Source: Algoriphagus terrigena DSM 22685 (GTDB lineage Bacteria > Bacteroidota > Bacteroidia > Cytophagales > Cyclobacteriaceae). Taken from it: a stretch of DNA of 64,000 nucleotides. The stretch is taken from the NCBI RefSeq assembly GCF_000429445.1, contig NZ_AUBW01000009.1, forward strand, positions 124,001 to 188,000, in the 5' to 3' direction. The notes under the pieces were generated by a model that ran no database searches, was not told the DNA's origin, and saw nothing but the letters and a program-made list of their open reading frames with translations. Below are positions 1 through 64,000 of this stretch, one piece after another (position 1 is the stretch's first letter; each line of letters starts with the position of its first letter). The translations under genes and the position numbers were made by a program.

Positions 1-38
1 TCACTACTTTGTACTTGGTACATGTCACTTGATACATC
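1..38. repeat. GTAC/TTGATAC-rich tail downstream of P1
   Basis: A short degenerate tract with repeated GTAC-containing words (TTTGTACTTGGTACATG) and a TTGATAC word lies just past the stop codon of the first permease. Related tracts follow the stops of P2, P3, the DUF4097 gene and P11. It has no coding content. The function is unknown; it behaves as a recurring 3'-flank repeat of this array. Confidence 0.45.
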
Positions 39-2399
39 TTACTCGCTCTTCAGCGTTCTTGCCGGATTGGTCAGGGCAGCTTTGATGGATTGAAAAGCCA
101 CCGTCGACACCGCGATCAGCATTGTGACTGCACCTGTAGCCGCAAACACCCACCATTCTATCCCGACACTGTAGTCATAATCCTTCAGCCATTCATCCAT
201 AATGTACCAAGCGACGGGAATTGAAATGAGGAAGGCGATACCGACCAACTTTAGAAAGTCCTTGGAAAGCAGAACTGAAATACCGGCGACGCTCGCTCCC
301 AAGACCTTTCTCACTCCGATTTCCTTCAGACGATTTGCAGCCATGTAAGTGGAAAGGCCAAACAATCCCAGACAGGAAATCACAATGGTCAGAACCGTAA
401 AGACGATGGACAGCTTAGCGGTGCGTGTGGTATCATCAAATTTTTTGGCGTATTGCTCATCCGCAAAATTGTATTCGAAAGGGAAATTCGGGTTGAATTC
501 TTCAAAAATCCCCTGAATCGCTGCGATGTTTTCGGCCATCGGACGGTCTGGATTGAGGCGCATGTGCATCACATTATACCAGGAGGATGGTCCAAATACC
601 ATCAGTGGATTGACCGGATCGTAGGGCGATTCAAAGATGAAATCCTCAATAATCCCCACGACGGTGAAATTCTGTTCTCCATCAGTTACGATCTGGCCAA
701 GCGGATTCTCCAGTCGCATCTTTCTCACGGCAGTCTCATTCAGAAGAATGGCTGTTGAATCGGTCGGAAACTGATACACATCGATGTCGCGGCCTTCTAC
801 CAGTTTTGTCCCCATGACTTTCATAAAATCCGCATCCGAACTGAATCTGATGAAGTCGAGCTTATCATCTTCCGGCGTGCTTCCAGGCCAGGAATAGCCC
901 CAGCCGTCGCTGTATCGTTGGGTAATCGGACTCATGGATTTGGTGATTGCCTGAACTGATCCGCTGCCCAAAAGCGACTGTTTGATTGCATTGTAATGTT
1001 TTTCGACATCTCCCTGTAGAAACACGTAGATGAGATTTTCCTTGTTATAACCGAGATCTCTGTTTTGTGCATGACTGATCTGCCGCTGGATGATGATCGT
1101 GGAGACAATAAGTACTATCGCAAAGCTAAACTGGAGCACCACCAATATCTTTCGGGGATTGACCGCTGAGGTCGCAGAACGGAAGGTGCCCTTCAACACC
1201 TTCACCGGACTGAATGAGGACAGAAAGAATGCGGGATAGCTCCCTGCCAACAGGCCCGTAAACAGGATAAATCCTATCAGCTGTATCCAGAAAAGAACGT
1301 CTGTGTAGGGTAAAAAGAGTTGCTTCCCGACCAGGGTATTGAAGGAAGGGAGTGCCAACTGAACCGTCAAAAGCGCAACAATACCCGCGACCATAGCGAT
1401 CAGCGTACTCTCCGAGATGAACTGTAGGATAAGCGAGGTTTTCCTGGCGCCCACCACTTTTCTCAACCCGACTTCTTTGGCTCTCTTCTCACTTCGGGCG
1501 GTACTCAGATTCATGAAGTTGATACAGGCGATAACCAAGATAAACGCTGCGATGAACGCAAACATGCGTACCGTAACGACTTTACCTCCGACGAGCTCGC
1601 CGTTTTCACTTTTCCCATAGAGATGCACTTGCGAGAGCGGATAGCTGAAAACTTCCGTGACAGTTCCGTCATTGCTATGATCCTTGGTGATGTTTTTGAC
1701 TTTCTCGTTAAATCCGGCATGAGAGGCATTTTCCGCCAGCAACACATACGTCTCAATGGAGTTGTTACCCCAATACTCGTCGTCCCAGCCCAGCTTTTTC
1801 ATGTAAGCCCAGGAGAAAAAATAATCCGCCTGGAAGCGGGTGTTGTTTGGCAGATTCTTCAATACCGCGGTGATGGTAAATATGTCCGTGCTATCGACCT
1901 TTACGCTTTGTCCCAAGGCATCCGCCGTACCAAACAGCTTCTTGGCAAAGTCCTCGGTCACCACCATATTGTATGGATCTGACAATGCTGTAGTACCGTT
2001 GCCCTGCAGCATCGGAAAATCCAACATGTCAAAAAACTCCGGATCGACAAAAGCACCCGACTCGTTCATTTTCTTGTCTCCCACCGTGAGGAGGAAGCCC
2101 ATATCGGTCACGCGGACCGCCTGCTCTACCTCTGGATAGTCCTTTTCAAGAGTAGGCGCCATGATCTTGGGAGTCGTCCCCCACACCCAAAATTCGCCAC
2201 TGAAGGTATCTCGGTTGTACATCCTGTAGATCCGATCCGACTTGGGATGATCCCGGTCCATGCTCGTTTCATTTTGGATCCACAGCAGGATTAGGATAGC
2301 AGAAGCCATCCCTATACCCAGCCCACCAATGTTGATAAAAGCGTATCCTTTACTTCTGATGATGTTTCTCCAGGCGATTTTGAAGTAGTTTTTGAGCAT
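39..2399 (-). CDS. FtsX/MacB-type ABC transporter permease (P1)
   Basis: An inner-membrane permease of the MacB/FtsX type, 786 aa, with no ATPase domain of its own. The layout is one N-terminal TM helix (about 20-42), a periplasmic core domain, an FtsX block with the NFMNLSTARS motif near residues 294-303, a fifth helix near 418-438, a second periplasmic domain, and a C-terminal FtsX block from about 675 (SCLGLFGLST, then KEIGVRKVLGAS). It ends in the TLKSE tail typical of this array. With P10 it forms a shorter subfamily (786/787 aa). Such permeases move lipids, peptides or drugs, or act as mechanotransmitters; the substrate is unknown. The start is ATG. A sigma-54-like control region lies at 2534-2633. 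Confidence 0.9.
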   Translation of the reverse strand: MLKNYFKIAWRNIIRSKGYAFINIGGLGIGMASAILILLWIQNETSMDRDHPKSDRIYRMYNRDTFSGEFWVWGTTPKIMAPTLEKDYPEVEQAVRVTDMGFLLTVGDKKMNESGAFVDPEFFDMLDFPMLQGNGTTALSDPYNMVVTEDFAKKLFGTADALGQSVKVDSTDIFTITAVLKNLPNNTRFQADYFFSWAYMKKLGWDDEYWGNNSIETYVLLAENASHAGFNEKVKNITKDHSNDGTVTEVFSYPLSQVHLYGKSENGELVGGKVVTVRMFAFIAAFILVIACINFMNLSTARSEKRAKEVGLRKVVGARKTSLILQFISESTLIAMVAGIVALLTVQLALPSFNTLVGKQLFLPYTDVLFWIQLIGFILFTGLLAGSYPAFFLSSFSPVKVLKGTFRSATSAVNPRKILVVLQFSFAIVLIVSTIIIQRQISHAQNRDLGYNKENLIYVFLQGDVEKHYNAIKQSLLGSGSVQAITKSMSPITQRYSDGWGYSWPGSTPEDDKLDFIRFSSDADFMKVMGTKLVEGRDIDVYQFPTDSTAILLNETAVRKMRLENPLGQIVTDGEQNFTVVGIIEDFIFESPYDPVNPLMVFGPSSWYNVMHMRLNPDRPMAENIAAIQGIFEEFNPNFPFEYNFADEQYAKKFDDTTRTAKLSIVFTVLTIVISCLGLFGLSTYMAANRLKEIGVRKVLGASVAGISVLLSKDFLKLVGIAFLISIPVAWYIMDEWLKDYDYSVGIEWWVFAATGAVTMLIAVSTVAFQSIKAALTNPARTLKSE

Positions 2400-2963
2400 T
2401 TTTAGGAGGATAGAAAATTAAAATTACTTGTCCGCCGTGGCGGTGGTCAAAACACAGGGTATGCGTAGGCAAATGTCAGGCTGAGTAAGCGGGGTCGAAG
2501 CCCAGAAGACAGCGCTACACACAGGCTTTGAAAATCGATTTCCATGCCAACAAAAAGTCACTTTTCCCCAAGAAAAACCGCGTTTCTGAAGCACTGGCTG
2601 AATGCATGCGAACAAAAACGTTCGCAATCGGGCGTTGGATCCTGAAACTGAAAATCATTGAAGGTTGCCTCGCGCAGGCTATTTGCCGCGACTTGTTTCG
2701 ACTCCTCTCACCAACCAACGCTCGGCATGACAGATAGCAGCCTCCCCGTAATTGAAAGCAGCTTATGACTTTGTCTCTTGCTTTTCGGCTCCTGCTTCTT
2801 CTAAAATCCCCCTACCCCCTTTGTCTATGATTTGCATTCCAAAATGCTGTCCAGAAATAAAGGGGGAGTCGGCCACCGCTCCCTTCTTGTTACTAGCGTC
2901 TTGATACTCGATACCCAAATCTAGCCTCCTACTTAGTACTTTGTACATGGTACTTCGTACTCC
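2400..2963. other. intergenic stretch between P2 and P1, no gene seen
   Basis: There is no convincing gene in these 564 bases. The part next to P1 carries the P1 control region (2534-2633). Near 2696-2735 lies a degraded copy of the TTCGACTCC...CGGCATGACAGA repeat. The end next to P2 (2930-2963) is a GTAC-rich tail with GTACTTTGTACATGGTAC. The short ORFs here have low-complexity translations and no recognisable family. Confidence 0.6.
2534..2633 (-). promoter_or_regulatory. sigma-54-like promoter and upstream activator site for P1
   Basis: The activator site at 2609-2633 reads CGAAC-N6-GTTCG-N4-CGGGC on the plus strand. The promoter-like element at 2534-2549, read on the minus strand, is TGGCATGGAAATCGAT: it keeps the -24 TGGCAT and the G at -13 but not the C at -12. 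The two parts are 60 bp apart, as in the six sister regions. The -12 half is the weakest of the set; the matching activator site and spacing are what make it credible. The predicted leader before the P1 ATG is about 125 nt. Confidence 0.5.
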
Positions 2964-5420
2964 CTACTCGTTCTTCAAGCTATCCACAGGATTCATCAAT
3001 GCCGCTTTTATACTTCTCAGGCAGATTGTACCAAATGCTATGACAAGTGTAATTACCGCAACCATCCCATAGATCCACCATGCAATGTCGATGTGATAGG
3101 CAAAATTCTCAAGCCACATATCCATAAAGAAATAGCCCGCCGGAAAGGCTATGATCAGGGAAATTCCAATCAACTTGATAAAGTCTCTGGCAAGCATCCC
3201 TACGATTTGGTTCACAGTAGAACCCAACACTTTTCGGATTCCGATCTCCTTGATCCGCTGCTCGGCTGTAAAAGTCACCAACCCAAACAAACCAAGGCAG
3301 GCCACGAAGATGGTCATCAAGGAAAGCACCGTTAAAAAAGAGCCCATCTTGGCTTCTTGTATGTAAGTCTCGTTGTATAACTCATCCAAAAACGCGTATT
3401 GAAAAGCCTCCCCTGTGTTGAATCCATTCCATGTTTTCTCCATATCAGCGAGCAAAGGCTGAAGCTCCGACTTTTCTACTTTCAAAATCAGGCTGTAGTA
3501 AGGATTGTAAACCATCATCAAAGGCTTGATAGGTTCCCTGAGCGATTTTGCTACAAAATCTTTTACTACGCCCACTACTTTCACTTCTTCCCTGCCACCC
3601 TGATTGTCAGTCCTCTTTTCAAAGACTTTCCCAATGGGATCCTCGGCGATTCCCAACTCCCGGGCGGCAGTCTGATTGATGATGATGTTGTTTTCTTCCG
3701 AACCCAGATCCAGAGAAAAGTTTCTCCCATCCACTATTTCCATTCCCAATGTTGGGATGTACTCTTCATCGATCCCGTATTGAATCATCCTCAACGAGCC
3801 GGAAGTAGATTCATCCAATACCAGATTTTGGCTGTTTGTATCGGTTGGACCAGATGGGATATAGGCTGATTTTGTCACGCTTTGAACCCGTGGATCTGAT
3901 TTCAATCTGTCTCTAAATACATCCAGATGCTCGCCCAAGAGTCCCGCGTCACGTAAGACAATCAGCTGCTCTTTGTCATATCCCAGATCCTTATTTTGGA
4001 TGTAGTTCATCTGCTGGGATACCACAAGGGTACCAATAATCAGGACGACCGAAACCGCAAATTGGAAGACCACCAAGCTACTTCTGAACCCACTTCTATT
4101 GCTTCTGGTGATTTTCTTTTTCAAAGATTCAATCGGCTGAAATGCCGAAAGGAAAAATGCCGGATATCCGCCTGCCATCAGTGTGACCAATAAAATAAGA
4201 GCTAAAAGAGCCAGGACAACCAACGGCTGGAACAAAAATCCGAGTGAGAGGGATTTGTCGGCGAAATCATTGAAAAACGGAAGTGCCAACTTTGCCGCGA
4301 CAATCCCCAAAACCATCGCAATTGACACCGCAATAAGTGATTCTGACAAAAACTGAAATACCAAATCTTGCTTTCCCGAGCCCATTACTTTTCTCACTGC
4401 AATTTCTTTGGCCCGCTGAGAAGCTCCAGCCGTAGAGAGATTCATGAAATTGATGCATGCAATCAGCAACATAAAAGCCGCTATAGCACAATAAATCAGG
4501 ACGGTTTGCATATCTCCTCCCGCCTCAAAATCACCTTTACCCGCAAACTGATTGTTGAGATGAATGTCAGTAAGAGCTTGAAGTTTAAGAAAAACGTGGT
4601 TTCCTTTTTCAAAAAACTCTTCGAAACCCATCCCCAAACCTTGCTTCATTTGATCCTCCATGTACTTTCTGGTAAGTGCAGGAATTTTAGATTCCACTTG
4701 TTCAGCCGTGGCGCCGTTGTTCAGCAGCAAATAGGTCACGTAGTTGCCGGAAAGCCAACTTTGATTTTTGGCATCCGGATTACCCAACATAGATGCAAGC
4801 ATGCCAAAATCGAAATGGGAATTCTCCGGGATGTTTTCAATCACACCGGTGACTGTGTAGTCCCCCGATAAATCGAAATATTGGCTGGAGTAATAGCCTA
4901 GTCCTTCCAGTGCGATAACCTGATTGATCGGATTTTCCTTCCCAAAAAGAGCATTCGCCTGATCCTCGGTCAGTACGATTGAGTTGGGATTTATAAGTGC
5001 CGTTGCGGGATTTCCGCTGATAAATGGAAGATCAAAAACTTCAAAGAAATTAGAGTCTACCAAAGCTGTATTTCCCTTTCGAGTTACCTTTTCCCCAATT
5101 CTCACTTTGGTATTGGAATGCAGATTCAGGACTCTGGTACCTATTTCCACTTCCGGAATTTCTTCCTTAAACGTCTCTGCGACAGGAGCCATGACACTGG
5201 CCTCACTGAGTGTCTGATCTCCTATTTTAGCATCCAAGGTTACTCTGTAAATACGATCAGAATTCGCAAAAAACCGATCATAGCTTAACTCCTCCGCCAC
5301 GTAAAGACTGATAACGAGACAGGTGGCAATGCCTAGGGAAAGTCCAAGAATGTTGATGAAAGACACCAACCTATTCTTCTTCAGGCTTCTCCAGGCGATT
5401 TTAAAGTAGGTTTTGATCAT
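2964..5420 (-). CDS. FtsX/MacB-type ABC transporter permease (P2)
   Basis: An 818-aa permease paralogue. It has a TM anchor at about 20-42, a periplasmic domain to about 300, an FtsX block with ACINFMNLSTAG at 321-332 and KEIAVRKVMGSGK, a mid-protein helix after the VVFQFAVSVVLI segment, a second periplasmic domain, and a C-terminal FtsX block (ACLGLFGLVTFTAEQR, KEIGIRKVLGS) about 110 residues from the end. Its closest lookalike in the window by length and motif is P11 (also 818 aa, TAEQR...VLGSS). It ends DSLKNE. It is a single gene behind its own sigma-54-like control region (5521-5623). The substrate is unknown. It has no ATPase neighbour, so it probably shares the ATPase at 41629-42327. 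Confidence 0.9.
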   Translation of the reverse strand: MIKTYFKIAWRSLKKNRLVSFINILGLSLGIATCLVISLYVAEELSYDRFFANSDRIYRVTLDAKIGDQTLSEASVMAPVAETFKEEIPEVEIGTRVLNLHSNTKVRIGEKVTRKGNTALVDSNFFEVFDLPFISGNPATALINPNSIVLTEDQANALFGKENPINQVIALEGLGYYSSQYFDLSGDYTVTGVIENIPENSHFDFGMLASMLGNPDAKNQSWLSGNYVTYLLLNNGATAEQVESKIPALTRKYMEDQMKQGLGMGFEEFFEKGNHVFLKLQALTDIHLNNQFAGKGDFEAGGDMQTVLIYCAIAAFMLLIACINFMNLSTAGASQRAKEIAVRKVMGSGKQDLVFQFLSESLIAVSIAMVLGIVAAKLALPFFNDFADKSLSLGFLFQPLVVLALLALILLVTLMAGGYPAFFLSAFQPIESLKKKITRSNRSGFRSSLVVFQFAVSVVLIIGTLVVSQQMNYIQNKDLGYDKEQLIVLRDAGLLGEHLDVFRDRLKSDPRVQSVTKSAYIPSGPTDTNSQNLVLDESTSGSLRMIQYGIDEEYIPTLGMEIVDGRNFSLDLGSEENNIIINQTAARELGIAEDPIGKVFEKRTDNQGGREEVKVVGVVKDFVAKSLREPIKPLMMVYNPYYSLILKVEKSELQPLLADMEKTWNGFNTGEAFQYAFLDELYNETYIQEAKMGSFLTVLSLMTIFVACLGLFGLVTFTAEQRIKEIGIRKVLGSTVNQIVGMLARDFIKLIGISLIIAFPAGYFFMDMWLENFAYHIDIAWWIYGMVAVITLVIAFGTICLRSIKAALMNPVDSLKNE

Positions 5421-5520
5421 GGTCTCGATTGGAAAATTGAAATATTGGAAAATTTAAAGATTATGGGCTCGGCCTGATATCTATGGTTTCAAGTCAACCT
5501 TTAAATTCTCAATAAAGTAA

Positions 5521-5623
5521 TTCCACTTTTATGCCACTGTAAAATCTTTGCTCAAGTACTCAAAAAGGCATAATTTGAATAATAGGATTTTTTAAGCTCG
5601 GACGCTTTTGTTCGCTCTCGGGC
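5521..5623 (-). promoter_or_regulatory. sigma-54-like promoter and upstream activator site for P2
   Basis: The activator site at 5599-5623 is CGGAC-N6-GTTCG-N4-CGGGC on the plus strand. The promoter element at 5521-5536, read on the minus strand, is TGGCATAAAAGTGGAA, with -24 TGGCAT and the -13 G conserved. The parts are 63 bp apart. The activator site sits only 15 bp past the stop of the hydrolase gene (5638), so P2 starts a new transcription unit. Confidence 0.65.
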
Positions 5624-5637
5624 AAATCCCTTGCAAT

Positions 5638-7098
5638 CTATTTATCTGCGATCCACTTTATCAAATCATCAACATCTACAATCGACCATGAGTGTGGATG
5701 TCTTTGTCCATTTGATCTATAACCTTTATTTTCTGTGGGGATAAATTCAACCTTATTACCAAACTTCTTGCTGAGATCTTCGGAAAGGTCTTTCAAAAAA
5801 TAGGCGTTCATATCTTCATAATCGTTCATTCTGTTTTCTTTCCACCACACCGTATCAGGTTCTGTATAAAGCCTGATTTTTACGTCTTCTAACTCGGACA
5901 GGTTGTGTGCATTGTTTGTCCTCTTGGTATAGACTGATTTTTCCTCAAAGTTGGCAAGGCCACTTTCAGGTTTGCCGATTCCAGATTCAAGTAAGTCGAT
6001 GAGCATCTGACTCTCCTGGACAGAGGCAGCCGAAAAATTCCTGTTAATATTTCTTTTTGCATTTTCATAAAGCCCCAGAAGGTCAACAGGGGAATCTATT
6101 GCGAAAACGCCTATAGGTTGGATTTGGCTTTGCGACTGCTTTAAATAGTTCCCCATCAACAGACTGACGTTTCCTCCACTTGAAAATCCGCCGATAAACA
6201 CATTGCCAGTTTCAAGATTGTATTTCGCGAACATCCCAGCAAGCACGCCAAAGAGCTTCTTTTTTTCGTGATCCTCTAGCCAAATTCTCCGATTAAAGGT
6301 CATCAACGCTACTGTTATCCCATTCTCCACAGCAGGTTCCAAGATCTCAAATTCTCTTTTGATGATATCTGGATTTTCTGGGAAACCTGGGAATAAAACT
6401 AGAACCCCATTTGATTTTCTTTTTGGGATGATCAATTCATAGTCATCGGTTTTGTGGGATGTAAATGAATTTTCGAAGGTTTCTTCAAGTTGGCTGCAAT
6501 CTTCTGGAGTCGACACATCCCGAAATATGTTCCATACTTTATCGTTAAAACTTTTGGGGGAAAATGAAAAGACCATCAGGTGCTTATCTAAATCAGGGCA
6601 ATAGAACTCTTTTACTTTTACATGTAGCCGGATTTGCTTTTGGGTGAAAAAGACATCAAAAAGATCAATTGATCCCTCATAAAATCGCTGGTTTGATGAC
6701 TTATTTTTTGAAGAAAATGATGCGACAGACTTTGTGATCTTTTCGAGAGCGATTCCATTATTTTTCCCTACTTCAGCTGTTAAACCTGTGAAATAATCCG
6801 TCATCAACTCCTCAAGACGCTTCTCTGTCATTTCAGCTTGGCCGTCAAAATACCAGACAAAAGAATAGGTCCAGAACTCAGCGTTGGATATATCATCCCA
6901 TCCGGGAGCAAATCGCACCTCTTCGACTCCGTTGAATTTGATTGAAGAAGCAAAAGTCGGTGGCAGAGAGATTGTTTCTTTTCCCCAATTAACAGGAGCG
7001 TCTAAGATGCCGGGGGGTTTACCAACGGTCTTCTCCTGAGCATCGCAGGAAGTAGACAGGAACAAGAATATAAGCAGCGTCCCAAAATAACTTTTCAT
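5638..7098 (-). CDS. alpha/beta-hydrolase-like lipoprotein
   Basis: 486 aa from the ATG at 7098. An upstream in-frame TTG at 7113 is less likely, because the signal sequence MKSYFGTLLIFLFLSTSC begins cleanly at the ATG. Cys18 could be lipidated, though the lipobox (STSC) is weak. Residues 30-215 form a domain I do not recognise. The C-terminal half resembles an alpha/beta hydrolase: LVLFPGFPENP near 233-243 and the nucleophile elbow GFSSG (Ser306), with candidate late His residues in a HPHSW segment about 20 from the end. The substrate is unknown. It lies between P3 and P2, 222 bp after P3, and may be co-transcribed with P3. Confidence 0.75.
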   Translation of the reverse strand: MKSYFGTLLIFLFLSTSCDAQEKTVGKPPGILDAPVNWGKETISLPPTFASSIKFNGVEEVRFAPGWDDISNAEFWTYSFVWYFDGQAEMTEKRLEELMTDYFTGLTAEVGKNNGIALEKITKSVASFSSKNKSSNQRFYEGSIDLFDVFFTQKQIRLHVKVKEFYCPDLDKHLMVFSFSPKSFNDKVWNIFRDVSTPEDCSQLEETFENSFTSHKTDDYELIIPKRKSNGVLVLFPGFPENPDIIKREFEILEPAVENGITVALMTFNRRIWLEDHEKKKLFGVLAGMFAKYNLETGNVFIGGFSSGGNVSLLMGNYLKQSQSQIQPIGVFAIDSPVDLLGLYENAKRNINRNFSAASVQESQMLIDLLESGIGKPESGLANFEEKSVYTKRTNNAHNLSELEDVKIRLYTEPDTVWWKENRMNDYEDMNAYFLKDLSEDLSKKFGNKVEFIPTENKGYRSNGQRHPHSWSIVDVDDLIKWIADK

Positions 7099-7320
7099 AG
7101 AATTTATAGTCAATGTTGGAAAGTGGTAAAGTAAGAACGTTGTGAGGTTGTAAGGGGGTAAAGTGCTGAAAAACGATATGCTATAACCTTTATCTCATCC
7201 AAGTTAGATGAACATACTTTGTACTTGGTACATTGTACATCGTACCTTCTTGTCTCTTGCTTCTCGTCTCTTGACTCTCCTATCTTGATACTAGCGTCTT
7301 TATACTTGATACCAAACTCT
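7099..7320. other. intergenic stretch between P3 and the hydrolase gene
   Basis: No gene is seen. The end next to P3 (7214-7320) is a mosaic of TTTGTACTTGGTACATTGTAC, TTGTCTCTTGCTTCTCG and TTGATAC words, the same 3'-flank repeat type found after P1, P2 and P11. No activator site or sigma-54-like promoter was found here, which fits read-through from P3. Confidence 0.5.
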
Positions 7321-9843
7321 TCACTCGCTCCTCAGATTTTTTACCGGGTTCAATCGGGCAGTTTTGATGGATTGAAAACTGACCGTCAACAGAGCGATCA
7401 GCAATCCTGCTCCGCCTGACACAGCAAACATCCACCACTCCAATGAAATCCTAAACGCAAAATCCCGAATCCAAAATTCCATGAAATACCAGGCTATTGG
7501 AACTGCGATCAGAAAACCCAACAAGACAGGTTTTAGGAAGTCCTTTGTAAGAAGATTTAAAATCTGCGGTTCAGAAGCTCCGTTGATTTTCCGGATGCCA
7601 ATTTCCTTTGTCCTTCTGACGGATTCATAAGAAGACAGACCAAACAATCCCAAACAAGCTATGAAAATGGCCAAGCCGGTGAAGAAGTTGAAAATCATAT
7701 AAAACTGCTGGTCAGCTTTGTATTGCCTGTTGAAGAAATCATCCAGGAAGAAGTACTTGAAAGGTTCTTCCGGATAGATCTTTTTCCATTCAGACTCAGC
7801 AAAATCAATGACCGCTTCCAGATTCTTCGGAGCTTCTCCTGCCCTGCTAAGATTCAGGGTAATGAATTCACTGTAGTTGGGTTGGAGATAGAATATTATA
7901 GGCTCAAAATCATTCTTCAACGATTTATGATGATAATCCTTCAACACTCCCACTATTTCTTTTACTCCACCAAATACTGCGATCTGCTGGTGAATCGCGT
8001 CACTGGGTTTTTCATAACCAAGGCGTTTGGCGGCAGTTTCGTTGATTAAGATCGCATGATCTTTGGTACCGAAATCCGGAGCCGTCTCATTTGATTTCAA
8101 GATTTCTCCTCCACTTATCGGCTGGTCTTCGTCAAGAAATCTACCTGCTGCCAGTTCCATCCCAAAAGTGGAAGTGTACTCATAATCCACTCCCATGACA
8201 TGAAAAAACTTGGCATTTTCAGGTTGATCGAGTCTCCTTACGAAATTATTCCCGCGAATCTCAGTCGAAGGTACGTTTCGCGAAAAGGTGACATTTTCAA
8301 TCGTATTGAAGCTTTTCAGGGAAGCTTTGTATGCAGTCATTTTCGTCTGAAACTCCGGGATACTGTTGGCAAATCTTGCTCCTTCGATCACCAGTTTCTG
8401 GTCGATATCGACTCCCAAGTCATAGTTTCTCATAAAGGAAAGTTGCCTGTTGACCGTGAAAACCACCATCATAAATATGGCTGCTACCGTAAACTGAAAT
8501 ACAACAAGGCCTTTTTTCATCCATTGTCCCTGTTCTGAACTGGAAAGATTACCTTTCAAAACAGCAATCGGTTGGTACCCTGATAGGATAACGGCGGGAT
8601 ACAATCCGCTCAAAAGAGTTCCTGCAATGAAAATCGAAACAATCCCCAGGATCACTTTTGGCTCGACCAAGATTGAATTCTCAAAAGGAATATCAATCAA
8701 AGTCGAAAAAACGGGCATACTCAGATAGAATAGAAAAATCGCCAAACCCAATCCAAAGGCATTGTATAGAAATGCCTCCATCATGTGTTGTAAAATCAGT
8801 TGAATCCGAGAGGCGCCGATGGTTTTCCTCAGTCCGGATTCTTTGGCTCGCTCCATAGACCTGACAGTCGACAGGTTCACAAAATTCACCCAAGCCAATA
8901 CCAAGATGCAGATTGCTACTATAGAAAGACTGTAAACGGTTTGCGCATTCCCATTCACCTCCAACTCATTTTTCAAATTCGAATTCAAATGAATGTCAGG
9001 TACTGGCTGGAAGCTCATCTGATAAGCAAAGCCTTGCTCTCTTCGATCAGCAGTATTGAGATCTACAATGGGTTGAAATGAAGCCGCAAGTTGGCTGGCA
9101 TCGACTTCTGGTTTTAGAAGTATGTAGGTGTAGAAGTTTTCCCAGAACCACGCATTTTCTGTTTCATCGCGGTAGTCAGTTTGCCCGTCGTCCCAATTGT
9201 ACATGGTTGGGTAAGAAACCAAAAAATCAAAATTCAAATGGGAATTTTCGGGCGGATCAGCTGCCACTCCTGTAATCTGAAGATCTGTGGTACCAAAGTA
9301 GGTTTTGCACTGGATAGTTTTTCCAACCGGATTGACAGATCTCCATTCTTCTCCGAAATACTTTTCAGCGGTTGTTTCCGAAATCACGGCTGAATTGGGA
9401 GCAACAAGCGCATCTGAAGAATTTCCCAAAACCAAAGGGAACGTAAAGACTTCAAAGAAGGCATTGTCTGTGTAGAAGACTTTCTTCTCTTCAAAAACCA
9501 GCTTCTCCTCTCCTCTCTGAACAGAAAAAACTCCGGGCTGGGGCATCAACCTTGCAAAGGTTTCGACTGATTCAGGAAAGCTTTCTTTCAATGTTCTACC
9601 CACTACCGGGAAAGTTGTAGCGAGACTCGTTTCGAGTTCTCCGTTCTTGTATTGGGTCAGGTCAACTCTAAAAATCCTGTCGGAATTCTCATGAAACAGA
9701 TCGTGGCTTTTCTCAAAACTGACATACTGAAAAATTACCAGGCAGGCCGCCATGCCTATTGCTAGACCAAGGATATTGATGACAGAAAAAACCTTGTTTT
9801 TGAGCAGGGACCGCCAGGCGATTTTGATGTAGTTTTTCCACAT
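7321..9843 (-). CDS. FtsX/MacB-type ABC transporter permease (P3)
   Basis: The longest permease in the array (840 aa). The N-terminal TM helix is at about 20-42. The first FtsX block, at about 317-345, has the variant AWVNFVNLSTVRS followed by KESGLRKTIGAS. The second block is near 727 (ACLGLFGLSSYESVRR, KEIGIRKINGAS). The tail is VKNLRSE. The Trp in place of the usual Cys (AWxN rather than ACIN) and the KTIG motif are shared only with P4, so P3 and P4 form one subfamily, now separated by the 10-17 kb island. The ATG at 9843 fits. It follows the control region 9920-10020 and may be transcribed with the hydrolase gene downstream. Confidence 0.9.
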   Translation of the reverse strand: MWKNYIKIAWRSLLKNKVFSVINILGLAIGMAACLVIFQYVSFEKSHDLFHENSDRIFRVDLTQYKNGELETSLATTFPVVGRTLKESFPESVETFARLMPQPGVFSVQRGEEKLVFEEKKVFYTDNAFFEVFTFPLVLGNSSDALVAPNSAVISETTAEKYFGEEWRSVNPVGKTIQCKTYFGTTDLQITGVAADPPENSHLNFDFLVSYPTMYNWDDGQTDYRDETENAWFWENFYTYILLKPEVDASQLAASFQPIVDLNTADRREQGFAYQMSFQPVPDIHLNSNLKNELEVNGNAQTVYSLSIVAICILVLAWVNFVNLSTVRSMERAKESGLRKTIGASRIQLILQHMMEAFLYNAFGLGLAIFLFYLSMPVFSTLIDIPFENSILVEPKVILGIVSIFIAGTLLSGLYPAVILSGYQPIAVLKGNLSSSEQGQWMKKGLVVFQFTVAAIFMMVVFTVNRQLSFMRNYDLGVDIDQKLVIEGARFANSIPEFQTKMTAYKASLKSFNTIENVTFSRNVPSTEIRGNNFVRRLDQPENAKFFHVMGVDYEYTSTFGMELAAGRFLDEDQPISGGEILKSNETAPDFGTKDHAILINETAAKRLGYEKPSDAIHQQIAVFGGVKEIVGVLKDYHHKSLKNDFEPIIFYLQPNYSEFITLNLSRAGEAPKNLEAVIDFAESEWKKIYPEEPFKYFFLDDFFNRQYKADQQFYMIFNFFTGLAIFIACLGLFGLSSYESVRRTKEIGIRKINGASEPQILNLLTKDFLKPVLLGFLIAVPIAWYFMEFWIRDFAFRISLEWWMFAVSGGAGLLIALLTVSFQSIKTARLNPVKNLRSE

Positions 9844-9919
9844 GGTTTAATTGATTGGAAAATTGAAAGATTGCCATTGCGACCGAATGTCCCGAAATGC
9901 AAGTAGTCAACCGTTTCAT

Positions 9920-10020
9920 TTCCACTATTATGCCAGCGCAAACGCGGCAAATGAGTTCAGTGTGACAGAAAGAGCACTTTTTACAGAAATTCTATCGGAC
10001 AGTTTTGTCCGCCAGTGGGC
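9920..10020 (-). promoter_or_regulatory. sigma-54-like promoter and upstream activator site for P3
   Basis: The activator site at 9996-10020 is CGGAC-N6-GTCCG-N4-TGGGC on the plus strand; the first two half-sites form a perfect inverted repeat. The promoter element at 9920-9935, read on the minus strand, is TGGCATAATAGTGGAA, nearly the same as the P2 element. The gap between the two parts is 61 bp. The predicted leader before the P3 ATG is about 65 nt. Confidence 0.65.
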
Positions 10021-10160
10021 AAAGCGGTTGTGCCGTCATTGGTAACGACGCAGGAGCGTGGCGACCTGATCGACATTAATTGATTTTAGGAAAACCAGAA
10101 CCCCACGAAGGTCTCGGATCCGGAATGAAAAAACTTCAGTTTATACATCCAAATAGGCTT

Positions 10161-10189
10161 TTGAATATGAAACTAACTTATATCTTTAA
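10161..10189 (+). promoter_or_regulatory. possible Bacteroidota-type promoter for the two-gene island
   Basis: A TTTG at 10161-10164 is followed after 17 bases by TATCTTTA at 10182-10189, close to the Bacteroidota -33/-7 pattern (TTTG, then TAnnTTTG). The spacing is slightly short and the last base of the -7 box differs. It would give a leader of about 190 nt. A second -7-like TAACTTTA lies near 10327. Treat this as a weak candidate. Confidence 0.25.
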
Positions 10190-10385
10190 GGGGAAGGAAA
10201 ACGGCGAAGATTTGGCTGTTATCTAGCCAAGCCAATCGCTAATCCGAAAATGGGGAAGATATAGGAGTTACTGGAAACCCTCAAATGAGCATCTATCTTC
10301 AAATGGTCACTGGATTATGAAAACATTTAACTTTACGCTTTCAGAACAGACTGAAAAACGTCTTTTATAAATTAAAATTGCAGCA

Positions 10386-11609
10386 ATGAAAATACAATCA
10401 ATACTATTGGATGAGAGAATTGGCGCAGCAAATGTTCTCGTGGATCTAACGATTAAAGAATACCTGGCAGTCGCAAGCGACATAACAGATAACAATGAAT
10501 TCCAAAGAAGAAAGGTTATTAAATCGAAAATTAAAGAAATTCTAAGAGAAGATTTGTTAAAAGGCTGCTCTATTCCGCCAATTGTTCTATCAATTAAAAC
10601 TGACAGTCTCGGAGAGGATTTCAACTACAAAACATTTAGCGCAACCGACATAGATCATATTCTAAAAGCATTTGAAGAAAAAACCTTATTGATTATAGAC
10701 GGCTTACAAAGAACCTACGTGATGTTGGGTATTGAAGAGGAATTACAACGTGAGGAAAAGCTGCATGGGAAAAAATCTGAAGTTTTTGAAAAATTTCTTG
10801 AGCAAAAAATTAGAGCAGAGATTTACGTTGGATTAGACAGGTTAGGTATTCTATATAGAATGATTACCTTAAATACTGGTCAAACAACGATGTCAACGAG
10901 ACATTTAATGGAGATATTGTATTTTGACTATCGGCAAACTGGCATCGATGACATAAAGTTTGTTACAGATAAACAGGGCGATGTTATTCAAGCAAATACA
11001 AATGAGTTCAATTTTAAAGATGCGTTGGACGGGTTTAATTCGTATCTAGAAAAGGATGAGAATCTTTTTGAGAGGACTGAAATACTAGATAATATCAAAA
11101 CATTAAATACACTTGCAAAAGAGGAGTATAAGAAGGACTTGTTTAAGGAGTTTATGATTACATATAAAAAGCTTCTCGATGCATTTGTCACATATTCACA
11201 AGATTGGAAGTATAATCCAGAAGATTTTAATATTTCTGAACTGGCAATAAAAGCGTTACCCTTTGGGAAATCTATTGTGGAAATTTTTAAACGTTCTCAA
11301 GCCCTAACCGGGTTTGGGGCGGCTGTAGGGTATTTAAAGGTAAATCGAGAATTAACTATTGACGATTTTAATAAGATGATGGACTCGCTTAATGAAAAAG
11401 GAGGAGATTTTGATTACGGATTTAAGCTGATATTGAAATATTTGGATATTATAAGAGACAAATCAAAAAAGATAGGTAATGATCAAAGATTCTTTTTTAG
11501 ACATGTATTTGAGTTTCTTTTCGATCCGAACAGTGAAAGCCATCTGATTTTTGATCAGGCGGTTGAGTCCGCTTTTAATAAAACGCGTTCAGAAAAGCTT
11601 CCAAAATAA
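10386..11609 (+). CDS. DGQHR/ParB-like domain protein, first gene of a two-gene module
   Basis: 407 aa. Residues 58-120 carry a segment like the DGQHR/DUF262 (ParB-superfamily) signature: KGCSIPPIVLSI, then LLIIDGLQRTYVM with Asp105-Gly106-Leu107-Gln108-Arg109. It differs from the classic DGQHR by Leu-Gln in place of Gln-His. Around 135-175 comes the usual follow-on pattern, a 'LNTGQTTMSTRHLME' segment, as in DndB-like and DUF262 proteins. These families occur in DNA-modification and phage-defence loci and can bind nucleotide or DNA; the activity here is not known. The gene is markedly A/T-rich compared with the permeases and its stop is 6 nt before the next ATG, so the two form an operon. 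The family is fairly clear, the role inferred. Confidence 0.7.
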   Translation: MKIQSILLDERIGAANVLVDLTIKEYLAVASDITDNNEFQRRKVIKSKIKEILREDLLKGCSIPPIVLSIKTDSLGEDFNYKTFSATDIDHILKAFEEKTLLIIDGLQRTYVMLGIEEELQREEKLHGKKSEVFEKFLEQKIRAEIYVGLDRLGILYRMITLNTGQTTMSTRHLMEILYFDYRQTGIDDIKFVTDKQGDVIQANTNEFNFKDALDGFNSYLEKDENLFERTEILDNIKTLNTLAKEEYKKDLFKEFMITYKKLLDAFVTYSQDWKYNPEDFNISELAIKALPFGKSIVEIFKRSQALTGFGAAVGYLKVNRELTIDDFNKMMDSLNEKGGDFDYGFKLILKYLDIIRDKSKKIGNDQRFFFRHVFEFLFDPNSESHLIFDQAVESAFNKTRSEKLPK

Positions 11610-11615
11610 GTAATA

Positions 11616-12836
11616 ATGCCTCTAAAAGTTCCTATTGAAGGAAGCTCGGATTTCTCCGAATTTTCATTTTCCCATTTTGAGCAAAATGGCAGCAATTATT
11701 TCGTTCTTAATAATGATGATGGTTCTGGAGAACAAATTAGAATTGAATTTCCATTTTCAATTGATAAAATTCCCCTCGATTATACGGTCTCATTATTTGC
11801 TTTCAGAAACATTTATTATTCTCAAAGTGATTTAATTGAATTACGTCTGCACGAGAAAGTAGCTGAGTCAGGTCGTATTGGATACATATATTTATTAAGC
11901 GCGTTAGTAGACAGGGAGAATAGTAATTTCAATAAGCATACGATACCCTATGTTTACCTTACGTATCTGAAGCTCATCACGGGAATAAATCCTTTCAAAG
12001 AAATTATTCCAACAACACAATCTGACATTTATAAAATCAGTGATTTCTACAATGACGATTTGGTAATTACGGCCATTTGCGATCAATTGGTTGTTGATGT
12101 TATAGACTTTTCTTTTGATGATTATTTATATCTTTTCTATACACATGGGTTTATTTATGTAGAGGACGTCTTAACAACTACGAACTATAATCCAATTCCA
12201 TTTGTTAAAGAAAATTTTGAATCAATTAAAGAGTCGTTATACAATGGCCGATATTCTTGGAAGATAATTGGCGCATCTAAAACTTTGAGAAGTGAAGTTT
12301 ATCCGTCTGTTCTCATCAAGAGGCTTATTTCGGAAAAACACTATTTTCTTTCAAAGTTTCATATTCTCTATCAAGTAATAGAATTGCTAATTTCAGACGT
12401 TCTGAAAAACGAGATAATGTTAACCTTTAATAATTTAGACAATGAAGTCTCAGGACAAAAAATAAAGGAGACATTCTCAATGCTTGCGACGGAAGGATAT
12501 CGGATCAAACTTCTTATTAACTCATATTGTAAGCATACAATCGGTTTCGATACGGTTATGATTGAAAAAATAAACCATTTTTTTAGTGAAATTAGGGTCA
12601 ATTTACCGGAGTCGGATGGCGATTCAGTATCAAATAAATTATCGTCTTTGATTTACAAGCATCGTAATAATTTAGTCCATAATTATCGAGTGATTCATCA
12701 AGAAGGAGATAGAGTGAACATGTATTTAGTTCTGCTAGATGAACTAAATTCATATTTCGAGTATTTAATTTTTGAAATATTGCATTCTTATAAACGAAGA
12801 TTATCAATTTCAGAGATAGAAACAACGACTGTATAA
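11616..12836 (+). CDS. HEPN-motif protein, second gene of the two-gene module
   Basis: 406 aa, no family recognised over the N-terminal 240 residues. The C-terminal third looks all-helical (FHILYQVIELLISDVL near 248-263) and contains Arg350-Asn-Asn-Leu-Val-His355, an Rx4H motif with the polar residue after Arg that is typical of HEPN nucleases, followed by another helix. HEPN proteins of this kind (ApeA-like, abortive-infection proteins) usually cut RNA. The gene begins 6 nt after the DGQHR-like gene and shares its A/T-rich composition: the last 60-base line (12781-12840) has 16 G/C. It could instead be a non-catalytic helical partner, because one motif match is not proof. Confidence 0.65.
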   Translation: MPLKVPIEGSSDFSEFSFSHFEQNGSNYFVLNNDDGSGEQIRIEFPFSIDKIPLDYTVSLFAFRNIYYSQSDLIELRLHEKVAESGRIGYIYLLSALVDRENSNFNKHTIPYVYLTYLKLITGINPFKEIIPTTQSDIYKISDFYNDDLVITAICDQLVVDVIDFSFDDYLYLFYTHGFIYVEDVLTTTNYNPIPFVKENFESIKESLYNGRYSWKIIGASKTLRSEVYPSVLIKRLISEKHYFLSKFHILYQVIELLISDVLKNEIMLTFNNLDNEVSGQKIKETFSMLATEGYRIKLLINSYCKHTIGFDTVMIEKINHFFSEIRVNLPESDGDSVSNKLSSLIYKHRNNLVHNYRVIHQEGDRVNMYLVLLDELNSYFEYLIFEILHSYKRRLSISEIETTTV

Positions 12837-12892
12837 ATTTGCACCCCCTTCTCGGCGTAGTCTACACCTTTTCTGTTTTGAAGTTCAGAGTG

Positions 12893-13055
12893 ACGATGGG
12901 TGGGATTTGCAATTCCACCCTCCTATTTTTTGGGATTTGTAATCCCTTTCCCACTTCGATCAGTTCCTAAAGGAATCCAGCAAAACCAGCTTCCGGAGAA
13001 GCAGGACAGCGGGCAGATTGCTTCGCTCGTACCTCACTAGGAATGACGCCACCCA
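12893..13055. repeat. REP-like intergenic repeat, copy A
   Basis: This contains a GGGATTTGCAATTCC word, then the palindrome GGGATTTGTAATCCC, then CACTTCGATCA, GGAATCCAGCAAAACCAGC, CTTCCGGAGAAGCAGGA and finally GATTGCTTCGCTCGTACCTC...AATGACG. Copies B (about 15205-15345) and C (about 16985-17095) have the same word order. It resembles REP/RAYT-type intergenic repeats of Bacteroidota. No transposase is present nearby. Confidence 0.6.
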
Positions 13056-13094
13056 CTTTTAAAGAAAGTCTCTATCGACAAGATTAGTGGCTTC

Positions 13095-13505
13095 TTATTT
13101 CTCCAGCATCTTTTTCAGCAACTCCACCTTCTCACGCTCGGATTCCAAGAGACGTTCCATCAAAGCAACTTTTTCTTCAAAAAGCTGCACAACTTTATCA
13201 ATTGGGTTAAAGTTGGGGTTTTGATTGTAAACAAATCCCGTTGCACTATCGTGAGTTGTGAATGTATTGGAAATGATGTTTACAGCACTTTCCTCATCAA
13301 ATTTCTTTATCGCCTCCGCAGGAACATTCAGTATCTCCGCCACCTGCCGCAATAGCTCCTCTTCCACTTCTTCCTTTTGCTCCAGCAGGCTGATCTTCTT
13401 CTGTGACCAGTCAGAACCCAGTTCGAAAGCCAGTGCCTCCTGCTTGATGCCCATCATCTCCCGGAATCGCTTGATGTTTCTGCCGTGGTGAATCTTTTCG
13501 TTCAT
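13095..13505 (-). CDS. XRE-family helix-turn-helix regulator
   Basis: 136 aa. Residues 7-65 form an XRE/Cro-type HTH (RNIKRFREMMGIKQEALA, then QKKISLLEQKEEV and the closing LLRQVAEILNVPAEAIKKF). The last 30 residues (from about 107) are a strongly charged helix likely to make a coiled coil for oligomerisation. This is a common small chromosomal regulator type in Bacteroidota, a DNA-binding cytoplasmic protein. Targets are unknown. It is on the opposite strand to its neighbours and stands alone. A link with the upstream HEPN/DGQHR pair is possible but is not shown by spacing. Confidence 0.8.
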   Translation of the reverse strand: MNEKIHHGRNIKRFREMMGIKQEALAFELGSDWSQKKISLLEQKEEVEEELLRQVAEILNVPAEAIKKFDEESAVNIISNTFTTHDSATGFVYNQNPNFNPIDKVVQLFEEKVALMERLLESEREKVELLKKMLEK

Positions 13506-13781
13506 AGTCTCTGAAGGATTGCGTATTGAAAATTACGGATTTTTTCCCTTGCCCGTAAAACTAAATTATTCCAATTCCCCGACTCTGCCAAGGAACACTG
13601 GAAATTCAACGGCTTTTTCGGACAAGAAATGACACGGTTCGTTTTTAGGTACGCCCGGCACAGGAATTCGACCAGCGAGTGGGGATATTTTATTCGTACC
13701 GGCTACTATTTCATCCTGTTCCAGCATAGGATAGACATCTGGGTTCAGCCAAATTTCCGTGGAACAAAACCAAAGGAAACC

Positions 13782-14036
13782 ATGAATTTATTACACATCT
13801 CTAATGTCAATAACTCAGTCATCTCTTCGGGAGGCAGCGTAAGTGTCACCTACGGGACTGATTCTGGGAGTTATATCGAGCTTTTGCTTCAGGCTCTTGA
13901 AATGAACAGAAAACTCGTCGCCGCAATATCCAAAGAATGGGAATCGGAGGAACAGTGTCTTGATCATGTCATACGACTGATTGAAGAATCCAAAAAACTT
14001 GAAGTCACAGTTGCAGAAAATCTTAAATCTCGATAG
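13782..14036 (+). CDS. small hypothetical protein (84 aa)
   Basis: The open frame extends back to 13629, but the upstream part (rich in Arg, Tyr and Phe) does not look like a normal N-terminus. I start at the ATG at 13782, preceded by AAGGAAACC, which can act as a ribosome binding site. The protein opens with NLLHISNVNNSVISSGGS and continues with a helical, Glu/Lys-rich half. No family is recognised. Its stop is 2 nt before the next ATG, so the two small genes are coupled. Confidence 0.5.
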   Translation: MNLLHISNVNNSVISSGGSVSVTYGTDSGSYIELLLQALEMNRKLVAAISKEWESEEQCLDHVIRLIEESKKLEVTVAENLKSR

Positions 14037-14038
14037 CT

Positions 14039-14254
14039 ATGAATCGGTTGACCTATATTCCAGGAAAAGAACTTTTCGAACTGCACGATCCCGAAACGAT
14101 CCAAAAGTACCTTTGGGAAATGCATAAGGGATGGGTTTGCTACTTAAGCGAGCATAGGGAAGGTGAGGATCCTTCTGTCCGACTTTTCTTTTTCGAGTTA
14201 CTTTGGAACTGGATCTCCGAACATATCCCCGCACCCAAGAATCCCGAAAAGTGA
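14039..14254 (+). CDS. small hypothetical protein (71 aa)
   Basis: 71 aa, rich in aromatic residues (WEMHKGWVCYL, FFFELLWNWISEH). It starts 2 nt after the stop of the preceding small gene, and this tight spacing is the best evidence that it is real. No family is recognised and no signal or clear TM helix is seen. It may be one half of a two-gene cytoplasmic module with the preceding gene. Confidence 0.45.
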   Translation: MNRLTYIPGKELFELHDPETIQKYLWEMHKGWVCYLSEHREGEDPSVRLFFFELLWNWISEHIPAPKNPEK

Positions 14255-14452
14255 ACCAAAATGGGCAAGGTTTATTTAGGGTTTGTATAGCCTTAGATTA
14301 GCTTTTTGATAAGATTAGGATAGCATAATACCCTATACATAGTATAAACTAAATATCTGTAATTCTTATATTTACGCTCTCTGGAATTTTGCTTTTATGA
14401 AAGTTTTTCTTAGTTTAATTCTTGATTTGTTCAACCTTCAAATTTTCAAACG

Positions 14453-15103
14453 ATGGCGACTTTACCCAACTCCAACATCATCCTGCCCAAGGGCACGATC
14501 GGAAACCTGGTTTTCTACACGCTCGACGGCAAGACGGTGGTGCGTAGCAAGCCTTCTCAAAACCATAAAAACAAGTACAATCCCAGCCCGCTGCAGCTTA
14601 TCCAGCGGGAACAACTCATCGGCATCAATGCCTTTCTCAAACCCATCAAGCAGGCTTTGAACTTTGGCTATCAGGAGTTTTTGACCGATAGCAAAAAAGG
14701 AATGCACTGGGCCTATTCGGAAATCAATACCAAAGGATATAACCACACTAAAAGCCCAAAAATTGATCCCGCCTTCCTGCGCATCAGCAAGGGCAGCCTG
14801 CTGGGGCCTGAGAATCCCAAGGTCCATAGAAACGGAAATTCGATTGGAATCACCTGGTCGGACAACTCCACCGAGGGGAAAGCCCGGCCAACCGACGAAG
14901 CCTTTATTCTATGCTATTGCCCCGAAGAAGCCAAATACATTTGGCCGGAAATCAAATTCCGAAGGAATTCTGGTCAGGCAACAATCGAATTGGACACGGT
15001 CAAATCGACTATATCTTGGCATGTCTACCTTGCGTTCAGCCAGATCAATTTCAAGAAGAAGAAATATATCCTATCGGATTCGGTGTATTTGGGGCGGGTT
15101 TAA
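14453..15103 (+). CDS. DUF6266 family protein
   Basis: 216 aa. The N-terminus (ILPKGTIGNLVFYTLDGKTVVRSKP) and the later Ile/Val-rich strands fit the Bacteroidota DUF6266 family, which is common, often multi-copy and of unknown function. No signal peptide is seen. The ATG at 14453 fits the family start. Codon use is like the chromosome rather than the A/T-rich pair at 10-12.8 kb. It is a single gene followed by a REP-like repeat. Confidence 0.75.
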   Translation: MATLPNSNIILPKGTIGNLVFYTLDGKTVVRSKPSQNHKNKYNPSPLQLIQREQLIGINAFLKPIKQALNFGYQEFLTDSKKGMHWAYSEINTKGYNHTKSPKIDPAFLRISKGSLLGPENPKVHRNGNSIGITWSDNSTEGKARPTDEAFILCYCPEEAKYIWPEIKFRRNSGQATIELDTVKSTISWHVYLAFSQINFKKKKYILSDSVYLGRV

Positions 15104-15204
15104 AATTCCGATATGCTACCGAGCAGTTGTCCCTGTGGGACATTCGGCTGAACACTATTTGTATCCCACTCCGCCTCGGTCTGTGTCCCACAGACCGAAA
15201 CCAA

Positions 15205-15345
15205 AACCGGTGCTCTCCGGGGTTTGCAACCTCGAAGCATTATCTCGGGATTTGTAATCCCCTTTTACACTCAATCATCTTCTGCCGGAATCCAATCAAT
15301 CCAGCTTCTGGAGAAGCAGGATAGCGGCACTGCTCCCTGTATGTT
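15205..15345. repeat. REP-like intergenic repeat, copy B
   Basis: The core is GGGGTTTGCAACC, then CGGGATTTGTAATCCCC, CTCAATCATCTTCTG, CCGGAATCCAATCAATCCAGC and CTTCTGGAGAAGCAGGA, in the same order as copies A and C. Just before it (15126-15205) is another imperfect palindrome (GTCCCTGTGGGAC and TGTGTCCCACAGACCG). Confidence 0.55.
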
Positions 15346-15364
15346 TCTGGAGTCTTTACCCGCT

Positions 15365-16504
15365 TTACTGTACTTCCCTTAGCTTTAACAGATAGTATGT
15401 ATTCCAGTCTTCTTCTCCAAGAATCCTTTGATTTTTTTGGACAAAAATTTGTCCATCTTTGTTTACAATAGGGGTTGAAATTATTCCTGATGGCAATTCA
15501 ATATCGTCTTGGAGCAATTTATAATCTGAATCATAAACTGCAGCAAATTTTGGTAAGGATTCAAAGAAATCCATCCACTCAACTTGATTCTGCCTGTCGT
15601 AATTCTTTACAATATTTTCCCCAGCTCCCTTTTTGTAAATAAGAACTATTTTGTCTTCAAGCACATACAGTTGCTCTATCACGGATGGGACTACCATTTC
15701 TAGTTTGGAAAACAATTCATCTGTGTTTTGTAAACTGACTTGTGGAAAAGGGATTTGGTCTTTCACATTTAGACTGACACTTTCTTTAAAAATCAGATCT
15801 TCTTCCTTTTCTTCATAGACATAGAACTTCATTTCAGCCATTAGGAATAAATACCAAAATTCACCTTTCTTTATGATCTTAGGATGATGTAAGAAATGGA
15901 AATCGCCATCTTTGTAGATTGAAGTTTCAGGGATTTCCATTTTCAGCGCTACTTCCTTTGTAATAGTATCTATTACCTCCAATATTGGTTCATTGTAATA
16001 TTTTCGATAGAATTTCTCTTGGTCTTCCCAATCTTTTAGATCTCTTTCAGGGCGGTAGTATGCTAATTTATTTCCCAGTTTAATGGCGGGTCTATTGTAA
16101 GGATGCATATAGGTATAATTCTCAGGTATAGGGATATTATTGATTATCTCTCCTTCATTTGAAAACTGTATCAATCCTCTATGTAATTCCATAATTGTAA
16201 ATTTCCCATCAAAAAACCCCGCTGAATAGGCCATGTTTATGGCATTTGGTCCGTCTGATTTGAGCTCAATATGAGATGTGATTTTACCGGTCTTGTCAAA
16301 AATAATGTAGGATGAAAGCCCCTCTTCTTTTGCCAAGAAGATTCCGTCTTCACTGTCAATTAATGTCAATTCTTTTAGGTGATTGACTCTGATTGAATCA
16401 GTCATTTCAAATTTATAATTTGTTGAAATGGATTGATCTATGTTTTTATTTTTTGCGCAACCAATCAATGCCGCAATAAGAATTAGGCATGTAAAATTTC
16501 TCAT
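15365..16504 (-). CDS. lipoprotein, possible beta-propeller (DUF4221-like)
   Basis: 379 aa from the ATG at 16504; the frame can be extended two codons to a TTG at 16510, which I reject. MRNFTCLILIAALIGC is a lipoprotein signal with lipobox LIGC, so the mature protein should be lipid-anchored. The rest is strand-rich, with repeated short blocks such as 'YIIFDKTGKI', 'LIQFSNEGEI' and 'FAAVYDSDYKL', like six-bladed beta-propeller lipoproteins (DUF4221/NHL-like) of Bacteroidota. The function is unknown. It is separated from P4 by about 750 bp of repeats and appears to be its own unit. Confidence 0.65.
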   Translation of the reverse strand: MRNFTCLILIAALIGCAKNKNIDQSISTNYKFEMTDSIRVNHLKELTLIDSEDGIFLAKEEGLSSYIIFDKTGKITSHIELKSDGPNAINMAYSAGFFDGKFTIMELHRGLIQFSNEGEIINNIPIPENYTYMHPYNRPAIKLGNKLAYYRPERDLKDWEDQEKFYRKYYNEPILEVIDTITKEVALKMEIPETSIYKDGDFHFLHHPKIIKKGEFWYLFLMAEMKFYVYEEKEEDLIFKESVSLNVKDQIPFPQVSLQNTDELFSKLEMVVPSVIEQLYVLEDKIVLIYKKGAGENIVKNYDRQNQVEWMDFFESLPKFAAVYDSDYKLLQDDIELPSGIISTPIVNKDGQIFVQKNQRILGEEDWNTYYLLKLREVQ

Positions 16505-17255
16505 ATCCAAATTTAATGGAACGAATAATTTCAGGCTTCATAAGGTATGTTAAATCGGAATGCATAACTCTTAACTTATCTAAAGTTACCAGATATTTCC
16601 GCAACTGGGTGTAGAAACGTCTGACTGGGTGGGATCCCATACAGCAGTCGGGAGCGATCCTTTCTCGGCTCACCTCGGACCAAAGATCGAATCGGATAAC
16701 CTTAAGGACTACTTTCAGTTAATTCAGTATACAATCAAGTCCTGTCCTACTCTAATCTAAAAGGGCTCTCTTTCCCCAGCAATCCTTTCTTGCTGTAGAG
16801 TCGCTCCTATAACCGATCATTCATGTTGGGATCATTTAACAAATCCTCAATTGTCTGTCTCTTCTTCATTTTGTGTGAATTTAGCAGACACACTTAATTG
16901 AACACTCTCTGAGAGTACAGACGGAATCTTAAATTTCTATCTAACAAACGGTTCTTTCTCGGGTCTAGAGTCGCTCGATCGGATTGTATATGCAATCCTA
17001 CTCTTCTATTTTCGGGATTTGTCATCTTTTTTCACTTCGATCATCTCACACCGGCATCAATAAATCCGGCTTCCGGAGAAGGAAAACAGTTGAGCGTTTG
17101 CGGCAGCAACCACTTACAGACCTTATCACTCACTCCTTCCGACTTGATACCAGCTACTCAAGTCTTGCTTCTTGTCTCTCGTCTCTTAGCTCTTACTTTA
17201 TACTGACGTCTTGATACTAGATACTTAAATCTTGCTTCTCGCCTCTTGCCTCTCC
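16505..17255. other. repeat-rich intergenic region, no gene seen
   Basis: About 750 bases with no credible gene. The left part is plain A/T-rich sequence upstream of the lipoprotein gene. The middle holds REP-like copy C (about 16985-17095). The right end (17140-17255) is a mosaic of CTTGATAC, TTGCTTCTCG and GATACT words, the 3'-flank repeat of the permease genes, leading up to the P4 stop. Confidence 0.55.
16985..17095. repeat. REP-like intergenic repeat, copy C
   Basis: It contains TGCAATCCTACTCTTCTATTTTC, CGGGATTTGTCATC, TTCACTTCGATCATCTC, CCGGCATCAATAAATCCGGC and TTCCGGAGAAGGA, in the same order as copies A and B but more diverged. Three copies lie within about 4 kb on both flanks of the 13-17 kb genes. 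Confidence 0.5.
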
Positions 17256-19667
17256 CTACTCACTCTTCAAGCTGTTGACTGGATTGGCATAGGCAGATTT
17301 CAGGGTTTGTCCACCCACCGTCAGCATTGCAATTAGCAATATCAAGATGGAAGGAAGTGCAAATAGCCCTAACCCGAGATCAACCCGGTTGGCGTAGTTG
17401 CCGAGCCAAGTCTGGATGATATAGTAGGAAATGGGAATCGCGATCAGGCCGGACAGTCCCACAATCGCCAGAAAGCCCTTTGACAAGATCCAGACTAATG
17501 AAGGCTTGGATGCGCCCAGCACGGTCCGTACTCCGATCTCCTTGATCCGCATCTGCACCATGAATGCCGTCAGACCAAACAAGCCCAAAGCCGCGATCAC
17601 AATCGACAAAAATGTAAACAGCAAAACGGTCTTCCCAAACTGCTGCTCTTGCTGGTACTGGGCGTTGTACAGGTCGTTAAGGAAATAGTAGTCGTAGCTA
17701 AAATCCGGATAGACCTGATTCCAGATAGCTTCCAGTCCAGCCACCGCCTCTTGCGAATCCTGGGTATTGAGCTTGATGATGAAGTTTTGTTCGGCTTCAC
17801 TTTTCCACAAGATCAACGGCATGTAGGCCTCCTTAGGAGATCGCTGGTGAAAATCCTTAAAAACTCCATGAATCTGGGAAGGCTTGTTGGTCAGGTTAAA
17901 GGTGATCCGTTGTCCTACCGCCTCTTCAGGGCTGCTGAATCCAATGGAATGCATGGCAGTTTCACTGATTATCACTTGGTCTTGGGCGGTCTCGGGTTCA
18001 AAAGATGCTCCTGCCAAAAACTCTATTTCCATCACTTTCGAATAGTTGTCATTTACGCCGTAGTGATAGTAGGTGTAGCTTTCTTCTTTCTCATCCGCTC
18101 CGACTCTTCTGATCCCACCCGTTGAATTCAGGTCTTTCACTTCCGAGCCTGGCACTGAGCCAGCCAGGGTCACAGCGTCTACCCAACTGTTTTGCTGCGC
18201 AAGACTCTCAAAAGTCTTAATCAGCCCTTTCTTCAGGGAATCAGAGGCAATGTCTTGGGGAGTTCTCACCACCAAAGTGTTGTCGATGGCGACTCCCAAA
18301 TCCTGTGAGTTTAAGAATTGCATCTGCCGGAAGATGGCAAAGGACACGCAGAGCAACACCACCGACGCAATAAACTGTACATACACCAAGCCCTTTCTCA
18401 AGGCCACTCCATTGCCTGTATTGCTGAATTTTCCTTTCAATACCAGCATGGGCTTGAAGCCCGACAGAACCAGCGCGGGATAAAATCCTGAAATCAACGA
18501 ACCAAAAACCACAACTCCCAACACGAGAAGCAGCAGTTTGAGCTCCCCAAATTGACTGACCGAAAGATCCAGTCCGGTGAAATCTTTGAACAAGGGCAAA
18601 AGCATGAAAAAGAGAAGCACGGAAACTGCTCCTGCAACCAAATTGATCAGAAATGCCTCGCTGTAAAACTGCATGATCAACTGTAGCTTGCTCGATCCGA
18701 TGGTCTTGCGGATTCCCACTTCTTTGGCCCGATCCATCGCTTTGGCAGTGGACAGGTTGATGTAGTTGATCCAAGCCAGCACCATGACCAAGATTCCGAT
18801 CAGCAGCATGAAGTTGACCGTCTGCGCACTGCCGTTTACCTCCGGTTCGTAGGTTTTGTTGGAATAGAGATGGATGTCTTGGATGGGCTCAGCTATCACG
18901 ATCTCTTTGCTCAACTGAACATGGTTTTTGGAGAATTTCAGCAATTTTTCATTGAACTCTGCCAGCTCCACCCCTTCCTTCATAAGCAGATACGTGTACT
19001 CGTTGTTGGCGCTCCAGAGATTGTCAGGGTACCAAGGCTGTATGATCGGCAGCGTGACATGGGAGATCAGCAGCTCAAATTTGATGTGCGTGTTTTGGGG
19101 TAAATCCCGCATCACCGCCACGACCTCAAGCGGCGTCTGTGTGTAAGAAAAACTCAGGGTCTCACCCACCGCATCAGACTTTCCAAAGTATTTTTGGGCT
19201 AGAGATTCGGAAAGAATCACCTTGTAGGGCTCGTTAAATTTGGCAATGGCCCGATCATCTATCAAGTCGATGGAAAAGATGTCCAGGATAGTACTGTCTA
19301 CCAGGTAGACCCTGGACTCGTAGCTTTTGATGTCAGTAGAAATCGCCTTAAACTCCAAGGGTTCCAGCGAAAACATCCGCACATAGCCCAAGACCTCAGG
19401 CATCTGATCTGCCAACTCCTGGCCCAATAGCTGATAGACTTCGGAGTCATTGAGCAGAAATTCATTACCCTTGTATAAATCCATCGTGATGCGATAGATG
19501 TCTTTCGCATTGGCATGCATATCCTCATAGCTCCGTTCAAAATTGACATAAAACAAGATCATCAAGGTCGAAACCAGCCCAATGCTCAGCCCCAAGACAT
19601 GGATAAAGGTCGAGGTCTTGTTTCGGATCAGGTTCCTAAACGAAATTTTGAGGTAGTTTTTCCACAT
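17256..19667 (-). CDS. FtsX/MacB-type ABC transporter permease (P4)
   Basis: 803 aa. First FtsX block: AWINYINLSTAKAMDRAKE then VGIRKTIGSSK (about residue 300). C-terminal block: AALGLFGLTAFMVQMR and KEIGVRTVLGASK, where the usual RKVLGA Lys is Thr (RTVLGA), an oddity among the eleven. The tail is VNSLKSE. Its Trp-containing AWIN motif and KTIG pair it with P3. It is the last gene of the long minus-strand run. No activator site or sigma-54-like element lies in the 196 bp between it and P5, so it probably depends on the DUF4097 promoter (28824-28924) through P7-P6-P5. The substrate is unknown. Confidence 0.9.
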   Translation of the reverse strand: MWKNYLKISFRNLIRNKTSTFIHVLGLSIGLVSTLMILFYVNFERSYEDMHANAKDIYRITMDLYKGNEFLLNDSEVYQLLGQELADQMPEVLGYVRMFSLEPLEFKAISTDIKSYESRVYLVDSTILDIFSIDLIDDRAIAKFNEPYKVILSESLAQKYFGKSDAVGETLSFSYTQTPLEVVAVMRDLPQNTHIKFELLISHVTLPIIQPWYPDNLWSANNEYTYLLMKEGVELAEFNEKLLKFSKNHVQLSKEIVIAEPIQDIHLYSNKTYEPEVNGSAQTVNFMLLIGILVMVLAWINYINLSTAKAMDRAKEVGIRKTIGSSKLQLIMQFYSEAFLINLVAGAVSVLLFFMLLPLFKDFTGLDLSVSQFGELKLLLLVLGVVVFGSLISGFYPALVLSGFKPMLVLKGKFSNTGNGVALRKGLVYVQFIASVVLLCVSFAIFRQMQFLNSQDLGVAIDNTLVVRTPQDIASDSLKKGLIKTFESLAQQNSWVDAVTLAGSVPGSEVKDLNSTGGIRRVGADEKEESYTYYHYGVNDNYSKVMEIEFLAGASFEPETAQDQVIISETAMHSIGFSSPEEAVGQRITFNLTNKPSQIHGVFKDFHQRSPKEAYMPLILWKSEAEQNFIIKLNTQDSQEAVAGLEAIWNQVYPDFSYDYYFLNDLYNAQYQQEQQFGKTVLLFTFLSIVIAALGLFGLTAFMVQMRIKEIGVRTVLGASKPSLVWILSKGFLAIVGLSGLIAIPISYYIIQTWLGNYANRVDLGLGLFALPSILILLIAMLTVGGQTLKSAYANPVNSLKSE

Positions 19668-19750
19668 GGCTTTTGTGATTCATGGTAGTCTAGGTTGACC
19701 GTTTTCTTGACTGTAATCTCGCTTCTTTGGTCTTGTCTCTCGCTTCTGTG

Positions 19751-19806
19751 CTTTGACTCCGCTCAGCATGACAGATACCGGCTACTTGATACTCAAATCT
19801 TTGCTT
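19751..19806. repeat. intergenic repeat: CTCCGCTCAGCATGACAGA, copy 1
   Basis: This is nearly identical over about 55 bp to 22487-22546: TTTGACTCCGCTCAGCATGAC, AGATACCGGCTACTTG and ATACTCAAATCTT in order. A shorter copy of the first word sits at 22441-22466 and a decayed one near 2696-2735. The word is a common dispersed intergenic element in Bacteroidota. It lies in the P5-P4 spacer. Confidence 0.6.
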
Positions 19807-19863
19807 CTTCTCTATCGTCTCTCAGCACCTACTTGATACTTGCGTCTTGATACTAGATACTCT

Positions 19864-22290
19864 CTACTCGCTCTTCAAGCTATCCACCGGACTGGCTTTG
19901 ATGCTTTTGTAAGACTGGAAGAAAACCGTACCCATAGCCAGTACAAAACACGTCAGTGCCGCGACACCGATCACCCAGAACTCTATCCCTGTTTTGAAGG
20001 CAAATTCCTCCAACCATTGATCCATAAAATACACGGCAAGCGGGATGGCGATCAGCGTCGAGATCCCCAGCAACTTCAGGTAGGACGAAGAAAGCATCAG
20101 GAAAATCTCGGCCATCGTCGCCCCAAAGACCTTTCTGATGCCGATCTCCTTGGTGCGTAGATGAGTCGTGTAGGAGGTCAAGCCAAACAATCCCAGACAG
20201 GCAATCAGAATGGAGATAAGAGTCAGGACCTTCAGCAGACTGCCCATCTTCAGATCCGCCTGATAGACCCGTGCAAAGTCCTCATCCAAAAACGTGTAGT
20301 TCATCGGAACCCGTGGCTCATATGCCTTCCAGGCACTTTCCAGTTCGGCGATTCCGGCCTCCATCGATCCACCCTGGATGCTCACACTGATGTAGTCCCT
20401 GAGGTAATAGTCGTGCAGGTACTCGATCACCAGCGGCTTGATCTCGTGGCGAAAGGTTTCAAAGTTGAAGTCTTTTACCAGACCCACCACCTCCAGCGTG
20501 GCTTCATCATTCGCTCCTTTGTTTCTTACGATCAGTTGCCCTACTGCATTTCCCAATATGCCAAGCTGACGCGCGGCCTCCTGATTAATGATCACCTTCG
20601 CACTGTCTGCACCAGCTACGGTCCCGAAGTTCCTGCCCTCCAGTAACTCGAGATGGTAGGTATTCAGGTAGTCGGCATCCGCTTCATACCAGTTCATGCC
20701 CTGCTCTCCGTTGGTCGTGGGCAGGTTGAAAGACCGCATCTGAAATTGATCCGACATGGGAATCCCCGTGGAAAAGCTCGCAGACTGGACCTTGGTGCTG
20801 CCAGCAAACCGGGCCTTGAAGTCTTCACGCTGATGGTTTTGAATCTCCCCGTCGTTGTGGATGATCACCAGTTGATCCCGCTCGAAGCCTGGATTGGAAT
20901 TTTGGATAAAGCTCAGCTGCCGCTGAACCAACAGCGTGCAGATGATCAGTGTGAGGGAAGTGGCAAACTGAAATACAACCAGTCCATTCCGAAAGGCATG
21001 AGAATTCTTTCCAACCGTCAGCTGCTTCTTGATGACCAAAATCGGCCGGAACGAGGAAAGGTAAAATGCAGGGTAAAAGCCGGAAAGCAAAGTGAGAAGA
21101 ACTAACAACACCGGAGCTGTCGCCAAAATCAAGGGATTTTGTAGCAGGTTGAAGTCTAGATTTTTACCCGAGATCTGGTTAAATACGCCGTTGCAAAGTT
21201 CCACTACCACCACCGATAGCAGGACGCTAATCAGAACCAACAGAAACGCCTCCGTGAGAAATTGGGCTACCAACTGGGATTTACCTGAACCCAACACTTT
21301 CCTCACCCCCACTTCCATCGAACGCAGTCCTGCTTTGGCCGTGGCCAAATTCATAAAATTGATGCACGCCAGCAGCAGCACAAAGATGGCGACAAGCGAA
21401 AAGATGTACACATAGCTCTGGTAGCTGTTCGCCTCCAGCTCTCGGAGCAAGTGGGAGTTTAGGTGAATATCCCGGATCGGCATCAGCTTGAAATTGTAGT
21501 CTGATCCGCCCTCCTCGCCCGTAAAAGACGGGATGGCGTAGTCCTGCACGATCTGATCCAGCTTCCCGGCTACTGCGGTGACTTTTTCAGACGGAAATTT
21601 GGCATAGGTGTACAGGATCGACCAAGACCAACTGTCCATCAGGAATATCTCCTGGTGCATCCCCGGCTCATACACCAGCATATCAAAATGCAGGTGGGAT
21701 TGGCTGGGTAAATCCTCGATCACGGCGGCGATCTCTCTGGGATTGGGGTTGTTGCTTCCGACCAGCACTACTTTCCCAATTACTTCCCTAGCAGGGATAT
21801 CACCAAAATACTTCTTGGCCATGCTTTCGGTGATAGCCACTCGATTGGGATCGGATAGCGCCAATTCCTTGCTTCCTGCTTTCAGATTCAGATCAAAGAC
21901 GGAGAAAAAACTCGGCTCGGCGTAGAATACGTTTGCTTCGCGAAATACCTGATCTTGATTCGGCCCTGATCCGGGCTGCACCGTAAAGTCGTTCCATTTG
22001 AGCAGGCGGGTGACCGCTTCCACCTCTGGAATATCTTCCTGGATCCTTGGCCCCAGAGAAGGCGGAGCGGTGGCATATCCCGCCGCATCAAAATTGCCCC
22101 AGTGCGAACTGATCCGAAAGATGGACTCCGTGCCCGGAAAATGCCGGTCATAGGTCACCTCGTCCTGGATGAAGAGCATGATCATCAAAAATCCGCTGAT
22201 ACCGAGTGTCAGCCCAAATACATTGAGAAGCGTGTAGAGTCGGTTCTTCCTGAGAGTTCTCCAGGCGATCTTTATATAGTTCTTGAGCAT
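19864..22290 (-). CDS. FtsX/MacB-type ABC transporter permease (P5)
   Basis: 808 aa. The N-terminus LKNYIKIAWRTLRKNRLY is followed by a TM helix. First FtsX block: ACINFMNLATAKAGLRS then MEVGVRKVLGSGK, where the RAKE of most paralogues is RSME, as in P8. C-terminal block: ACLGLFGLTSYTTHLRT, KEIGIRKVFGAT. The tail is VDSLKSE. Several long open frames on the other strand are only codon-bias shadows of this gene. The spacer to P6 (266 bp) is full of repeats and lacks any control motif, so P5 looks like an internal operon gene. The substrate is unknown. Confidence 0.9.
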   Translation of the reverse strand: MLKNYIKIAWRTLRKNRLYTLLNVFGLTLGISGFLMIMLFIQDEVTYDRHFPGTESIFRISSHWGNFDAAGYATAPPSLGPRIQEDIPEVEAVTRLLKWNDFTVQPGSGPNQDQVFREANVFYAEPSFFSVFDLNLKAGSKELALSDPNRVAITESMAKKYFGDIPAREVIGKVVLVGSNNPNPREIAAVIEDLPSQSHLHFDMLVYEPGMHQEIFLMDSWSWSILYTYAKFPSEKVTAVAGKLDQIVQDYAIPSFTGEEGGSDYNFKLMPIRDIHLNSHLLRELEANSYQSYVYIFSLVAIFVLLLACINFMNLATAKAGLRSMEVGVRKVLGSGKSQLVAQFLTEAFLLVLISVLLSVVVVELCNGVFNQISGKNLDFNLLQNPLILATAPVLLVLLTLLSGFYPAFYLSSFRPILVIKKQLTVGKNSHAFRNGLVVFQFATSLTLIICTLLVQRQLSFIQNSNPGFERDQLVIIHNDGEIQNHQREDFKARFAGSTKVQSASFSTGIPMSDQFQMRSFNLPTTNGEQGMNWYEADADYLNTYHLELLEGRNFGTVAGADSAKVIINQEAARQLGILGNAVGQLIVRNKGANDEATLEVVGLVKDFNFETFRHEIKPLVIEYLHDYYLRDYISVSIQGGSMEAGIAELESAWKAYEPRVPMNYTFLDEDFARVYQADLKMGSLLKVLTLISILIACLGLFGLTSYTTHLRTKEIGIRKVFGATMAEIFLMLSSSYLKLLGISTLIAIPLAVYFMDQWLEEFAFKTGIEFWVIGVAALTCFVLAMGTVFFQSYKSIKASPVDSLKSE

Positions 22291-22349
22291 TTGGATTGAA
22301 AAATTTTAAAGTTGGAAGATTGGAAAGTTGAGATTGGAACTTCGTAAAA

Positions 22350-22435
22350 TCGTAAGGTCCTTTCCTAGTTTCAAAGGCCAAGACACTACTCGAGACCACG
22401 TAAATCGTATTTCGTAAATCATAAATCCTTGTTGT
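22350..22435. repeat. permease-leader repeat, copy 1 (P5 upstream)
   Basis: It holds, in order, TTCCTAGTTTCAAAGGCCA, AGACACTACTCGAGACC, CGTAAATCGTATTTCGTAAA and TCATAAATCC. The same sequence lies at 25055-25135 upstream of P6, and its last part at 27700-27740 upstream of P7. It is non-coding, and its position 60-150 bp before three consecutive permease starts suggests it was copied along with the genes. Confidence 0.6.
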
Positions 22436-22486
22436 CTCTTTGCTTCGACTCCGCTCAGCATGACAGAGATTCTAGCGTCTTTGCTT

Positions 22487-22546
22487 CGACTCCGCTCAGC
22501 ATGACAGATACCAGCTACTTGATACTCAAATCTTGGTTCTTGGTTC
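22487..22546. repeat. intergenic repeat: CTCCGCTCAGCATGACAGA, copies 2 and 3
   Basis: This is the near-twin of 19751-19806; a third short copy is immediately adjacent at 22441-22466, giving a local tandem of the TTCGACTCCGCTCAGC word. It lies in the P6-P5 spacer, just past the P6 stop. Confidence 0.6.
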
Positions 22547-22556
22547 TAGGCTCTAG

Positions 22557-24986
22557 CTACTCCTTCATGATACTATCTATCGGGTTCGCATTAGCTGCAT
22601 TGATGGTCTTATAGATGACGGTGATCATGCTGACAAACAGGGTCAGTATCGCCGAGAGAATCAGGAGAATATTGGTATTCTCAATCTTATAGGCAAATCC
22701 AGAAAGCCAGGAGTCCATCGCGAGGTAAGCCAAGGGTGCTCCTATCAACACTGAGATCGCCACCAGAATGATGAACTCTTTGGATAGCATCCGGCTCAAT
22801 TCAGGCACTGAAGCACCCAATACTTTGCGAACTCCGATCTCCTTGGTCCGCTGATCCAAGCTATAGGAGACCAAACCCCAAATACCCAACAGACTGATCA
22901 AAATCGCCAAGCCAGTGAAGGTGGACGCGACTTTTTTAAGTCGGACCTCCCCTTCGTACACCTTGGCCATCTCCTCATCCAAGAATGAATATTCAAAAGG
23001 CACACCTGGATTGATCGCCTGCCAACTTGATTCGATCGCTTCTAACACTTCGATAGAGTTCATGGCATTGAAGTCCACTACCGCATTGGACAGTTGGCTG
23101 TTGTAGAAAGTGGCCACTGGGAGAATCTCCCGTTTGAGCGAGAGATAGTTGTAGTCTTGTATCACGCCGACGATCTCCCACGCAGGTCTGACATCTCCGT
23201 TTGAATCCCACTGGTCAAAGAAAGTTCCTACAGCTTCCTCCTGCGCGATTCCAAAGGTTTTCAAGAACGTCTCATTCACCACCATTTGGTTGCTGTCAGT
23301 CTCAGCAATGGTCCTCCCTTCGAGGAGCGCAATGCCCATGGTTTCAAAGAAGTTTTCCCTTGCCATGTTCAGTTGAACCACCTTTCCTTCACTGACGGAC
23401 GTGCCTTTTTTAAAGATCTTATTGTCGTACCAGATATTTTGAGACGGATAGAATTCACAGGCTGTCACGGAGTTTACCTGCGACAGGGATTCAAATTCAG
23501 CTTTGAGCGCAGCGTAATTAGCTGACGTGGTAGCGGTTTTTAGAGGAATAACCAACTTTTGATTCTTGGAGAAACCCGCGTCTTTCTCGTTTAAGTGAGC
23601 CAGCTGCTGGGACACTACGGATACCGCATAGATCAGGAGAAACACCATTGCAAACTGGAAAACAACCAGCCCATTCCGAAGCGAAAAAGAGGTTCTCGAT
23701 GCCTGGCTTTTGACCTTGAATACTTTGTTTACATTGATCATACCCAGGTAAAAAGCTGGATAAGCACCCGAAATGATCCCGGTCGTAAAGCCCACCACGA
23801 GGATCGAGATCAGCATGTTTAGCGACAATACATCCTGGCTGACCAGCGAGCTGTCAAATAATTGGTTCAAATACGGAAGCGCTAGAATCAGGATCGGAAT
23901 CGCAACTGCGACCGCCAGTAAAGAAAAAAAGATGGACTCGATCACAAACTGAAGCATCAGCGATTTGCTGGAAGCACCATTGACCTTTCTGACGCCTATT
24001 TCTTTGGCACGGCGTAGACCCTGAGCTGTTGTGAGGTTAATGTAATTGACACAGGCCATCAATTGGATAAAAAGCCCGATGGCGATCAAGATGTACAAGT
24101 ACTTGATGTCGGAGATTTTGCCCAGTGGAAAACTGTACTCGGCTGATCTCAAATTCACGTCTTTGATGGGAAACAAGCCCAAAGTCTTATCCATATTACC
24201 GGCTTTTAGCTGCTCCGATCCGTGACGTTGCAGAAAGTCTGGAAGCTTTTTGACGAGGACTTCCGGGTCTGTTTGTGGGCGAAGTTCAACGTAGGTATGG
24301 ACAAAATTATTCCCGGCCCAGCCGTCGTTAGTCAACACAAAGTTTCCCATACCTGTGCTCGACATGCTGAGCAAAAAATTGGGCTGCAAGTGGGAATTAC
24401 CAGCCTTTTCATCAAAAACCGCCGTCACTTTCACCGACAGATCATCGTCGCTGTTGGTCAGCTGTATCTGCTTTCCAAGGGCAGAATTGCCTTTTCCGAA
24501 AAGCTTCTCCGCCAGTTTGGAGGAAATCACCAAACTTCTCGGCTCCCTCAGGGCAGTCTTCAGATCACCTTCAACCAAAGTAAAATCAAACAAGTCGAAG
24601 AAAGTAGAATCCACCAGATAGCTGTTGGACTCAAAAAAAGACTGAGTAGAGCCCTCTGGCTTAAAGAGAAACTCGCCGCCCATGCTGACGACTCTTGCCT
24701 GCCCCACCACTTCATCAAAATCCTCCACCAATCCCGGGCCGATCGCAGGACTCGCCGAGATCAGTCGAGAATCCGGGAATTCTCCCCGATTGTTGATGAA
24801 AGTAGTGACCTTGTAGATTTGCTCGTGCTTGTCAAACTGCGTCTCATACCCAAACTGAGACTGAACATAGAGAAGAATAGCCAAGCTGCAGACCGTGCCG
24901 GCAGTCAGTCCAATCAGGTTGATTATGCCAAAGGACTTGAGGTTGGTGAAGTTTCTCCAGGCAATTTTTATATAGTTCTTGAGCAT
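22557..24986 (-). CDS. FtsX/MacB-type ABC transporter permease (P6)
   Basis: 809 aa and the most divergent paralogue. First FtsX block: ACVNYINLTTAQGLRRAKE then IGVRKVNGASS. C-terminal block: SLLGIWGLVSYSLDQRT and KEIGVRKVLGAS, with Trp in place of Phe in the usual GLFGL. The tail is IDSIMKE instead of SLKSE. TM layout is as in the other paralogues. The start ATG at 24986 is followed by the shared LKNYIKIAWRN. There is no control element in the 176-bp spacer to P7. The substrate is unknown. Confidence 0.9.
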   Translation of the reverse strand: MLKNYIKIAWRNFTNLKSFGIINLIGLTAGTVCSLAILLYVQSQFGYETQFDKHEQIYKVTTFINNRGEFPDSRLISASPAIGPGLVEDFDEVVGQARVVSMGGEFLFKPEGSTQSFFESNSYLVDSTFFDLFDFTLVEGDLKTALREPRSLVISSKLAEKLFGKGNSALGKQIQLTNSDDDLSVKVTAVFDEKAGNSHLQPNFLLSMSSTGMGNFVLTNDGWAGNNFVHTYVELRPQTDPEVLVKKLPDFLQRHGSEQLKAGNMDKTLGLFPIKDVNLRSAEYSFPLGKISDIKYLYILIAIGLFIQLMACVNYINLTTAQGLRRAKEIGVRKVNGASSKSLMLQFVIESIFFSLLAVAVAIPILILALPYLNQLFDSSLVSQDVLSLNMLISILVVGFTTGIISGAYPAFYLGMINVNKVFKVKSQASRTSFSLRNGLVVFQFAMVFLLIYAVSVVSQQLAHLNEKDAGFSKNQKLVIPLKTATTSANYAALKAEFESLSQVNSVTACEFYPSQNIWYDNKIFKKGTSVSEGKVVQLNMARENFFETMGIALLEGRTIAETDSNQMVVNETFLKTFGIAQEEAVGTFFDQWDSNGDVRPAWEIVGVIQDYNYLSLKREILPVATFYNSQLSNAVVDFNAMNSIEVLEAIESSWQAINPGVPFEYSFLDEEMAKVYEGEVRLKKVASTFTGLAILISLLGIWGLVSYSLDQRTKEIGVRKVLGASVPELSRMLSKEFIILVAISVLIGAPLAYLAMDSWLSGFAYKIENTNILLILSAILTLFVSMITVIYKTINAANANPIDSIMKE

Positions 24987-25054
24987 CGTGTCTAAATTGA
25001 AATTACTCGTCCGCCGTAGCAGGTTGGGAAATTGGATTTGGAAAGTGGTAAGGT

Positions 25055-25135
25055 TTTAAAGTTTCCTAGGGTCAAAGGCCACGACACTTCTCGGACCTCG
25101 TAAATCGTAATTCGTAAATCATAAATCCATCTTGT
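25055..25135. repeat. permease-leader repeat, copy 2 (P6 upstream)
   Basis: TTTCCTAGGGTCAAAGGCCA, CGACACTTCTCGGACC, CGTAAATCGTAATTCGTAAA and TCATAAATCC, in the same order and spacing as copy 1 at 22350-22435. A partial third copy is at 27700-27740. Confidence 0.6.
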
Positions 25136-25162
25136 CTCTAACATCTTAATACCAGCTGCTTG

Positions 25163-27598
25163 CTACTCTCCTTTCAGATTACTTGCCGGATTGACCCGGG
25201 TGGCTTTCAGCGCATGGTAGCTCACCGTGAGCAAGGCCATCGCCGTGGCCACCGCTCCGGACAGGACAAAAACCTGCCAGTCGATCTCGATCTTGTATTC
25301 GTAGTCTTTCAGCCAAGTCTCCATCGCATAATAAGCGATCGGAGTCGCCAAGACCAGAGAAATCAGGATCAAGAGAAGGAAGTTTTGCGTCAGCATGCCG
25401 AAGATGCCGTGAAGGGAAGCTCCAAGCACTTTGCGGATACTCATCTCCTTGCTCCGCTGCTCTACCAAGAATGCCGACAGGGCAAACAGTCCCAAGCAAG
25501 CAACCATGATCGCCAATACCGCAAAGCTGGTAAAGATGATCTTGATGCGGCGGACATTGTCGTACATCTGCGCAAAGGAATCATCCATAAAAGCGTAGCG
25601 AAATGCCAGATTCGGCGCAAATTCATTCCATTTGCCCTCAATGCTTTTCAGCAAGCCCGGCATATCTGCGGTGTTTGCCTTGAGAGAGATGATGGTGTTA
25701 CTTTTTCCAAGGAACAAAGTCAAAGGCTCTACCCGTTGCTTCATGTTGTCGTATCGGAAGTCTTTGACGACACCAATTATCTCATTCAGCTCACCGGATC
25801 TGGATACTTTCTTCCCGATCGGGTCTTTCAATCCGAGTTCTTTGACCATCTGCTCATTCACAATGGTCGCCTGCTGATCGGAAGCGATTGATTTGTCGAA
25901 GTTCCGTCCCGCGACCAGCTCGATCCCCAGGGTTTGGAGGTAGTCTTCATCGACCTGCCAAACCTGACCGCCGACGGTTACATCAATGTTTTCCCGCCCT
26001 TCATTGGTAAAGCTGTTGCCGTTTCTCTTGGTATTTTCCAGCGGCAGATAGTCGCTGATTGTGACCGATTCTACACCGGACAGCCGAGCCAGTTCTTCTT
26101 TGAATACCTCGTCTTTGTCTCCCAGCATGTTGGTGCCGTAGAGTTGAATCACCTGATCTTTGTCAAAACCGATCTTGGAGTTCAGGATAAATGACAGCTG
26201 CTCGTTGATGATAAATGTGCCGATGAGCAGGATGATGGAGATCGTAAACTGAAAGACGACCAGGCTGTTTTGAAAGCCGCTGGACTTGCTGCCGAGTCGC
26301 AGCTTTCCTTTTAGGACGTTGATCGGAGAAAATGCCGACAAATAAATAGACGGGTAAAATCCCGCCAGTCCACCGACCAGCACAGCAGAAAGAAATAAGA
26401 CCGGGATGAAAAGCTTATTACCCCAAGGCATCGCCAGCTCAATCCCCGTCATGGTTTGAAAAATCGGCATGAGCGACTGGGCCAGTACGACTCCGATCAC
26501 AAAGGCGATCAGGGTAAGGAGCATGGATTCTGCCAGGAACTGGAAGATCAGGTTAGACCGGCTTGAGCCGACTACTTTCCTCAAACCCACTTCTTTCGCC
26601 CTGTTGGCAGACTTTGCCGTGGACAGGTTTACAAAGTTAATCGAGGCTAGCACCAGGATGAAAAGAGCCGCAGTTCCAAAGATCCAGACGATCTTGATAT
26701 CATTTCGGAAGGCAGATTCATTGCCAATATCGGAGGAGTAGAGATGGATATCGGTCATCGGCTGGAGGTAGAGCGTCGCCTTGTTTTCGAGTCCCTCAGC
26801 CATGGCATACCCTGCCGCAACCAGCGCCGGTTTGATGTATTTAAGGATCACAGTGGATCCAAGTACTTTGTCAAAAGCCGCCACGTCCGTTCCCGGTCGG
26901 AGCGTGACATAGTTTTTGTAGTTGCTCTGAATCCAGCGATCCTGCTCACCTTCACCAAATTCCACTCCCTTTAGTGTCAAAAAGTACTGGTGGTCGAGAT
27001 GAGAGTTTGTCGGAAAATCACGCATGACTCCGGTGATCCTTCGCGGATCATCGCGGTTACCGTTTAGATAAATCACCCGACCGACGGGATTTTCGTCCTT
27101 GAAGTATTTCTGGGAAACGGATTGGGAAATCACGATTGTCTTGGGTTCTGCCAAGGCCGTTTTTGCGTCTCCAAATACCATCGGCACGCTGAAGATATCC
27201 AGGATAGCCTGATCCGCGTAGGCAAAGCCCTCCTCGTGATGCTGCATCTCTTGATCGTCGATCTGGATTTCATTGGTTCCTGCACCATAGAAGAGGTCAT
27301 TGTCCATGATCCTTCCCGCCTGCTCGATTTCGTCAAAGTCCGAGTCTATCGTCCTCGCCAGATTTGCCGAAAAGTGGATGCTCCCCTCAACCCGATCCCC
27401 AAAATCAAATCGTCCTACGACACGGTAAATGTTCTCGGAATTCGGCACAAACTTGTCATAGCCTGTCTCATGGATTATGTAAACAGTAATGAGAATACAG
27501 GCTGCGATCCCGGTACTCAGTCCAGCCAGATTGATGAAGGTAAATCCTCTGGCTTTCAGCAGATTTCTCCAGGCAAGTTTAAAGTAGTTTCGGAACAT
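25163..27598 (-). CDS. FtsX/MacB-type ABC transporter permease (P7)
   Basis: 811 aa. First FtsX block: ASINFVNLSTAKSANRAKE then VGLRKVVGSSR. C-terminal block: ACLGLFALSAFLVEQRS and KEMSIRKVLGAS, where KEMS replaces the usual KEIG. The tail is ASNLKGE. It follows the DUF4097 gene by 252 bp with no control motif between, so the DUF4097 protein and P7 are probably co-transcribed, with P6, P5 and P4 after them. The substrate is unknown. Confidence 0.9.
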   Translation of the reverse strand: MFRNYFKLAWRNLLKARGFTFINLAGLSTGIAACILITVYIIHETGYDKFVPNSENIYRVVGRFDFGDRVEGSIHFSANLARTIDSDFDEIEQAGRIMDNDLFYGAGTNEIQIDDQEMQHHEEGFAYADQAILDIFSVPMVFGDAKTALAEPKTIVISQSVSQKYFKDENPVGRVIYLNGNRDDPRRITGVMRDFPTNSHLDHQYFLTLKGVEFGEGEQDRWIQSNYKNYVTLRPGTDVAAFDKVLGSTVILKYIKPALVAAGYAMAEGLENKATLYLQPMTDIHLYSSDIGNESAFRNDIKIVWIFGTAALFILVLASINFVNLSTAKSANRAKEVGLRKVVGSSRSNLIFQFLAESMLLTLIAFVIGVVLAQSLMPIFQTMTGIELAMPWGNKLFIPVLFLSAVLVGGLAGFYPSIYLSAFSPINVLKGKLRLGSKSSGFQNSLVVFQFTISIILLIGTFIINEQLSFILNSKIGFDKDQVIQLYGTNMLGDKDEVFKEELARLSGVESVTISDYLPLENTKRNGNSFTNEGRENIDVTVGGQVWQVDEDYLQTLGIELVAGRNFDKSIASDQQATIVNEQMVKELGLKDPIGKKVSRSGELNEIIGVVKDFRYDNMKQRVEPLTLFLGKSNTIISLKANTADMPGLLKSIEGKWNEFAPNLAFRYAFMDDSFAQMYDNVRRIKIIFTSFAVLAIMVACLGLFALSAFLVEQRSKEMSIRKVLGASLHGIFGMLTQNFLLLILISLVLATPIAYYAMETWLKDYEYKIEIDWQVFVLSGAVATAMALLTVSYHALKATRVNPASNLKGE

Positions 27599-27850
27599 GG
27601 CTTCGGATTGGAAAATTGAAAGATTCTAAAATTGGAAAATTAAGGTTGGAAGTTGGAAGTGCGGAAGTTGGAAGTAGAAAATTCCGACCCACTTCTAAAG
27701 CCCCGCAAATCACATTTCGTAAATCGTAAATCCTTCTTGGTTCTAGATACTTGATACTAAATACCAGTTACTTAAATAATGATTGCTTCGCTCGTGCCTC
27801 ACTACCAATGACGTCCTACTTTGTACTTGGTACATGGTACTTTGTACCAA

Positions 27851-28783
27851 TTAATTAAACTCCAGATTGATGCTACCGCCGGAGCTCTGCATCGTGACGG
27901 GAACACCTCCCCCGTTGATCTTGCCGAGGATTCGGTCTTTCTTGATCTCTCCGTCAAAATTGGAAAGTGAGGAATTCACCCGTCCGCCGCTGAGATCCAG
28001 ATTCAAACCCATTCCGCTCGGTACCACTGCAGTAATGCTACCGCCGCTTGATTTCATTGTCAGGGATTTTTCCACCTCGGAAAGCTGCGCTCTGATAGAT
28101 CCGCCACTGGTGTTTGCGTCAATGCTTCCGCTGATTTCCTCCAAGGTTACACTTCCACCTGAGGAACCGACCTGCACATCTCCGGTGAGTTGACTGATCT
28201 TGATTGATCCGCCGCTGGTCTCCACATCTACGTTTCCTTTGAAGTTCTCCACGCGGAATGAACCGCCGGAGCTCTGGGTTCTGACCGATCCGCTGCTATT
28301 CAGCACTTGAATACTCCCACCGCTGGTCTCAACTTCCTGCTTTCCGTTTAATCCGTCGATTGCGATCGAACCCCCACTGGACTGAAACTTGGAGGACATC
28401 TCCTTCGGCACTTTGATCTTAAAGGACAAATTCATCTTGCTGCGTCCGCTGTTCATCTTTCTCCGCACAAGCAGATTAATGGTGTTTCCGCTCTGACTGA
28501 TGTCGAGGTTATAGTTTTCCAGTTCTTTCTCTACAGCCGCATCTTCCATTTCGATTTCCCGGCCGTCGAGCTTCACATACATGTCGACGACGACTTCATT
28601 GCCGTTAGCGCCGGTGACGGCGACTGACGAGCCGGAGGTCTCTACATTGAGATTGCCTGCACCGCTGAGTGTGAACTTTTTGGTGAGGTAGGGATTCGCG
28701 CGAAACTCAGAAGCAAAAGCTGTGAGCTGCAGGGAAAGCAAAGCAAGGAGGGCAAAAGCGAAGGTTGTTTTCAGAGGTTTCAT
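27851..28783 (-). CDS. DUF4097-type beta-strand repeat protein, secreted
   Basis: 310 aa. A signal peptide (MKPLKTTFAFALLALLSLQ, cleavage near TAFA-S) is followed by a repeated strand pattern in which SSGGS or TSGGS returns about every 15-20 residues from about 130 to the end, the mark of DUF4097/GIN-like right-handed beta-helix proteins. Such proteins are exported, periplasmic or surface-exposed, with no known enzymatic role. It is the first gene behind the control region 28824-28924 and heads the run P7-P6-P5-P4. Linking a beta-helix export protein to FtsX permeases under one promoter suggests an envelope-stress function; that is inference. Confidence 0.8.
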   Translation of the reverse strand: MKPLKTTFAFALLALLSLQLTAFASEFRANPYLTKKFTLSGAGNLNVETSGSSVAVTGANGNEVVVDMYVKLDGREIEMEDAAVEKELENYNLDISQSGNTINLLVRRKMNSGRSKMNLSFKIKVPKEMSSKFQSSGGSIAIDGLNGKQEVETSGGSIQVLNSSGSVRTQSSGGSFRVENFKGNVDVETSGGSIKISQLTGDVQVGSSGGSVTLEEISGSIDANTSGGSIRAQLSEVEKSLTMKSSGGSITAVVPSGMGLNLDLSGGRVNSSLSNFDGEIKKDRILGKINGGGVPVTMQSSGGSINLEFN

Positions 28784-28823
28784 GGGAACTGGTTTTTTGG
28801 ACAGTTTAAGTACCCACCTCCAT

Positions 28824-28924
28824 TCCTACTATTGTGCCATTACCAAATCAGGCAAACCAAGCTCTAATCGCCATTTTTCAAAAAATCACCCGTCCGGCAC
28901 GGACATTTTTGTTCGGTTTCGGGC
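28824..28924 (-). promoter_or_regulatory. sigma-54-like promoter and upstream activator site for the DUF4097-P7-P4 unit
   Basis: The activator site at 28900-28924 is CGGAC-N6-GTTCG-N4-CGGGC on the plus strand. The promoter element at 28824-28839, read on the minus strand, is TGGCACAATAGTAGGA: full -24 TGGCAC, the G at -13 conserved, -12 is G instead of C. The two parts are 61 bp apart. The predicted leader is about 30 nt. Confidence 0.7.
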
Positions 28925-29031
28925 GAAAGGCGGCAGCGCGTGTGGTTTCATGAAAAAACATTTCTCAGTAATTGGAATAAACACAATCGCCCAGATGAAA
29001 AACCCATTGACTACAGTGGGTCACAAATAAC

Positions 29032-29060
29032 AAAGCCCACCTTTTAAACGGTGGGCTTCG
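29032..29060 (-). terminator. hairpin terminator after GIN1
   Basis: On the minus strand a 9-bp perfect stem AAGCCCACC / GGTGGGCTT with an 8-base loop is followed by TGTTATTT. It lies about 80 bp past the GIN1 stop and just before the DUF4097 control region. Confidence 0.65.
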
Positions 29061-29138
29061 TTAGTATGTGGATTAGTCATAAATCCGTTCTTGGGGCATA
29101 GTCAGTGTATGTCTGAGCAGACAGATAACCCCCGGTTC

Positions 29139-29834
29139 TTATCTTTTCCTGATGCTGCTGGAACCTGACACTTTGATCTCTCCCATTCTCGGCGAACCAG
29201 AATAAACCACGTCTCCCGAGCCGGAAGCATGTAACGAAACCATTCCCAGATCACCCACATACGTCCCGCCGGAGCCCGATTTGGACACATTCAGCTCCTC
29301 GATGGAGAGATTTTCGGCTTCAAAGTCCCCCGAGCCAGATTGCTTAATCTCTGCATCTCCCACGGAACCCGAATCAATCGTCACCTTTGCAGATCCTGAA
29401 ATGGATGCTTCCAGGTCATCGGCTCGCAGACCTTGCATGATGATGTCTCCCGAACCCGAGAGACCGATATAGAACTCATCTGCGGTGACATCGGATTTCA
29501 CCGTCATCTTGCCAGATCCCGAGCATTTTACTCCCTCCAGCGTCTTGTAAGTAACATAGAATTTCAGGCTCACATTGTTGTAGTTGCCTTTGACGAGTCC
29601 AAGTTGGAGTACATCCCCTTCGATTTCTGTTCTCACTTCCTCCAGCGAAACACCCTTGGCTTCAATCTTAATCTCTTCTTTGTCTCCCTCCACCAAGATC
29701 ACGTCCCAGCTACCGCCGGAGTGGACTTTGGTAAATGAGCCCGGGGTTCTGGTTTCAGTTTGTTGGGCTTGTACGCATGATGCCAAAGCAAAAGCTGAAA
29801 GGGCAAATGCGGCGATTTTAAAGTAGTTTTTCAT
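29139..29834 (-). CDS. GIN-domain (DUF2807) lipoprotein, GIN1
   Basis: 231 aa. The N-terminus MKNYFKIAAFALSAFALASC has a lipobox (LASC), so unlike GIN2 this one should be a lipoprotein. Residues 35-231 are the head-GIN/DUF2807 beta-helix: GSWDVILVEGD, then repeated SGSG or SGSA turns every 18-20 residues. The family is exported and of unknown function. GIN2 (35174-35866) is a close paralogue with shared upstream sequence. GIN1 follows P8 by 214 bp with no control motif, and a terminator follows it, so it is probably the last gene of the unit GIN2-P9-P8-GIN1. Confidence 0.85.
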   Translation of the reverse strand: MKNYFKIAAFALSAFALASCVQAQQTETRTPGSFTKVHSGGSWDVILVEGDKEEIKIEAKGVSLEEVRTEIEGDVLQLGLVKGNYNNVSLKFYVTYKTLEGVKCSGSGKMTVKSDVTADEFYIGLSGSGDIIMQGLRADDLEASISGSAKVTIDSGSVGDAEIKQSGSGDFEAENLSIEELNVSKSGSGGTYVGDLGMVSLHASGSGDVVYSGSPRMGEIKVSGSSSIRKR

Positions 29835-30048
29835 ATGATTATAATTTGATTTTTAAAGGCCATATGGAATCTCGCATGGTGAATAATCATTCCGGTATGT
29901 GTTGCTGGCAACATGCTCGATTTCATGACTTATAATTGAAAGATGCAAAATTTTAAAATTTGAAAATTGGTTTAGTATTCGGCTCTTGATTCTCGTCTCT
30001 TGGTTCTTGATTCTAACTTCTCCCGTCTTGATACTCGATACTATAGAA

Positions 30049-32475
30049 TCACTCATTCTTGATGCTCTTCACAGGATTGGCCCAAGCTGCTTTGAGCGTC
30101 TGGGAGGTAACCGTGATCGCTGCGATCGTTCCAGCCAGCAGCCCCGCCCACAAAAACACCGTCCAACTGACTCCGATCTTGTAAGCGAAATCATCAAGCC
30201 AGTTGTTCATCCCAAACCAAGAGATCGGGATGGCGATCAAAAAGCCAAACGCGACGAGTTTCAGGAAATCCTTGCCCAAAAGCATCAGGATATTGCCAGT
30301 CTCGGCTCCCATCACTTTGCGGATGCCAATCTCCCGTGTGCGCTGCTCCGTGGCAAAGGTCACCAAGCCCAACAGCCCCAAAACAGAAATAAAGATCGTC
30401 AAGGCGGAGAAAAAGGTGAAGATTGTCTTGACCCGATTTTCCGCCTCATACTGGCGATTGAATCCTTCATCCACGAAGTTTGGCTCGAAAGGAAAATCAG
30501 GTCTGGCTTCCGCCCACTCGTCTTTTAAATAGGCCAACACCTGGTCTCTTTGGTCTGCGTCCATCTTTACACTCACCTGATTCATCCGATTCTGGGGGAT
30601 GTAAAATACAATTGGAACGATCGGCTGATGGAGACTTTCGAAGTGAAAGTCCTTCATCACTCCGGTCACAAAGCCACGTCTGCCTCCATAGAGAAACTGC
30701 TTGCCGATAGCCTCCTCTGGACTGCTCCACCCCACTTGTTGCACCGCGGTTTCGTTGAGGACAAAAGCCTCGGTAGAGTCGCTCGCCAGTGTGAAATCAA
30801 AGTCACGTCCGGCAACCAAGGGAATACCATAGGTCTCCAAAAAGTTGTGTCCGACCTGAATATCCGCAATCCGGATGTTCAGCTGGCTCATTTCACCATT
30901 AACCTCGGCTGTACTTCCCTGCGAGTCCAAAAGTCGTCCAGAGGGAACTCTTGTGGACACTGTCACAGACTGAATCCCCGGGTGATTTTCCAAGCGATCC
31001 TTGAAAATCCGAAAGTTCTCTGTAATCCGCGCACTGGTAGGCAGGACGACGATATCGTCCTTTTTGAATCCCAGGTCCTTGCTCTGCATGAAGTTCAGCT
31101 GGTTCACCACCACCAAGACGGCTACGATCAAGATTACCGAAATGGCAAACTGTCCGATCACCAAGACACTACGGAAGCGCTCGTGGACTTTTCCTGCTTT
31201 AAAAGCTCCCTTGAGCACTTTGGCAGGGACAAATCCCGACAAAAACAAGGCGGGATAACTACCCGAAATGAAGCCCACGAATGCTATAATCCCAAAAATG
31301 AGCAGCAGATATTGCGGATTTTGAATGAAATTCAAGCTCAGTGGCCGCTCGGTGAAGTCCGAGAATGTGGGCAGGAATAGATAGACCAACATCAAGGCTA
31401 AGACCATGGAGAAAAAGGTCATGACAAATGACTCTCCCAAAAACTGTTTGATCAACAATCCACGATCGGCACCCATCACCTTCCTCAACCCCACTTCCAT
31501 TGAGCGTAGAGAAGACCGCGCTGTGGACAGGTTCATGAAATTGATACAGGCGATCAGCAGGATGAAAAACGCCACTGCCAAGTAGATGTACACGTAATCG
31601 ATATTGCCGTTTGGCTCGATCTCGGAGTCGAGATTCGAGTGGAGATGCACATCGCCGATCGGCCAGAGAATCAGCTGAGTGCCCTTAGACACGGGAATTC
31701 CGGCTTGGTTTTCACCCATGTGCCGGTCGATCAGCGCGGGTAGTTTGGCTTCGAATTCTTTGTAATCCAATCCGGCTCTCAGCTTGATAAAGGTGGAGAA
31801 GTTATTCGACCCAAAGTTGGACATGAAAGGCTCCAAACCGCCGTAAAACTGGACCACCGGAACCATCGACGCCAAAAAGTCGACGTGGAAATGGGAATTT
31901 TCAGGCATGTCTTTCATCACTCCGCGAACTTGGAAAGTCGTTTCCTGTCCGTTCAGTACTGCCAAAAGTTCTTTGCCCACCGCATTCTCATCTCCGAAAT
32001 AACGCTTCGCAGTACTTTCGGAGAGCACAATTCCATCTGCTTCATTGAGTGCGGATTTCCCTTCTCCCTCCAAGATCTCCCAGGAAAACAAATCAAAAGC
32101 CTCCGGATCGGCAAAGAAAAACCGTTCTTCCTCGAACGCGTCGCCCCCTGACTTGATGAGCGGGTCGAAATTGAAGAGGCGGGCAGAGACCTCTACATCC
32201 TCCGGAAAGTCAGACTTGATCAAGGGCCCAAACGGAGGAGCGGTATGGCCCAGATGCAAGCTCGTCTGTCCGTCGGCGTTGTTCCAAGCCCGCGACACGC
32301 GAAAGATGCGATCTGCGTCCGGATGGTATTTGTCATAGCTCACCTCAAACTGCACGTAGAGCAAAATGACAATACTCACCGCCATCCCGATTGCCAGACC
32401 GATCAGATTGATCAGCACATACATCGGATGTTTTCTGGCATTGCGAAAGACAATCTTGAAATAGTTTTTAAACAT
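30049..32475 (-). CDS. FtsX/MacB-type ABC transporter permease (P8)
   Basis: 808 aa. First FtsX block: ACINFMNLSTARSSLRS then MEVGLRKVMGAD. C-terminal block: SVLGLLGLVTFATEQRT and REIGIRKVMGAE. The tail is VKSIKNE. The RSME variant links it with P5. The gene lies only 72 bp after the P9 stop, the tightest permease-permease spacing here, so co-transcription with P9 is very likely. The start ATG is followed by FKNYFKIVFRN. The substrate is unknown. Confidence 0.9.
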   Translation of the reverse strand: MFKNYFKIVFRNARKHPMYVLINLIGLAIGMAVSIVILLYVQFEVSYDKYHPDADRIFRVSRAWNNADGQTSLHLGHTAPPFGPLIKSDFPEDVEVSARLFNFDPLIKSGGDAFEEERFFFADPEAFDLFSWEILEGEGKSALNEADGIVLSESTAKRYFGDENAVGKELLAVLNGQETTFQVRGVMKDMPENSHFHVDFLASMVPVVQFYGGLEPFMSNFGSNNFSTFIKLRAGLDYKEFEAKLPALIDRHMGENQAGIPVSKGTQLILWPIGDVHLHSNLDSEIEPNGNIDYVYIYLAVAFFILLIACINFMNLSTARSSLRSMEVGLRKVMGADRGLLIKQFLGESFVMTFFSMVLALMLVYLFLPTFSDFTERPLSLNFIQNPQYLLLIFGIIAFVGFISGSYPALFLSGFVPAKVLKGAFKAGKVHERFRSVLVIGQFAISVILIVAVLVVVNQLNFMQSKDLGFKKDDIVVLPTSARITENFRIFKDRLENHPGIQSVTVSTRVPSGRLLDSQGSTAEVNGEMSQLNIRIADIQVGHNFLETYGIPLVAGRDFDFTLASDSTEAFVLNETAVQQVGWSSPEEAIGKQFLYGGRRGFVTGVMKDFHFESLHQPIVPIVFYIPQNRMNQVSVKMDADQRDQVLAYLKDEWAEARPDFPFEPNFVDEGFNRQYEAENRVKTIFTFFSALTIFISVLGLLGLVTFATEQRTREIGIRKVMGAETGNILMLLGKDFLKLVAFGFLIAIPISWFGMNNWLDDFAYKIGVSWTVFLWAGLLAGTIAAITVTSQTLKAAWANPVKSIKNE

Positions 32476-32547
32476 GGTTCAGTTGGATTCTTGATTCTCG
32501 ATTCTTGACTCTTGGTTCTTGATACTGATGTCTAATGTCTTGATACT

Positions 32548-34974
32548 TTATTCGCTTTTCAGACTTTTGACCGGGTTGATGATAGCCGCACTAATTGCTT
32601 GGTAGCTGACCGTCAGCAATGCGATAAGTAAGGTAATTCCTCCTGCCAGGAGAAAAACCAAAGGATCCAGTGGCGTGCGGAAAGCGAAAGATTCCAGCCA
32701 GGAATCCATCGCAAACCACGCGATCGGAATAGCAAATAGGAAGGCAATTCCCACCAGTTTGGCGAAGTTGAGCGTCAGCAGAAAAACAATACTTCCTACC
32801 GAGGCTCCCAGTACTTTTCTAACTCCAATTTCTTTTGTTCTCAAAAAGGCCGTGTAAGCCGCCAAACCAAACAAACCGATACAGGCAATCAAAATCGCCA
32901 AAATGGAAAATACGCCCAAGATCTTTCCGGAAACCTGCTCGCTGCGATAGAGCTGGGCCAGGTCATTGTCCAGAAAGAAATACGACAAAGATGTACCGTC
33001 AGATAGCTCAGCCCAGTGGGATTCCAGTCCTTTGACGACGGCTTCCTGTTGGCCTGAGGCAAATTTGATGACTAAGAAATTTTCATTGCCACGGAGATTA
33101 TCCACATGAAACATCACCAACGGAGTTACTTGGGTATGAAGAGATTCGAAATTGAAATTAGCGACGACTCCAATCACGGTGAGCTCAACTTCCTGGGTTT
33201 GACCATTGATGTCCGTCCTGGTTTTCAGCTTTTGGCCAATGGGATTTTGTTCACCAAAAAACACCTTGACTGCCTCTTTATTGAGAATCAAGGAAAGTGA
33301 ATCGTTGAAATTTTCTTCAAAAACCCGCCCTTCCAAAGGATCAATTCCCATGGTTTGGAAAAAATGATCATCTCCTGCAAAACTTTTCGCAGTCAATACA
33401 TCCCCTCCACCTGGTTTGGTGAATTGAACCCCCGCGCTGCCTTTGCCAGGCAAGCTGCTGGATACTCCCACGGAGAGCACTCCTGGCATTTTTTCCATCT
33501 CTTCCTTCAATACTTCCCGCTTCTCCTGGTTGCCATATCGATCCAGAACCAATACGTTTTCCTTTTCAAAACCCAAACTGGTGGACTGGATAAAATTGAT
33601 CTGCCGGTTGATAATCAGAGTTCCTGCGATCAGCATGATTGCGATTCCAAATTGGAAAACCACCAAGCCATTTCGCAGCCAATTGCCTCCGCCTGTCACT
33701 TCCAGCTTCCCTTTGAGAATGCTGATGGTATTCAGTTTGGAAATATGAAATGCCGGATAATATCCAGCCAAAAGACCAACCAAAACCCCAAAACCCAGCA
33801 GAATTGGCAAGGCAAAAAGAACGGAGCTTAAATCGATTTTCAGCGACTTTTCTGCCAAGTCATTGAAAAAAGGCAAAACAAGATTCACCAGCACTATCCC
33901 CAGCAAAAGCGACACAAAAGTCAAAACCAAAGCCTCAAGTAAAAACTGGGTGATAATCTGACGGCGGTCCGACCCCATGGCTTTTCTCACACCGACTTCA
34001 CGGGCTCGATCTGCTGAGCGGGCTGTAGCCAGGTTGATGAAATTGATGCAGGCCAAAGCCAGGATGAAAATTGCGATGGAAATAAAAATGTAGACGTAAA
34101 GTGAGTTGCCGTTGGGCCGCATCTCCCCTTCCAGATTGGAATGGAGGTGGATCGATGTCACAGGCTGGAGAAAATAGCGGTAGCCGTTTCCAGCTGCGGT
34201 ATAATCCGCAAAAGAGACTCCCAAATCCCGTTCAATCTGTCCGGCGGCATACTTGGACACCAGCCCAGGCAATTGGCTTTCAACCCTCATCGGATCGGTA
34301 CCTTGGGCTAGTTTCAGATACGTGAAAGCCGAAAACCCGGTAAAGTTCTCCTGCTCAAGTCCCGGAAAAGAAACGGAAGAAAAAAGAAAATCCAACTGCA
34401 TGTGGGAATGCTCCGGCAGATCTGCCATGACTGCAGAAACCTCAAAATCCAAATCAAAAATCCTGAAGGATTTGCCGACTGGATTTTCAGCTTTGAAAAG
34501 CCTCGTGGCGGCTGTTTTCGACAATACGGCCGTATTAGGCTTGGCCAAAGCTTCATCTTGGCTTGCTCCCTGGAGGATCTCAAAATCAAAGACTTGGAAA
34601 AAATTAGAGTCTGCAGCAGCTCCGGACCTTTCCTCAAACTTCACATCCTCCACTTCTATCACGAATCCATCACCCAAATCGAAAAGGCGCGTGGATTCCT
34701 CCACTCCCTTGACTTCATCGGCAATCACTTCAGAATAGCTGTCCGGAATGATCGCATAGAAGCTGTGATGATCAGGGTAAATCCGCTCCAAAGCCACCCG
34801 ATAGATGTTTTCCTTATTGGGAATAAATCGGTCGTAGGACAGTTCATCCCTGACAAAAAGCATGATCAAGATGCAACAAACAAAGCCCAAGGTCAGCCCG
34901 AAGATGTTGATGGCGGTGTAAACCTTGTTTTTGACAAGATTTCTGTAGGCGATTTTCAGGTAGTTTTTGAACAT
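32548..34974 (-). CDS. FtsX/MacB-type ABC transporter permease (P9)
   Basis: 808 aa. First FtsX block: ACINFINLATARSADRARE then VGVRKAMGSDR (Ala in place of the usual Val of RKV). C-terminal block: ACIGLFGLAAYTAFLRT and KEIGVRKVLGAS. The tail is VKSLKSE. It lies 199 bp after the GIN2 stop with no activator site between them, and 72 bp before P8. It probably belongs to the GIN2-P9-P8-GIN1 unit driven by 35992-36093. The substrate is unknown. Confidence 0.9.
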   Translation of the reverse strand: MFKNYLKIAYRNLVKNKVYTAINIFGLTLGFVCCILIMLFVRDELSYDRFIPNKENIYRVALERIYPDHHSFYAIIPDSYSEVIADEVKGVEESTRLFDLGDGFVIEVEDVKFEERSGAAADSNFFQVFDFEILQGASQDEALAKPNTAVLSKTAATRLFKAENPVGKSFRIFDLDFEVSAVMADLPEHSHMQLDFLFSSVSFPGLEQENFTGFSAFTYLKLAQGTDPMRVESQLPGLVSKYAAGQIERDLGVSFADYTAAGNGYRYFLQPVTSIHLHSNLEGEMRPNGNSLYVYIFISIAIFILALACINFINLATARSADRAREVGVRKAMGSDRRQIITQFLLEALVLTFVSLLLGIVLVNLVLPFFNDLAEKSLKIDLSSVLFALPILLGFGVLVGLLAGYYPAFHISKLNTISILKGKLEVTGGGNWLRNGLVVFQFGIAIMLIAGTLIINRQINFIQSTSLGFEKENVLVLDRYGNQEKREVLKEEMEKMPGVLSVGVSSSLPGKGSAGVQFTKPGGGDVLTAKSFAGDDHFFQTMGIDPLEGRVFEENFNDSLSLILNKEAVKVFFGEQNPIGQKLKTRTDINGQTQEVELTVIGVVANFNFESLHTQVTPLVMFHVDNLRGNENFLVIKFASGQQEAVVKGLESHWAELSDGTSLSYFFLDNDLAQLYRSEQVSGKILGVFSILAILIACIGLFGLAAYTAFLRTKEIGVRKVLGASVGSIVFLLTLNFAKLVGIAFLFAIPIAWFAMDSWLESFAFRTPLDPLVFLLAGGITLLIALLTVSYQAISAAIINPVKSLKSE

Positions 34975-35173
34975 TTCCTAGAATTGCAAAATTGGAATAT
35001 TGAAATATTGGAAAATTTACTGCCACGCAGTGGCCAATCATCTACCTCGCCCGCCCTCGCTTTGGCCCGCGTCTCTTACCTACCTTATCTAAAGACCAAC
35101 CTCTAGCTACTTGATTCTTCCCTCTTAATATTTAATCCTTGACACTTAGTACTTGACAACCAATCATTTAAGG

Positions 35174-35866
35174 CTACTCCTTGATCACCTTCGCGGAACC
35201 GGAAACACCAATGCTCTTCTTCTCGGGATCGCCGCGGTAATAGACATTTCCAGATCCGGAGGCTCCGACAGTCAAGACATCCGTGACTCCGATCGAAGTA
35301 GTACCTGAACCCGACTTACCGATCTTGACAGCTTCCGCCACAAAATCGATCGCTTCCAGGTTGCCGGATCCCGACTGTCCGATGCTCGCACTTTCGGCTT
35401 GACCGCCTTCGATGGTGATCTTTCCAGATCCACTCATACCGATGTCCAGTTTTTCGGCATTGATATTTCGGGTTGACAGACTACCAGACCCCGAAAGTCC
35501 GATGGTGAAATTTTTAGCTCCAAAGTCAGATTTCAACCTCATGTTACCGGAGCCACTCGTTCCGACAGATTCAAGTTCTCTCACGGTGATGTAGACTTTC
35601 AGATCCACGTTTTTCCAGTTCCCTTTTTCCAGCTTGATCTCGAGTCTTTCTCCGTCCAGATCCGTGATTACTTTGCTCAGGTCAAAGCTGTTGGCTTCGA
35701 GTCTGACTTCATCCTTGGAGCCTTTGGTGATCTCTACATCCCAGTTGCCACCGCTTTCTATCTGCGTGAAAGTACCGGGAGTTCGGATTTCAGACCTTTG
35801 GGCCATTGCTACAAAACCCATCAGGGAAAGGGCAAAAGACAGTGCGGAAATCTTAAATGTTTTCAT
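35174..35866 (-). CDS. GIN-domain (DUF2807) secreted protein, GIN2
   Basis: 230 aa. A cleavable signal peptide (MKTFKISALSFALSLMGFV, cut near AMA-Q) replaces the lipobox of GIN1. The rest is the GIN/DUF2807 beta-helix with SGSG turns repeated from about 100 to 225. It is a close paralogue of GIN1: both begin the mature domain with RTPG(S/T)FT and GG(S/N)WDV. It is exported, function unknown. It is the first gene behind the control region 35992-36093. Confidence 0.85.
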   Translation of the reverse strand: MKTFKISALSFALSLMGFVAMAQRSEIRTPGTFTQIESGGNWDVEITKGSKDEVRLEANSFDLSKVITDLDGERLEIKLEKGNWKNVDLKVYITVRELESVGTSGSGNMRLKSDFGAKNFTIGLSGSGSLSTRNINAEKLDIGMSGSGKITIEGGQAESASIGQSGSGNLEAIDFVAEAVKIGKSGSGTTSIGVTDVLTVGASGSGNVYYRGDPEKKSIGVSGSAKVIKE

Positions 35867-36301
35867 GTGTATTTTTTTTTGAATTGGTCACATGGAATCT
35901 CGCTTGATAGATAAAAATCTCTCATTTGACGTTTTGGGTCATGCTCGATTTCATGGGGTTTTGGTGTGTGTTAGTTTCCAGATTTATTAATGCCAGAGAT
36001 TGTGCCAAGGTAAAAACTCCCCTTTCCATTGTCTCAAGCGGTTTAGTGAAGAAGATTTTGTCCGAGAAAAGTCAGTTTTGACCGTAAGCGGACGAAGACA
36101 GTGTTCAGTCGGCAGTCTCAGCATGCAAACCTCTGTCCCTTGGATGCAGATTCTTCACTAAAAGTTGCATCAGAAATAGTATCGAGCAGCAAGACGTAAG
36201 TATCAAGATCAAAGACGCAAGAGGGAGCCGAAGTATCAAGAACCTCTTCCGTCTTCCGTCATCCAGCACCCAACATCGGACACCTAGCTTCTGACACAAA
36301 A
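35867..36301. other. intergenic region between P10 and GIN2
   Basis: 435 bases without a gene. It holds the GIN2 control region (35992-36093). Between it and the GIN2 ATG are two words shared with the region upstream of GIN1: CATGGAATCTCGC at 35891-35903 and CATGCTCGATTTCATG at 35940-35955. The P10-side part (36100-36300) is low-complexity. Confidence 0.6.
35992..36093 (-). promoter_or_regulatory. sigma-54-like promoter and upstream activator site for GIN2-P9-P8-GIN1
   Basis: The activator site at 36069-36093 is AAGTC-N6-GACCG-N4-CGGAC on the plus strand, the most diverged of the set in its first half-site. The promoter element at 35992-36007, read on the minus strand, is TGGCACAATCTCTGGC: full -24 box and conserved -13 G. 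The two parts are 62 bp apart. The predicted leader is about 115 nt. Confidence 0.6.
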
Positions 36302-38665
36302 TCACTCCGACTTGATCGCCTGCACGGGGTTGGATCGTGCAGCACCTAATGACTGCAAACAAACCGTCAGCAGCGCAATCCCCAAGATCAGTCCAGCCGA
36401 CAGCGGGATAAACCACCATTCGAACCCGATCTTGTATTCATAGCCCGAAAGCCAATCCTGCATCAACCAGAAAGCTATCCCAGACCCAATCACCACCGAC
36501 AGAAGTACAATCAGGATAAACTCGCGGTTGATCACCTGAAGTATGGACAAGGTGGAAGCGCCAAGGACTTTGCGGATGCCGATTTCTTTGGTCTTTTGCT
36601 CTGCAATATGTGCCGACAGCCCCAATAGTCCGAGACAGGAAATCAGAATCGTCAGGATGCTGAAGTACTGCGCCAGATCTCTCAGACGCACATCTTCCTG
36701 ATACATCCTCGCGTAGTTTTCGTCCATAAAGCTGTAATCAAACGGAAACTCGGGATTTAGCCGCTGGGCGGTGGATTCAAGGAAAGCGACCGTCTCGCGG
36801 ATCTTACCGGTATTTACTTTTACATACCCTTGATATGTATTGTCCGGATCCAATAGGAAAATCGCCGGCGCTACGTTCTGACGGAAACTCTCGAAATGAA
36901 AGTCCTTGACCACCCCGGTGATCGAGCGCTCCACATCCCACATGTTGAAAAACTCGCTTCCCTCATGATCCTGCTGCATCAGTTGGTAGGCCGTCTCATT
37001 TAATATCGCTCCGGTGATCGAATCGGCTCCGTTGGCCCGGTCAAAATCCCTCCCCTTCATCAGCTTGATCCCAGAAGCTTCCAAAAAGTCATAGTCCACT
37101 CGAATCACCTCAAAGAGGGCTGAATTTTCCGGGTCTTTTCCTTCCCAGGATACGCCGCCGGTGTTCGAATTTCTTCCCTCAAAACCGAAGGAGGACCGGC
37201 TCACCGCAAGAATATCTTCATTTTGCTCCAGCTCAGTCTTGAAGACGTCAAACCGATCCATCAGTTCGCCCTCCAGCGTGATCTGGATCAGCTGATCTTT
37301 GGCGTAGCCCAAATCCTGATTCATCGCAAAGCTGATCTGCTGATAGACCACCAGCGTGGAAACGATCAGGATGGTCGCCAGGATAAACTGAAAAAGTACC
37401 AGCGCCTTCCGCGCGATGACGACTCCCTTTCCGGCTTTGGTAAAGGAGCGGAATACCGAAACGACTTTGGTCGCCGAGAGGTAAAATGCCGGATAGCTCC
37501 CTGCCACCAGTCCTGTGATCAGGAGTACGATCATCAGCTGTAGCCAGAATATCCCGGATAAAAACGGCACCGACATCTCCTTTCCCGTGAGGGTATTGAA
37601 GACCGGCAAGGTCACTGCCACCAGAATCACTGCCAGAAAAGCCGCAAACAAACTAATCAAGATCGACTCGCTGAGAAACTGGAGCACCAACGACTGCTTA
37701 TCCGCTCCGGCCACTTTTCGGACTCCAACTTCCTTCGCACGCTTTTGCGACTTGGCTGTACTGAGATTCATGAAGTTGATACAGGCGATGATCAAAACGA
37801 ATATCCCGATCATGGCAAACAGCTTCACATTCTTAATCCTGCCCTCGACCGGCTGCCCGTCTTTCCACTGACCATACAGATAAAGATCGCCGAGTGGATA
37901 GGCAAACAATTCGACGTTGGAGTCTTCATTTCGCTCAGCGATGTACTTGGCGATACTTTTTGAGAAAGCTTCCCCGTCGGTTCCTTCACGCAACTTCACG
38001 ATCGTGCTTGGACCGTTGTTTCCCCATTCGCTGAGCCAGTCATTTTCGGCATAGAAAACCGAATAGGGCAAGATATATTCAAACTTCAGCGAGGAGCTTT
38101 TGGGCAAGTCCTTCAATACGCCCTGGACGATGAAGTTTTTGGAACCCGTCCCTTGACGGATCTCCACATCTTCACCGACGACATCTGTCCTTCCAAAGAG
38201 AGAAATGGCTCCTTTTTCGGTCAGCACCACATGGTTATTCTCTGTCAGCATGCGGTCCCGATCGCCCTGAAGCGCTTCGTATTGGTAGATTTTCAGCAAA
38301 TCTGGCATCGCATAGATCCCGTCGAGTCTGATTCGCTTATCACCCTGGACAAAAAGTTGGGTTTGGTTCCAGGTATAGGTCGAGGCATATTCTACCTCGG
38401 AGAGGGTCTCCTTCATGCTCTCCGCCAGGATTCCCGGAGTTGAGTTGGTAGTGAAAATATCTGCACCATAAGACTGGTGCTCCATCACCCGATAGATCCG
38501 GTCCAGGTCCGTAAATTCCCGGTTCACTGTAAACTCAGAATCCACCCAAAGCCCGATCAGAATCGCAGCCCAAAGCCCCAAGGTCAATCCAAAGAGGTTG
38601 ATGAAAAAGGTGAGTTTGTGCTTGGCAAAGCCTCGAAGCGCGATTTTCAGATAGTTTTTGAGCAT
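36302..38665 (-). CDS. FtsX/MacB-type ABC transporter permease (P10)
   Basis: 787 aa. First FtsX block: ACINFMNLSTAKSQKRAKE then VGVRKVAGADK. C-terminal block: SCLGLLGLSAHIAEQKT and KEIGIRKVLGAS. The tail is VQAIKSE. Length and first-domain pattern group it with P1. It lies 183 bp after P11 with no control motif in between, so it should be read from the P11 promoter. The substrate is unknown. Confidence 0.9.
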   Translation of the reverse strand: MLKNYLKIALRGFAKHKLTFFINLFGLTLGLWAAILIGLWVDSEFTVNREFTDLDRIYRVMEHQSYGADIFTTNSTPGILAESMKETLSEVEYASTYTWNQTQLFVQGDKRIRLDGIYAMPDLLKIYQYEALQGDRDRMLTENNHVVLTEKGAISLFGRTDVVGEDVEIRQGTGSKNFIVQGVLKDLPKSSSLKFEYILPYSVFYAENDWLSEWGNNGPSTIVKLREGTDGEAFSKSIAKYIAERNEDSNVELFAYPLGDLYLYGQWKDGQPVEGRIKNVKLFAMIGIFVLIIACINFMNLSTAKSQKRAKEVGVRKVAGADKQSLVLQFLSESILISLFAAFLAVILVAVTLPVFNTLTGKEMSVPFLSGIFWLQLMIVLLITGLVAGSYPAFYLSATKVVSVFRSFTKAGKGVVIARKALVLFQFILATILIVSTLVVYQQISFAMNQDLGYAKDQLIQITLEGELMDRFDVFKTELEQNEDILAVSRSSFGFEGRNSNTGGVSWEGKDPENSALFEVIRVDYDFLEASGIKLMKGRDFDRANGADSITGAILNETAYQLMQQDHEGSEFFNMWDVERSITGVVKDFHFESFRQNVAPAIFLLDPDNTYQGYVKVNTGKIRETVAFLESTAQRLNPEFPFDYSFMDENYARMYQEDVRLRDLAQYFSILTILISCLGLLGLSAHIAEQKTKEIGIRKVLGASTLSILQVINREFILIVLLSVVIGSGIAFWLMQDWLSGYEYKIGFEWWFIPLSAGLILGIALLTVCLQSLGAARSNPVQAIKSE

Positions 38666-38848
38666 GGCTTAGGAGATGAAAACTGGAAAATTGTCTATGT
38701 GGTCTTAAAGTGGGAAAGCGCTTTCAGGACTTTTCAGAAACGGATTGCTTCGTGCCTACCGATGACGAAACACTTAAGTCTCCGGTCTCGATTCTAGGCT
38801 CTCGTTTACAGATACTTTGTACTTTGTACTCGATACTTTGTACTCCTT

Positions 38849-41305
38849 TCACTCACTTTTCAGCGAATTGACCGGATTAGAAGTCGCTGCTTTCACAGAC
38901 TGGAAGCTGATCGTGGCAAGCGCGATCACGAAGGCAAAAAGCCCAGCCGCTACGAATACAGCCCAGCCGATTTCGGTTCGGAACTCATATTCTTGAAGCC
39001 AGCTACTGACCGCCCACCAAGCCAAAGGAGTGGCGATCACAAAAGCGATCAGCACCAGTTTGGTAAACTCTTTGGAGAGCAACACTACAATGTTTCCGAC
39101 GCTGGAGCCCAACACTTTTCGGATGCCGATTTCCTTGGTTCTTTGCTCCGCTGTGAAAGCTGCCAAAGCGAAAAGTCCCAAACAGGCGATCAGAATCGCA
39201 AAGCCGGCAAAAATCCCGAAGACTTTTCCCAACCTTACCTCCGAGGCATACATATTCCCAAACCGGTCATCCAAGAATGAATAAGTGAATGGCTGTCCGG
39301 GCGCAAAGCGGTTCCAGGTAGTTTCGAGATGTGCGATCACAGCTTCGGTGTCCTGCGAATTAAACCGGAAGGAAGCAATCCCAGTCGGCTCTTCGCTCAA
39401 GAAGATCATCATCGCTCCGATGTTTTCTTTCAGCGATTCAAAATGAAAATTCTCCACGACGCCGACGACTGTCCGGTAGTCAGTGGATTCCATGTTTAAT
39501 TTCTCTCCATCCGAAAGCGTATAGATCTTTTGCCCAATTGGGTTTCCTTCAAAGTTCAGATTTCGAACCGCAGTTTCATTGAGGATGACGCCACTGGAAT
39601 CGGAAGGGAAATCCAAGGAAAAATCCCTGCCATCGATGACATTCATTCCGAGGGTTTTGATGTAGTCGTAGTCCACTTCCCAGTTTTGCATGCTGACCAA
39701 ATTTTCGGTCTGCTTGGGATCTTTGCCCTCAGCCCACCACGGTGAGTCGCTTCTCCAGGTGCCGGAGACCGGTAGGAAACCGGTCAGTGTACCACTTTCC
39801 ATCATCGTATTTTTCAGTACCTCGTCTTTGAAAGCCTGTTTATTATCCTGCAATGCATAGACATCATCCACGGTAATGATCTGCTCCTTATTAAATCCAA
39901 TCTTCTTGTTTTGGATGTAGTCCAGCTGCTTGAACACCATCATCGTCGCGATGATCAGGATGATGGACACGGAGAACTGAAACACCACCAGCGAGCTTCG
40001 GATCATGCCGCTCCGCATTCCCAGTGACACTTTCCCCTTCAAGATCTCAATCGGCTTGAATCCGGAGAGGTAGAATGCCGGGTAAATACCCGCCAAGATA
40101 CCCGTGACTCCAGCTCCCAAAAGGAGAATCCCGTAAAATGTCCACTGGGAAAACGGGATGCTCAGGCTTCGGTCTGCCAAGTCGTTGAACACCGGCAGAG
40201 CCAATGCGACCGCTGGGATAGCCAGAAGAAATGCGACGCTGCTGATCACCATTGACTCCAGCAAAAACTGGCGGATCAGATGAAACTTGAAGGAACCCAT
40301 CACCTTTCGGATACCTACTTCTTTGGCTCTGTTGGCGGAGCGGGCAGTAGACAGGTTCATGAAATTGATACAGGCGATCACCAGGATAAACAGCGCAATG
40401 GCCACGAAAAGATAAACGTAAGTGATGTTAAAGTTGGGCTCAAACTCTCCGAGCAAGTCACTCTTCAGGTGAATATCCAAGAGTGGCTGCAGGCTAAGCT
40501 CCAATTTGCCCCCACTGCTTGCGAGTGTTTCCAAACCGGCACCTTCACCAAATACCTGGGCGATTTCCGGCTCGATGTGCTTTTTGATGAGACTGGCAAA
40601 CTTTGCTTCCCGATCTGCCGCAGTGGAACCCTCCCTGAGCAGCAGATAGGTCTGGAAATTATTACTCAGCCAGACGATCCGCTTGGCTTCATCCAATCCC
40701 GCCGCAGCAAGTAAAAAGTCAAAATGAAAGTGAGTGTTTACGGGGATGTCTTCATATACAGCCGTGATGCGAAACTCCTGGTCGTGATCAAGGATCAGCG
40801 ATTTGCCAACAGCCTCCTGCCCTGGAAAGTACTTGTCAGCAGCTTTTCGGCTGATTGCCATGGTGTTGGGTTCCGTCAGGGCTCCGTCTGCACTTCCCTG
40901 CACGACGGGGATATCAAAGACTTTGAAGAAATCCTTGCCAGCCCAGATGACCCCGTCTTCCTTGATGTTATCGCTTTCGTTTTGCTTTCTTACCAGATAA
41001 GATCCACGGGACCGGAAATGAACGGCAGCTTCCACTTCGGGAAAATCCTCCGGAAGGACCTCAGCCATCGGCGCGGGAGCTAGCACCATATCCCAATGGT
41101 TGCCACCAAAGATGATGTCACTGTGCACACGATAGATTCGCTCGGCATTAGCAAAATGCCGGTCGTAGGAAATCTCATTGACCACAAAAAGGGAGATGAT
41201 CATGCAGACCGCCACCCCGACCGACAGACCAAGGATATTGATCAGCGAGTAGAATTTGTGTTTTTTAAGATTCCTTAATGCAATGAGGAGGTGGTTTTTC
41301 AGCAT
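38849..41305 (-). CDS. FtsX/MacB-type ABC transporter permease (P11)
   Basis: 818 aa, the permease closest to the ATPase gene. First FtsX block: ACINFMNLSTARSANRAKE then VGIRKVMGSFK. C-terminal block: ACLGLFALAAFTAEQRT and KEIGIRKVLGSS. The tail is VNSLKSE. It is the likely cognate partner of the ATPase at 41629-42327 by position, but a terminator and a fresh sigma-54-like promoter separate the two. It resembles P2 in length and C-terminal motif. The substrate is unknown. Confidence 0.9.
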   Translation of the reverse strand: MLKNHLLIALRNLKKHKFYSLINILGLSVGVAVCMIISLFVVNEISYDRHFANAERIYRVHSDIIFGGNHWDMVLAPAPMAEVLPEDFPEVEAAVHFRSRGSYLVRKQNESDNIKEDGVIWAGKDFFKVFDIPVVQGSADGALTEPNTMAISRKAADKYFPGQEAVGKSLILDHDQEFRITAVYEDIPVNTHFHFDFLLAAAGLDEAKRIVWLSNNFQTYLLLREGSTAADREAKFASLIKKHIEPEIAQVFGEGAGLETLASSGGKLELSLQPLLDIHLKSDLLGEFEPNFNITYVYLFVAIALFILVIACINFMNLSTARSANRAKEVGIRKVMGSFKFHLIRQFLLESMVISSVAFLLAIPAVALALPVFNDLADRSLSIPFSQWTFYGILLLGAGVTGILAGIYPAFYLSGFKPIEILKGKVSLGMRSGMIRSSLVVFQFSVSIILIIATMMVFKQLDYIQNKKIGFNKEQIITVDDVYALQDNKQAFKDEVLKNTMMESGTLTGFLPVSGTWRSDSPWWAEGKDPKQTENLVSMQNWEVDYDYIKTLGMNVIDGRDFSLDFPSDSSGVILNETAVRNLNFEGNPIGQKIYTLSDGEKLNMESTDYRTVVGVVENFHFESLKENIGAMMIFLSEEPTGIASFRFNSQDTEAVIAHLETTWNRFAPGQPFTYSFLDDRFGNMYASEVRLGKVFGIFAGFAILIACLGLFALAAFTAEQRTKEIGIRKVLGSSVGNIVVLLSKEFTKLVLIAFVIATPLAWWAVSSWLQEYEFRTEIGWAVFVAAGLFAFVIALATISFQSVKAATSNPVNSLKSE

Positions 41306-41384
41306 AGTCGGCAGGATAAAAATCGGATGGAAAAAGAGGTTGGTTTAGATTTCAACAGAGAGATGCGTGTTGTGGTCAAATGGT

Positions 41385-41488
41385 TGCATAGAAAGTGCCA
41401 GCACACAAAAAAAGGTCTGAGAGTCGCTCCCAGGCCTTTTTCGTTTTTTGGCTCTGTCCGCCAAGGGACTGTTTGTTCGCTGGCGGGC
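41385..41488 (-). promoter_or_regulatory. sigma-54 promoter and upstream activator site for P11-P10
   Basis: The best sigma-54 match in the window: at 41385-41400, read on the minus strand, TGGCACTTTCTATGCA has the complete -24 TGGCAC and a -12 TGCA at the canonical spacing. The activator site at 41465-41488 is GGGAC-N5-GTTCG-N4-CGGGC on the plus strand, with one base less in the first gap than the other six copies. The two parts are 65 bp apart. The predicted leader before the P11 ATG is about 70 nt. The ATPase terminator lies between the two parts. Confidence 0.8.
41407..41441 (-). terminator. rho-independent terminator after the ATPase gene
   Basis: On the minus strand, AAAAAGGCCTG and its partner CAGACCTTTTTTT enclose a small loop and end in a run of seven T. 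It lies about 190 bp past the ATPase stop. The stem is inside the P11 control region, between the activator site and the promoter. Confidence 0.75.
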
Positions 41489-41628
41489 GGTTTTTTTTTT
41501 AGTAGGCAGTTGCAGTGGCCAGTGGGCAGCTGCGATGGTAAGGATTGTTGAGGAAGGGAAAAAACAAAAAATGGCCGATGCCGCATGATCAATCGAATCA
41601 TCCAACATCGGTCATCAAGCATCCCGCA

Positions 41629-42327
41629 TTAAACGTGAAACTGCTCCCGGATATTCTCCGTCACTACTTTGCCATCGAACACGTTGATGATTCGGTGGGC
41701 GTAGTTTGCATCATGCGGAGAGTGCGTTACCATCACGATGGTAGTCCCTTCGTTGTTGAGTTCTTCCAAGAGACGCATCACTTCTTCACCGTTAGTTGAA
41801 TCCAAGTTACCGGTAGGTTCATCGGCGAGGATCACGGAAGGCTTGGCGACGATTGCTCGGGCGATCGCCACACGCTGCTGCTGACCACCTGACAGCTGCT
41901 GAGGGAAGTGGTTTCTTCGGTGCATGATGTTCATGCGGGTCAGTACTTCTTCCACTTTTTTCTTCCGCTCATCTGAAGGAACCTTGAGGTAAAGAAGCGG
42001 GAGCTCCACGTTTTCAAACACAGTCAGCTCATCGATCAGGTTGAATGATTGGAACACAAAGCCAATGTTGCCCTTTCTCAAAGCAGATCTTTGGCGCTCC
42101 GAAAACTTGGCAACTTCCTGATCCAGGAAAAAATATTCTCCACCATCCGGATTGTCCAAGAGCCCGATGATATTCAGCAGGGTGGATTTACCACAGCCTG
42201 AAGGGCCCATGATGGCGACAAATTCGCCTTTCTTGATTTCAATTTGGATTCCATCCAAAGCGGTGGTTTCTACTTCCTCAGTAGCATACATCTTTCTGAG
42301 GGCGACGGTTTTGATTACGTTTTGCAT
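41629..42327 (-). CDS. ABC transporter ATP-binding protein (LolD/MacB type)
   Basis: 232 aa, the only ABC ATPase in the window. Walker [10 protein letters not shown] at 41-49, Q-loop Gln93, signature LSGGQQQR at 145-152, Walker B VILADE at 165-170, D-loop NLDS at 174-177, H-loop His202. Length and sequence fit the ATPase that pairs with FtsX/MacB permeases (LolD/MacB N-domain class). It is cytoplasmic, binding the inner-membrane permeases. It follows the adaptor gene, with a small four-helix-bundle gene between. By inference it powers all eleven permeases, unless others are encoded elsewhere. Confidence 0.95.
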
Positions 42328-42400
42328 AAGTTGTTAGATGTTTGATGATGGGTGTTGGATGTCCGAAACCGGAATTCCAAATTCTGATTAGTGTTAGTTG

Positions 42401-42772
42401 TTAGTTTATTTTTGATTTAAAGGCGAGCATCATATTCATTAAGTGGAATGCCTCTTTATATAATTTTTCAAATTGTAATTCGTCAATGTAGAACCTTCTT
42501 TTAGCCTTGTGAAGGCAGGTAACTACTTCGGCTAAAGATCTTATCGCATAATTCAAAAACCTTTTAAACTCCAAGGACGACTGTTCGATAGAACCTTCAG
42601 AAATGTTTAATGCAATGGAATCTGTCGCTCTTCTGATTTGAGAAACAAGGTTGTATAGCTCTTCCTTAGGAAAAGAAGAACTCGTCTTGAATATGTCCTC
42701 ACCAAAGTCCATGGCCTTTTGCCATATCTGAAGTTTCTCAAATTTAAACTCCGGCTCGTATTTTCCCTCCAT
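42401..42772 (-). CDS. four-helix-bundle protein (S23/IVP family)
   Basis: 123 aa from the ATG at 42772; an upstream TTG at 42799 is less likely because the family begins close to 'FEKLQIWQKAMDF'. The protein has the S23/23S-rRNA intervening-sequence-type four-helix-bundle pattern: WQKAMDFGEDIF, then LVSQIRRATDSIALNISEGS, then FKRFLNYAIRSLAEV, then the final LHKAKRRFYI helix. The family is widespread and often found as lone mobile-looking genes; its role is unknown. Here it sits between the adaptor and ATPase genes, splitting what is normally a tight pair. Confidence 0.8.
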   Translation of the reverse strand: MEGKYEPEFKFEKLQIWQKAMDFGEDIFKTSSSFPKEELYNLVSQIRRATDSIALNISEGSIEQSSLEFKRFLNYAIRSLAEVVTCLHKAKRRFYIDELQFEKLYKEAFHLMNMMLAFKSKIN

Positions 42773-42858
42773 ATCTCTAGCAGCTATTTGTAATATCAAA
42801 GCGAGCCATTAGCTTCTCAGCCCACATCCAGCACCCAGCATCTGGCATCTGGCGCCCA

Positions 42859-44112
42859 TCATTTTAGCTCTAGAATTTCGTTGGTACCAAAGTTCTCGTA
42901 GCCGCTGACAATGACTTTTTCACCCTCAGTCAGACCTTCAAGAACTTCATAGAATTCCGGATTCTTTCTACCCAAGCGGATGTTGCGCTTTTCTGCTACA
43001 CCCGTCGTTGGATTAACTACAAAGACCCAGTTTCCTCCGGTATCTTTGAAGAATCCACCGGTTGGCAGGAGAAGGCTGGTTTCTTTTTGACCCAGTTCCA
43101 GACGGATTCTGACACTCTGCCCGCGGCGGATTCCCTCAGGACTCTCTCCGGTGAACACCATGTCTACCTCAAAGCGGCTGTTGGTAATAGTAGGATAGCT
43201 TTTGCTGATCTCCAACTCGTGATCCTTACCACTCAGTGTAAACTTGCCTCGTAGTCCGACGCTGATCCTCGGAAGATAAAGTTCATCGATTGGCACCCTG
43301 ACTTTAAACTCATCCAGGATATCTATCTGTCCATAGCGCTGACCTGGGTTGATCGCCTGCCCTATCTCAAGTTGATCCGGAGTGGCTAGCTGACCCGCAA
43401 TCGGTGCTGTGATGACCAGGTTATTCAGGATATTTCCAACTCCGTTCAGCGAAGCATTCATCCTGCCTTCAGACTGGCGAAGTTGCGTCAGCTGATAGGA
43501 CCTTGCCATCGAATCACTCTTATAGGACTTATAGGTCAACTCCTTTCTTTTCAGGTTGTACTCGTATTGCTCCTTCACTTCTTCAAATTCCCGGTCAGAG
43601 ACCAACTTCTTCGAGTGAAGCTCTTTGAATCTTTTATACTGAGGCTCGAGCAAGCTAATTTGATAATCTATCTCTGCCAGCTGACCCAACTGCACCAAGT
43701 CATTTTGATCCAAGAAAAGGCGGGTCTGTCTGAGGTTGTTGATTTGTTCGTAGAGCATCGTCTCGCGCTGCATCACGTCCAGTTGAAGGTTGGAGTTGTT
43801 GAGAACTAGGATGGTGTCTCCTTTTTTCAGCAGAGCTCCTGATTCACGCACGACCTGGTCTACCACTCCCCCTTCGATCGCGTCCAGATAGACGGTTCGG
43901 GAGGGCTCGATCTGTCCAGACACGAGGATGTAATCGGTAAACTCCCCTTTGGAAACTGTTGCGATGCTCAATCGTTCCTGATCAACATTCATCGTGGATC
44001 TGTGGTCTGCAAATCCGATCTGGTAAATAATTCCCCCCAATAAAACGGCGCCACCGGCTACGGCAGCGATTCTTCGGAGAGTCCAGGTTTTCTTTTCTAT
44101 TTTTCTATCCAT
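42859..44112 (-). CDS. HlyD/MacA-family periplasmic adaptor subunit
   Basis: 417 aa from the ATG at 44112 (MDRKIEKKTW); a longer frame to 44169 would start inside the promoter and is rejected. An N-terminal TM helix lies at about 13-35 (IAAVAGGAVLLGGIIYQIGF), then a beta-barrel/lipoyl half, a long helical hairpin around 110-210 (coiled coil), the second lipoyl half and a C-terminal barrel ending in VIVSGYENFGTNEILELK. This is the membrane-fusion protein that would join the inner-membrane permeases to an outer-membrane exit duct. No TolC-like gene lies in the window. It is the first gene of the unit adaptor-four-helix-ATPase. Confidence 0.9.
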   Translation of the reverse strand: MDRKIEKKTWTLRRIAAVAGGAVLLGGIIYQIGFADHRSTMNVDQERLSIATVSKGEFTDYILVSGQIEPSRTVYLDAIEGGVVDQVVRESGALLKKGDTILVLNNSNLQLDVMQRETMLYEQINNLRQTRLFLDQNDLVQLGQLAEIDYQISLLEPQYKRFKELHSKKLVSDREFEEVKEQYEYNLKRKELTYKSYKSDSMARSYQLTQLRQSEGRMNASLNGVGNILNNLVITAPIAGQLATPDQLEIGQAINPGQRYGQIDILDEFKVRVPIDELYLPRISVGLRGKFTLSGKDHELEISKSYPTITNSRFEVDMVFTGESPEGIRRGQSVRIRLELGQKETSLLLPTGGFFKDTGGNWVFVVNPTTGVAEKRNIRLGRKNPEFYEVLEGLTEGEKVIVSGYENFGTNEILELK

Positions 44113-44498
44113 TGTGTGAAAATGCCATTCTCGGCTCGTCCTCCATGTGCCAAAGGTTGTGCCATGCAAAAAATTGCCTCAGGGCACTCCAAAACAGCAT
44201 TTGCAGAAAATGCAGTTTTCGACTCTCGAACATTTTCGTCCGCCACCGAACAAAAGTGAATCAAAGACGGTTTTTTCTTCCTACCTTCTTCAAGGAAAAG
44301 TTGAAGCCAAAAACTGCTCAAATCGTCCGAAAATGGCACTTTTTGGTCGAATTCTACAAGTACAAAAAAGCGGCAAACTTTTGGAAAGAAGGGAGACAGA
44401 AGATGATCTAGCTTCGAGTAGGGTTTTGCCACCTCGTTCTCCGATCTGCCGTCTTTCAACTTTTCAACAAACAGCAAAAAACATAACCGCCTTTATTC
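44113..44498. other. divergent regulatory region between adaptor and response-regulator genes
   Basis: 386 bases separating the minus-strand transporter genes from the plus-strand regulator genes. It holds the adaptor control region (44149-44251). On the plus strand, TGGCAC at 44334-44339 lies 165 nt before the regulator ATG but lacks a -12 element at the right spacing, so I do not call it a promoter. The activator site at 44227-44251 could serve both directions. Confidence 0.55.
44149..44251 (-). promoter_or_regulatory. sigma-54-like promoter and upstream activator site for adaptor and ATPase
   Basis: The activator site at 44227-44251 is CGAAC-N6-GTCCG-N4-CGAAC on the plus strand. The promoter element at 44149-44164, read on the minus strand, is TGGCACAACCTTTGGC: complete -24 box, TTG at the -12 position, with G replacing the final C. 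The two parts are 63 bp apart. The predicted start at about 44138 gives a 26-nt leader, a natural distance for the ATG at 44112. Confidence 0.7.
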
Positions 44499-45887
44499 AT
44501 GAATGACCAACGATTCGGTAAAATTCTCATCGTAGATGACAACGAGGACCTCCTAAAGGCAGCGAAGATTTTTCTAAAGAGGCATTTTGCTCAGGTCGAC
44601 ACCGAGAGCAACCCCGACCTGCTTCCTATCTTAACGCACAACGAATCCTACGATGTGATCCTCCTGGACATGAATTTCACCAAAGATGTGAGCTCAGGAC
44701 AGGAAGGTTTCTATTGGCTGGACAGGATACTGGAACTAGACCCCTCGGCGGTCGTCGTCCTGATCACCGCGTACGGAGATGTCAATCTGGCGGTGCGGGC
44801 GATCAAAGAAGGTGCTACTGACTTTGTCCTCAAGCCTTGGGAAAATGAGCGCCTACTGGCTACGCTGAATTCGGCATTGAAACTTCGCCAGAAGAAAATG
44901 GAGGTCAACCTGCTGAAAGACCAGAAGGACACGCTCCAGCAGGACATCGACAACAAGTTCAAAGACATCATAGGCCAAAGTGCCACCATGCAAAAAGTCT
45001 TTGAAACGATCGAACGGGTCGCTGCCACGGACGCCAATGTGCTGATCTTGGGTGAAAACGGAACTGGAAAAGAACTCATAGCTCGGGCGATTCACCGTCA
45101 TTCACGCAGGAACCGGGAAGCCTTCGTGGGCGTAGATCTGGGATCGATCACCTCGACGCTCTTCGAATCAGAACTCTTTGGTCACAAAAAAGGGTCCTTT
45201 ACCGACGCCAAAGAGGATCGTGCCGGCAGGTTTGAGCAAGCCCACAAAGGGACGCTTTTTCTCGATGAAATCGGAAACCTACCGCTGCCGCTGCAAGCGA
45301 AGCTTTTGGCAGTCCTACAAAACAGACAGGTCACTCGCGTGGGCGCTAACCGTCCGGTGGATGTCAACATCCGTCTGATCTCTGCCACCAATCTGCCGGT
45401 GCACAACATGGTCTATGAAAACACCTTCCGGCAGGATTTGCTTTATCGGATCAACACAATCGAGATCCAACTTCCGCCCTTGCGGGAACGGGTCGACGAT
45501 ATTCCACTTTTGGCGGATCATTTCATTTCTTTTTACTCCAAAAAGTACAACAAAGACATCCGCAAGGCATCCGAACCGCTGGTGAAGCGGATGATGAAGT
45601 ACCACTGGCCGGGGAATATCCGTGAACTCCAGCACAGCATCGAGCGTGCCGTCATCATGAGCAATCACAACGTGCTTCAGCCAGAAGATTTGTTTTTGCA
45701 AAAGATGGCCCAACCCGATCAAAAGGAGGAATCTGTCAGTCTGGAGCATTTAAATATCGAAGACGTAGAGCGGATATTGATCAGAAAAGCGCTTCAGAAG
45801 CACAACGGTCACATTACCAGGGCGGCGGATGAGCTTGGGTTGACGCGATCCTCGCTTTACCGAAGACTGGAGAAATATGGTCTATAA
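44499..45887 (+). CDS. NtrC-type sigma-54-dependent response regulator
   Basis: 462 aa in three domains. Receiver 7-125: acidic pocket Asp13/Asp14, phospho-acceptor Asp57, Thr90 and Lys112. AAA+ domain about 155-390: Walker A GENGTGKE at 185-192, sigma-54 contact loop at 232-237 reading GSFTDA instead of GAFTGA, Walker B GTLFLDEIGN at 251-260. Fis-type HTH in the last 40 residues (ITRAADELGLTRSSLYRRL). It activates sigma-54 RNA polymerase from upstream sites. It is divergent from the transporter genes and overlaps the kinase gene by 11 nt. The seven control elements in the window are its most likely targets (inference). Confidence 0.95.
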   Translation: MNDQRFGKILIVDDNEDLLKAAKIFLKRHFAQVDTESNPDLLPILTHNESYDVILLDMNFTKDVSSGQEGFYWLDRILELDPSAVVVLITAYGDVNLAVRAIKEGATDFVLKPWENERLLATLNSALKLRQKKMEVNLLKDQKDTLQQDIDNKFKDIIGQSATMQKVFETIERVAATDANVLILGENGTGKELIARAIHRHSRRNREAFVGVDLGSITSTLFESELFGHKKGSFTDAKEDRAGRFEQAHKGTLFLDEIGNLPLPLQAKLLAVLQNRQVTRVGANRPVDVNIRLISATNLPVHNMVYENTFRQDLLYRINTIEIQLPPLRERVDDIPLLADHFISFYSKKYNKDIRKASEPLVKRMMKYHWPGNIRELQHSIERAVIMSNHNVLQPEDLFLQKMAQPDQKEESVSLEHLNIEDVERILIRKALQKHNGHITRAADELGLTRSSLYRRLEKYGL

Positions 45888-47229
45888 AAGATTTTCGATC
45901 GGAATCACCATCCGGATCATCCTGATTACCATCTGTTTGTTTTTAGGTATCTGGCTTTTCTATGTCCAGGATTTGTGGCTTGCCCCTGCTATCCTGGCAC
46001 TGATCGTCGCCTTTCTGACCGGTGAGATGATCTATTACGTCAACTCGATCAACCACAAACTGGCGCGCTTCCTAGACTCGATCCGATTCACAGACTTTTC
46101 ATCGTCGTTTACCTCCGACAGCAAGATGGGCGGTTCATTTCGGGAGGTGAACAAGGCTTTCAATGAAGTCATGGATGTCTTCAAGCAGACCCGTGCTGAG
46201 AAGGAAGAGCAGATGCTCTTTCTCCAGATCATCATTCAACACATCAATACGGGCATTATTTCCTTTAATGCAGAGGGAAAAATCGGCGTGATCAACAACG
46301 CCGCAAAGCATCTGCTCCAGATCCCACAGTTCAGAGACATCACCGATCTGGGCAGGCTGTCACCCAAACTTCTCAAAGAAGTCACCGACATGAAGCCGGG
46401 ACAGCGGATCTCCTTTCGGGTGAACAACAGCCTTCACTTGATCATCCAATCCGCTTCGCTCAAGATGAGCGGCCAAAGCTGGTCTCTGCTTTCCCTGCAA
46501 AACATCAACGCCGAACTCCAGTCCAACGAGCTGGAAGCTTGGCAAAATCTGACCAAGGTACTTCGGCATGAGATCATGAATTCGATCACACCGATCTCGA
46601 GTCTGGTAGAGTCACTCCGAACCATCCTGGACGAGGACAGCTATGTGCAGCAAGAAGGCATGCTGATCAAGCGGGACGGTTTTCAGGACATCCAAGAAGG
46701 GTTGGACACCATAGCCAACCGAAGCAAAGGGTTGGTCACGTTTGTGAACGCCTATCGGGATTACACCAATATTCCTGAACCCAAAAAGGAATTGGTGGCG
46801 GTCAGAACACTGTTCGAACATGTGATCGGATTGATGAAAGAAGAGCTAAAATCCAAACACATCGACGTCCAAATCGAGATCGTTCCCGTGGAATTGGAAG
46901 TGCTTTGTGACTCGGATCAGATCACAATGATTCTGATCAATTTGGTCAAAAATGCGCTGGAGTCCATTCAAAATCAGGCAGACCGCCTGATCATTCTTCG
47001 GGCATTGGGCCAGGGGGATTTGGGTACGACGATTCAGGTTGAGGATAACGGCACCGGAATTATCCCTGAAGCGCTGGAGCGGATTTTTGTCCCATTCTAT
47101 ACCACCAAAAAAACCGGATCAGGTATCGGGCTGGCAATCTCCAGACAGATCATGAACCTGCACCGGGGAAGTCTTCAGGTGACTTCCGTGCCAAATGAGC
47201 GCACTATATTTTCGCTGAATTTTAGATAG
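45877..47229 (+). CDS. sensor histidine kinase (NtrB/NtrY-like)
   Basis: 450 aa. Two N-terminal TM helices (about 10-30 and 35-53) with almost no periplasmic loop, so sensing is likely within the membrane or through the PAS-like domain at about 115-210. HisKA motif RHEIMNSITPI with His231; N-box around Asn355-Asn359; G1 DNGTG at 390-394; F-box FVPFYTTKK; G2 GSGIGLA at 414-420. The ATG overlaps the regulator stop by 11 nt, so the two are translationally coupled. It should phosphorylate Asp57 of the regulator. The short loop resembles intramembrane-sensing kinases that serve BceAB-type transporters; this parallel is an inference. Confidence 0.9.
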   Translation: MVYKRFSIGITIRIILITICLFLGIWLFYVQDLWLAPAILALIVAFLTGEMIYYVNSINHKLARFLDSIRFTDFSSSFTSDSKMGGSFREVNKAFNEVMDVFKQTRAEKEEQMLFLQIIIQHINTGIISFNAEGKIGVINNAAKHLLQIPQFRDITDLGRLSPKLLKEVTDMKPGQRISFRVNNSLHLIIQSASLKMSGQSWSLLSLQNINAELQSNELEAWQNLTKVLRHEIMNSITPISSLVESLRTILDEDSYVQQEGMLIKRDGFQDIQEGLDTIANRSKGLVTFVNAYRDYTNIPEPKKELVAVRTLFEHVIGLMKEELKSKHIDVQIEIVPVELEVLCDSDQITMILINLVKNALESIQNQADRLIILRALGQGDLGTTIQVEDNGTGIIPEALERIFVPFYTTKKTGSGIGLAISRQIMNLHRGSLQVTSVPNERTIFSLNFR

Positions 47230-47323
47230 GATTTCAGGAGGGGTTTTCATTCTGTTTTGAAAAAAACCTCCTCAATTCGAGCATCTTAGCGGGATTGATT
47301 GTAAATTCTGGAAAAACTTCCAG

Positions 47324-47839
47324 ATGGAAAATTCAATTGACACCGAAGCGAAAAACGCAGCATTTGAGCTCTCAGGATTGATCTATGGCATCACCTTGGA
47401 CGGAGTGGTCAACTGGAACGAATTTCAGGTATTGAAAAACTGGTGCAGGGATTATGAGCCGCTCTGCAAGATCAAGGCGTTTCAGAGATTGTATGAGGAC
47501 ATCAGGCCGATCATCGATGGAGGCAAAGTCAACTCTGAGGAAATGGAGCAGATCAAGCGGCTCCTGATTGCATTTCTGGAAGAGATCGCGTGCGAAGCTG
47601 ACCAAAGTTCCAATCTACATTTTCTCAAAGGCCTCTTCCATGGCGTACTGGCAAGTGGCGATATCAACACCTACGAAATATATAAACTCAACCAATGGCT
47701 CGAAAAAAACAGCCATCTGAGATCGCAGTCTCCCTTTGATGAAATGTTTGAAATCGTCGATAAAGTACTGGAGGACAAGAAGGTCGACGACAGCGAAGCC
47801 AAGCGACTGAAGGAGTTCTTTTCAAAGCACCTTGTCTAA
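47324..47839 (+). CDS. TerB-like helical protein, unknown function
   Basis: 171 aa, all-helical. Three repeats of a 'hydrophobic helix - DGxV(N)xxE - helix' pattern (GITLDGVVNWNEF near 22-34, GGKVNSEEM, ASGDINTYEIYKL) resemble the TerB/tellurite-resistance-type fold often placed before BRCT domains; no BRCT domain is present here. The role is unknown. It starts 94 bp after the kinase stop on the same strand, so it may be the third gene of the regulator unit. Confidence 0.6.
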   Translation: MENSIDTEAKNAAFELSGLIYGITLDGVVNWNEFQVLKNWCRDYEPLCKIKAFQRLYEDIRPIIDGGKVNSEEMEQIKRLLIAFLEEIACEADQSSNLHFLKGLFHGVLASGDINTYEIYKLNQWLEKNSHLRSQSPFDEMFEIVDKVLEDKKVDDSEAKRLKEFFSKHLV

Positions 47840-48079
47840 GGTGGGCGTTGCTGCTCTTTCATCTTATATTTTCAGCTTTTCATTCGATAAAAACGCTAAC
47901 CGACTTTTACCGTCACACCGACTTTTGTCGCCGATATAAATCCGATTCCCGGCTTCCTGCGTACTTTAGCCCGAATGGTACTAACACCATTTAACAGCAT
48001 ATCCGAAACTGAAACGCCTTCTAAAGCGTTTCCCCCGTAGTCAGAACAAAAAAGACAAGTTCAACACATTGCTTTAATC

Positions 48080-49189
48080 ATGCAAAACTCAAAAACCTCA
48101 GCGACACTTATGATGAGTTTGATAGTAGGCCTATTGATGGCCTGCGGAAATACACCCTCCGAAACGGCAGGTGCTGCCGAAGTCAATGCCGATTCAGAAA
48201 ACAAAGAGGTATTTTCCTCCAAAACTCAACTGGCGACTTTTGCAGGCGGATGTTTTTGGTGCGTAGAAGCCCCATTCGAGGACGTGGACGGCGTAATATC
48301 TGTCGTATCGGGCTACTCAGGCGGCAAAGAAAAGAATCCGACATACGCAGAAGTATCCTCGGGCAAGACTTCTCACAGGGAGTCAATTCAGATCACTTTC
48401 GATCCGGAAGTCATCTCCTACTCCGAACTGGTGGACATCTTTTGGCAAACCTTCGATCCTACTGATGTCGGCGGATCTTTCTTTGACAGAGGCTCTCAGT
48501 ATGAGTCGGCCATCTTCTTCCACAACGACAGCCAGAAGAAAGTAGCGGAAGAGAGCAAGGCGCGTCTGGACCAATCTGGCAAGTTCAAGAAACCGATTGC
48601 AACCCCGATTATCAAATACACAAATTTCTACGCGGCCGAGGACTATCATCAAGACTACTCGGATAAGAATCCCGAAGAATACAAAGCCTACAAAATCGGA
48701 AGCGGCAGACAGGAATGCATCCTGACCAACTGGCCTGCTATCAGCGAGGGAGTATATCCGGCTGCATCGAAGGCCGATTTGAAAAAGTCCCTCACCCCGC
48801 TCCAGTATCAGGTCACGATGGAGAATGCGACAGAATTTTCCTTCAAAAACGAATACAATGACAATCACGAATCCGGAATCTACGTCTGCATTGTATCCGG
48901 CGCACCACTGTTCAGTTCCAAAGACAAATACGAATCAGGATCTGGCTGGCCGAGCTTCACCAAGCCTATCGACGCCAGAGCGCTGGATAAACCCATCGAC
49001 AAGACAGACGGAATGACCCGAGTGGAGATTCGGAGCAAATACGGCAAGAGCCACCTAGGCCACTCTTTCTATGACGGCCCGGAACCGACAAATCTGAGAT
49101 ACTGCATGAACTCTGCCGCTATGAAATTCATCCCAAAAGGCGAAATGGAAGCAAAGGGCTATGGAGATTACGTATGGCTGGTAGATTGA
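48080..49189 (+). CDS. msrAB: lipoprotein MsrA-MsrB methionine sulfoxide reductase fusion
   Basis: 369 aa. The lipoprotein signal MQNSKTSATLMMSLIVGLLMAC puts it in the envelope. MsrA domain about 50-215: catalytic GGCFWC (Cys58), then YSGGKEKNPTY. MsrB domain about 225-369: GSGWPSF, SHLGHSF and the catalytic RYCMNSAAM (Cys342). The MsrB part lacks both CxxC pairs that bind zinc in many homologues (CIVSG and YGKSHLGH are found instead), so it is the zinc-less type. It repairs both S- and R-methionine sulfoxide in exported proteins. It stands alone with a terminator behind it. Confidence 0.95.
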   Translation: MQNSKTSATLMMSLIVGLLMACGNTPSETAGAAEVNADSENKEVFSSKTQLATFAGGCFWCVEAPFEDVDGVISVVSGYSGGKEKNPTYAEVSSGKTSHRESIQITFDPEVISYSELVDIFWQTFDPTDVGGSFFDRGSQYESAIFFHNDSQKKVAEESKARLDQSGKFKKPIATPIIKYTNFYAAEDYHQDYSDKNPEEYKAYKIGSGRQECILTNWPAISEGVYPAASKADLKKSLTPLQYQVTMENATEFSFKNEYNDNHESGIYVCIVSGAPLFSSKDKYESGSGWPSFTKPIDARALDKPIDKTDGMTRVEIRSKYGKSHLGHSFYDGPEPTNLRYCMNSAAMKFIPKGEMEAKGYGDYVWLVD

Positions 49190-49242
49190 TCTCGCCCTCA
49201 GATTTTTAACTCCCTAACATCCAAAAAAACTGGCTATAGCTA

Positions 49243-49273
49243 AAAAGAAGCGTCCTCGGGCGCTTCTTTTTTT
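49243..49273 (+). terminator. rho-independent terminator after msrAB
   Basis: AAAGAAGCG and CGCTTCTTT form a 9-bp stem around a short loop, followed by a run of T (49267-49273). It lies about 55 bp past the msrAB stop. Confidence 0.85.
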
Positions 49274-49345
49274 GGATCAACTTTTTTGAGTGTGATAAAT
49301 TAAATCAGTTCACTGAGTATATTTAATCAAACATTTTCTTGAAAT

Positions 49346-49753
49346 ATGAAAAAATTCGCCTGGATCACCGGTCTGGTTCTCGTCTTGGTACTCGGAATCT
49401 TTTTTTGGTGGAAGTTCTATTTTGTCTTCGGTGAAGGCGTCAAGGCCGGCAGCCTCAACTATTTTGTAAAAAAGGGAGTGATCTTCAAGACCTGGGAAGG
49501 GCGGATGGTTCAGGAAGGGTTTCAAAGTCCCACCTCCGGAGCATTGCAAAGCAACGAATTCCGGTTTAGCGTGATCGACCCCGAGGTAGCCAGCGTATTA
49601 GAGCGCAATTCGGGCAAACACCTCGAACTGCGCTATAGGGAATACAATGGCATATTGCCTTGGAGAGGCACCAGTGAGTTTGTAGTGACAGAGGTAATCA
49701 ATGCCGCTGAATCTGTCAAGACAGACGGAGGCACCTTACCCGTGGACCGTTGA
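49346..49753 (+). CDS. small membrane-anchored protein, unknown function
   Basis: 135 aa. A single TM helix or uncleaved signal (FAWITGLVLVLVLGIFFW, 4-21) is followed by a conserved-looking FGEGVKAGSLNYFVKKG and FKTWEGRM, then a strand-rich domain ending in a variable tail. It resembles a Bacteroidota family that is usually unannotated (sometimes mislabelled 6-phosphogluconate dehydrogenase); no dehydrogenase features are present. The function is unknown. It is convergent with the Dabb gene, its stop directly adjoining that gene's stop. Confidence 0.7.
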   Translation: MKKFAWITGLVLVLVLGIFFWWKFYFVFGEGVKAGSLNYFVKKGVIFKTWEGRMVQEGFQSPTSGALQSNEFRFSVIDPEVASVLERNSGKHLELRYREYNGILPWRGTSEFVVTEVINAAESVKTDGGTLPVDR

Positions 49754-50188
49754 TCAGGGCTTAGTCCAATAATCAACCACGGTAACCTTGTCCAGACTAG
49801 ATCCGATGACGTCGCCAAAAGCCTTATGAGAAGGATGTGGCAGATATGCGTCCCGATCAGCTTCGGAATGGAAAGTCAGCGTAAACGCATGGGTTAAGCC
49901 TTGGTTCAGGCCCTCCGGACTGTTGTTGGTTCCCCATTCAAATCCTTTGATTTCGGAGATCTGCGAAGGAAGGGCTTTGAAAGCATCGATGATCTTTTGT
50001 ACCTCCTCGGGAGAGGCGGTTTCTTTGAATCCAAAAAGAACAACGTGACGGAGGACGGAATCTGTCATGGCTACTTCTGTGGGGGTTGAGGGTGTTTCGA
50101 TTGGGGTTTCTTCGGTGGTTTCCACTGTCTTAGGTTCGGCGCAAGACCAGAAAAGAACAATAGGGATGAGATAAAGGAGTTTTTTCAT
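49754..50188 (-). CDS. Dabb (stress-responsive A/B barrel) lipoprotein
   Basis: 144 aa. The lipoprotein signal MKKLLYLIPIVLFWSC is followed by a Thr/Pro/Glu linker (about 19-42) and a Dabb barrel from about 45: RHVVLFGFKE, PSQISEIKGFEWGTNNSPEG, AFTLTFHSEADRDAYLPHPSH and the closing VTVVDYW. Dabb domains are small alpha/beta barrels of uncertain function, sometimes stress-induced. It is membrane-anchored by the lipid. It is convergent with the gene at 49346-49753. Confidence 0.85.
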   Translation of the reverse strand: MKKLLYLIPIVLFWSCAEPKTVETTEETPIETPSTPTEVAMTDSVLRHVVLFGFKETASPEEVQKIIDAFKALPSQISEIKGFEWGTNNSPEGLNQGLTHAFTLTFHSEADRDAYLPHPSHKAFGDVIGSSLDKVTVVDYWTKP

Positions 50189-50290
50189 AGTGTGATTTTT
50201 TTCTTGAAACTAAAAAGAAATCAACGTTAATCAGCCAAGTATTGAGTCTAAGTGAAGAATTTTAATGAAGAATATTAACTGAAAAATTAA

Positions 50291-51286
50291 ATGAAAGTCG
50301 CCTGCTTCAGCACCAAATCCTATGACCGTCAGAGCTTTGACCGCGCACTAACTGATTCTCGGCACAGTTTCGGTTACTTCGAAGTCAAACTGGACTTGCA
50401 CACCGTTTCCCTTGCAGAAGGTCACCAAGCGATCTGTTCTTTTGTCAACGATCACATCGACGAGGCAGTCATGAAAAAACTGGATAATCTTGGCATCAAG
50501 CTGATTGCCCTCCGATGTGCCGGATACAATCAAATCGACCTAAAAGCTGCTGCAGCGCATGGAATCAAAGTCGTCCGCGTCCCGGCTTATAGTCCCGAAG
50601 CAGTGGCCGAGCATGCATTTGCTCTGATTCTGACCTTGTCCAGGAAAACCCACAAAGCCTATAACCGTGTCCGGGAAAACAACTTCTCCCTTGAGGGTCT
50701 GACGGGGGTAAACATCCATGGCAAGACGATCGGCGTGATCGGGACCGGTGCAATTGGGCGTGCGTTCTGTCGGATTGCGAATGGCTTTGGCTGCAAGATC
50801 GTGGCCTACGATGTCATCGAAAATGAGGAAATGAAGCAAATGGGGGTGACTTATCTCCCTTTGGCCGAAGTGCTAGCCAGCAGCCATATCATCTCGCTCC
50901 ACTGCCCACTTACTCCGGAGACACACCATCTCATCAACGCCAAAAGTATCGCTCTGATGCGGGACGGTGTCGCGTTGATCAATACCAGCCGCGGTGCCTT
51001 GATCGAAACGAAGGCCGTGATCAAGGCGTTGAAAAACAAGAAAATCGGGTATCTCGGGATTGACGTATACGAGCAGGAGGAGAATATTTTCTTTAAAAAT
51101 CTTTCCGAAGAAATCATGCAGGACGAGCAGATTGCGCGACTGATGACTTTTCCCAACGTGCTGGTAACCGGCCATCAGGCTTTCCTAACCAAGGAGGCTC
51201 TGGAGCAAATCTCCAAAACCACGCTGGAGAACATCACGGCTTTTGAAAAGGGCGAAGAGCTGGCTAATGAAGTGAAAGCCTCTTAA
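50291..51286 (+). CDS. D-2-hydroxyacid dehydrogenase (D-lactate dehydrogenase-like)
   Basis: 331 aa. NAD-binding GTGAIG at 151-156, Asp174 after the second strand (NAD rather than NADP), catalytic Arg234 (NTSRGALIE), a Glu in the DVYEQEE segment (261-264) and His295 (TGHQAF). Length and the MKVACFSTKSYD start are typical of the LdhA-type fermentative D-lactate dehydrogenases: pyruvate + NADH to D-lactate. It is cytoplasmic and stands alone, ending in a bidirectional terminator shared with the cold-shock gene. Confidence 0.9.
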   Translation: MKVACFSTKSYDRQSFDRALTDSRHSFGYFEVKLDLHTVSLAEGHQAICSFVNDHIDEAVMKKLDNLGIKLIALRCAGYNQIDLKAAAAHGIKVVRVPAYSPEAVAEHAFALILTLSRKTHKAYNRVRENNFSLEGLTGVNIHGKTIGVIGTGAIGRAFCRIANGFGCKIVAYDVIENEEMKQMGVTYLPLAEVLASSHIISLHCPLTPETHHLINAKSIALMRDGVALINTSRGALIETKAVIKALKNKKIGYLGIDVYEQEENIFFKNLSEEIMQDEQIARLMTFPNVLVTGHQAFLTKEALEQISKTTLENITAFEKGEELANEVKAS

Positions 51287-51292
51287 ACGCAA

Positions 51293-51323
51293 AAATCCCC
51301 GCCGGTAAGCCTGCGGGGATTTA
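51293..51323. terminator. bidirectional terminator between the dehydrogenase and cspA
   Basis: AATCCCCGC and GCGGGGATT form a 9-bp stem flanked by A-run and T-run, working for both converging units. Confidence 0.85.
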
Positions 51324-51341
51324 GGTCAGTAAAGTTTCCGA

Positions 51342-51536
51342 TTAACGGACCACCTTTACGTTTACGGCATTGATGCCTTTCTTTCCTTGTACCAAGTCGT
51401 ACTTTACTTTGTCGTTTTCACGGATTTCGTGTACCAGACCGCTGTGGTGTACGAATACATCTTCACTGTTGTCATCTGGAGTAATGAATCCAAAGCCTTT
51501 GGTAGTGTTAAAGAATTTTACTGTTCCTTCATTCAT
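51342..51536 (-). CDS. cspA: cold-shock protein (CspA family)
   Basis: 64 aa, a single cold-shock domain: [15 protein letters not shown] (RNP1 KGFGFI) and DVFVHHSGL (RNP2 VFVHH). It is a single-stranded RNA/DNA-binding chaperone that melts RNA structure. The ATG lies inside the last codons of the Lys-rich upstream ORF, an 8-nt overlap, so the two are coupled. It is the last gene of a unit that also carries a DEAD-box helicase and a desaturase, all three typical of cold adaptation. Confidence 0.95.
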
Positions 51537-51789
51537 GATTTCTGAAATTTTGATTTGTTTTTACTCGGTTTTGATTTGTTTGTGTTGAATTTGTTTTTTT
51601 GACGATTGGCGGTTCCGGAGGAGTGTCAGAGAAGTTTCCAAACTCATCGACGTAAGCGATCATATTGTCGAGGCTGCCATCCTTAGGCTGTGCTTTACGC
51701 TCCAGCTTCTTTTCAAGCTTTTCCTTTTGCTTCCGCTTCTTCAGTTCTGCCTTTTGTTTTTTAATGAATGTGTTTTGATTTTTAGACAT
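51529..51789 (-). CDS. Lys-rich small protein, unknown function
   Basis: 86 aa, with Lys/Arg/Glu-rich N-terminal half ([18 protein letters not shown]) likely a charged helix able to bind RNA, then a less charged C-terminal half with '[13 protein letters not shown]'. No domain is recognised; similar small proteins occur next to csp genes in Bacteroidota. It starts 10 bp after the helicase stop and overlaps cspA by 8 nt. Its role is inferred as RNA-related from composition and position only. Confidence 0.7.
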
Positions 51790-51799
51790 AGGTCAGATT

Positions 51800-52993
51800 T
51801 TAATTTACAAAAGTGATGGCGTGGCCGATCTTGCCGGCCCGGCCAGTCCTGCCGATACGATGGATGTAAGCATCCATTGTCATCGGTAGCTGATAGTTGA
51901 TCACGTGTGACACATCAGCTACATCGATACCTCTGGCAGCGACATCCGTAGCCACCAGTACGCGTATAGTCCCGTTCTTGAACTCATCGATCATCCTGAC
52001 CCTGAAGTTCTGGGATTTATCTCCGTGAATCTGCCCGGCCGTGATTCCAGCCTGAGCCAGTTTCTTTGCTAACCTGTCGGCGAGACGTTTGGTTTCAGTG
52101 AAGAGAATGACTTTCTCCATGTCGGGGCTCTTCAACATACTGATGAGCATGTCGACCTTTTCGGCACCTTCCGGCACTTTGACTGTCTGCTGCTCGATAT
52201 TTTCGTTGGTGCCTCCGGCGTTCTCCACGATGACTTCGATCGGATTGTGAAGCAGCGTTGAGATCAGTTGCTTTTGTCCAGGCTCTAATGTGGCGGAGAA
52301 AAGCAGGGTTTGATCGCGCTTTCCGATCAGGTTCACCAGTTTTTTCACATCATTGACAAAGCCCATATCGAGCATTCTGTCAAATTCGTCCAAAACCAGG
52401 GTGTTGACCTGATTCAATTTAAGCAATTTTCGGTCAGAAAGATCCAGCAATCGACCCGGGGTGCCTACCACCACCTGCAGCTTTCGCTCCAGTTGCTTGT
52501 AGTCCGAGTTTATATTCGTACCTCCGATAAAAGAGGCCGAGTACAGATGTAATCCGGTCGTGAGAGTCTTAAACTCTTCCTCGATTTGCAGTGCAAGTTC
52601 GCGGGTTGGAGTCACCACCAATGCGGTGTAGTTCCTTGGATCCTTAAGTGCATGCTCGATGATCGGAATCAAAAAGGCAGCGGTCTTTCCGGAACCTGTC
52701 TTGGAGATGGCCATCATATCCCGACCGTCCAACAGAGGCAGGATAGATTGCTCCTGAATGGTAGTCAGTGTTTGGTAGCCTTTGGCCAGGATGTTTGCCA
52801 GCAGTCTTTCGTTGAGATTCAGATCCACGAAGGTTTTTTCTGTCCGGAAACCGGCCTGTCCGCTTGGCTTGGCCTTTTTCACAAATAGCTTTGGATCCAG
52901 CGTGGACTCTTTTTTCTTTTTCACTTGCCTACGGTCTGCATTCCCACCTCGGGGAGAGCCGGCAGGTGAATTATTTTTTCTTGTATTGTTCAT
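51800..52993 (-). CDS. DEAD-box RNA helicase (motif II DEFD)
   Basis: 397 aa. Q-motif region GYQTLTTIQEQS (72-83), Walker A ISKTGSGKT (96-104), PTRELALQ (129-136), TPGR (178-181), motif II DEFD (202-205) instead of DEAD, SAT, then RGIDV and HRIGRTGRAG in the C-terminal RecA domain. The N-terminus (1-45) is basic and unstructured. The C-terminus stops soon after motif VI, with no accessory RNA-binding tail. It is an ATP-dependent RNA unwinding enzyme in a cold-adaptation unit. The ATG is 12 bp after the desaturase stop. Confidence 0.93.
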   Translation of the reverse strand: MNNTRKNNSPAGSPRGGNADRRQVKKKKESTLDPKLFVKKAKPSGQAGFRTEKTFVDLNLNERLLANILAKGYQTLTTIQEQSILPLLDGRDMMAISKTGSGKTAAFLIPIIEHALKDPRNYTALVVTPTRELALQIEEEFKTLTTGLHLYSASFIGGTNINSDYKQLERKLQVVVGTPGRLLDLSDRKLLKLNQVNTLVLDEFDRMLDMGFVNDVKKLVNLIGKRDQTLLFSATLEPGQKQLISTLLHNPIEVIVENAGGTNENIEQQTVKVPEGAEKVDMLISMLKSPDMEKVILFTETKRLADRLAKKLAQAGITAGQIHGDKSQNFRVRMIDEFKNGTIRVLVATDVAARGIDVADVSHVINYQLPMTMDAYIHRIGRTGRAGKIGHAITFVN

Positions 52994-53005
52994 GATTGGA
53001 TTTAA

Positions 53006-54106
53006 TCAGGCCTTGACGGGGACCATTTCAGAATTGCCCAAGTATCGGAGCATTTCAAAGTGGGACTTCAAAGCATCAAAAAATGTCTTTTTTGTATGAT
53101 AAGGGATATTGTATTCGGCCGCGGTGGCTTTTACAATCGGGGCAATTTTCCGATAGTGTACGTGACAGATATCGGGAAACAAGTGATGCTCTACTTGATG
53201 ATTTAATCCTCCGATCATCCAGGCAAAAACCCGGCTTCCTTCGGAATAATTAGAAGTAGTAACCAACTGGTGAAGCATACGCTCACCTTCTACGATTCCA
53301 TGCTCATCTGCCTCTGGAAAATCCACATTTGGCATGATGTGCGCCGTTTGGAAAACCAGAGAAATACTCAATCCCGTAATAAAATGGAGTATTAAATAAG
53401 CAAGTAAAATCTCTCCTATACCAAAAGGAGAAAAAGCAATAGGCAAACCTAAGATGAATGCAAAATAAACAAGCTTCCAGGCAATAATCTTCAATACTGA
53501 GTTTCTGTATACATTTTTACCTTTCATCAACCCCATTTTATAGTATCGGGTCAAGCGTACAAAGTCTTTAGAAGTCACCCACGATACGGTAGACAAACCA
53601 TAGAAAAACCATGTATACCAATGTTGATACGGATGAAGTGCATTTTTCTCAGCATTTGGAGAAAATCTAAGGAAAAACGGTGCATTGATATCATCGTCCC
53701 CTTCAGAAATATTCGTGTAGGAATGATGAAGTACATTGTGTTGGATTTTCCAGACTTGAGCGTTGGCGCCAACCATATTAAGCGTATAGCCTAACAGTTT
53801 GTTGACCATAGCGTTTTTGGAAAAAGATCCGTGAATGGCGTCGTGCATGACGCCCATCCCGATTCCAGCCATGCCAAACCCGCTCAGAATGTAGCAGGCG
53901 AAGAGTTGCCAAGTTTGATTCGCTACTCCCGTTGCGATAAGAATGATGGGGGTGAAATAAAGCGATACCATGACGACAGTCTTGATGACCATCTCTCTAT
54001 TGGCATACTTGGATTTCTGGGTGGCTTTGAAATAATTGTTAACTCTGCTCTTGAGAGTTATTGAGAAATCAGAAAGTTCTGATTCGGAGAAACGAATAGT
54101 CTTAAT
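53006..54106 (-). CDS. acyl-CoA/lipid fatty-acid desaturase, apparent ATT start
   Basis: Three His boxes: HDAIH, HNVLHH and HQVEHH, in the order of membrane fatty-acid desaturases (fused-type, di-iron), with hydrophobic segments between. From the first ATG (53992) the protein is 328 aa and lacks the N-terminal segment that homologues carry. The frame continues upstream for 38 codons that look like that conserved segment (IRFSESELSDF, LKSRVNNYFKATQ) to an ATT at 54106, where homologues have Met-Lys. No ATG, GTG or TTG occurs between there and the upstream stop. I extend to the ATT, giving 366 aa. It introduces a double bond into acyl chains, so raises membrane fluidity. It is the first gene of the helicase-csp unit. 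Confidence 0.85.
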   Translation of the reverse strand: MKTIRFSESELSDFSITLKSRVNNYFKATQKSKYANREMVIKTVVMVSLYFTPIILIATGVANQTWQLFACYILSGFGMAGIGMGVMHDAIHGSFSKNAMVNKLLGYTLNMVGANAQVWKIQHNVLHHSYTNISEGDDDINAPFFLRFSPNAEKNALHPYQHWYTWFFYGLSTVSWVTSKDFVRLTRYYKMGLMKGKNVYRNSVLKIIAWKLVYFAFILGLPIAFSPFGIGEILLAYLILHFITGLSISLVFQTAHIMPNVDFPEADEHGIVEGERMLHQLVTTSNYSEGSRVFAWMIGGLNHQVEHHLFPDICHVHYRKIAPIVKATAAEYNIPYHTKKTFFDALKSHFEMLRYLGNSEMVPVKA

Positions 54107-54529
54107 AATAAGGCGATTTAAGTAAGAGAAATCTTGGGTGCTCGTAAAGGATTTTTAAAACTGCCGATTTTAATTCAAAATGACAAGGGCCATTTATAGA
54201 ATCAAAAAAGTAGAAGAAGAAGAATTAAAACCTTTTGAATGGAGAACTCTTGATTTGCTACTTAATGCAGGTGTTTCACCGATGCTAACTTGATATCAAG
54301 TATCGAAAACATTTCTTCGACGCGACAAAGGTGGGGAAAACTATTTGCTTTTCCTAATTAATTGGGAAATCAGCCCGAATGGTTTGGTCGTCTCCCGGAG
54401 AATAAAACCTCTTCTATGGATCATTTTTGAGGAAAACCGCGAAATGACATGGTTTTTAAAAATCTGAATACCCAAAAGCTGTAGCTTTATTCGACTTAGA
54501 CGATACCGTCGACTGGATGTCATTGTCTT
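54107..54529. other. intergenic stretch upstream of the desaturase, no gene called
   Basis: About 420 bases. A 37-codon plus-strand ORF at 54180-54293 and a 60-codon minus-strand ORF at 54341-54523 exist, but neither has a family, coupling or a good start context. The region must hold the promoter of the desaturase unit; I could not identify it. Confidence 0.4.
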
Positions 54530-55585
54530 TCATTTTTTCGGTTCGGCTCTAGCTGCTTGGATAGGTTTAAAAGGCCCCAACTTGTGTTGACTTTCATCAA
54601 ATTCATCCGCGAAGGGTCCAAAAGGATGATCTATCGGTTTTTTGGAAATATCCGGCCAGTCCTGAGCAAAATACTTCTCAGGTCTTTCGAGACTGTTTAC
54701 ATAAGCAGCTACATCCCAGGCCTCTTCGTCAGTCAAAACCGGCTTTTCAAAAGTGGTTCCAAACGGCATATTTGCCTTCACGAAGCCTGCAAAGCGGGAA
54801 AGTCTAAACAAGCCTGCCGCATTGGTATAGCTTTGTTTCCCCCAGAGAGGCGGATATTTCTTACCGGACTCGTCAGGAATGGGCTCCCCCTGCCCATCGT
54901 CTGAGTGGCATTTTTGACAGTGATTTTGATATACGATCTTCCCCTTTGCCGGATCAGCGGCACGATCCAGTAGCGGCAATTCGTAGATTCCCCCGCCAGC
55001 CGGAGCTTTTCCCTTCTCCACATCCTTCCCCAGCCAATTGATATAAGCCGCCATCGCCTTCATCTCCCTGGACTCAGGTACCAGGGGCTGTCCGTTGAGG
55101 CTTCTTTGAAAGCAATCATTGATCCGTTTTTGGATGTCTTCGACAGTGCCTGATCGCGCCCGCATCTTTGGATAGGTTGAAAACACAGCGCTATAATTGT
55201 TGCCCAGAGGAGCTGTTCCCGCCTTCAAATGGCAATTTTGGCAATTCATCCCGTTGGACATTACTTTGACTGTTCCTTCGGGACCAAAAAATTCAGCGGT
55301 ATTCGCGATCAGTTCTTTCCCGTATTTGATCTCAGCGGCATTGGCTTCTGCATCCACGGTACTCCAATCAGGAGCTTGCCACATGCTTCCGGCGTCGGCC
55401 AGAGGGTTCAGCGCGAGGATCGATTTATCTTCCACCTTGACTGAGTCTATGGGCACTACTTCATCGGAAAAATGCACACCGCTCTCGAATAGGAAGATTG
55501 CAAATCCAATCACTCCGACGGATAAAGTCAAGAGTGCCAACAATCCGATGAGGTCAGAAATCGAGGAAAGAAAATCGCGCTTCAT
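54530..55585 (-). CDS. membrane-anchored dihaem c-type cytochrome, TsdA-like
   Basis: 351 aa. An N-terminal TM helix (about 10-34) anchors it to the membrane with the rest outside the cytoplasm. Two haem sites: CQNCH at 115-119 and CQKCH at 223-227. Between them lies the TsdA pattern RINDCFQRSLNGQP, where Cys158 may be the unusual axial haem ligand as in thiosulfate dehydrogenase. A later Met in KANMPFG can serve haem 2. TsdA joins two thiosulfates into tetrathionate, passing electrons to the respiratory chain. Nearby YeeE/YedE channels and a persulfide dioxygenase support a sulfur role. Some members of the family instead work as tetrathionate reductases or plain electron carriers. Confidence 0.8.
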   Translation of the reverse strand: MKRDFLSSISDLIGLLALLTLSVGVIGFAIFLFESGVHFSDEVVPIDSVKVEDKSILALNPLADAGSMWQAPDWSTVDAEANAAEIKYGKELIANTAEFFGPEGTVKVMSNGMNCQNCHLKAGTAPLGNNYSAVFSTYPKMRARSGTVEDIQKRINDCFQRSLNGQPLVPESREMKAMAAYINWLGKDVEKGKAPAGGGIYELPLLDRAADPAKGKIVYQNHCQKCHSDDGQGEPIPDESGKKYPPLWGKQSYTNAAGLFRLSRFAGFVKANMPFGTTFEKPVLTDEEAWDVAAYVNSLERPEKYFAQDWPDISKKPIDHPFGPFADEFDESQHKLGPFKPIQAARAEPKK

Positions 55586-55721
55586 TTGGCTAAATACTCC
55601 CTGAAATGTACAAACTCGGGAGTTTCCGAATCAAAAAAACTGAGTGTCTTCTCCAAATAAAACCGCACTGTCTGAGAAAAACACACCCGGAAGGTCTATT
55701 CTCATCTTTTTGTGGGTGAGA

Positions 55722-56441
55722 TTAACTCTGGAAGCGAACAATAAAAACCAATTTTTCGCCAACTCTCCCCTCAATAAATTTAACTTCCCGATTATCAAAT
55801 AGCTTCAGCTTTACCAAGTCATCTTTATGGCATTCAGCCAGATAATTGATAGAAAGGTTGCTTGGATAGATCCCCTGATCTGCGAGGAAGTTTTCCACCC
55901 ATCGGATGTAGCTGGTGTTGTTCACATGATAGTTCAGATCCAGATCAGAAAAGCGCACCTTAAGCTCCTCCGTCGCGATGAGATCTCCCGCCGCCACCAA
56001 CTTGTGCGGCTGTCGGTCTGGCTTCATGTTGGGGTCAAAAAGCGCCGGCGGCAGGATCGCTTCTGGTTTATGAATGCGTTTCGTGCCGGAATTGAGCAAA
56101 AGCCAGGAAGACATCCCCCGAGCCAACACACGTTCACTCTCGTCCCAAACCATAAAATCCCGAAAAGCGAAAAGCTTGTCAGCGCCTTTGGAACCTGTAA
56201 ACAGGTGAATCGTTTCTCCCCATTTGGGGAATTTCAGCAGGTTGATTTCCAATCGAGCCAAAGCCCACATCAGATTCATCTCTGAGAGATTTCTTCCAAA
56301 ATCAGCTGAATCGGCATGTGCCCAGGCAATCTCCTGAAACAAATCCGCCAGGGACGTCAGGCTGATTTTTCCGTCAGGATTAACCTGAAAAGATCCTACT
56401 TCAAATACTTTGGAAAACTGAAAACTCTCGGGTAATGTCAT
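55722..56441 (-). CDS. acyl-ACP thioesterase (FatA/FatB-like)
   Basis: 239 aa from the ATG at 56441, chosen because it overlaps the MFS stop as ATGA; the frame runs further to 56525 but that part overlaps the MFS gene. Double hot-dog pattern: N-terminal half 10-135 with LFQEIAWAHADSADFG, C-terminal half with LDLNYHVNNTSYIRWVEN (Asn/His motif of acyl-ACP thioesterases). It hydrolyses acyl-ACP to free fatty acid. It is cytoplasmic, translationally coupled to the MFS transporter. Confidence 0.85.
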   Translation of the reverse strand: MTLPESFQFSKVFEVGSFQVNPDGKISLTSLADLFQEIAWAHADSADFGRNLSEMNLMWALARLEINLLKFPKWGETIHLFTGSKGADKLFAFRDFMVWDESERVLARGMSSWLLLNSGTKRIHKPEAILPPALFDPNMKPDRQPHKLVAAGDLIATEELKVRFSDLDLNYHVNNTSYIRWVENFLADQGIYPSNLSINYLAECHKDDLVKLKLFDNREVKFIEGRVGEKLVFIVRFQS

Positions 56442-57610
56442 GCAGTGGCCTTCTTGGGGAATTTTGGCGGTATCAAAAACACCTGCTTTCGAAAGCTCGA
56501 AAGTAACAAAATCCCCAAACCACACATGGCAACCAGAGCAAAAGAAATTTTTAAGTCAAATAATTCAGCGACAAATCCGATCAAAGGCGGTCCTAACAAA
56601 AATCCAAAAAACGAGATCGTCGATACCAGAGCCAGCGCCACACTCGGAGTATAGAGCTTGGACCTCCCGGCGATTCCATAGGAAAGCGGGATGATCGATG
56701 CGACTCCCAATCCAACGAGTAGAAAACCCAAGGTCGCTGCCCAAACCACGGGCAAAAACACCGACAAAAGCAAGCCAATGAATATCAACAGACCACTCAC
56801 CTGGATCACTGCTACCTTGGTATAGCGGGCGGCAAGCTTGTCCGTGAAAAACCGCCCGGAAGCCATTGCTCCCATGAAAGCCACATATCCCAGAGCCACG
56901 AGAGCAGGATCTGCCAACACCACTTTTTTGAAATAAACCCCACTCCAGTCGAACATACATCCCTCGCTCATCATCCCCAAAAACGCAATCATGCTAACCC
57001 GTAGCAGCAGAGCGTCTGGCTTCTTCAGGACCAACCCACTCCCCTCCGAGGACTTTTCTTCTTTGACGATCAGGCTCTTGGCAGACAATATAATGGCAAT
57101 CGAAATGACCGACACCACTCCAAAATGCTGGGCGGGAGTCAGATCCAGGAGAATCAAGGCCGCTCCTAATCCTGCTCCGGTAAATCCGGCAAGACTCCAA
57201 AGGCCGTGAAATGAGGCCAAGATGCTTTTTCCCATCTGATCTTCGAGATTCAGTCCCTGTGTATTCAGCGAGATGTTCATCACATTGCCCAGCATCCCGT
57301 AGCAAACCAGCACAGGAAGCAGCATCCAAGTAGAAGTGCTCAACCCGATCAATGGCAAGGTCAGCGCATAAGCTACTCCACCAAACAAACTGACTCCCCT
57401 ACTCCCAAAACGATGCACCGCCCAGCCAGCGATCGGCAGTCCAATCACAGAGCCTATCGGCAAAAAAAGCAGCAAAGTCCCCAGTTCGCCCTCAGAGAGA
57501 CCGAACTTGGTTTGGATATCGGGAATACGGGAAGCCCAAGTGGCGAAGCAAAGACCGACGAAAAAAAACATCGATCCTACAGCCACACGGCGTTTAGAAA
57601 GGTAATTCAT
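56438..57610 (-). CDS. MFS transporter (YbjJ-like)
   Basis: 390 aa, twelve hydrophobic segments. The N-terminal FATWASRIPDIQTKFGL and LSEGELGTLLLFLPIG segments match the YbjJ-like MFS branch, and the AGWAVHRFGSRGV loop has the family's 2-3 pattern. The substrate is unknown. It ends in an ATGA overlap with the thioesterase, so the two are co-expressed; a link to fatty-acid export is possible but untested. Confidence 0.85.
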   Translation of the reverse strand: MNYLSKRRVAVGSMFFFVGLCFATWASRIPDIQTKFGLSEGELGTLLLFLPIGSVIGLPIAGWAVHRFGSRGVSLFGGVAYALTLPLIGLSTSTWMLLPVLVCYGMLGNVMNISLNTQGLNLEDQMGKSILASFHGLWSLAGFTGAGLGAALILLDLTPAQHFGVVSVISIAIILSAKSLIVKEEKSSEGSGLVLKKPDALLLRVSMIAFLGMMSEGCMFDWSGVYFKKVVLADPALVALGYVAFMGAMASGRFFTDKLAARYTKVAVIQVSGLLIFIGLLLSVFLPVVWAATLGFLLVGLGVASIIPLSYGIAGRSKLYTPSVALALVSTISFFGFLLGPPLIGFVAELFDLKISFALVAMCGLGILLLSSFRKQVFLIPPKFPKKATA

Positions 57611-57731
57611 GACGTAATAGGTTGGTTTAATAGGTGCCCAAAGGTAGCCAAAATGCCCGGCAAATCGGGAAAGAATCGGCGAAGGGCCAAACTATTGTCG
57701 GGAGACCGTAGTTTTGTCAAAAATAACTGAG

Positions 57732-57812
57732 ATGGAATTTGTAATTGTAGGTGTCGTAGTGGTAGCCGCGATCTTGTTGATTCGGCTTATCATCAGGAAG
57801 GTATTTGACTAA
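57732..57812 (+). CDS. 26-residue single-TM peptide (candidate)
   Basis: MEFVIVGVVVVAAILLIRLI followed by IRKVFD: one strongly hydrophobic helix ending in positive residues, then a stop. The composition is what is expected of a short membrane peptide rather than chance sequence. It lies alone between two minus-strand genes and has a purine-rich TGAG just before the ATG. It could be a regulatory membrane peptide; there is no further support. Confidence 0.35.
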   Translation: MEFVIVGVVVVAAILLIRLIIRKVFD

Positions 57813-57868
57813 GAGTTGAAATAAGGGAAACCGAAAGTAGGAAAGACTTCGATCCTATCGACTTCAAT

Positions 57869-57907
57869 CAGGACCTTTGCCTCGGATATCCCGAAGCAAA
57901 GGTCCTG
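57869..57907. terminator. long hairpin downstream of the YeeE/YedE pair
   Basis: CAGGACCTTTGC pairs perfectly with GCAAAGGTCCTG over 12 bp, with a further partial inner stem. There is no long T-run on either side, so it may be an RNA-stabilising or weak terminator hairpin. It lies 16 bp past the stop of the gene at 57923. Confidence 0.55.
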
Positions 57908-57922
57908 AAATAAACAATCAAA

Positions 57923-58417
57923 TCAATTGGGCAGTTTATCTGCAAACTTGCCGTAAACCCAAGTACCGGCCAAAGCTGAAATCAGCGTCACCAAGACGAC
58001 TGTATAACCGGCGCCAATCTGCGCAAACAACGGCCCGGGACATGCGCCCGTAATCGCCCACCCAAGTCCAAACATAAAGCCACCGATGATCTGGCCTTTT
58101 TTAAATTCCTTGTCTGGAATACGAACTTGCTCTCCCTGAATTGTCTTGATTTTCAAACGCTTGATAAGCTGTATTGAAATGATCCCTACAATCACCGCCG
58201 AACCAATCACGCCATACATGTGGAAGGACTGAAGCCGGAACATCTCCTGAATCCTAAACCAAGAAACGATCTCGGCTTTGACAAAGACAATCCCAAAGAG
58301 TGTTCCCAAGATCAGGTACTTCAGCATCCCCAATCCTTTCTCTTCCTTTTCCTGAAGATTTGGTGCTTCGCAGTTTTGAGTCACCTCAAACTCCTCAATA
58401 TTTTCGGTCGTTTTCAT
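57923..58417 (-). CDS. YeeE/YedE-type (DUF6691) membrane protein
   Basis: 164 aa. After a soluble 26-residue N-terminus, four hydrophobic segments; the core has GLGWAITGACPGPLFAQIG, the DUF6691/YeeE half-motif with its conserved Cys. It lies 14 bp after the partner gene. Together the two make one YeeE/YedE-like unit. The family transports thiosulfate or related sulfur anions (TsuA type). This fits the sulfur genes on both sides. Confidence 0.85.
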   Translation of the reverse strand: MKTTENIEEFEVTQNCEAPNLQEKEEKGLGMLKYLILGTLFGIVFVKAEIVSWFRIQEMFRLQSFHMYGVIGSAVIVGIISIQLIKRLKIKTIQGEQVRIPDKEFKKGQIIGGFMFGLGWAITGACPGPLFAQIGAGYTVVLVTLISALAGTWVYGKFADKLPN

Positions 58418-58431
58418 TTCTTCGTTCTATC

Positions 58432-59013
58432 TTAAAATCCTACCCATTTCATCAGAGGCTCCAGCAGGACGTTGGTCATCAAGAAACCTCCCAGCATGAA
58501 GAAAACCGTTGCGACCAGCGAAGGCCACTGGAGATTGCTGATGCCCATGATCGCATGTCCGGACGTACATCCTCCGGCGTAGCGGGTACCAAACCCGACC
58601 AAAAACCCTCCGACAACGAAGAATAAAAAGCCTTTGGCATTGAACACATTTTCCCAAGAGAATATATCCAAGGGCATCAAGGCTTTGAAATCAGAGACTC
58701 CGAGTGCTGTCAAATCCGCCTGAGTTGCCTCCGAAATAACAATTGCGGAAGGATTTGCGAGAAAATTTGCGGCAATGAATCCTCCGATCCCTACTCCCAG
58801 GACAAAGAGAAGATTCCAGGTTTCCTTCTTCCAATTATAGGAGAAAAAAGGAATGCCGGCTGGTACGCACGCAGCGCAGATGTGTCTCAGAGAGGATGAA
58901 ATACCAAAGCTTTTGTTCCCCAACAGCAACAGTGCGGGAACCGTAAGGCCGATCATCGGCCCCGCCACATACCAAGGCCAGGGCTGACTCATCCAGTCAA
59001 CGAATTGGTTCAT
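58432..59013 (-). CDS. YeeE/YedE family sulfur-compound channel half
   Basis: 193 aa with five or more hydrophobic segments. The signature is [16 protein letters not shown] near 145-160, with the Cys used in thiosulfate passage in TsuA. A second Cys pair ([10 protein letters not shown]) is near 45-50. It is an inner-membrane protein. It is the first gene of a two-gene unit with 57923-58417. Confidence 0.9.
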
Positions 59014-59190
59014 AAGAATAATTTGAGTGAAATTTTAGAAACAAGAGGCAAGACAAGATTCATTGACTCCAGGCAATTAGCTGGTTAAATGAAGTATCAT
59101 AACAATAGTCAAACAGATTGACCATCATCCTGGCGTCTCGACACTTTGTACTTTGTAATGGTACCAAATACTATTTTTGCACTTTGCCTA

Positions 59191-60612
59191 TTACAGCAGC
59201 GTCGTCGGGCAGACGTAGGCCGTCACCTCAAACTTGCCGGATTCCTTCAGGTCCTTGAACCCCCCCTTGACGTCGACCAGATTGTGATAGCCTCTGGCCC
59301 TCAGGATGGAATTGAACACCATGGATCGATAGCCGCCGGCGCAGTGGACGTAGTAGGTTTTGTCCTTGTCTACTTCCAGCATGCTTTCGTTGATGAAATC
59401 CAACGGCGCATTCTCTGCTCCCACGACGTGTTCGGAGACGAATTCGGAATTCTTCCTCACATCCAGAATTTGAATCTCCGGGTGGTCCGACTTGATATCA
59501 GCGAGTTCATCCACTGAGATGGATTGGATCGAGTCGATTTCCTTTCCACTTTCGAGCCAGGCCTGGAAACCGCCCTTGAGATAGCCAATCGCAAAGTCGT
59601 AGCCCACACGCGCCAGTCGGGTGATCACTTCTTCTTCTCTGCCTTCCTCGGCGACCAGCAAGATCTCTTGCTTGAGATCCGGAATCATCGCTCCTACCCA
59701 CACTGCAAAGCTTCCGTCTATTCCGATATTGATGGAGTTGGGCACGAAGCCTTTGGCAAATGCCTGAGCTGCTCGTGTATCAAGGATCAAGGCGCCAGTT
59801 TCGTTGGCGGCGGCCTCAAATTCCTCCGGGCTCAGGGGGCGCTCACCTCTTTCCATCACCGCATCGATGCTGTCGTATCCCTGGATATTCATCATCACAT
59901 TTTGGGGGAAATAGGCAGGAGGCGGTGTCAGTCCAGTCAGCACTTCTTTGACAAACTGCTCTTTGCTCATATCCTGAAGCGCATAATTGGTCTTCTTCTG
60001 ATTTCCAAGCGTATCCGATGTCTCCTTGCTCATGTTTTTGCCGCAGGCAGAACCTGCTCCATGTGCCGGGTAGACGATCAGGTCGTCCGGCAATGGCATG
60101 AGTTTGTTTCTCAACGAATCATAGAGGTGCCCAGCGAGTTTCTCCTGCGTCAGGTCTGCCACGACCTTCTGCGCCAAATCAGGACGGCCCACATCTCCGA
60201 TAAACAGCGTGTCTCCTGTGAAGATTGCCTCTTCCTTTCCCTCCTCATTGATCAGCAGGTAGCAGACAGACTCCATGGTATGACCCGGAGTATGCAGCAC
60301 ACGGATCTTGGTTTTCCCAAGTGAGAATTCCTGATTGTCCCTGGCAATCGTCGCGTCAAATCCCATATGCATCTCGGTTGGCCCGTAGACGATCTGGGCT
60401 CCTGTCTTAGCCGCCAGATCCTGATGTCCGGATACAAAGTCGGCATGAAAATGAGTTTCAAAGACATACTTGATTTTGGCGTTTCGGCGATCGGCCTTTT
60501 CGATATAAGGCTGCACCTCCCGAAGCGGATCGATCACAGCGGCCTCCCCATCAGACTCAATGTAGTAGGCTCCCTGTGCAAGACATCCCGTGTAGATTTG
60601 TTCAATTTTCAT
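59191..60612 (-). CDS. persulfide dioxygenase-like MBL protein with two rhodanese domains
   Basis: 473 aa. Metallo-beta-lactamase domain 1-250: THFHADF (His54, His56, Asp58) with Phe59 in place of the second-metal His, His111, and Asp134 in TGDTLFIGDVGRPDL; this fits a single-iron ETHE1-like persulfide dioxygenase. First rhodanese about 265-355: no catalytic Cys (LLVAEEGREEEV), so probably structural. Second rhodanese about 365-465: active loop CAGGYRS with Cys424. Expected reaction: glutathione or protein persulfide + O2 to sulfite, with sulfur transfer by the rhodanese. It is cytoplasmic and upstream of the channel pair on the same strand. Confidence 0.9.
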   Translation of the reverse strand: MKIEQIYTGCLAQGAYYIESDGEAAVIDPLREVQPYIEKADRRNAKIKYVFETHFHADFVSGHQDLAAKTGAQIVYGPTEMHMGFDATIARDNQEFSLGKTKIRVLHTPGHTMESVCYLLINEEGKEEAIFTGDTLFIGDVGRPDLAQKVVADLTQEKLAGHLYDSLRNKLMPLPDDLIVYPAHGAGSACGKNMSKETSDTLGNQKKTNYALQDMSKEQFVKEVLTGLTPPPAYFPQNVMMNIQGYDSIDAVMERGERPLSPEEFEAAANETGALILDTRAAQAFAKGFVPNSINIGIDGSFAVWVGAMIPDLKQEILLVAEEGREEEVITRLARVGYDFAIGYLKGGFQAWLESGKEIDSIQSISVDELADIKSDHPEIQILDVRKNSEFVSEHVVGAENAPLDFINESMLEVDKDKTYYVHCAGGYRSMVFNSILRARGYHNLVDVKGGFKDLKESGKFEVTAYVCPTTLL

Positions 60613-60786
60613 ATGATTTTATTTTTTTTTTCAGAGGCTATATGGAATGCCCAAAATAATCATCCAGCTGTACGGGAAGACTTTTTCGTGGACATTTCAT
60701 GAATCGGTTTTTTTTATTTCTTCGAAAACTTGGATAAAATTAGCCGCTTGGCGACACTGTCTAAAGGACTTTTGTCACACAAGAGT

Positions 60787-61107
60787 TCAGGCGTTGGCCT
60801 GGAGGGTAGAATTGACGATCTGGACCAGTTGATGCACCGGCACCACTCCGGACTGTCTCCAGAGGATTTTGCCCTTCTGGAAAAGTATCAGCGTCGGTAC
60901 GCCCCGCACTTGAAACTTGCTGGCGGCGAGTGGATTTTTGTCAATATCTACCTTGAGTATTTTCACTTTGGCACCCATCTGCTTGGAGGTATCCTCCAAG
61001 ATCGGCTGCATGGTCTTGCAGGGCCCACACCAGGTGGCAAAGAAATCCACCAGTACGGGAGTCTCCCCATTGATCAGTTCCTGAAATGACTTTGGCTGTG
61101 TGCTCAT
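60787..61107 (-). CDS. trxA: thioredoxin
   Basis: 106 aa, thioredoxin fold with active site ATWCGPCK (Cys27, Cys30) and the cis-Pro segment GVPTLILF. It has no signal peptide, so is cytoplasmic. It reduces disulfides and can feed MsrAB and sulfur-transfer enzymes. It lies upstream of the persulfide dioxygenase on the same strand, 174 bp apart. Confidence 0.92.
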   Translation of the reverse strand: MSTQPKSFQELINGETPVLVDFFATWCGPCKTMQPILEDTSKQMGAKVKILKVDIDKNPLAASKFQVRGVPTLILFQKGKILWRQSGVVPVHQLVQIVNSTLQANA

Positions 61108-61279
61108 CGGACTTTGATTAGATTCTACCCTACAAAAGTAAGCTCACTTGGGAGATATAACAGTAATTTTTGTCACACTGGATTTGATCAGGCGAATGTG
61201 AAGGAGTTTTAAAAAGTGCTAAAAAAACCGGACTTGGAGTAAATTTTTATATTTTCGCCCCGACTAATTTACCCTCTTA

Positions 61280-64000
61280 ATGCTCAATTATAAGCAGATC
61301 AATAACGTCACCGGCTGGGTCATTTTTGCAGTTGCCACACTGGTCTATATCCTGACTGTCGAACAAACCGCCAGTTTCTGGGACCCCGGAGAATTCATCG
61401 CGGTCTCCTATAAACTACAAGTGCCTCACCCTCCGGGAGCTCCATTCATGCTGTTGGTCTATCGGTTCTTTAGTTTCTTGGCGATGGGAGACGGTCTTGA
61501 GGTCGCTTATTGGATGAATATCGGTAGTGCGCTCTTCTCAGGATTCACCATTCTTTTCCTGTTTTGGTCGATTACACTTTTTGGAAAAAGAATCTTCGCT
61601 ATCGAAGAAGGACAGGAAACTAAGGGCCAGGTTATCGCCTTGATGGGTTCGGCAATTGTCGGTTCGCTGATCTACACCTTCTCAGACAGTTTCTGGTTTT
61701 CAGCCGTGGAAGCGGAAGTGTACGCGATGTCATCCTTCTTCACTGCGATTGTGATTTGGGCGTTTTTGAAGTGGGAAGTGATCCAGGATCCCAAGATGGA
61801 AAACCGCTGGATGCTCTTCATCGCTTACCTAGTGGGTCTTTCGATCGGCGTCCACTTGCTCAACTTGGTGACATTGCCGGCTTTGGCCCTGATCTACTAT
61901 TTCAAAAAGTATCACAAGCCAAGTCTAAAGGGAGCAATCTTCGCCATGTTCCTCGGAGGCGTTGCTTTAATTATCATCAACAACCTGATCATTCCCGGAT
62001 TGCCGAGCATTGCAGCATCCATGGAGATCTTCATGGTCAACAGCATTGGCCTTCCCTTCGGATCGGGAATCATCGTTTTCAGCATTTTTTTCCTCGGCGC
62101 CTTGATCTATGGCATCAGGTATTCGATCCAAAAAGAGCACGCCATCCTCAACACCATCTTGCTTTCCCTGTCTTTCATCTTGATCGGATATGCAAGTTAT
62201 GCCTTGGTCATTGTCCGATCCAACCAAGATCCAATCATCAACGAAAACGGTCCTTCGGATATCATCAGCTACGTTTCTTATTTGAAGCGTGAACAATACG
62301 GCTATCGTCCCCTCCTACACGGACAATACTTTACTGCTCAACTCGTCGAGCAGGAAGAAGGCGCTCCGGTCTACATGAAAGGCAAAGACAAGTACGAGAT
62401 CGTCGACTATGAGCTGAAAAACACCTACGATCCAACGAAGACGACGATCCTTCCGCGAATCTATTCCACCCAGGAAAATCACAAGCGAATCTACCGCTCC
62501 AAGTTGGGGCTCAAAGAAGGTCAGGAACCGACCTTCGGTGACAACCTTTACTTCATGTTCAGCCATCAGCTTGGGCACATGTACTGGCGGTATTTTATGT
62601 GGAATTTTTCCGGGAGAGAAAGTGATTTCACTGATGCGCCTTGGATAGGGCTGACAGATGCCTTTGGCGACAAATACCCGGATTATATCACAGAGAACAA
62701 AGGCCACAACAACTACCTGATGCTGCCTTTGATCTTGGGTTTGATTGGGATTTTCTTCCAAGCCAAAAAAGACCCCAAATACTTCTACGTCAACCTCATG
62801 CTCTTCCTGATGATGGGCGTGGTACTGGTACTCTACCTCAACTCCCCTCCGGTGGAGCCAAGGGAGCGTGATTACATCTATGTCGGTAGCTTTTATGCCT
62901 TTGCTATTTGGGCCGGCTTGGGCGTTTTGGCGATTGCCCATGGTCTAGGCAAAGTCACCAAAAACCTTAGCACCGGCGCGATCATCGCGACCTTGATCAC
63001 CCTACCTGTGGCCGGGCTCATGGGCACCCAAAACTGGAATGATCACAACAGAAAAGGACGTTTCTTCTCCGTGGATTCGGCAAGAAATTTCCTGGCCTCC
63101 TGCGCGCCGAATGCCATTCTTTTCACGGGCGGTGACAACGATACCTTCCCGCTTTGGTACGTGCAGGAAGTGGAAAACTTCCGAACTGACGTTCGAGTGA
63201 TTGTATTGAGCTATTTCGACACGGACTGGTACGTCAATCAGATGACGCGTCCGGTTAACGAATCCGAGGCACTACCTTTCTCTTTGGCTCCGGAGCGCTA
63301 CCAAAAGGGAACCAACGATGTGCTCTACGTCGCTGAGCAGGAAAATCTGAATGCCATCTCAGCTGCGGAGTACCTGAAACTATTGAACTCTGGATCTGAC
63401 TTGCTTAAGATGAAGACGGGCGGAAAAAGCGTCGTCAACATGGTGCCGTCCCGAAACCTGATCCTGGAAGTAGATAGCAGTTTCGTAGCAAATGATGAGA
63501 TCGTTCCGACTCAGTTCAAGGAATACTTTGCACCGCAGATGAACCTGCAGCTTACAGGCAACTACGTCACTAAAGGCACCCTGATGCTGATTGATTTGAT
63601 CGTCAGCAACAACTGGGAGCGACCGATCTACTTCAACAACACCTCGCTGTCCACGATCGGCATCAACGTGCAAGACCATGTGGTAATGGAGGGGATGACC
63701 TATCGCCTGCTCCCGATTCGCAAGCCGGATTTCGTCCGTGACGAACTGGTCAACACGGACATCGCTTATCAAAATTACATGGAGAAGTTTGCCTTCCGAG
63801 GCATGGACAATCCGGATGCGTACTTGGACGAGGAATACCGAAGATTTGCCTCCAATCACAGAAGCTCGTTGAATACGATCGTAATGGCGCTTTTGGATGA
63901 AAATAAGATGGAACAGGCGGCAACCTTGCTAAACTACGGTCTGCAGACCATGCCAAATGCTGCGATACCTTATGATCTGAGCAGTGGCCAATCTGTACCG
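61280..64000 (+). CDS. DUF2723 (O-mannosyltransferase-like) membrane protein, partial
   Basis: 907 codons are present and the frame is still open at the window end. The N-terminus MLNYKQINNVTGWVIF leads into many TM helices; the first large loop has FWDPGEFI (Asp35, Glu38) and VPHPPGAP, the DUF2723 hallmarks of GT-C-type glycosyltransferases. Further on lies GGDNDTFPLWYVQEV, the family's conserved soluble segment. It is inner-membrane and probably glycosylates exported proteins or lipids. The ATG follows an A/T-rich leader. It is cut off at the right edge, so the C-terminal TPR-like part is not seen in full. Confidence 0.9.
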   Translation, partial: MLNYKQINNVTGWVIFAVATLVYILTVEQTASFWDPGEFIAVSYKLQVPHPPGAPFMLLVYRFFSFLAMGDGLEVAYWMNIGSALFSGFTILFLFWSITLFGKRIFAIEEGQETKGQVIALMGSAIVGSLIYTFSDSFWFSAVEAEVYAMSSFFTAIVIWAFLKWEVIQDPKMENRWMLFIAYLVGLSIGVHLLNLVTLPALALIYYFKKYHKPSLKGAIFAMFLGGVALIIINNLIIPGLPSIAASMEIFMVNSIGLPFGSGIIVFSIFFLGALIYGIRYSIQKEHAILNTILLSLSFILIGYASYALVIVRSNQDPIINENGPSDIISYVSYLKREQYGYRPLLHGQYFTAQLVEQEEGAPVYMKGKDKYEIVDYELKNTYDPTKTTILPRIYSTQENHKRIYRSKLGLKEGQEPTFGDNLYFMFSHQLGHMYWRYFMWNFSGRESDFTDAPWIGLTDAFGDKYPDYITENKGHNNYLMLPLILGLIGIFFQAKKDPKYFYVNLMLFLMMGVVLVLYLNSPPVEPRERDYIYVGSFYAFAIWAGLGVLAIAHGLGKVTKNLSTGAIIATLITLPVAGLMGTQNWNDHNRKGRFFSVDSARNFLASCAPNAILFTGGDNDTFPLWYVQEVENFRTDVRVIVLSYFDTDWYVNQMTRPVNESEALPFSLAPERYQKGTNDVLYVAEQENLNAISAAEYLKLLNSGSDLLKMKTGGKSVVNMVPSRNLILEVDSSFVANDEIVPTQFKEYFAPQMNLQLTGNYVTKGTLMLIDLIVSNNWERPIYFNNTSLSTIGINVQDHVVMEGMTYRLLPIRKPDFVRDELVNTDIAYQNYMEKFAFRGMDNPDAYLDEEYRRFASNHRSSLNTIVMALLDENKMEQAATLLNYGLQTMPNAAIPYDLSSGQSVP

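Follow-up and report, generated by a model that had tools for sequence, protein, structure and literature searches.

In an Algoriphagus-type bacterium, a single two-component activator most probably runs a dispersed regulon of ABC exporters through a sigma-54-type module, a reading of the sequence comparisons to which a probability of roughly 0.83 can be given. The module, which consists of an activator site, a spacer and a sigma-54-type promoter, recurs in related genera.

The initial annotation had listed seven copies of the pattern CGRAC-N6-GTYCG-N4-CGGRC in the window (the whole 64-kb stretch of DNA that was analyzed). When the window was scanned with this pattern, allowing up to two mismatches and using 100 dinucleotide shuffles for comparison, five matches were found against a shuffle mean of 0.52 (five were reached in 1 of the 100 shuffles); the match is exact at 2609, 5599 and 28900 and carries one mismatch at 9996 and 44227. 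A scoring matrix for site plus promoter, derived from other genomes only and compared with 12 first-order Markov sequences, assigned 37–48 bits to these five sites, all read on the minus strand: 2609–2633 upstream of permease P1 (44.6 bits with its promoter, TGGCAT-N7-G, 59 bp on at 2534–2549); 5599–5623 upstream of P2 (48.2 bits; promoter 62 bp on at 5521–5536); 9996–10020 upstream of P3 (46.3 bits; 60 bp, 9920–9935); 28900–28924 upstream of a LiaG-like ORF and permeases P7–P4 (47.2 bits; 60 bp, 28824–28839); and 44227–44251 between the regulator and adaptor genes, kept across genera (37.2 bits), with the promoter of the adaptor/ATPase genes 62 bp on at 44149–44164. The other two copies, on the same strand, are degenerate and fail the pattern. 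That at 36069–36093, upstream of GIN2, has a degraded third half-site, with a fourth half-site, CGGAC, 4 bp further on; that at 41465–41488, upstream of P11, has N5 spacing and a GTCCC half-site. Their scores of 3.7 and 0.7 bits compare with 3.9 for the best Markov sequence; they come 6th and 8th among all window positions, neither being significant alone, which rules out that all seven sites are equally good. Both are nevertheless followed by TGGCAC, at 61 bp (35992–36007) and at 63 bp with TGC at -12 (41385–41400), so that TGGCAY stands at 59–63 bp after every copy, with a G 12 bases past its first G in 7/7. A terminator-like hairpin (41417–41433) separates the 41465 site from its promoter, and among 68 relatives' loci in which the ATPase was found, a promoter of this type was seen only in L077 and L079, with a decayed site. 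No other position in the window equals the five strong sites, and the claim that the other permease spacers lack copies therefore stands. Chance as the origin of the strong sites is ruled out by the shuffles, the matrix scores and the comparison of relatives' loci with control motifs given below.

In the host genome, the inner palindrome CGRAC-N6-GTYCG is by itself not over-represented, occurring 21 times where its reversed control occurs 25 times; the 25-bp pattern with 1 mismatch gives 11 matches against 5. Ten of the 21 exact palindromes, however, are followed by TGGCAY at 59–62 bp, each time with the G at index 13. Two more palindromes have TGGTAC at 60 bp and TGGCAT at 50 bp, respectively, and no good promoter was found for the sites at C2:30601 and C23:23025. 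A regulon confined to the window is ruled out by these genome-wide sites; it extends well beyond.

The proposed sigma-54-type regulon with a fixed site-to-promoter distance finds support in other genomes as well. In 80 named orthologous loci, TGGCAY stands at 59–62 bp for 89/89 palindromes (68 orthologous copies of the adaptor promoter and 21 others), compared with 0/34 strand-hits for seven control motifs in the same loci. The exact palindrome is present in the region beside the regulator gene in 68 of the 80; of the remaining 12, ten carry a version with 9 of the 10 fixed positions intact, in L148 7 of 10 agree, and no version was found in the 396 bp present there in L147. Sites away from the regulator were taken from a scan of 118 family genomes with the 25-bp motif, which gave 123 matches. 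Sixty were fetched: 58 from the 23 genomes, besides that of the host, in which the regulator reaches 79% identity or more, and 2 from the other 94 genomes, leaving out 7 in the host genome, 17 adjacent to the regulator and 39 in the remaining genomes. None of the 58 directly adjoins the regulator gene, but a few lie within 3–4 kb of it. TGG[CT]AY follows at 59–62 bp in 58 of the 60, and a MacB/FtsX permease or ABC ATPase frame starts within 450 bp downstream of 57. Of the 118 genomes, 24 encode a regulator at or above 79% identity, and every one of them carries the motif (82 matches vs. 4 for the control), whereas the other 94 yield little more than the control does (41 vs. 30). As the 24 genomes are close relatives, this association is a correlation, and since motif and regulator co-occur within one clade, shared ancestry could yield it. 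By eye only, 8 of the 39 left-out matches in the remaining genomes resemble a tRNA gene.

Rather than being a unit of 24–25 bp, as first described, the activator site is a segment of a tandem of GTYCG/CGRAC half-sites, which is new here. Also new is that the -12 element retains its G and is mostly without C. A logo and the spacer set were built from 56 sites with a promoter, after removal of duplicates had reduced 60 sites to 58; the TGG[CT]AY letters and the fixed site letters are invariant in this logo through selection. The G at index 13, which selection does not fix, occurs in 55/56 promoters of the logo, 67/68 adaptor promoters and 21/21 others, and the C of the textbook TTGC in only 12/56, 7/68 and 3/21. 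A T placed two bases ahead of the -12 G occurs in 56/56 and 68/68, but in only 13/21 of the other named-locus promoters, and is thus not a promoter rule. The host genome encodes rpoN (PF04552 at C17:108004–108480, 6.1e-57), the product of which contains the RpoN box ARRTVAKYR. The encoded rpoN, the GG at -24 with a G 12 bases on and the fixed distance of the upstream site are all as expected of sigma-54; the C of the -12 TTGC is the element that departs.

The regulator gene adjacent to the 44227 site (44499–45887, plus strand) encodes an NtrC-type response regulator with receiver, Sigma54_activat (AAA+) and Fis-type HTH_8 domains all present, and is the likely candidate for the protein that binds CGRAC-N6-GTYCG, a role supported indirectly by the palindromes next to its gene and by their co-occurrence with it across genomes. 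Its activator loop reads GSFTDA; among 80 orthologs, 50 have GSFTDA, 30 GAFTDA and none GAFTGA, the F and T being kept and the fifth residue changed. Self-activation of the regulator from the 44227 site was rejected, as the plus strand has no TGGCAY at 55–70 bp and the sole one within 170 bp is at 91, without the G. The histidine kinase at 45877–47229 (plus strand) has two abutting N-terminal membrane helices, at residues about 5–53, and almost no periplasmic loop, which by hydropathy only is the arrangement of an intramembrane-sensing kinase. It is found in 79/80 loci; its first 85 residues contain a single merged stretch in 53 of these and two separate stretches in the other 26.

The sites and promoters may be real and yet be bound by another activator, the likeliest being a paralogous NtrC-type protein on contig C17, alone or jointly with the window regulator. 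The paralog is 61% identical, its recognition helix differs by one residue, and the promoters of its type carry related half-sites (GTCCG/GTTCA/TGAAC), so that cross-binding is possible; within the genus, a matching palindrome even lies upstream of the C17-type gene (host L010, L248). However, the palindrome occurs in 0/19 C17-type upstream regions examined outside the genus, the C17-type promoters differ in both spacing and -12 element, and the palindrome adjoins the window-type regulator in most named loci, as mentioned, making this alternative quite improbable. Still harder to sustain is the view that the palindrome belongs to a repressor or other factor and that a different sigma factor reads the TGGCAY boxes. 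Although the mostly C-less -12 would favor it, TGG[CT]AY with a G 12 bases on fits sigma-54, and the 59–62 bp distance, which is far upstream of the polymerase, the conserved NtrC-type neighbor and the intact rpoN all speak against it.

A sigma-54 activator acting from this distance may be aided by the shape of the spacer. In the 56 spacers of 59–62 bp, A+T content has a periodicity of 10 bp phased to the promoter, which suggests built-in bending, a feature also new here; the power at 10.0 bp is 48.7, compared with at most 2.9 under permutation and 9.6 under cyclic shift. The periodicity is absent from the flanks of the spacers and is present in 11 host-genome spacers. A wedge model predicts 60.9 degrees in the spacers vs. 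36.8 in permuted sequences and 39–41 in the flanks; the spacer is probably bent. The periodicity could instead be a by-product of the terminator hairpins of preceding genes, given that the fold z is below -2 in 17/67 spacers and that several of these folds resemble terminator hairpins and end at the -24 box (among them L187, L207, L211, L242 and host C1:483278). This is unlikely, though it deserves some weight: the same peak persists in the 26/56 spacers whose predicted fold lacks an uninterrupted 7-pair helix (53.0 vs. a cyclic-shift maximum of 18.9), and the modeled curvature exceeds that of both permuted sequences and flanks.

The genes downstream of the window sites all lie on the minus strand. 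They comprise a HlyD/DarC-like periplasmic adaptor (42859–44112), a MacB/LolD/DarD-like ABC ATPase (41629–42327), permease P11 with two stretches each of MacB_PCD and FtsX (38849–41305), P10 (36302–38665), the GIN-domain protein GIN2 (PF10988; 35174–35866), P9 and P8 (30049–34974), GIN1 (PF10988; 29139–29834), the LiaG-like protein (27851–28783; NF049997 at 48.7 bits, below the cut-off of 285), the co-directional run P7–P4 headed by the 28900 site (17256–27598), and P1, P2 and P3, each with its own site (39–9843). A Pfam search found no domain in ORFs 5638–7113, 10386–11609, 11616–12836, 15365–16510, 27851–28783 and 47324–47839. The annotation had placed the whole transporter set under the regulator; within the window this depends on presumed read-through, since the permeases without a site sit in co-directional, site-headed runs. 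Some permeases elsewhere in the genome (C8:97871–102863, C1:560247, C2:34142 and two on C41) have no palindrome within 400 bp.

In the proposed mechanism, the intramembrane-type kinase would phosphorylate the NtrC-type activator, which would bind the tandem half-sites and contact sigma-54 RNA polymerase at TGGCAY-N7-G promoters starting 59–62 bp away, the phased A+T pattern pre-bending the spacer into a short loop. The targets would be the shared adaptor/ATPase operon, the double-MacB/FtsX permeases of ~800 residues and the GIN/LiaG-like proteins; with operon and permeases as common targets, ATPase, adaptor and permeases are proposed to rise together. The inducing signal may be a cell-envelope or antimicrobial-peptide one, although this is a guess. 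A more tentative extension, which we place somewhat short of even odds, is that half-sites, a pre-bent spacer replacing IHF and a C-less -12 matching a GAFTDA-type activator form a coded module of ~100 bp across the family, by which one intramembrane kinase would raise the common ATPase/adaptor together with permeases that are interchangeable and number in the tens, in envelope defense. The result sets out the promoter grammar base by base and names a candidate activator and its targets, all of which can be tested in cultured Algoriphagus species. Its dozens of short, naturally occurring sigma-54 enhancers also lend themselves to the study of how DNA curvature may stand in for IHF. By linking a large permease array to the same single switch as the ATPase and adaptor operon, it would offer an explanation of how exporters could be assembled from these permeases.

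In comparison with known systems, regulons of the NtrC/ZraSR type, of which ZraSR is an envelope-stress example with a two-component system and sigma-54, share the receiver-AAA+-Fis HTH activator, the paired kinase and inverted repeats upstream of TGGCAY-N7-G; they differ from the present one in its exporter-permease array, its -12 mostly without C, its GSFTDA loop and its regularly phased spacer. The Lia/Bce envelope-stress modules of Bacillota likewise have a near-loopless kinase, FtsX-type ABC permeases and a LiaG-like protein, the kinases being likened in architecture, but use an OmpR/LuxR-type regulator in place of a sigma-54 activator. To our knowledge, the role of sigma-54 in Bacteroidota is poorly known. 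In Bacteroidia, sigma-54 promoters were found computationally to be enriched before COG0577 (FtsX-like) ABC antimicrobial-peptide permeases, termed by its authors the first evidence for such a link, sigma-54 being described as less explored in phyla other than Pseudomonadota (PMC12316311). The sigma-54-type promoters before FtsX-like permeases described here agree with that prediction, which is a COG-level enrichment; the passages of PMC12316311 on this link name no activator, activator site or spacer architecture. An intrinsically curved stretch that separates an enhancer from its sigma-54 promoter, as proposed here, has a precedent in the A/T-tract curvature between the NtrC site and the Klebsiella nifLA promoter (Cheema et al. 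1999, cited in PMC3897727), whereas in the present set the phase is common to dozens of promoters in many genera.

The best NCBIfam matches of two window permeases, the ATPase and the adaptor include ADOP (TIGR03434; the phrase 'duplicated orphan permease' is contained in PMC11573002) and the darobactin exporter DarBCD (NF038008, NF038007, NF038010), every one of these matches being below its curated cut-off; against TIGR03434 the two permeases reached 272.5 and 292.4 bits vs. a cut-off of 622.3. Among the NCBIfam matches listed for the adaptor, only the general RND_mfp model passes its cut-off (131.1 vs. 94.9). The listed start of the adaptor ORF, at 44169, overlaps the promoter, and the first in-frame ATG is at 44112.

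Eleven permeases of about 800 residues each lie on the minus strand of the window (C8:124001-188000). Interspersed with them are two GIN-domain proteins, a LiaG-like protein, an ABC ATPase and an adaptor of the HlyD type. Divergent from this array, on the plus strand, are an NtrC-type regulator (44499-45887) and a histidine kinase (45877-47229). All seven permeases that were domain-scanned contain MacB_PCD and FtsX domains, in most cases two stretches of each, and the remaining four have MacB_PCD matches. The regulator is 97% identical to its nearest named orthologs, from Algoriphagus aestuariicola and A. oliviformis, which places the genome with the Algoriphagus-type Cyclobacteriaceae. Sigma-54 promoters have been found by computation to be enriched ahead of COG0577 permeases in Bacteroidia, which is termed the first evidence of the kind (PMC12316311, 2025); as far as the partial text of that paper goes, the prediction names no activator, site or spacer. 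Among the open-licence papers listed, none has a title or abstract start that presents this activator-site and permease system.

The initial annotation listed seven copies of a three-part pattern, CGRAC-N6-GTYCG-N4-CGGRC. Five of these (2609, 5599, 9996, 28900 and 44227) match with at most one mismatch, compared to a mean of 0.52 matches at up to two mismatches in the shuffled window, and read GYYCR-N4-CGRAC-N6-GTYCG on the minus strand; past each, 59-62 bp on, stands the proposed TGGCAY with a G 12 bases after its first G. The copies at 36069 and 41465 are weak. With a matrix of site plus promoter derived without the own genome, the five strong sites score 37-48 bits, against a best value of 3.9 from 12 Markov sequences, and 36069 and 41465 score 3.7 and 0.7. 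These two could plausibly be decayed members of the set; among 68 loci of relatives, two show a 41465-like promoter accompanied by a decayed site. Several distant, Fulvivirga-type relatives have GTTCG-N4-CGGAC-N6-GTTCA-N4-TGAAC, two 14-bp palindromes 20 bp apart, which accounts for the three-part motif as three of four half-sites.

In the own genome (5.78 Mb, 57 contigs), 21 places carry the inner palindrome CGRAC-N6-GTYCG, compared to 25 for a reversed control; the palindrome by itself therefore proves nothing, and the evidence is its context. The full pattern at one mismatch has 11 places versus 5 for its control. TGGCAY lies 59-62 bp from 10 of the 21 palindromes; another (C1:203508) has TGGTAC at 60 bp, and C8:82687 has TGGCAT at 50 bp, about one helical turn shorter. 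Other places include sites that fall within reading frames and a hairpin, and no good promoter was found at C2:30601 or C23:23025. On the window's contig, C8, sites stand at the head of co-directional gene runs, and by map reading 20 of the 22 permeases of the 800-residue class there fall in such runs (frames of at least 150 residues, with gaps up to 529 bp that read-through would have to cross). For four of these 20, the site at the head is one of the two weak ones; the other two permeases, at C8:97871-102863, are outside any site-headed run. The genome's double-MacB permeases form two size classes, of about 800 and 863-904 residues, and a palindrome within 400 bp is seen for the shorter class only. 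None lies within that distance of the permeases at C1:560247, C2:34142 and two on C41, nor of the ten longer ones read; three longer permeases that were scanned have about 80 additional N-terminal residues, and site C22:65577 is about 480 bp ahead of one of this class.

The arrangement recurs in relatives. The 80 named loci surrounding regulator orthologs hold 89 palindromes, 68 of them orthologous copies at the adaptor promoter, hence not independent, and 21 at other promoters; all 89 have TGGCAY at 59-62 bp, compared to none of 34 strand-hits for seven control motifs (four with altered gaps, one reversed, two scrambled). The exact palindrome is absent beside the regulator in 12 of the 80 loci; ten of these have a version matching 9 of 10 fixed positions, nine of the ten (all except L155) with TGG[CT]AY at 57-64 bp, while L148 matches 7 positions and L147 has only 396 bp present there. 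In the 24 genomes whose regulator is at least 79% identical, motif matches numbered 82 versus 4 for the control; the 87 with a more distant one gave 39 versus 28, and the 7 without one at E 1e-100 gave 2 versus 2. This co-occurrence of motif and close regulator orthologs is a correlation and not proof, as the 24 genomes are closely related. Sixty sites of relatives were read, of which 58 belong to 23 genomes that carry close orthologs, and 58 of the 60 have TGG[CT]AY at 59, 60, 61 or 62 bp (21, 16, 16 and 5 sites). Seven profiles built from window proteins, which leave unprofiled intervening genes possible, first match a permease frame at 42 of the 60 sites and an ATPase frame at 15, in each case with its start no more than 450 bp away; a permease or ATPase lies farther off at two, and one has no match.

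The promoters were selected by TGG[CT]AY, so those letters are invariant by selection. The unselected G at index 13 is present in 55/56 promoters, in 67/68 adaptor promoters and in 21/21 others of the named loci; the respective counts are 56/56, 68/68 and 13/21 for T at index 11, and 12/56, 7/68 and 3/21 for C at index 14. Most relatives' adaptor promoters read TTGG(C). The activator loop is GSFTDA or GAFTDA in all 80 regulator orthologs. The listed TTG start of the window's adaptor frame (44169) overlaps its promoter, with the first in-frame ATG at 44112; likewise, a promoter falls within the called frame at C8:113181-115754.

Aligned on the -24 box, the spacers between site and promoter alternate AT-rich and GC-rich blocks with a period of about 10 bp, AT peaking near -6, -16, -26, -36, -46 and -56. 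Power at 10.0 bp is 48.7 for 56 spacers, a value reached in none of 1000 permutations and none of 1000 cyclic shifts, and peaks in flanking regions are 0.75 and 0.78. Power is 53.0 in the 26 spacers without an uninterrupted 7-pair helix in the predicted fold, and the peak is at 9.5 bp both in 11 own-genome spacers and in the 68 orthologous adaptor spacers. A wedge model predicts a mean curvature of 60.9 degrees compared to 36.8 when permuted, with 19/56 single spacers passing at p 0.05 versus 6/56 and 7/56 in the flanks. Klebsiella nifLA, a case cited in PMC3897727, is a precedent for curved DNA between an activator site and a sigma-54 promoter; a regulon-wide fixed spacer phase was not found among the 10 of 77 literature matches listed. 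The predicted fold has z below -2 in 17/67 spacers, 11 of which precede an ATPase frame by our own count. A subset of promoters, for example those at relatives' loci L207, L211 and L242, at C1:483278 and next to window 41417-41433, has a hairpin resembling an intrinsic terminator in the spacer ahead of the -24 box; hairpins of this kind that end at the promoter may serve to insulate it against the preceding gene.

The N-terminal region of the kinase, read in 79 of the 80 loci, is a hydrophobic stretch (residues ~5 to 53) that is almost loopless. Intramembrane-sensing kinases of envelope stress have a comparable layout. Given this feature, the FtsX-type exporters and the LiaG-like gene, our best guess for the signal would be envelope stress or an antimicrobial peptide. 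A paralogous NtrC-type gene, on contig C17 and 61% identical, is preceded in all 20 relatives read by TGGCAY, 33-55 bp ahead of the start, with half-sites such as GTCCG, GTTCA and TGAAC upstream (L010:7431-7560; L248-L267); this paralog probably activates its own gene through a site that is akin to, yet distinct from, the one described here. Shortly beyond the window's signalling genes, a fused MsrA-MsrB methionine sulfoxide reductase is encoded at 48080-49189.
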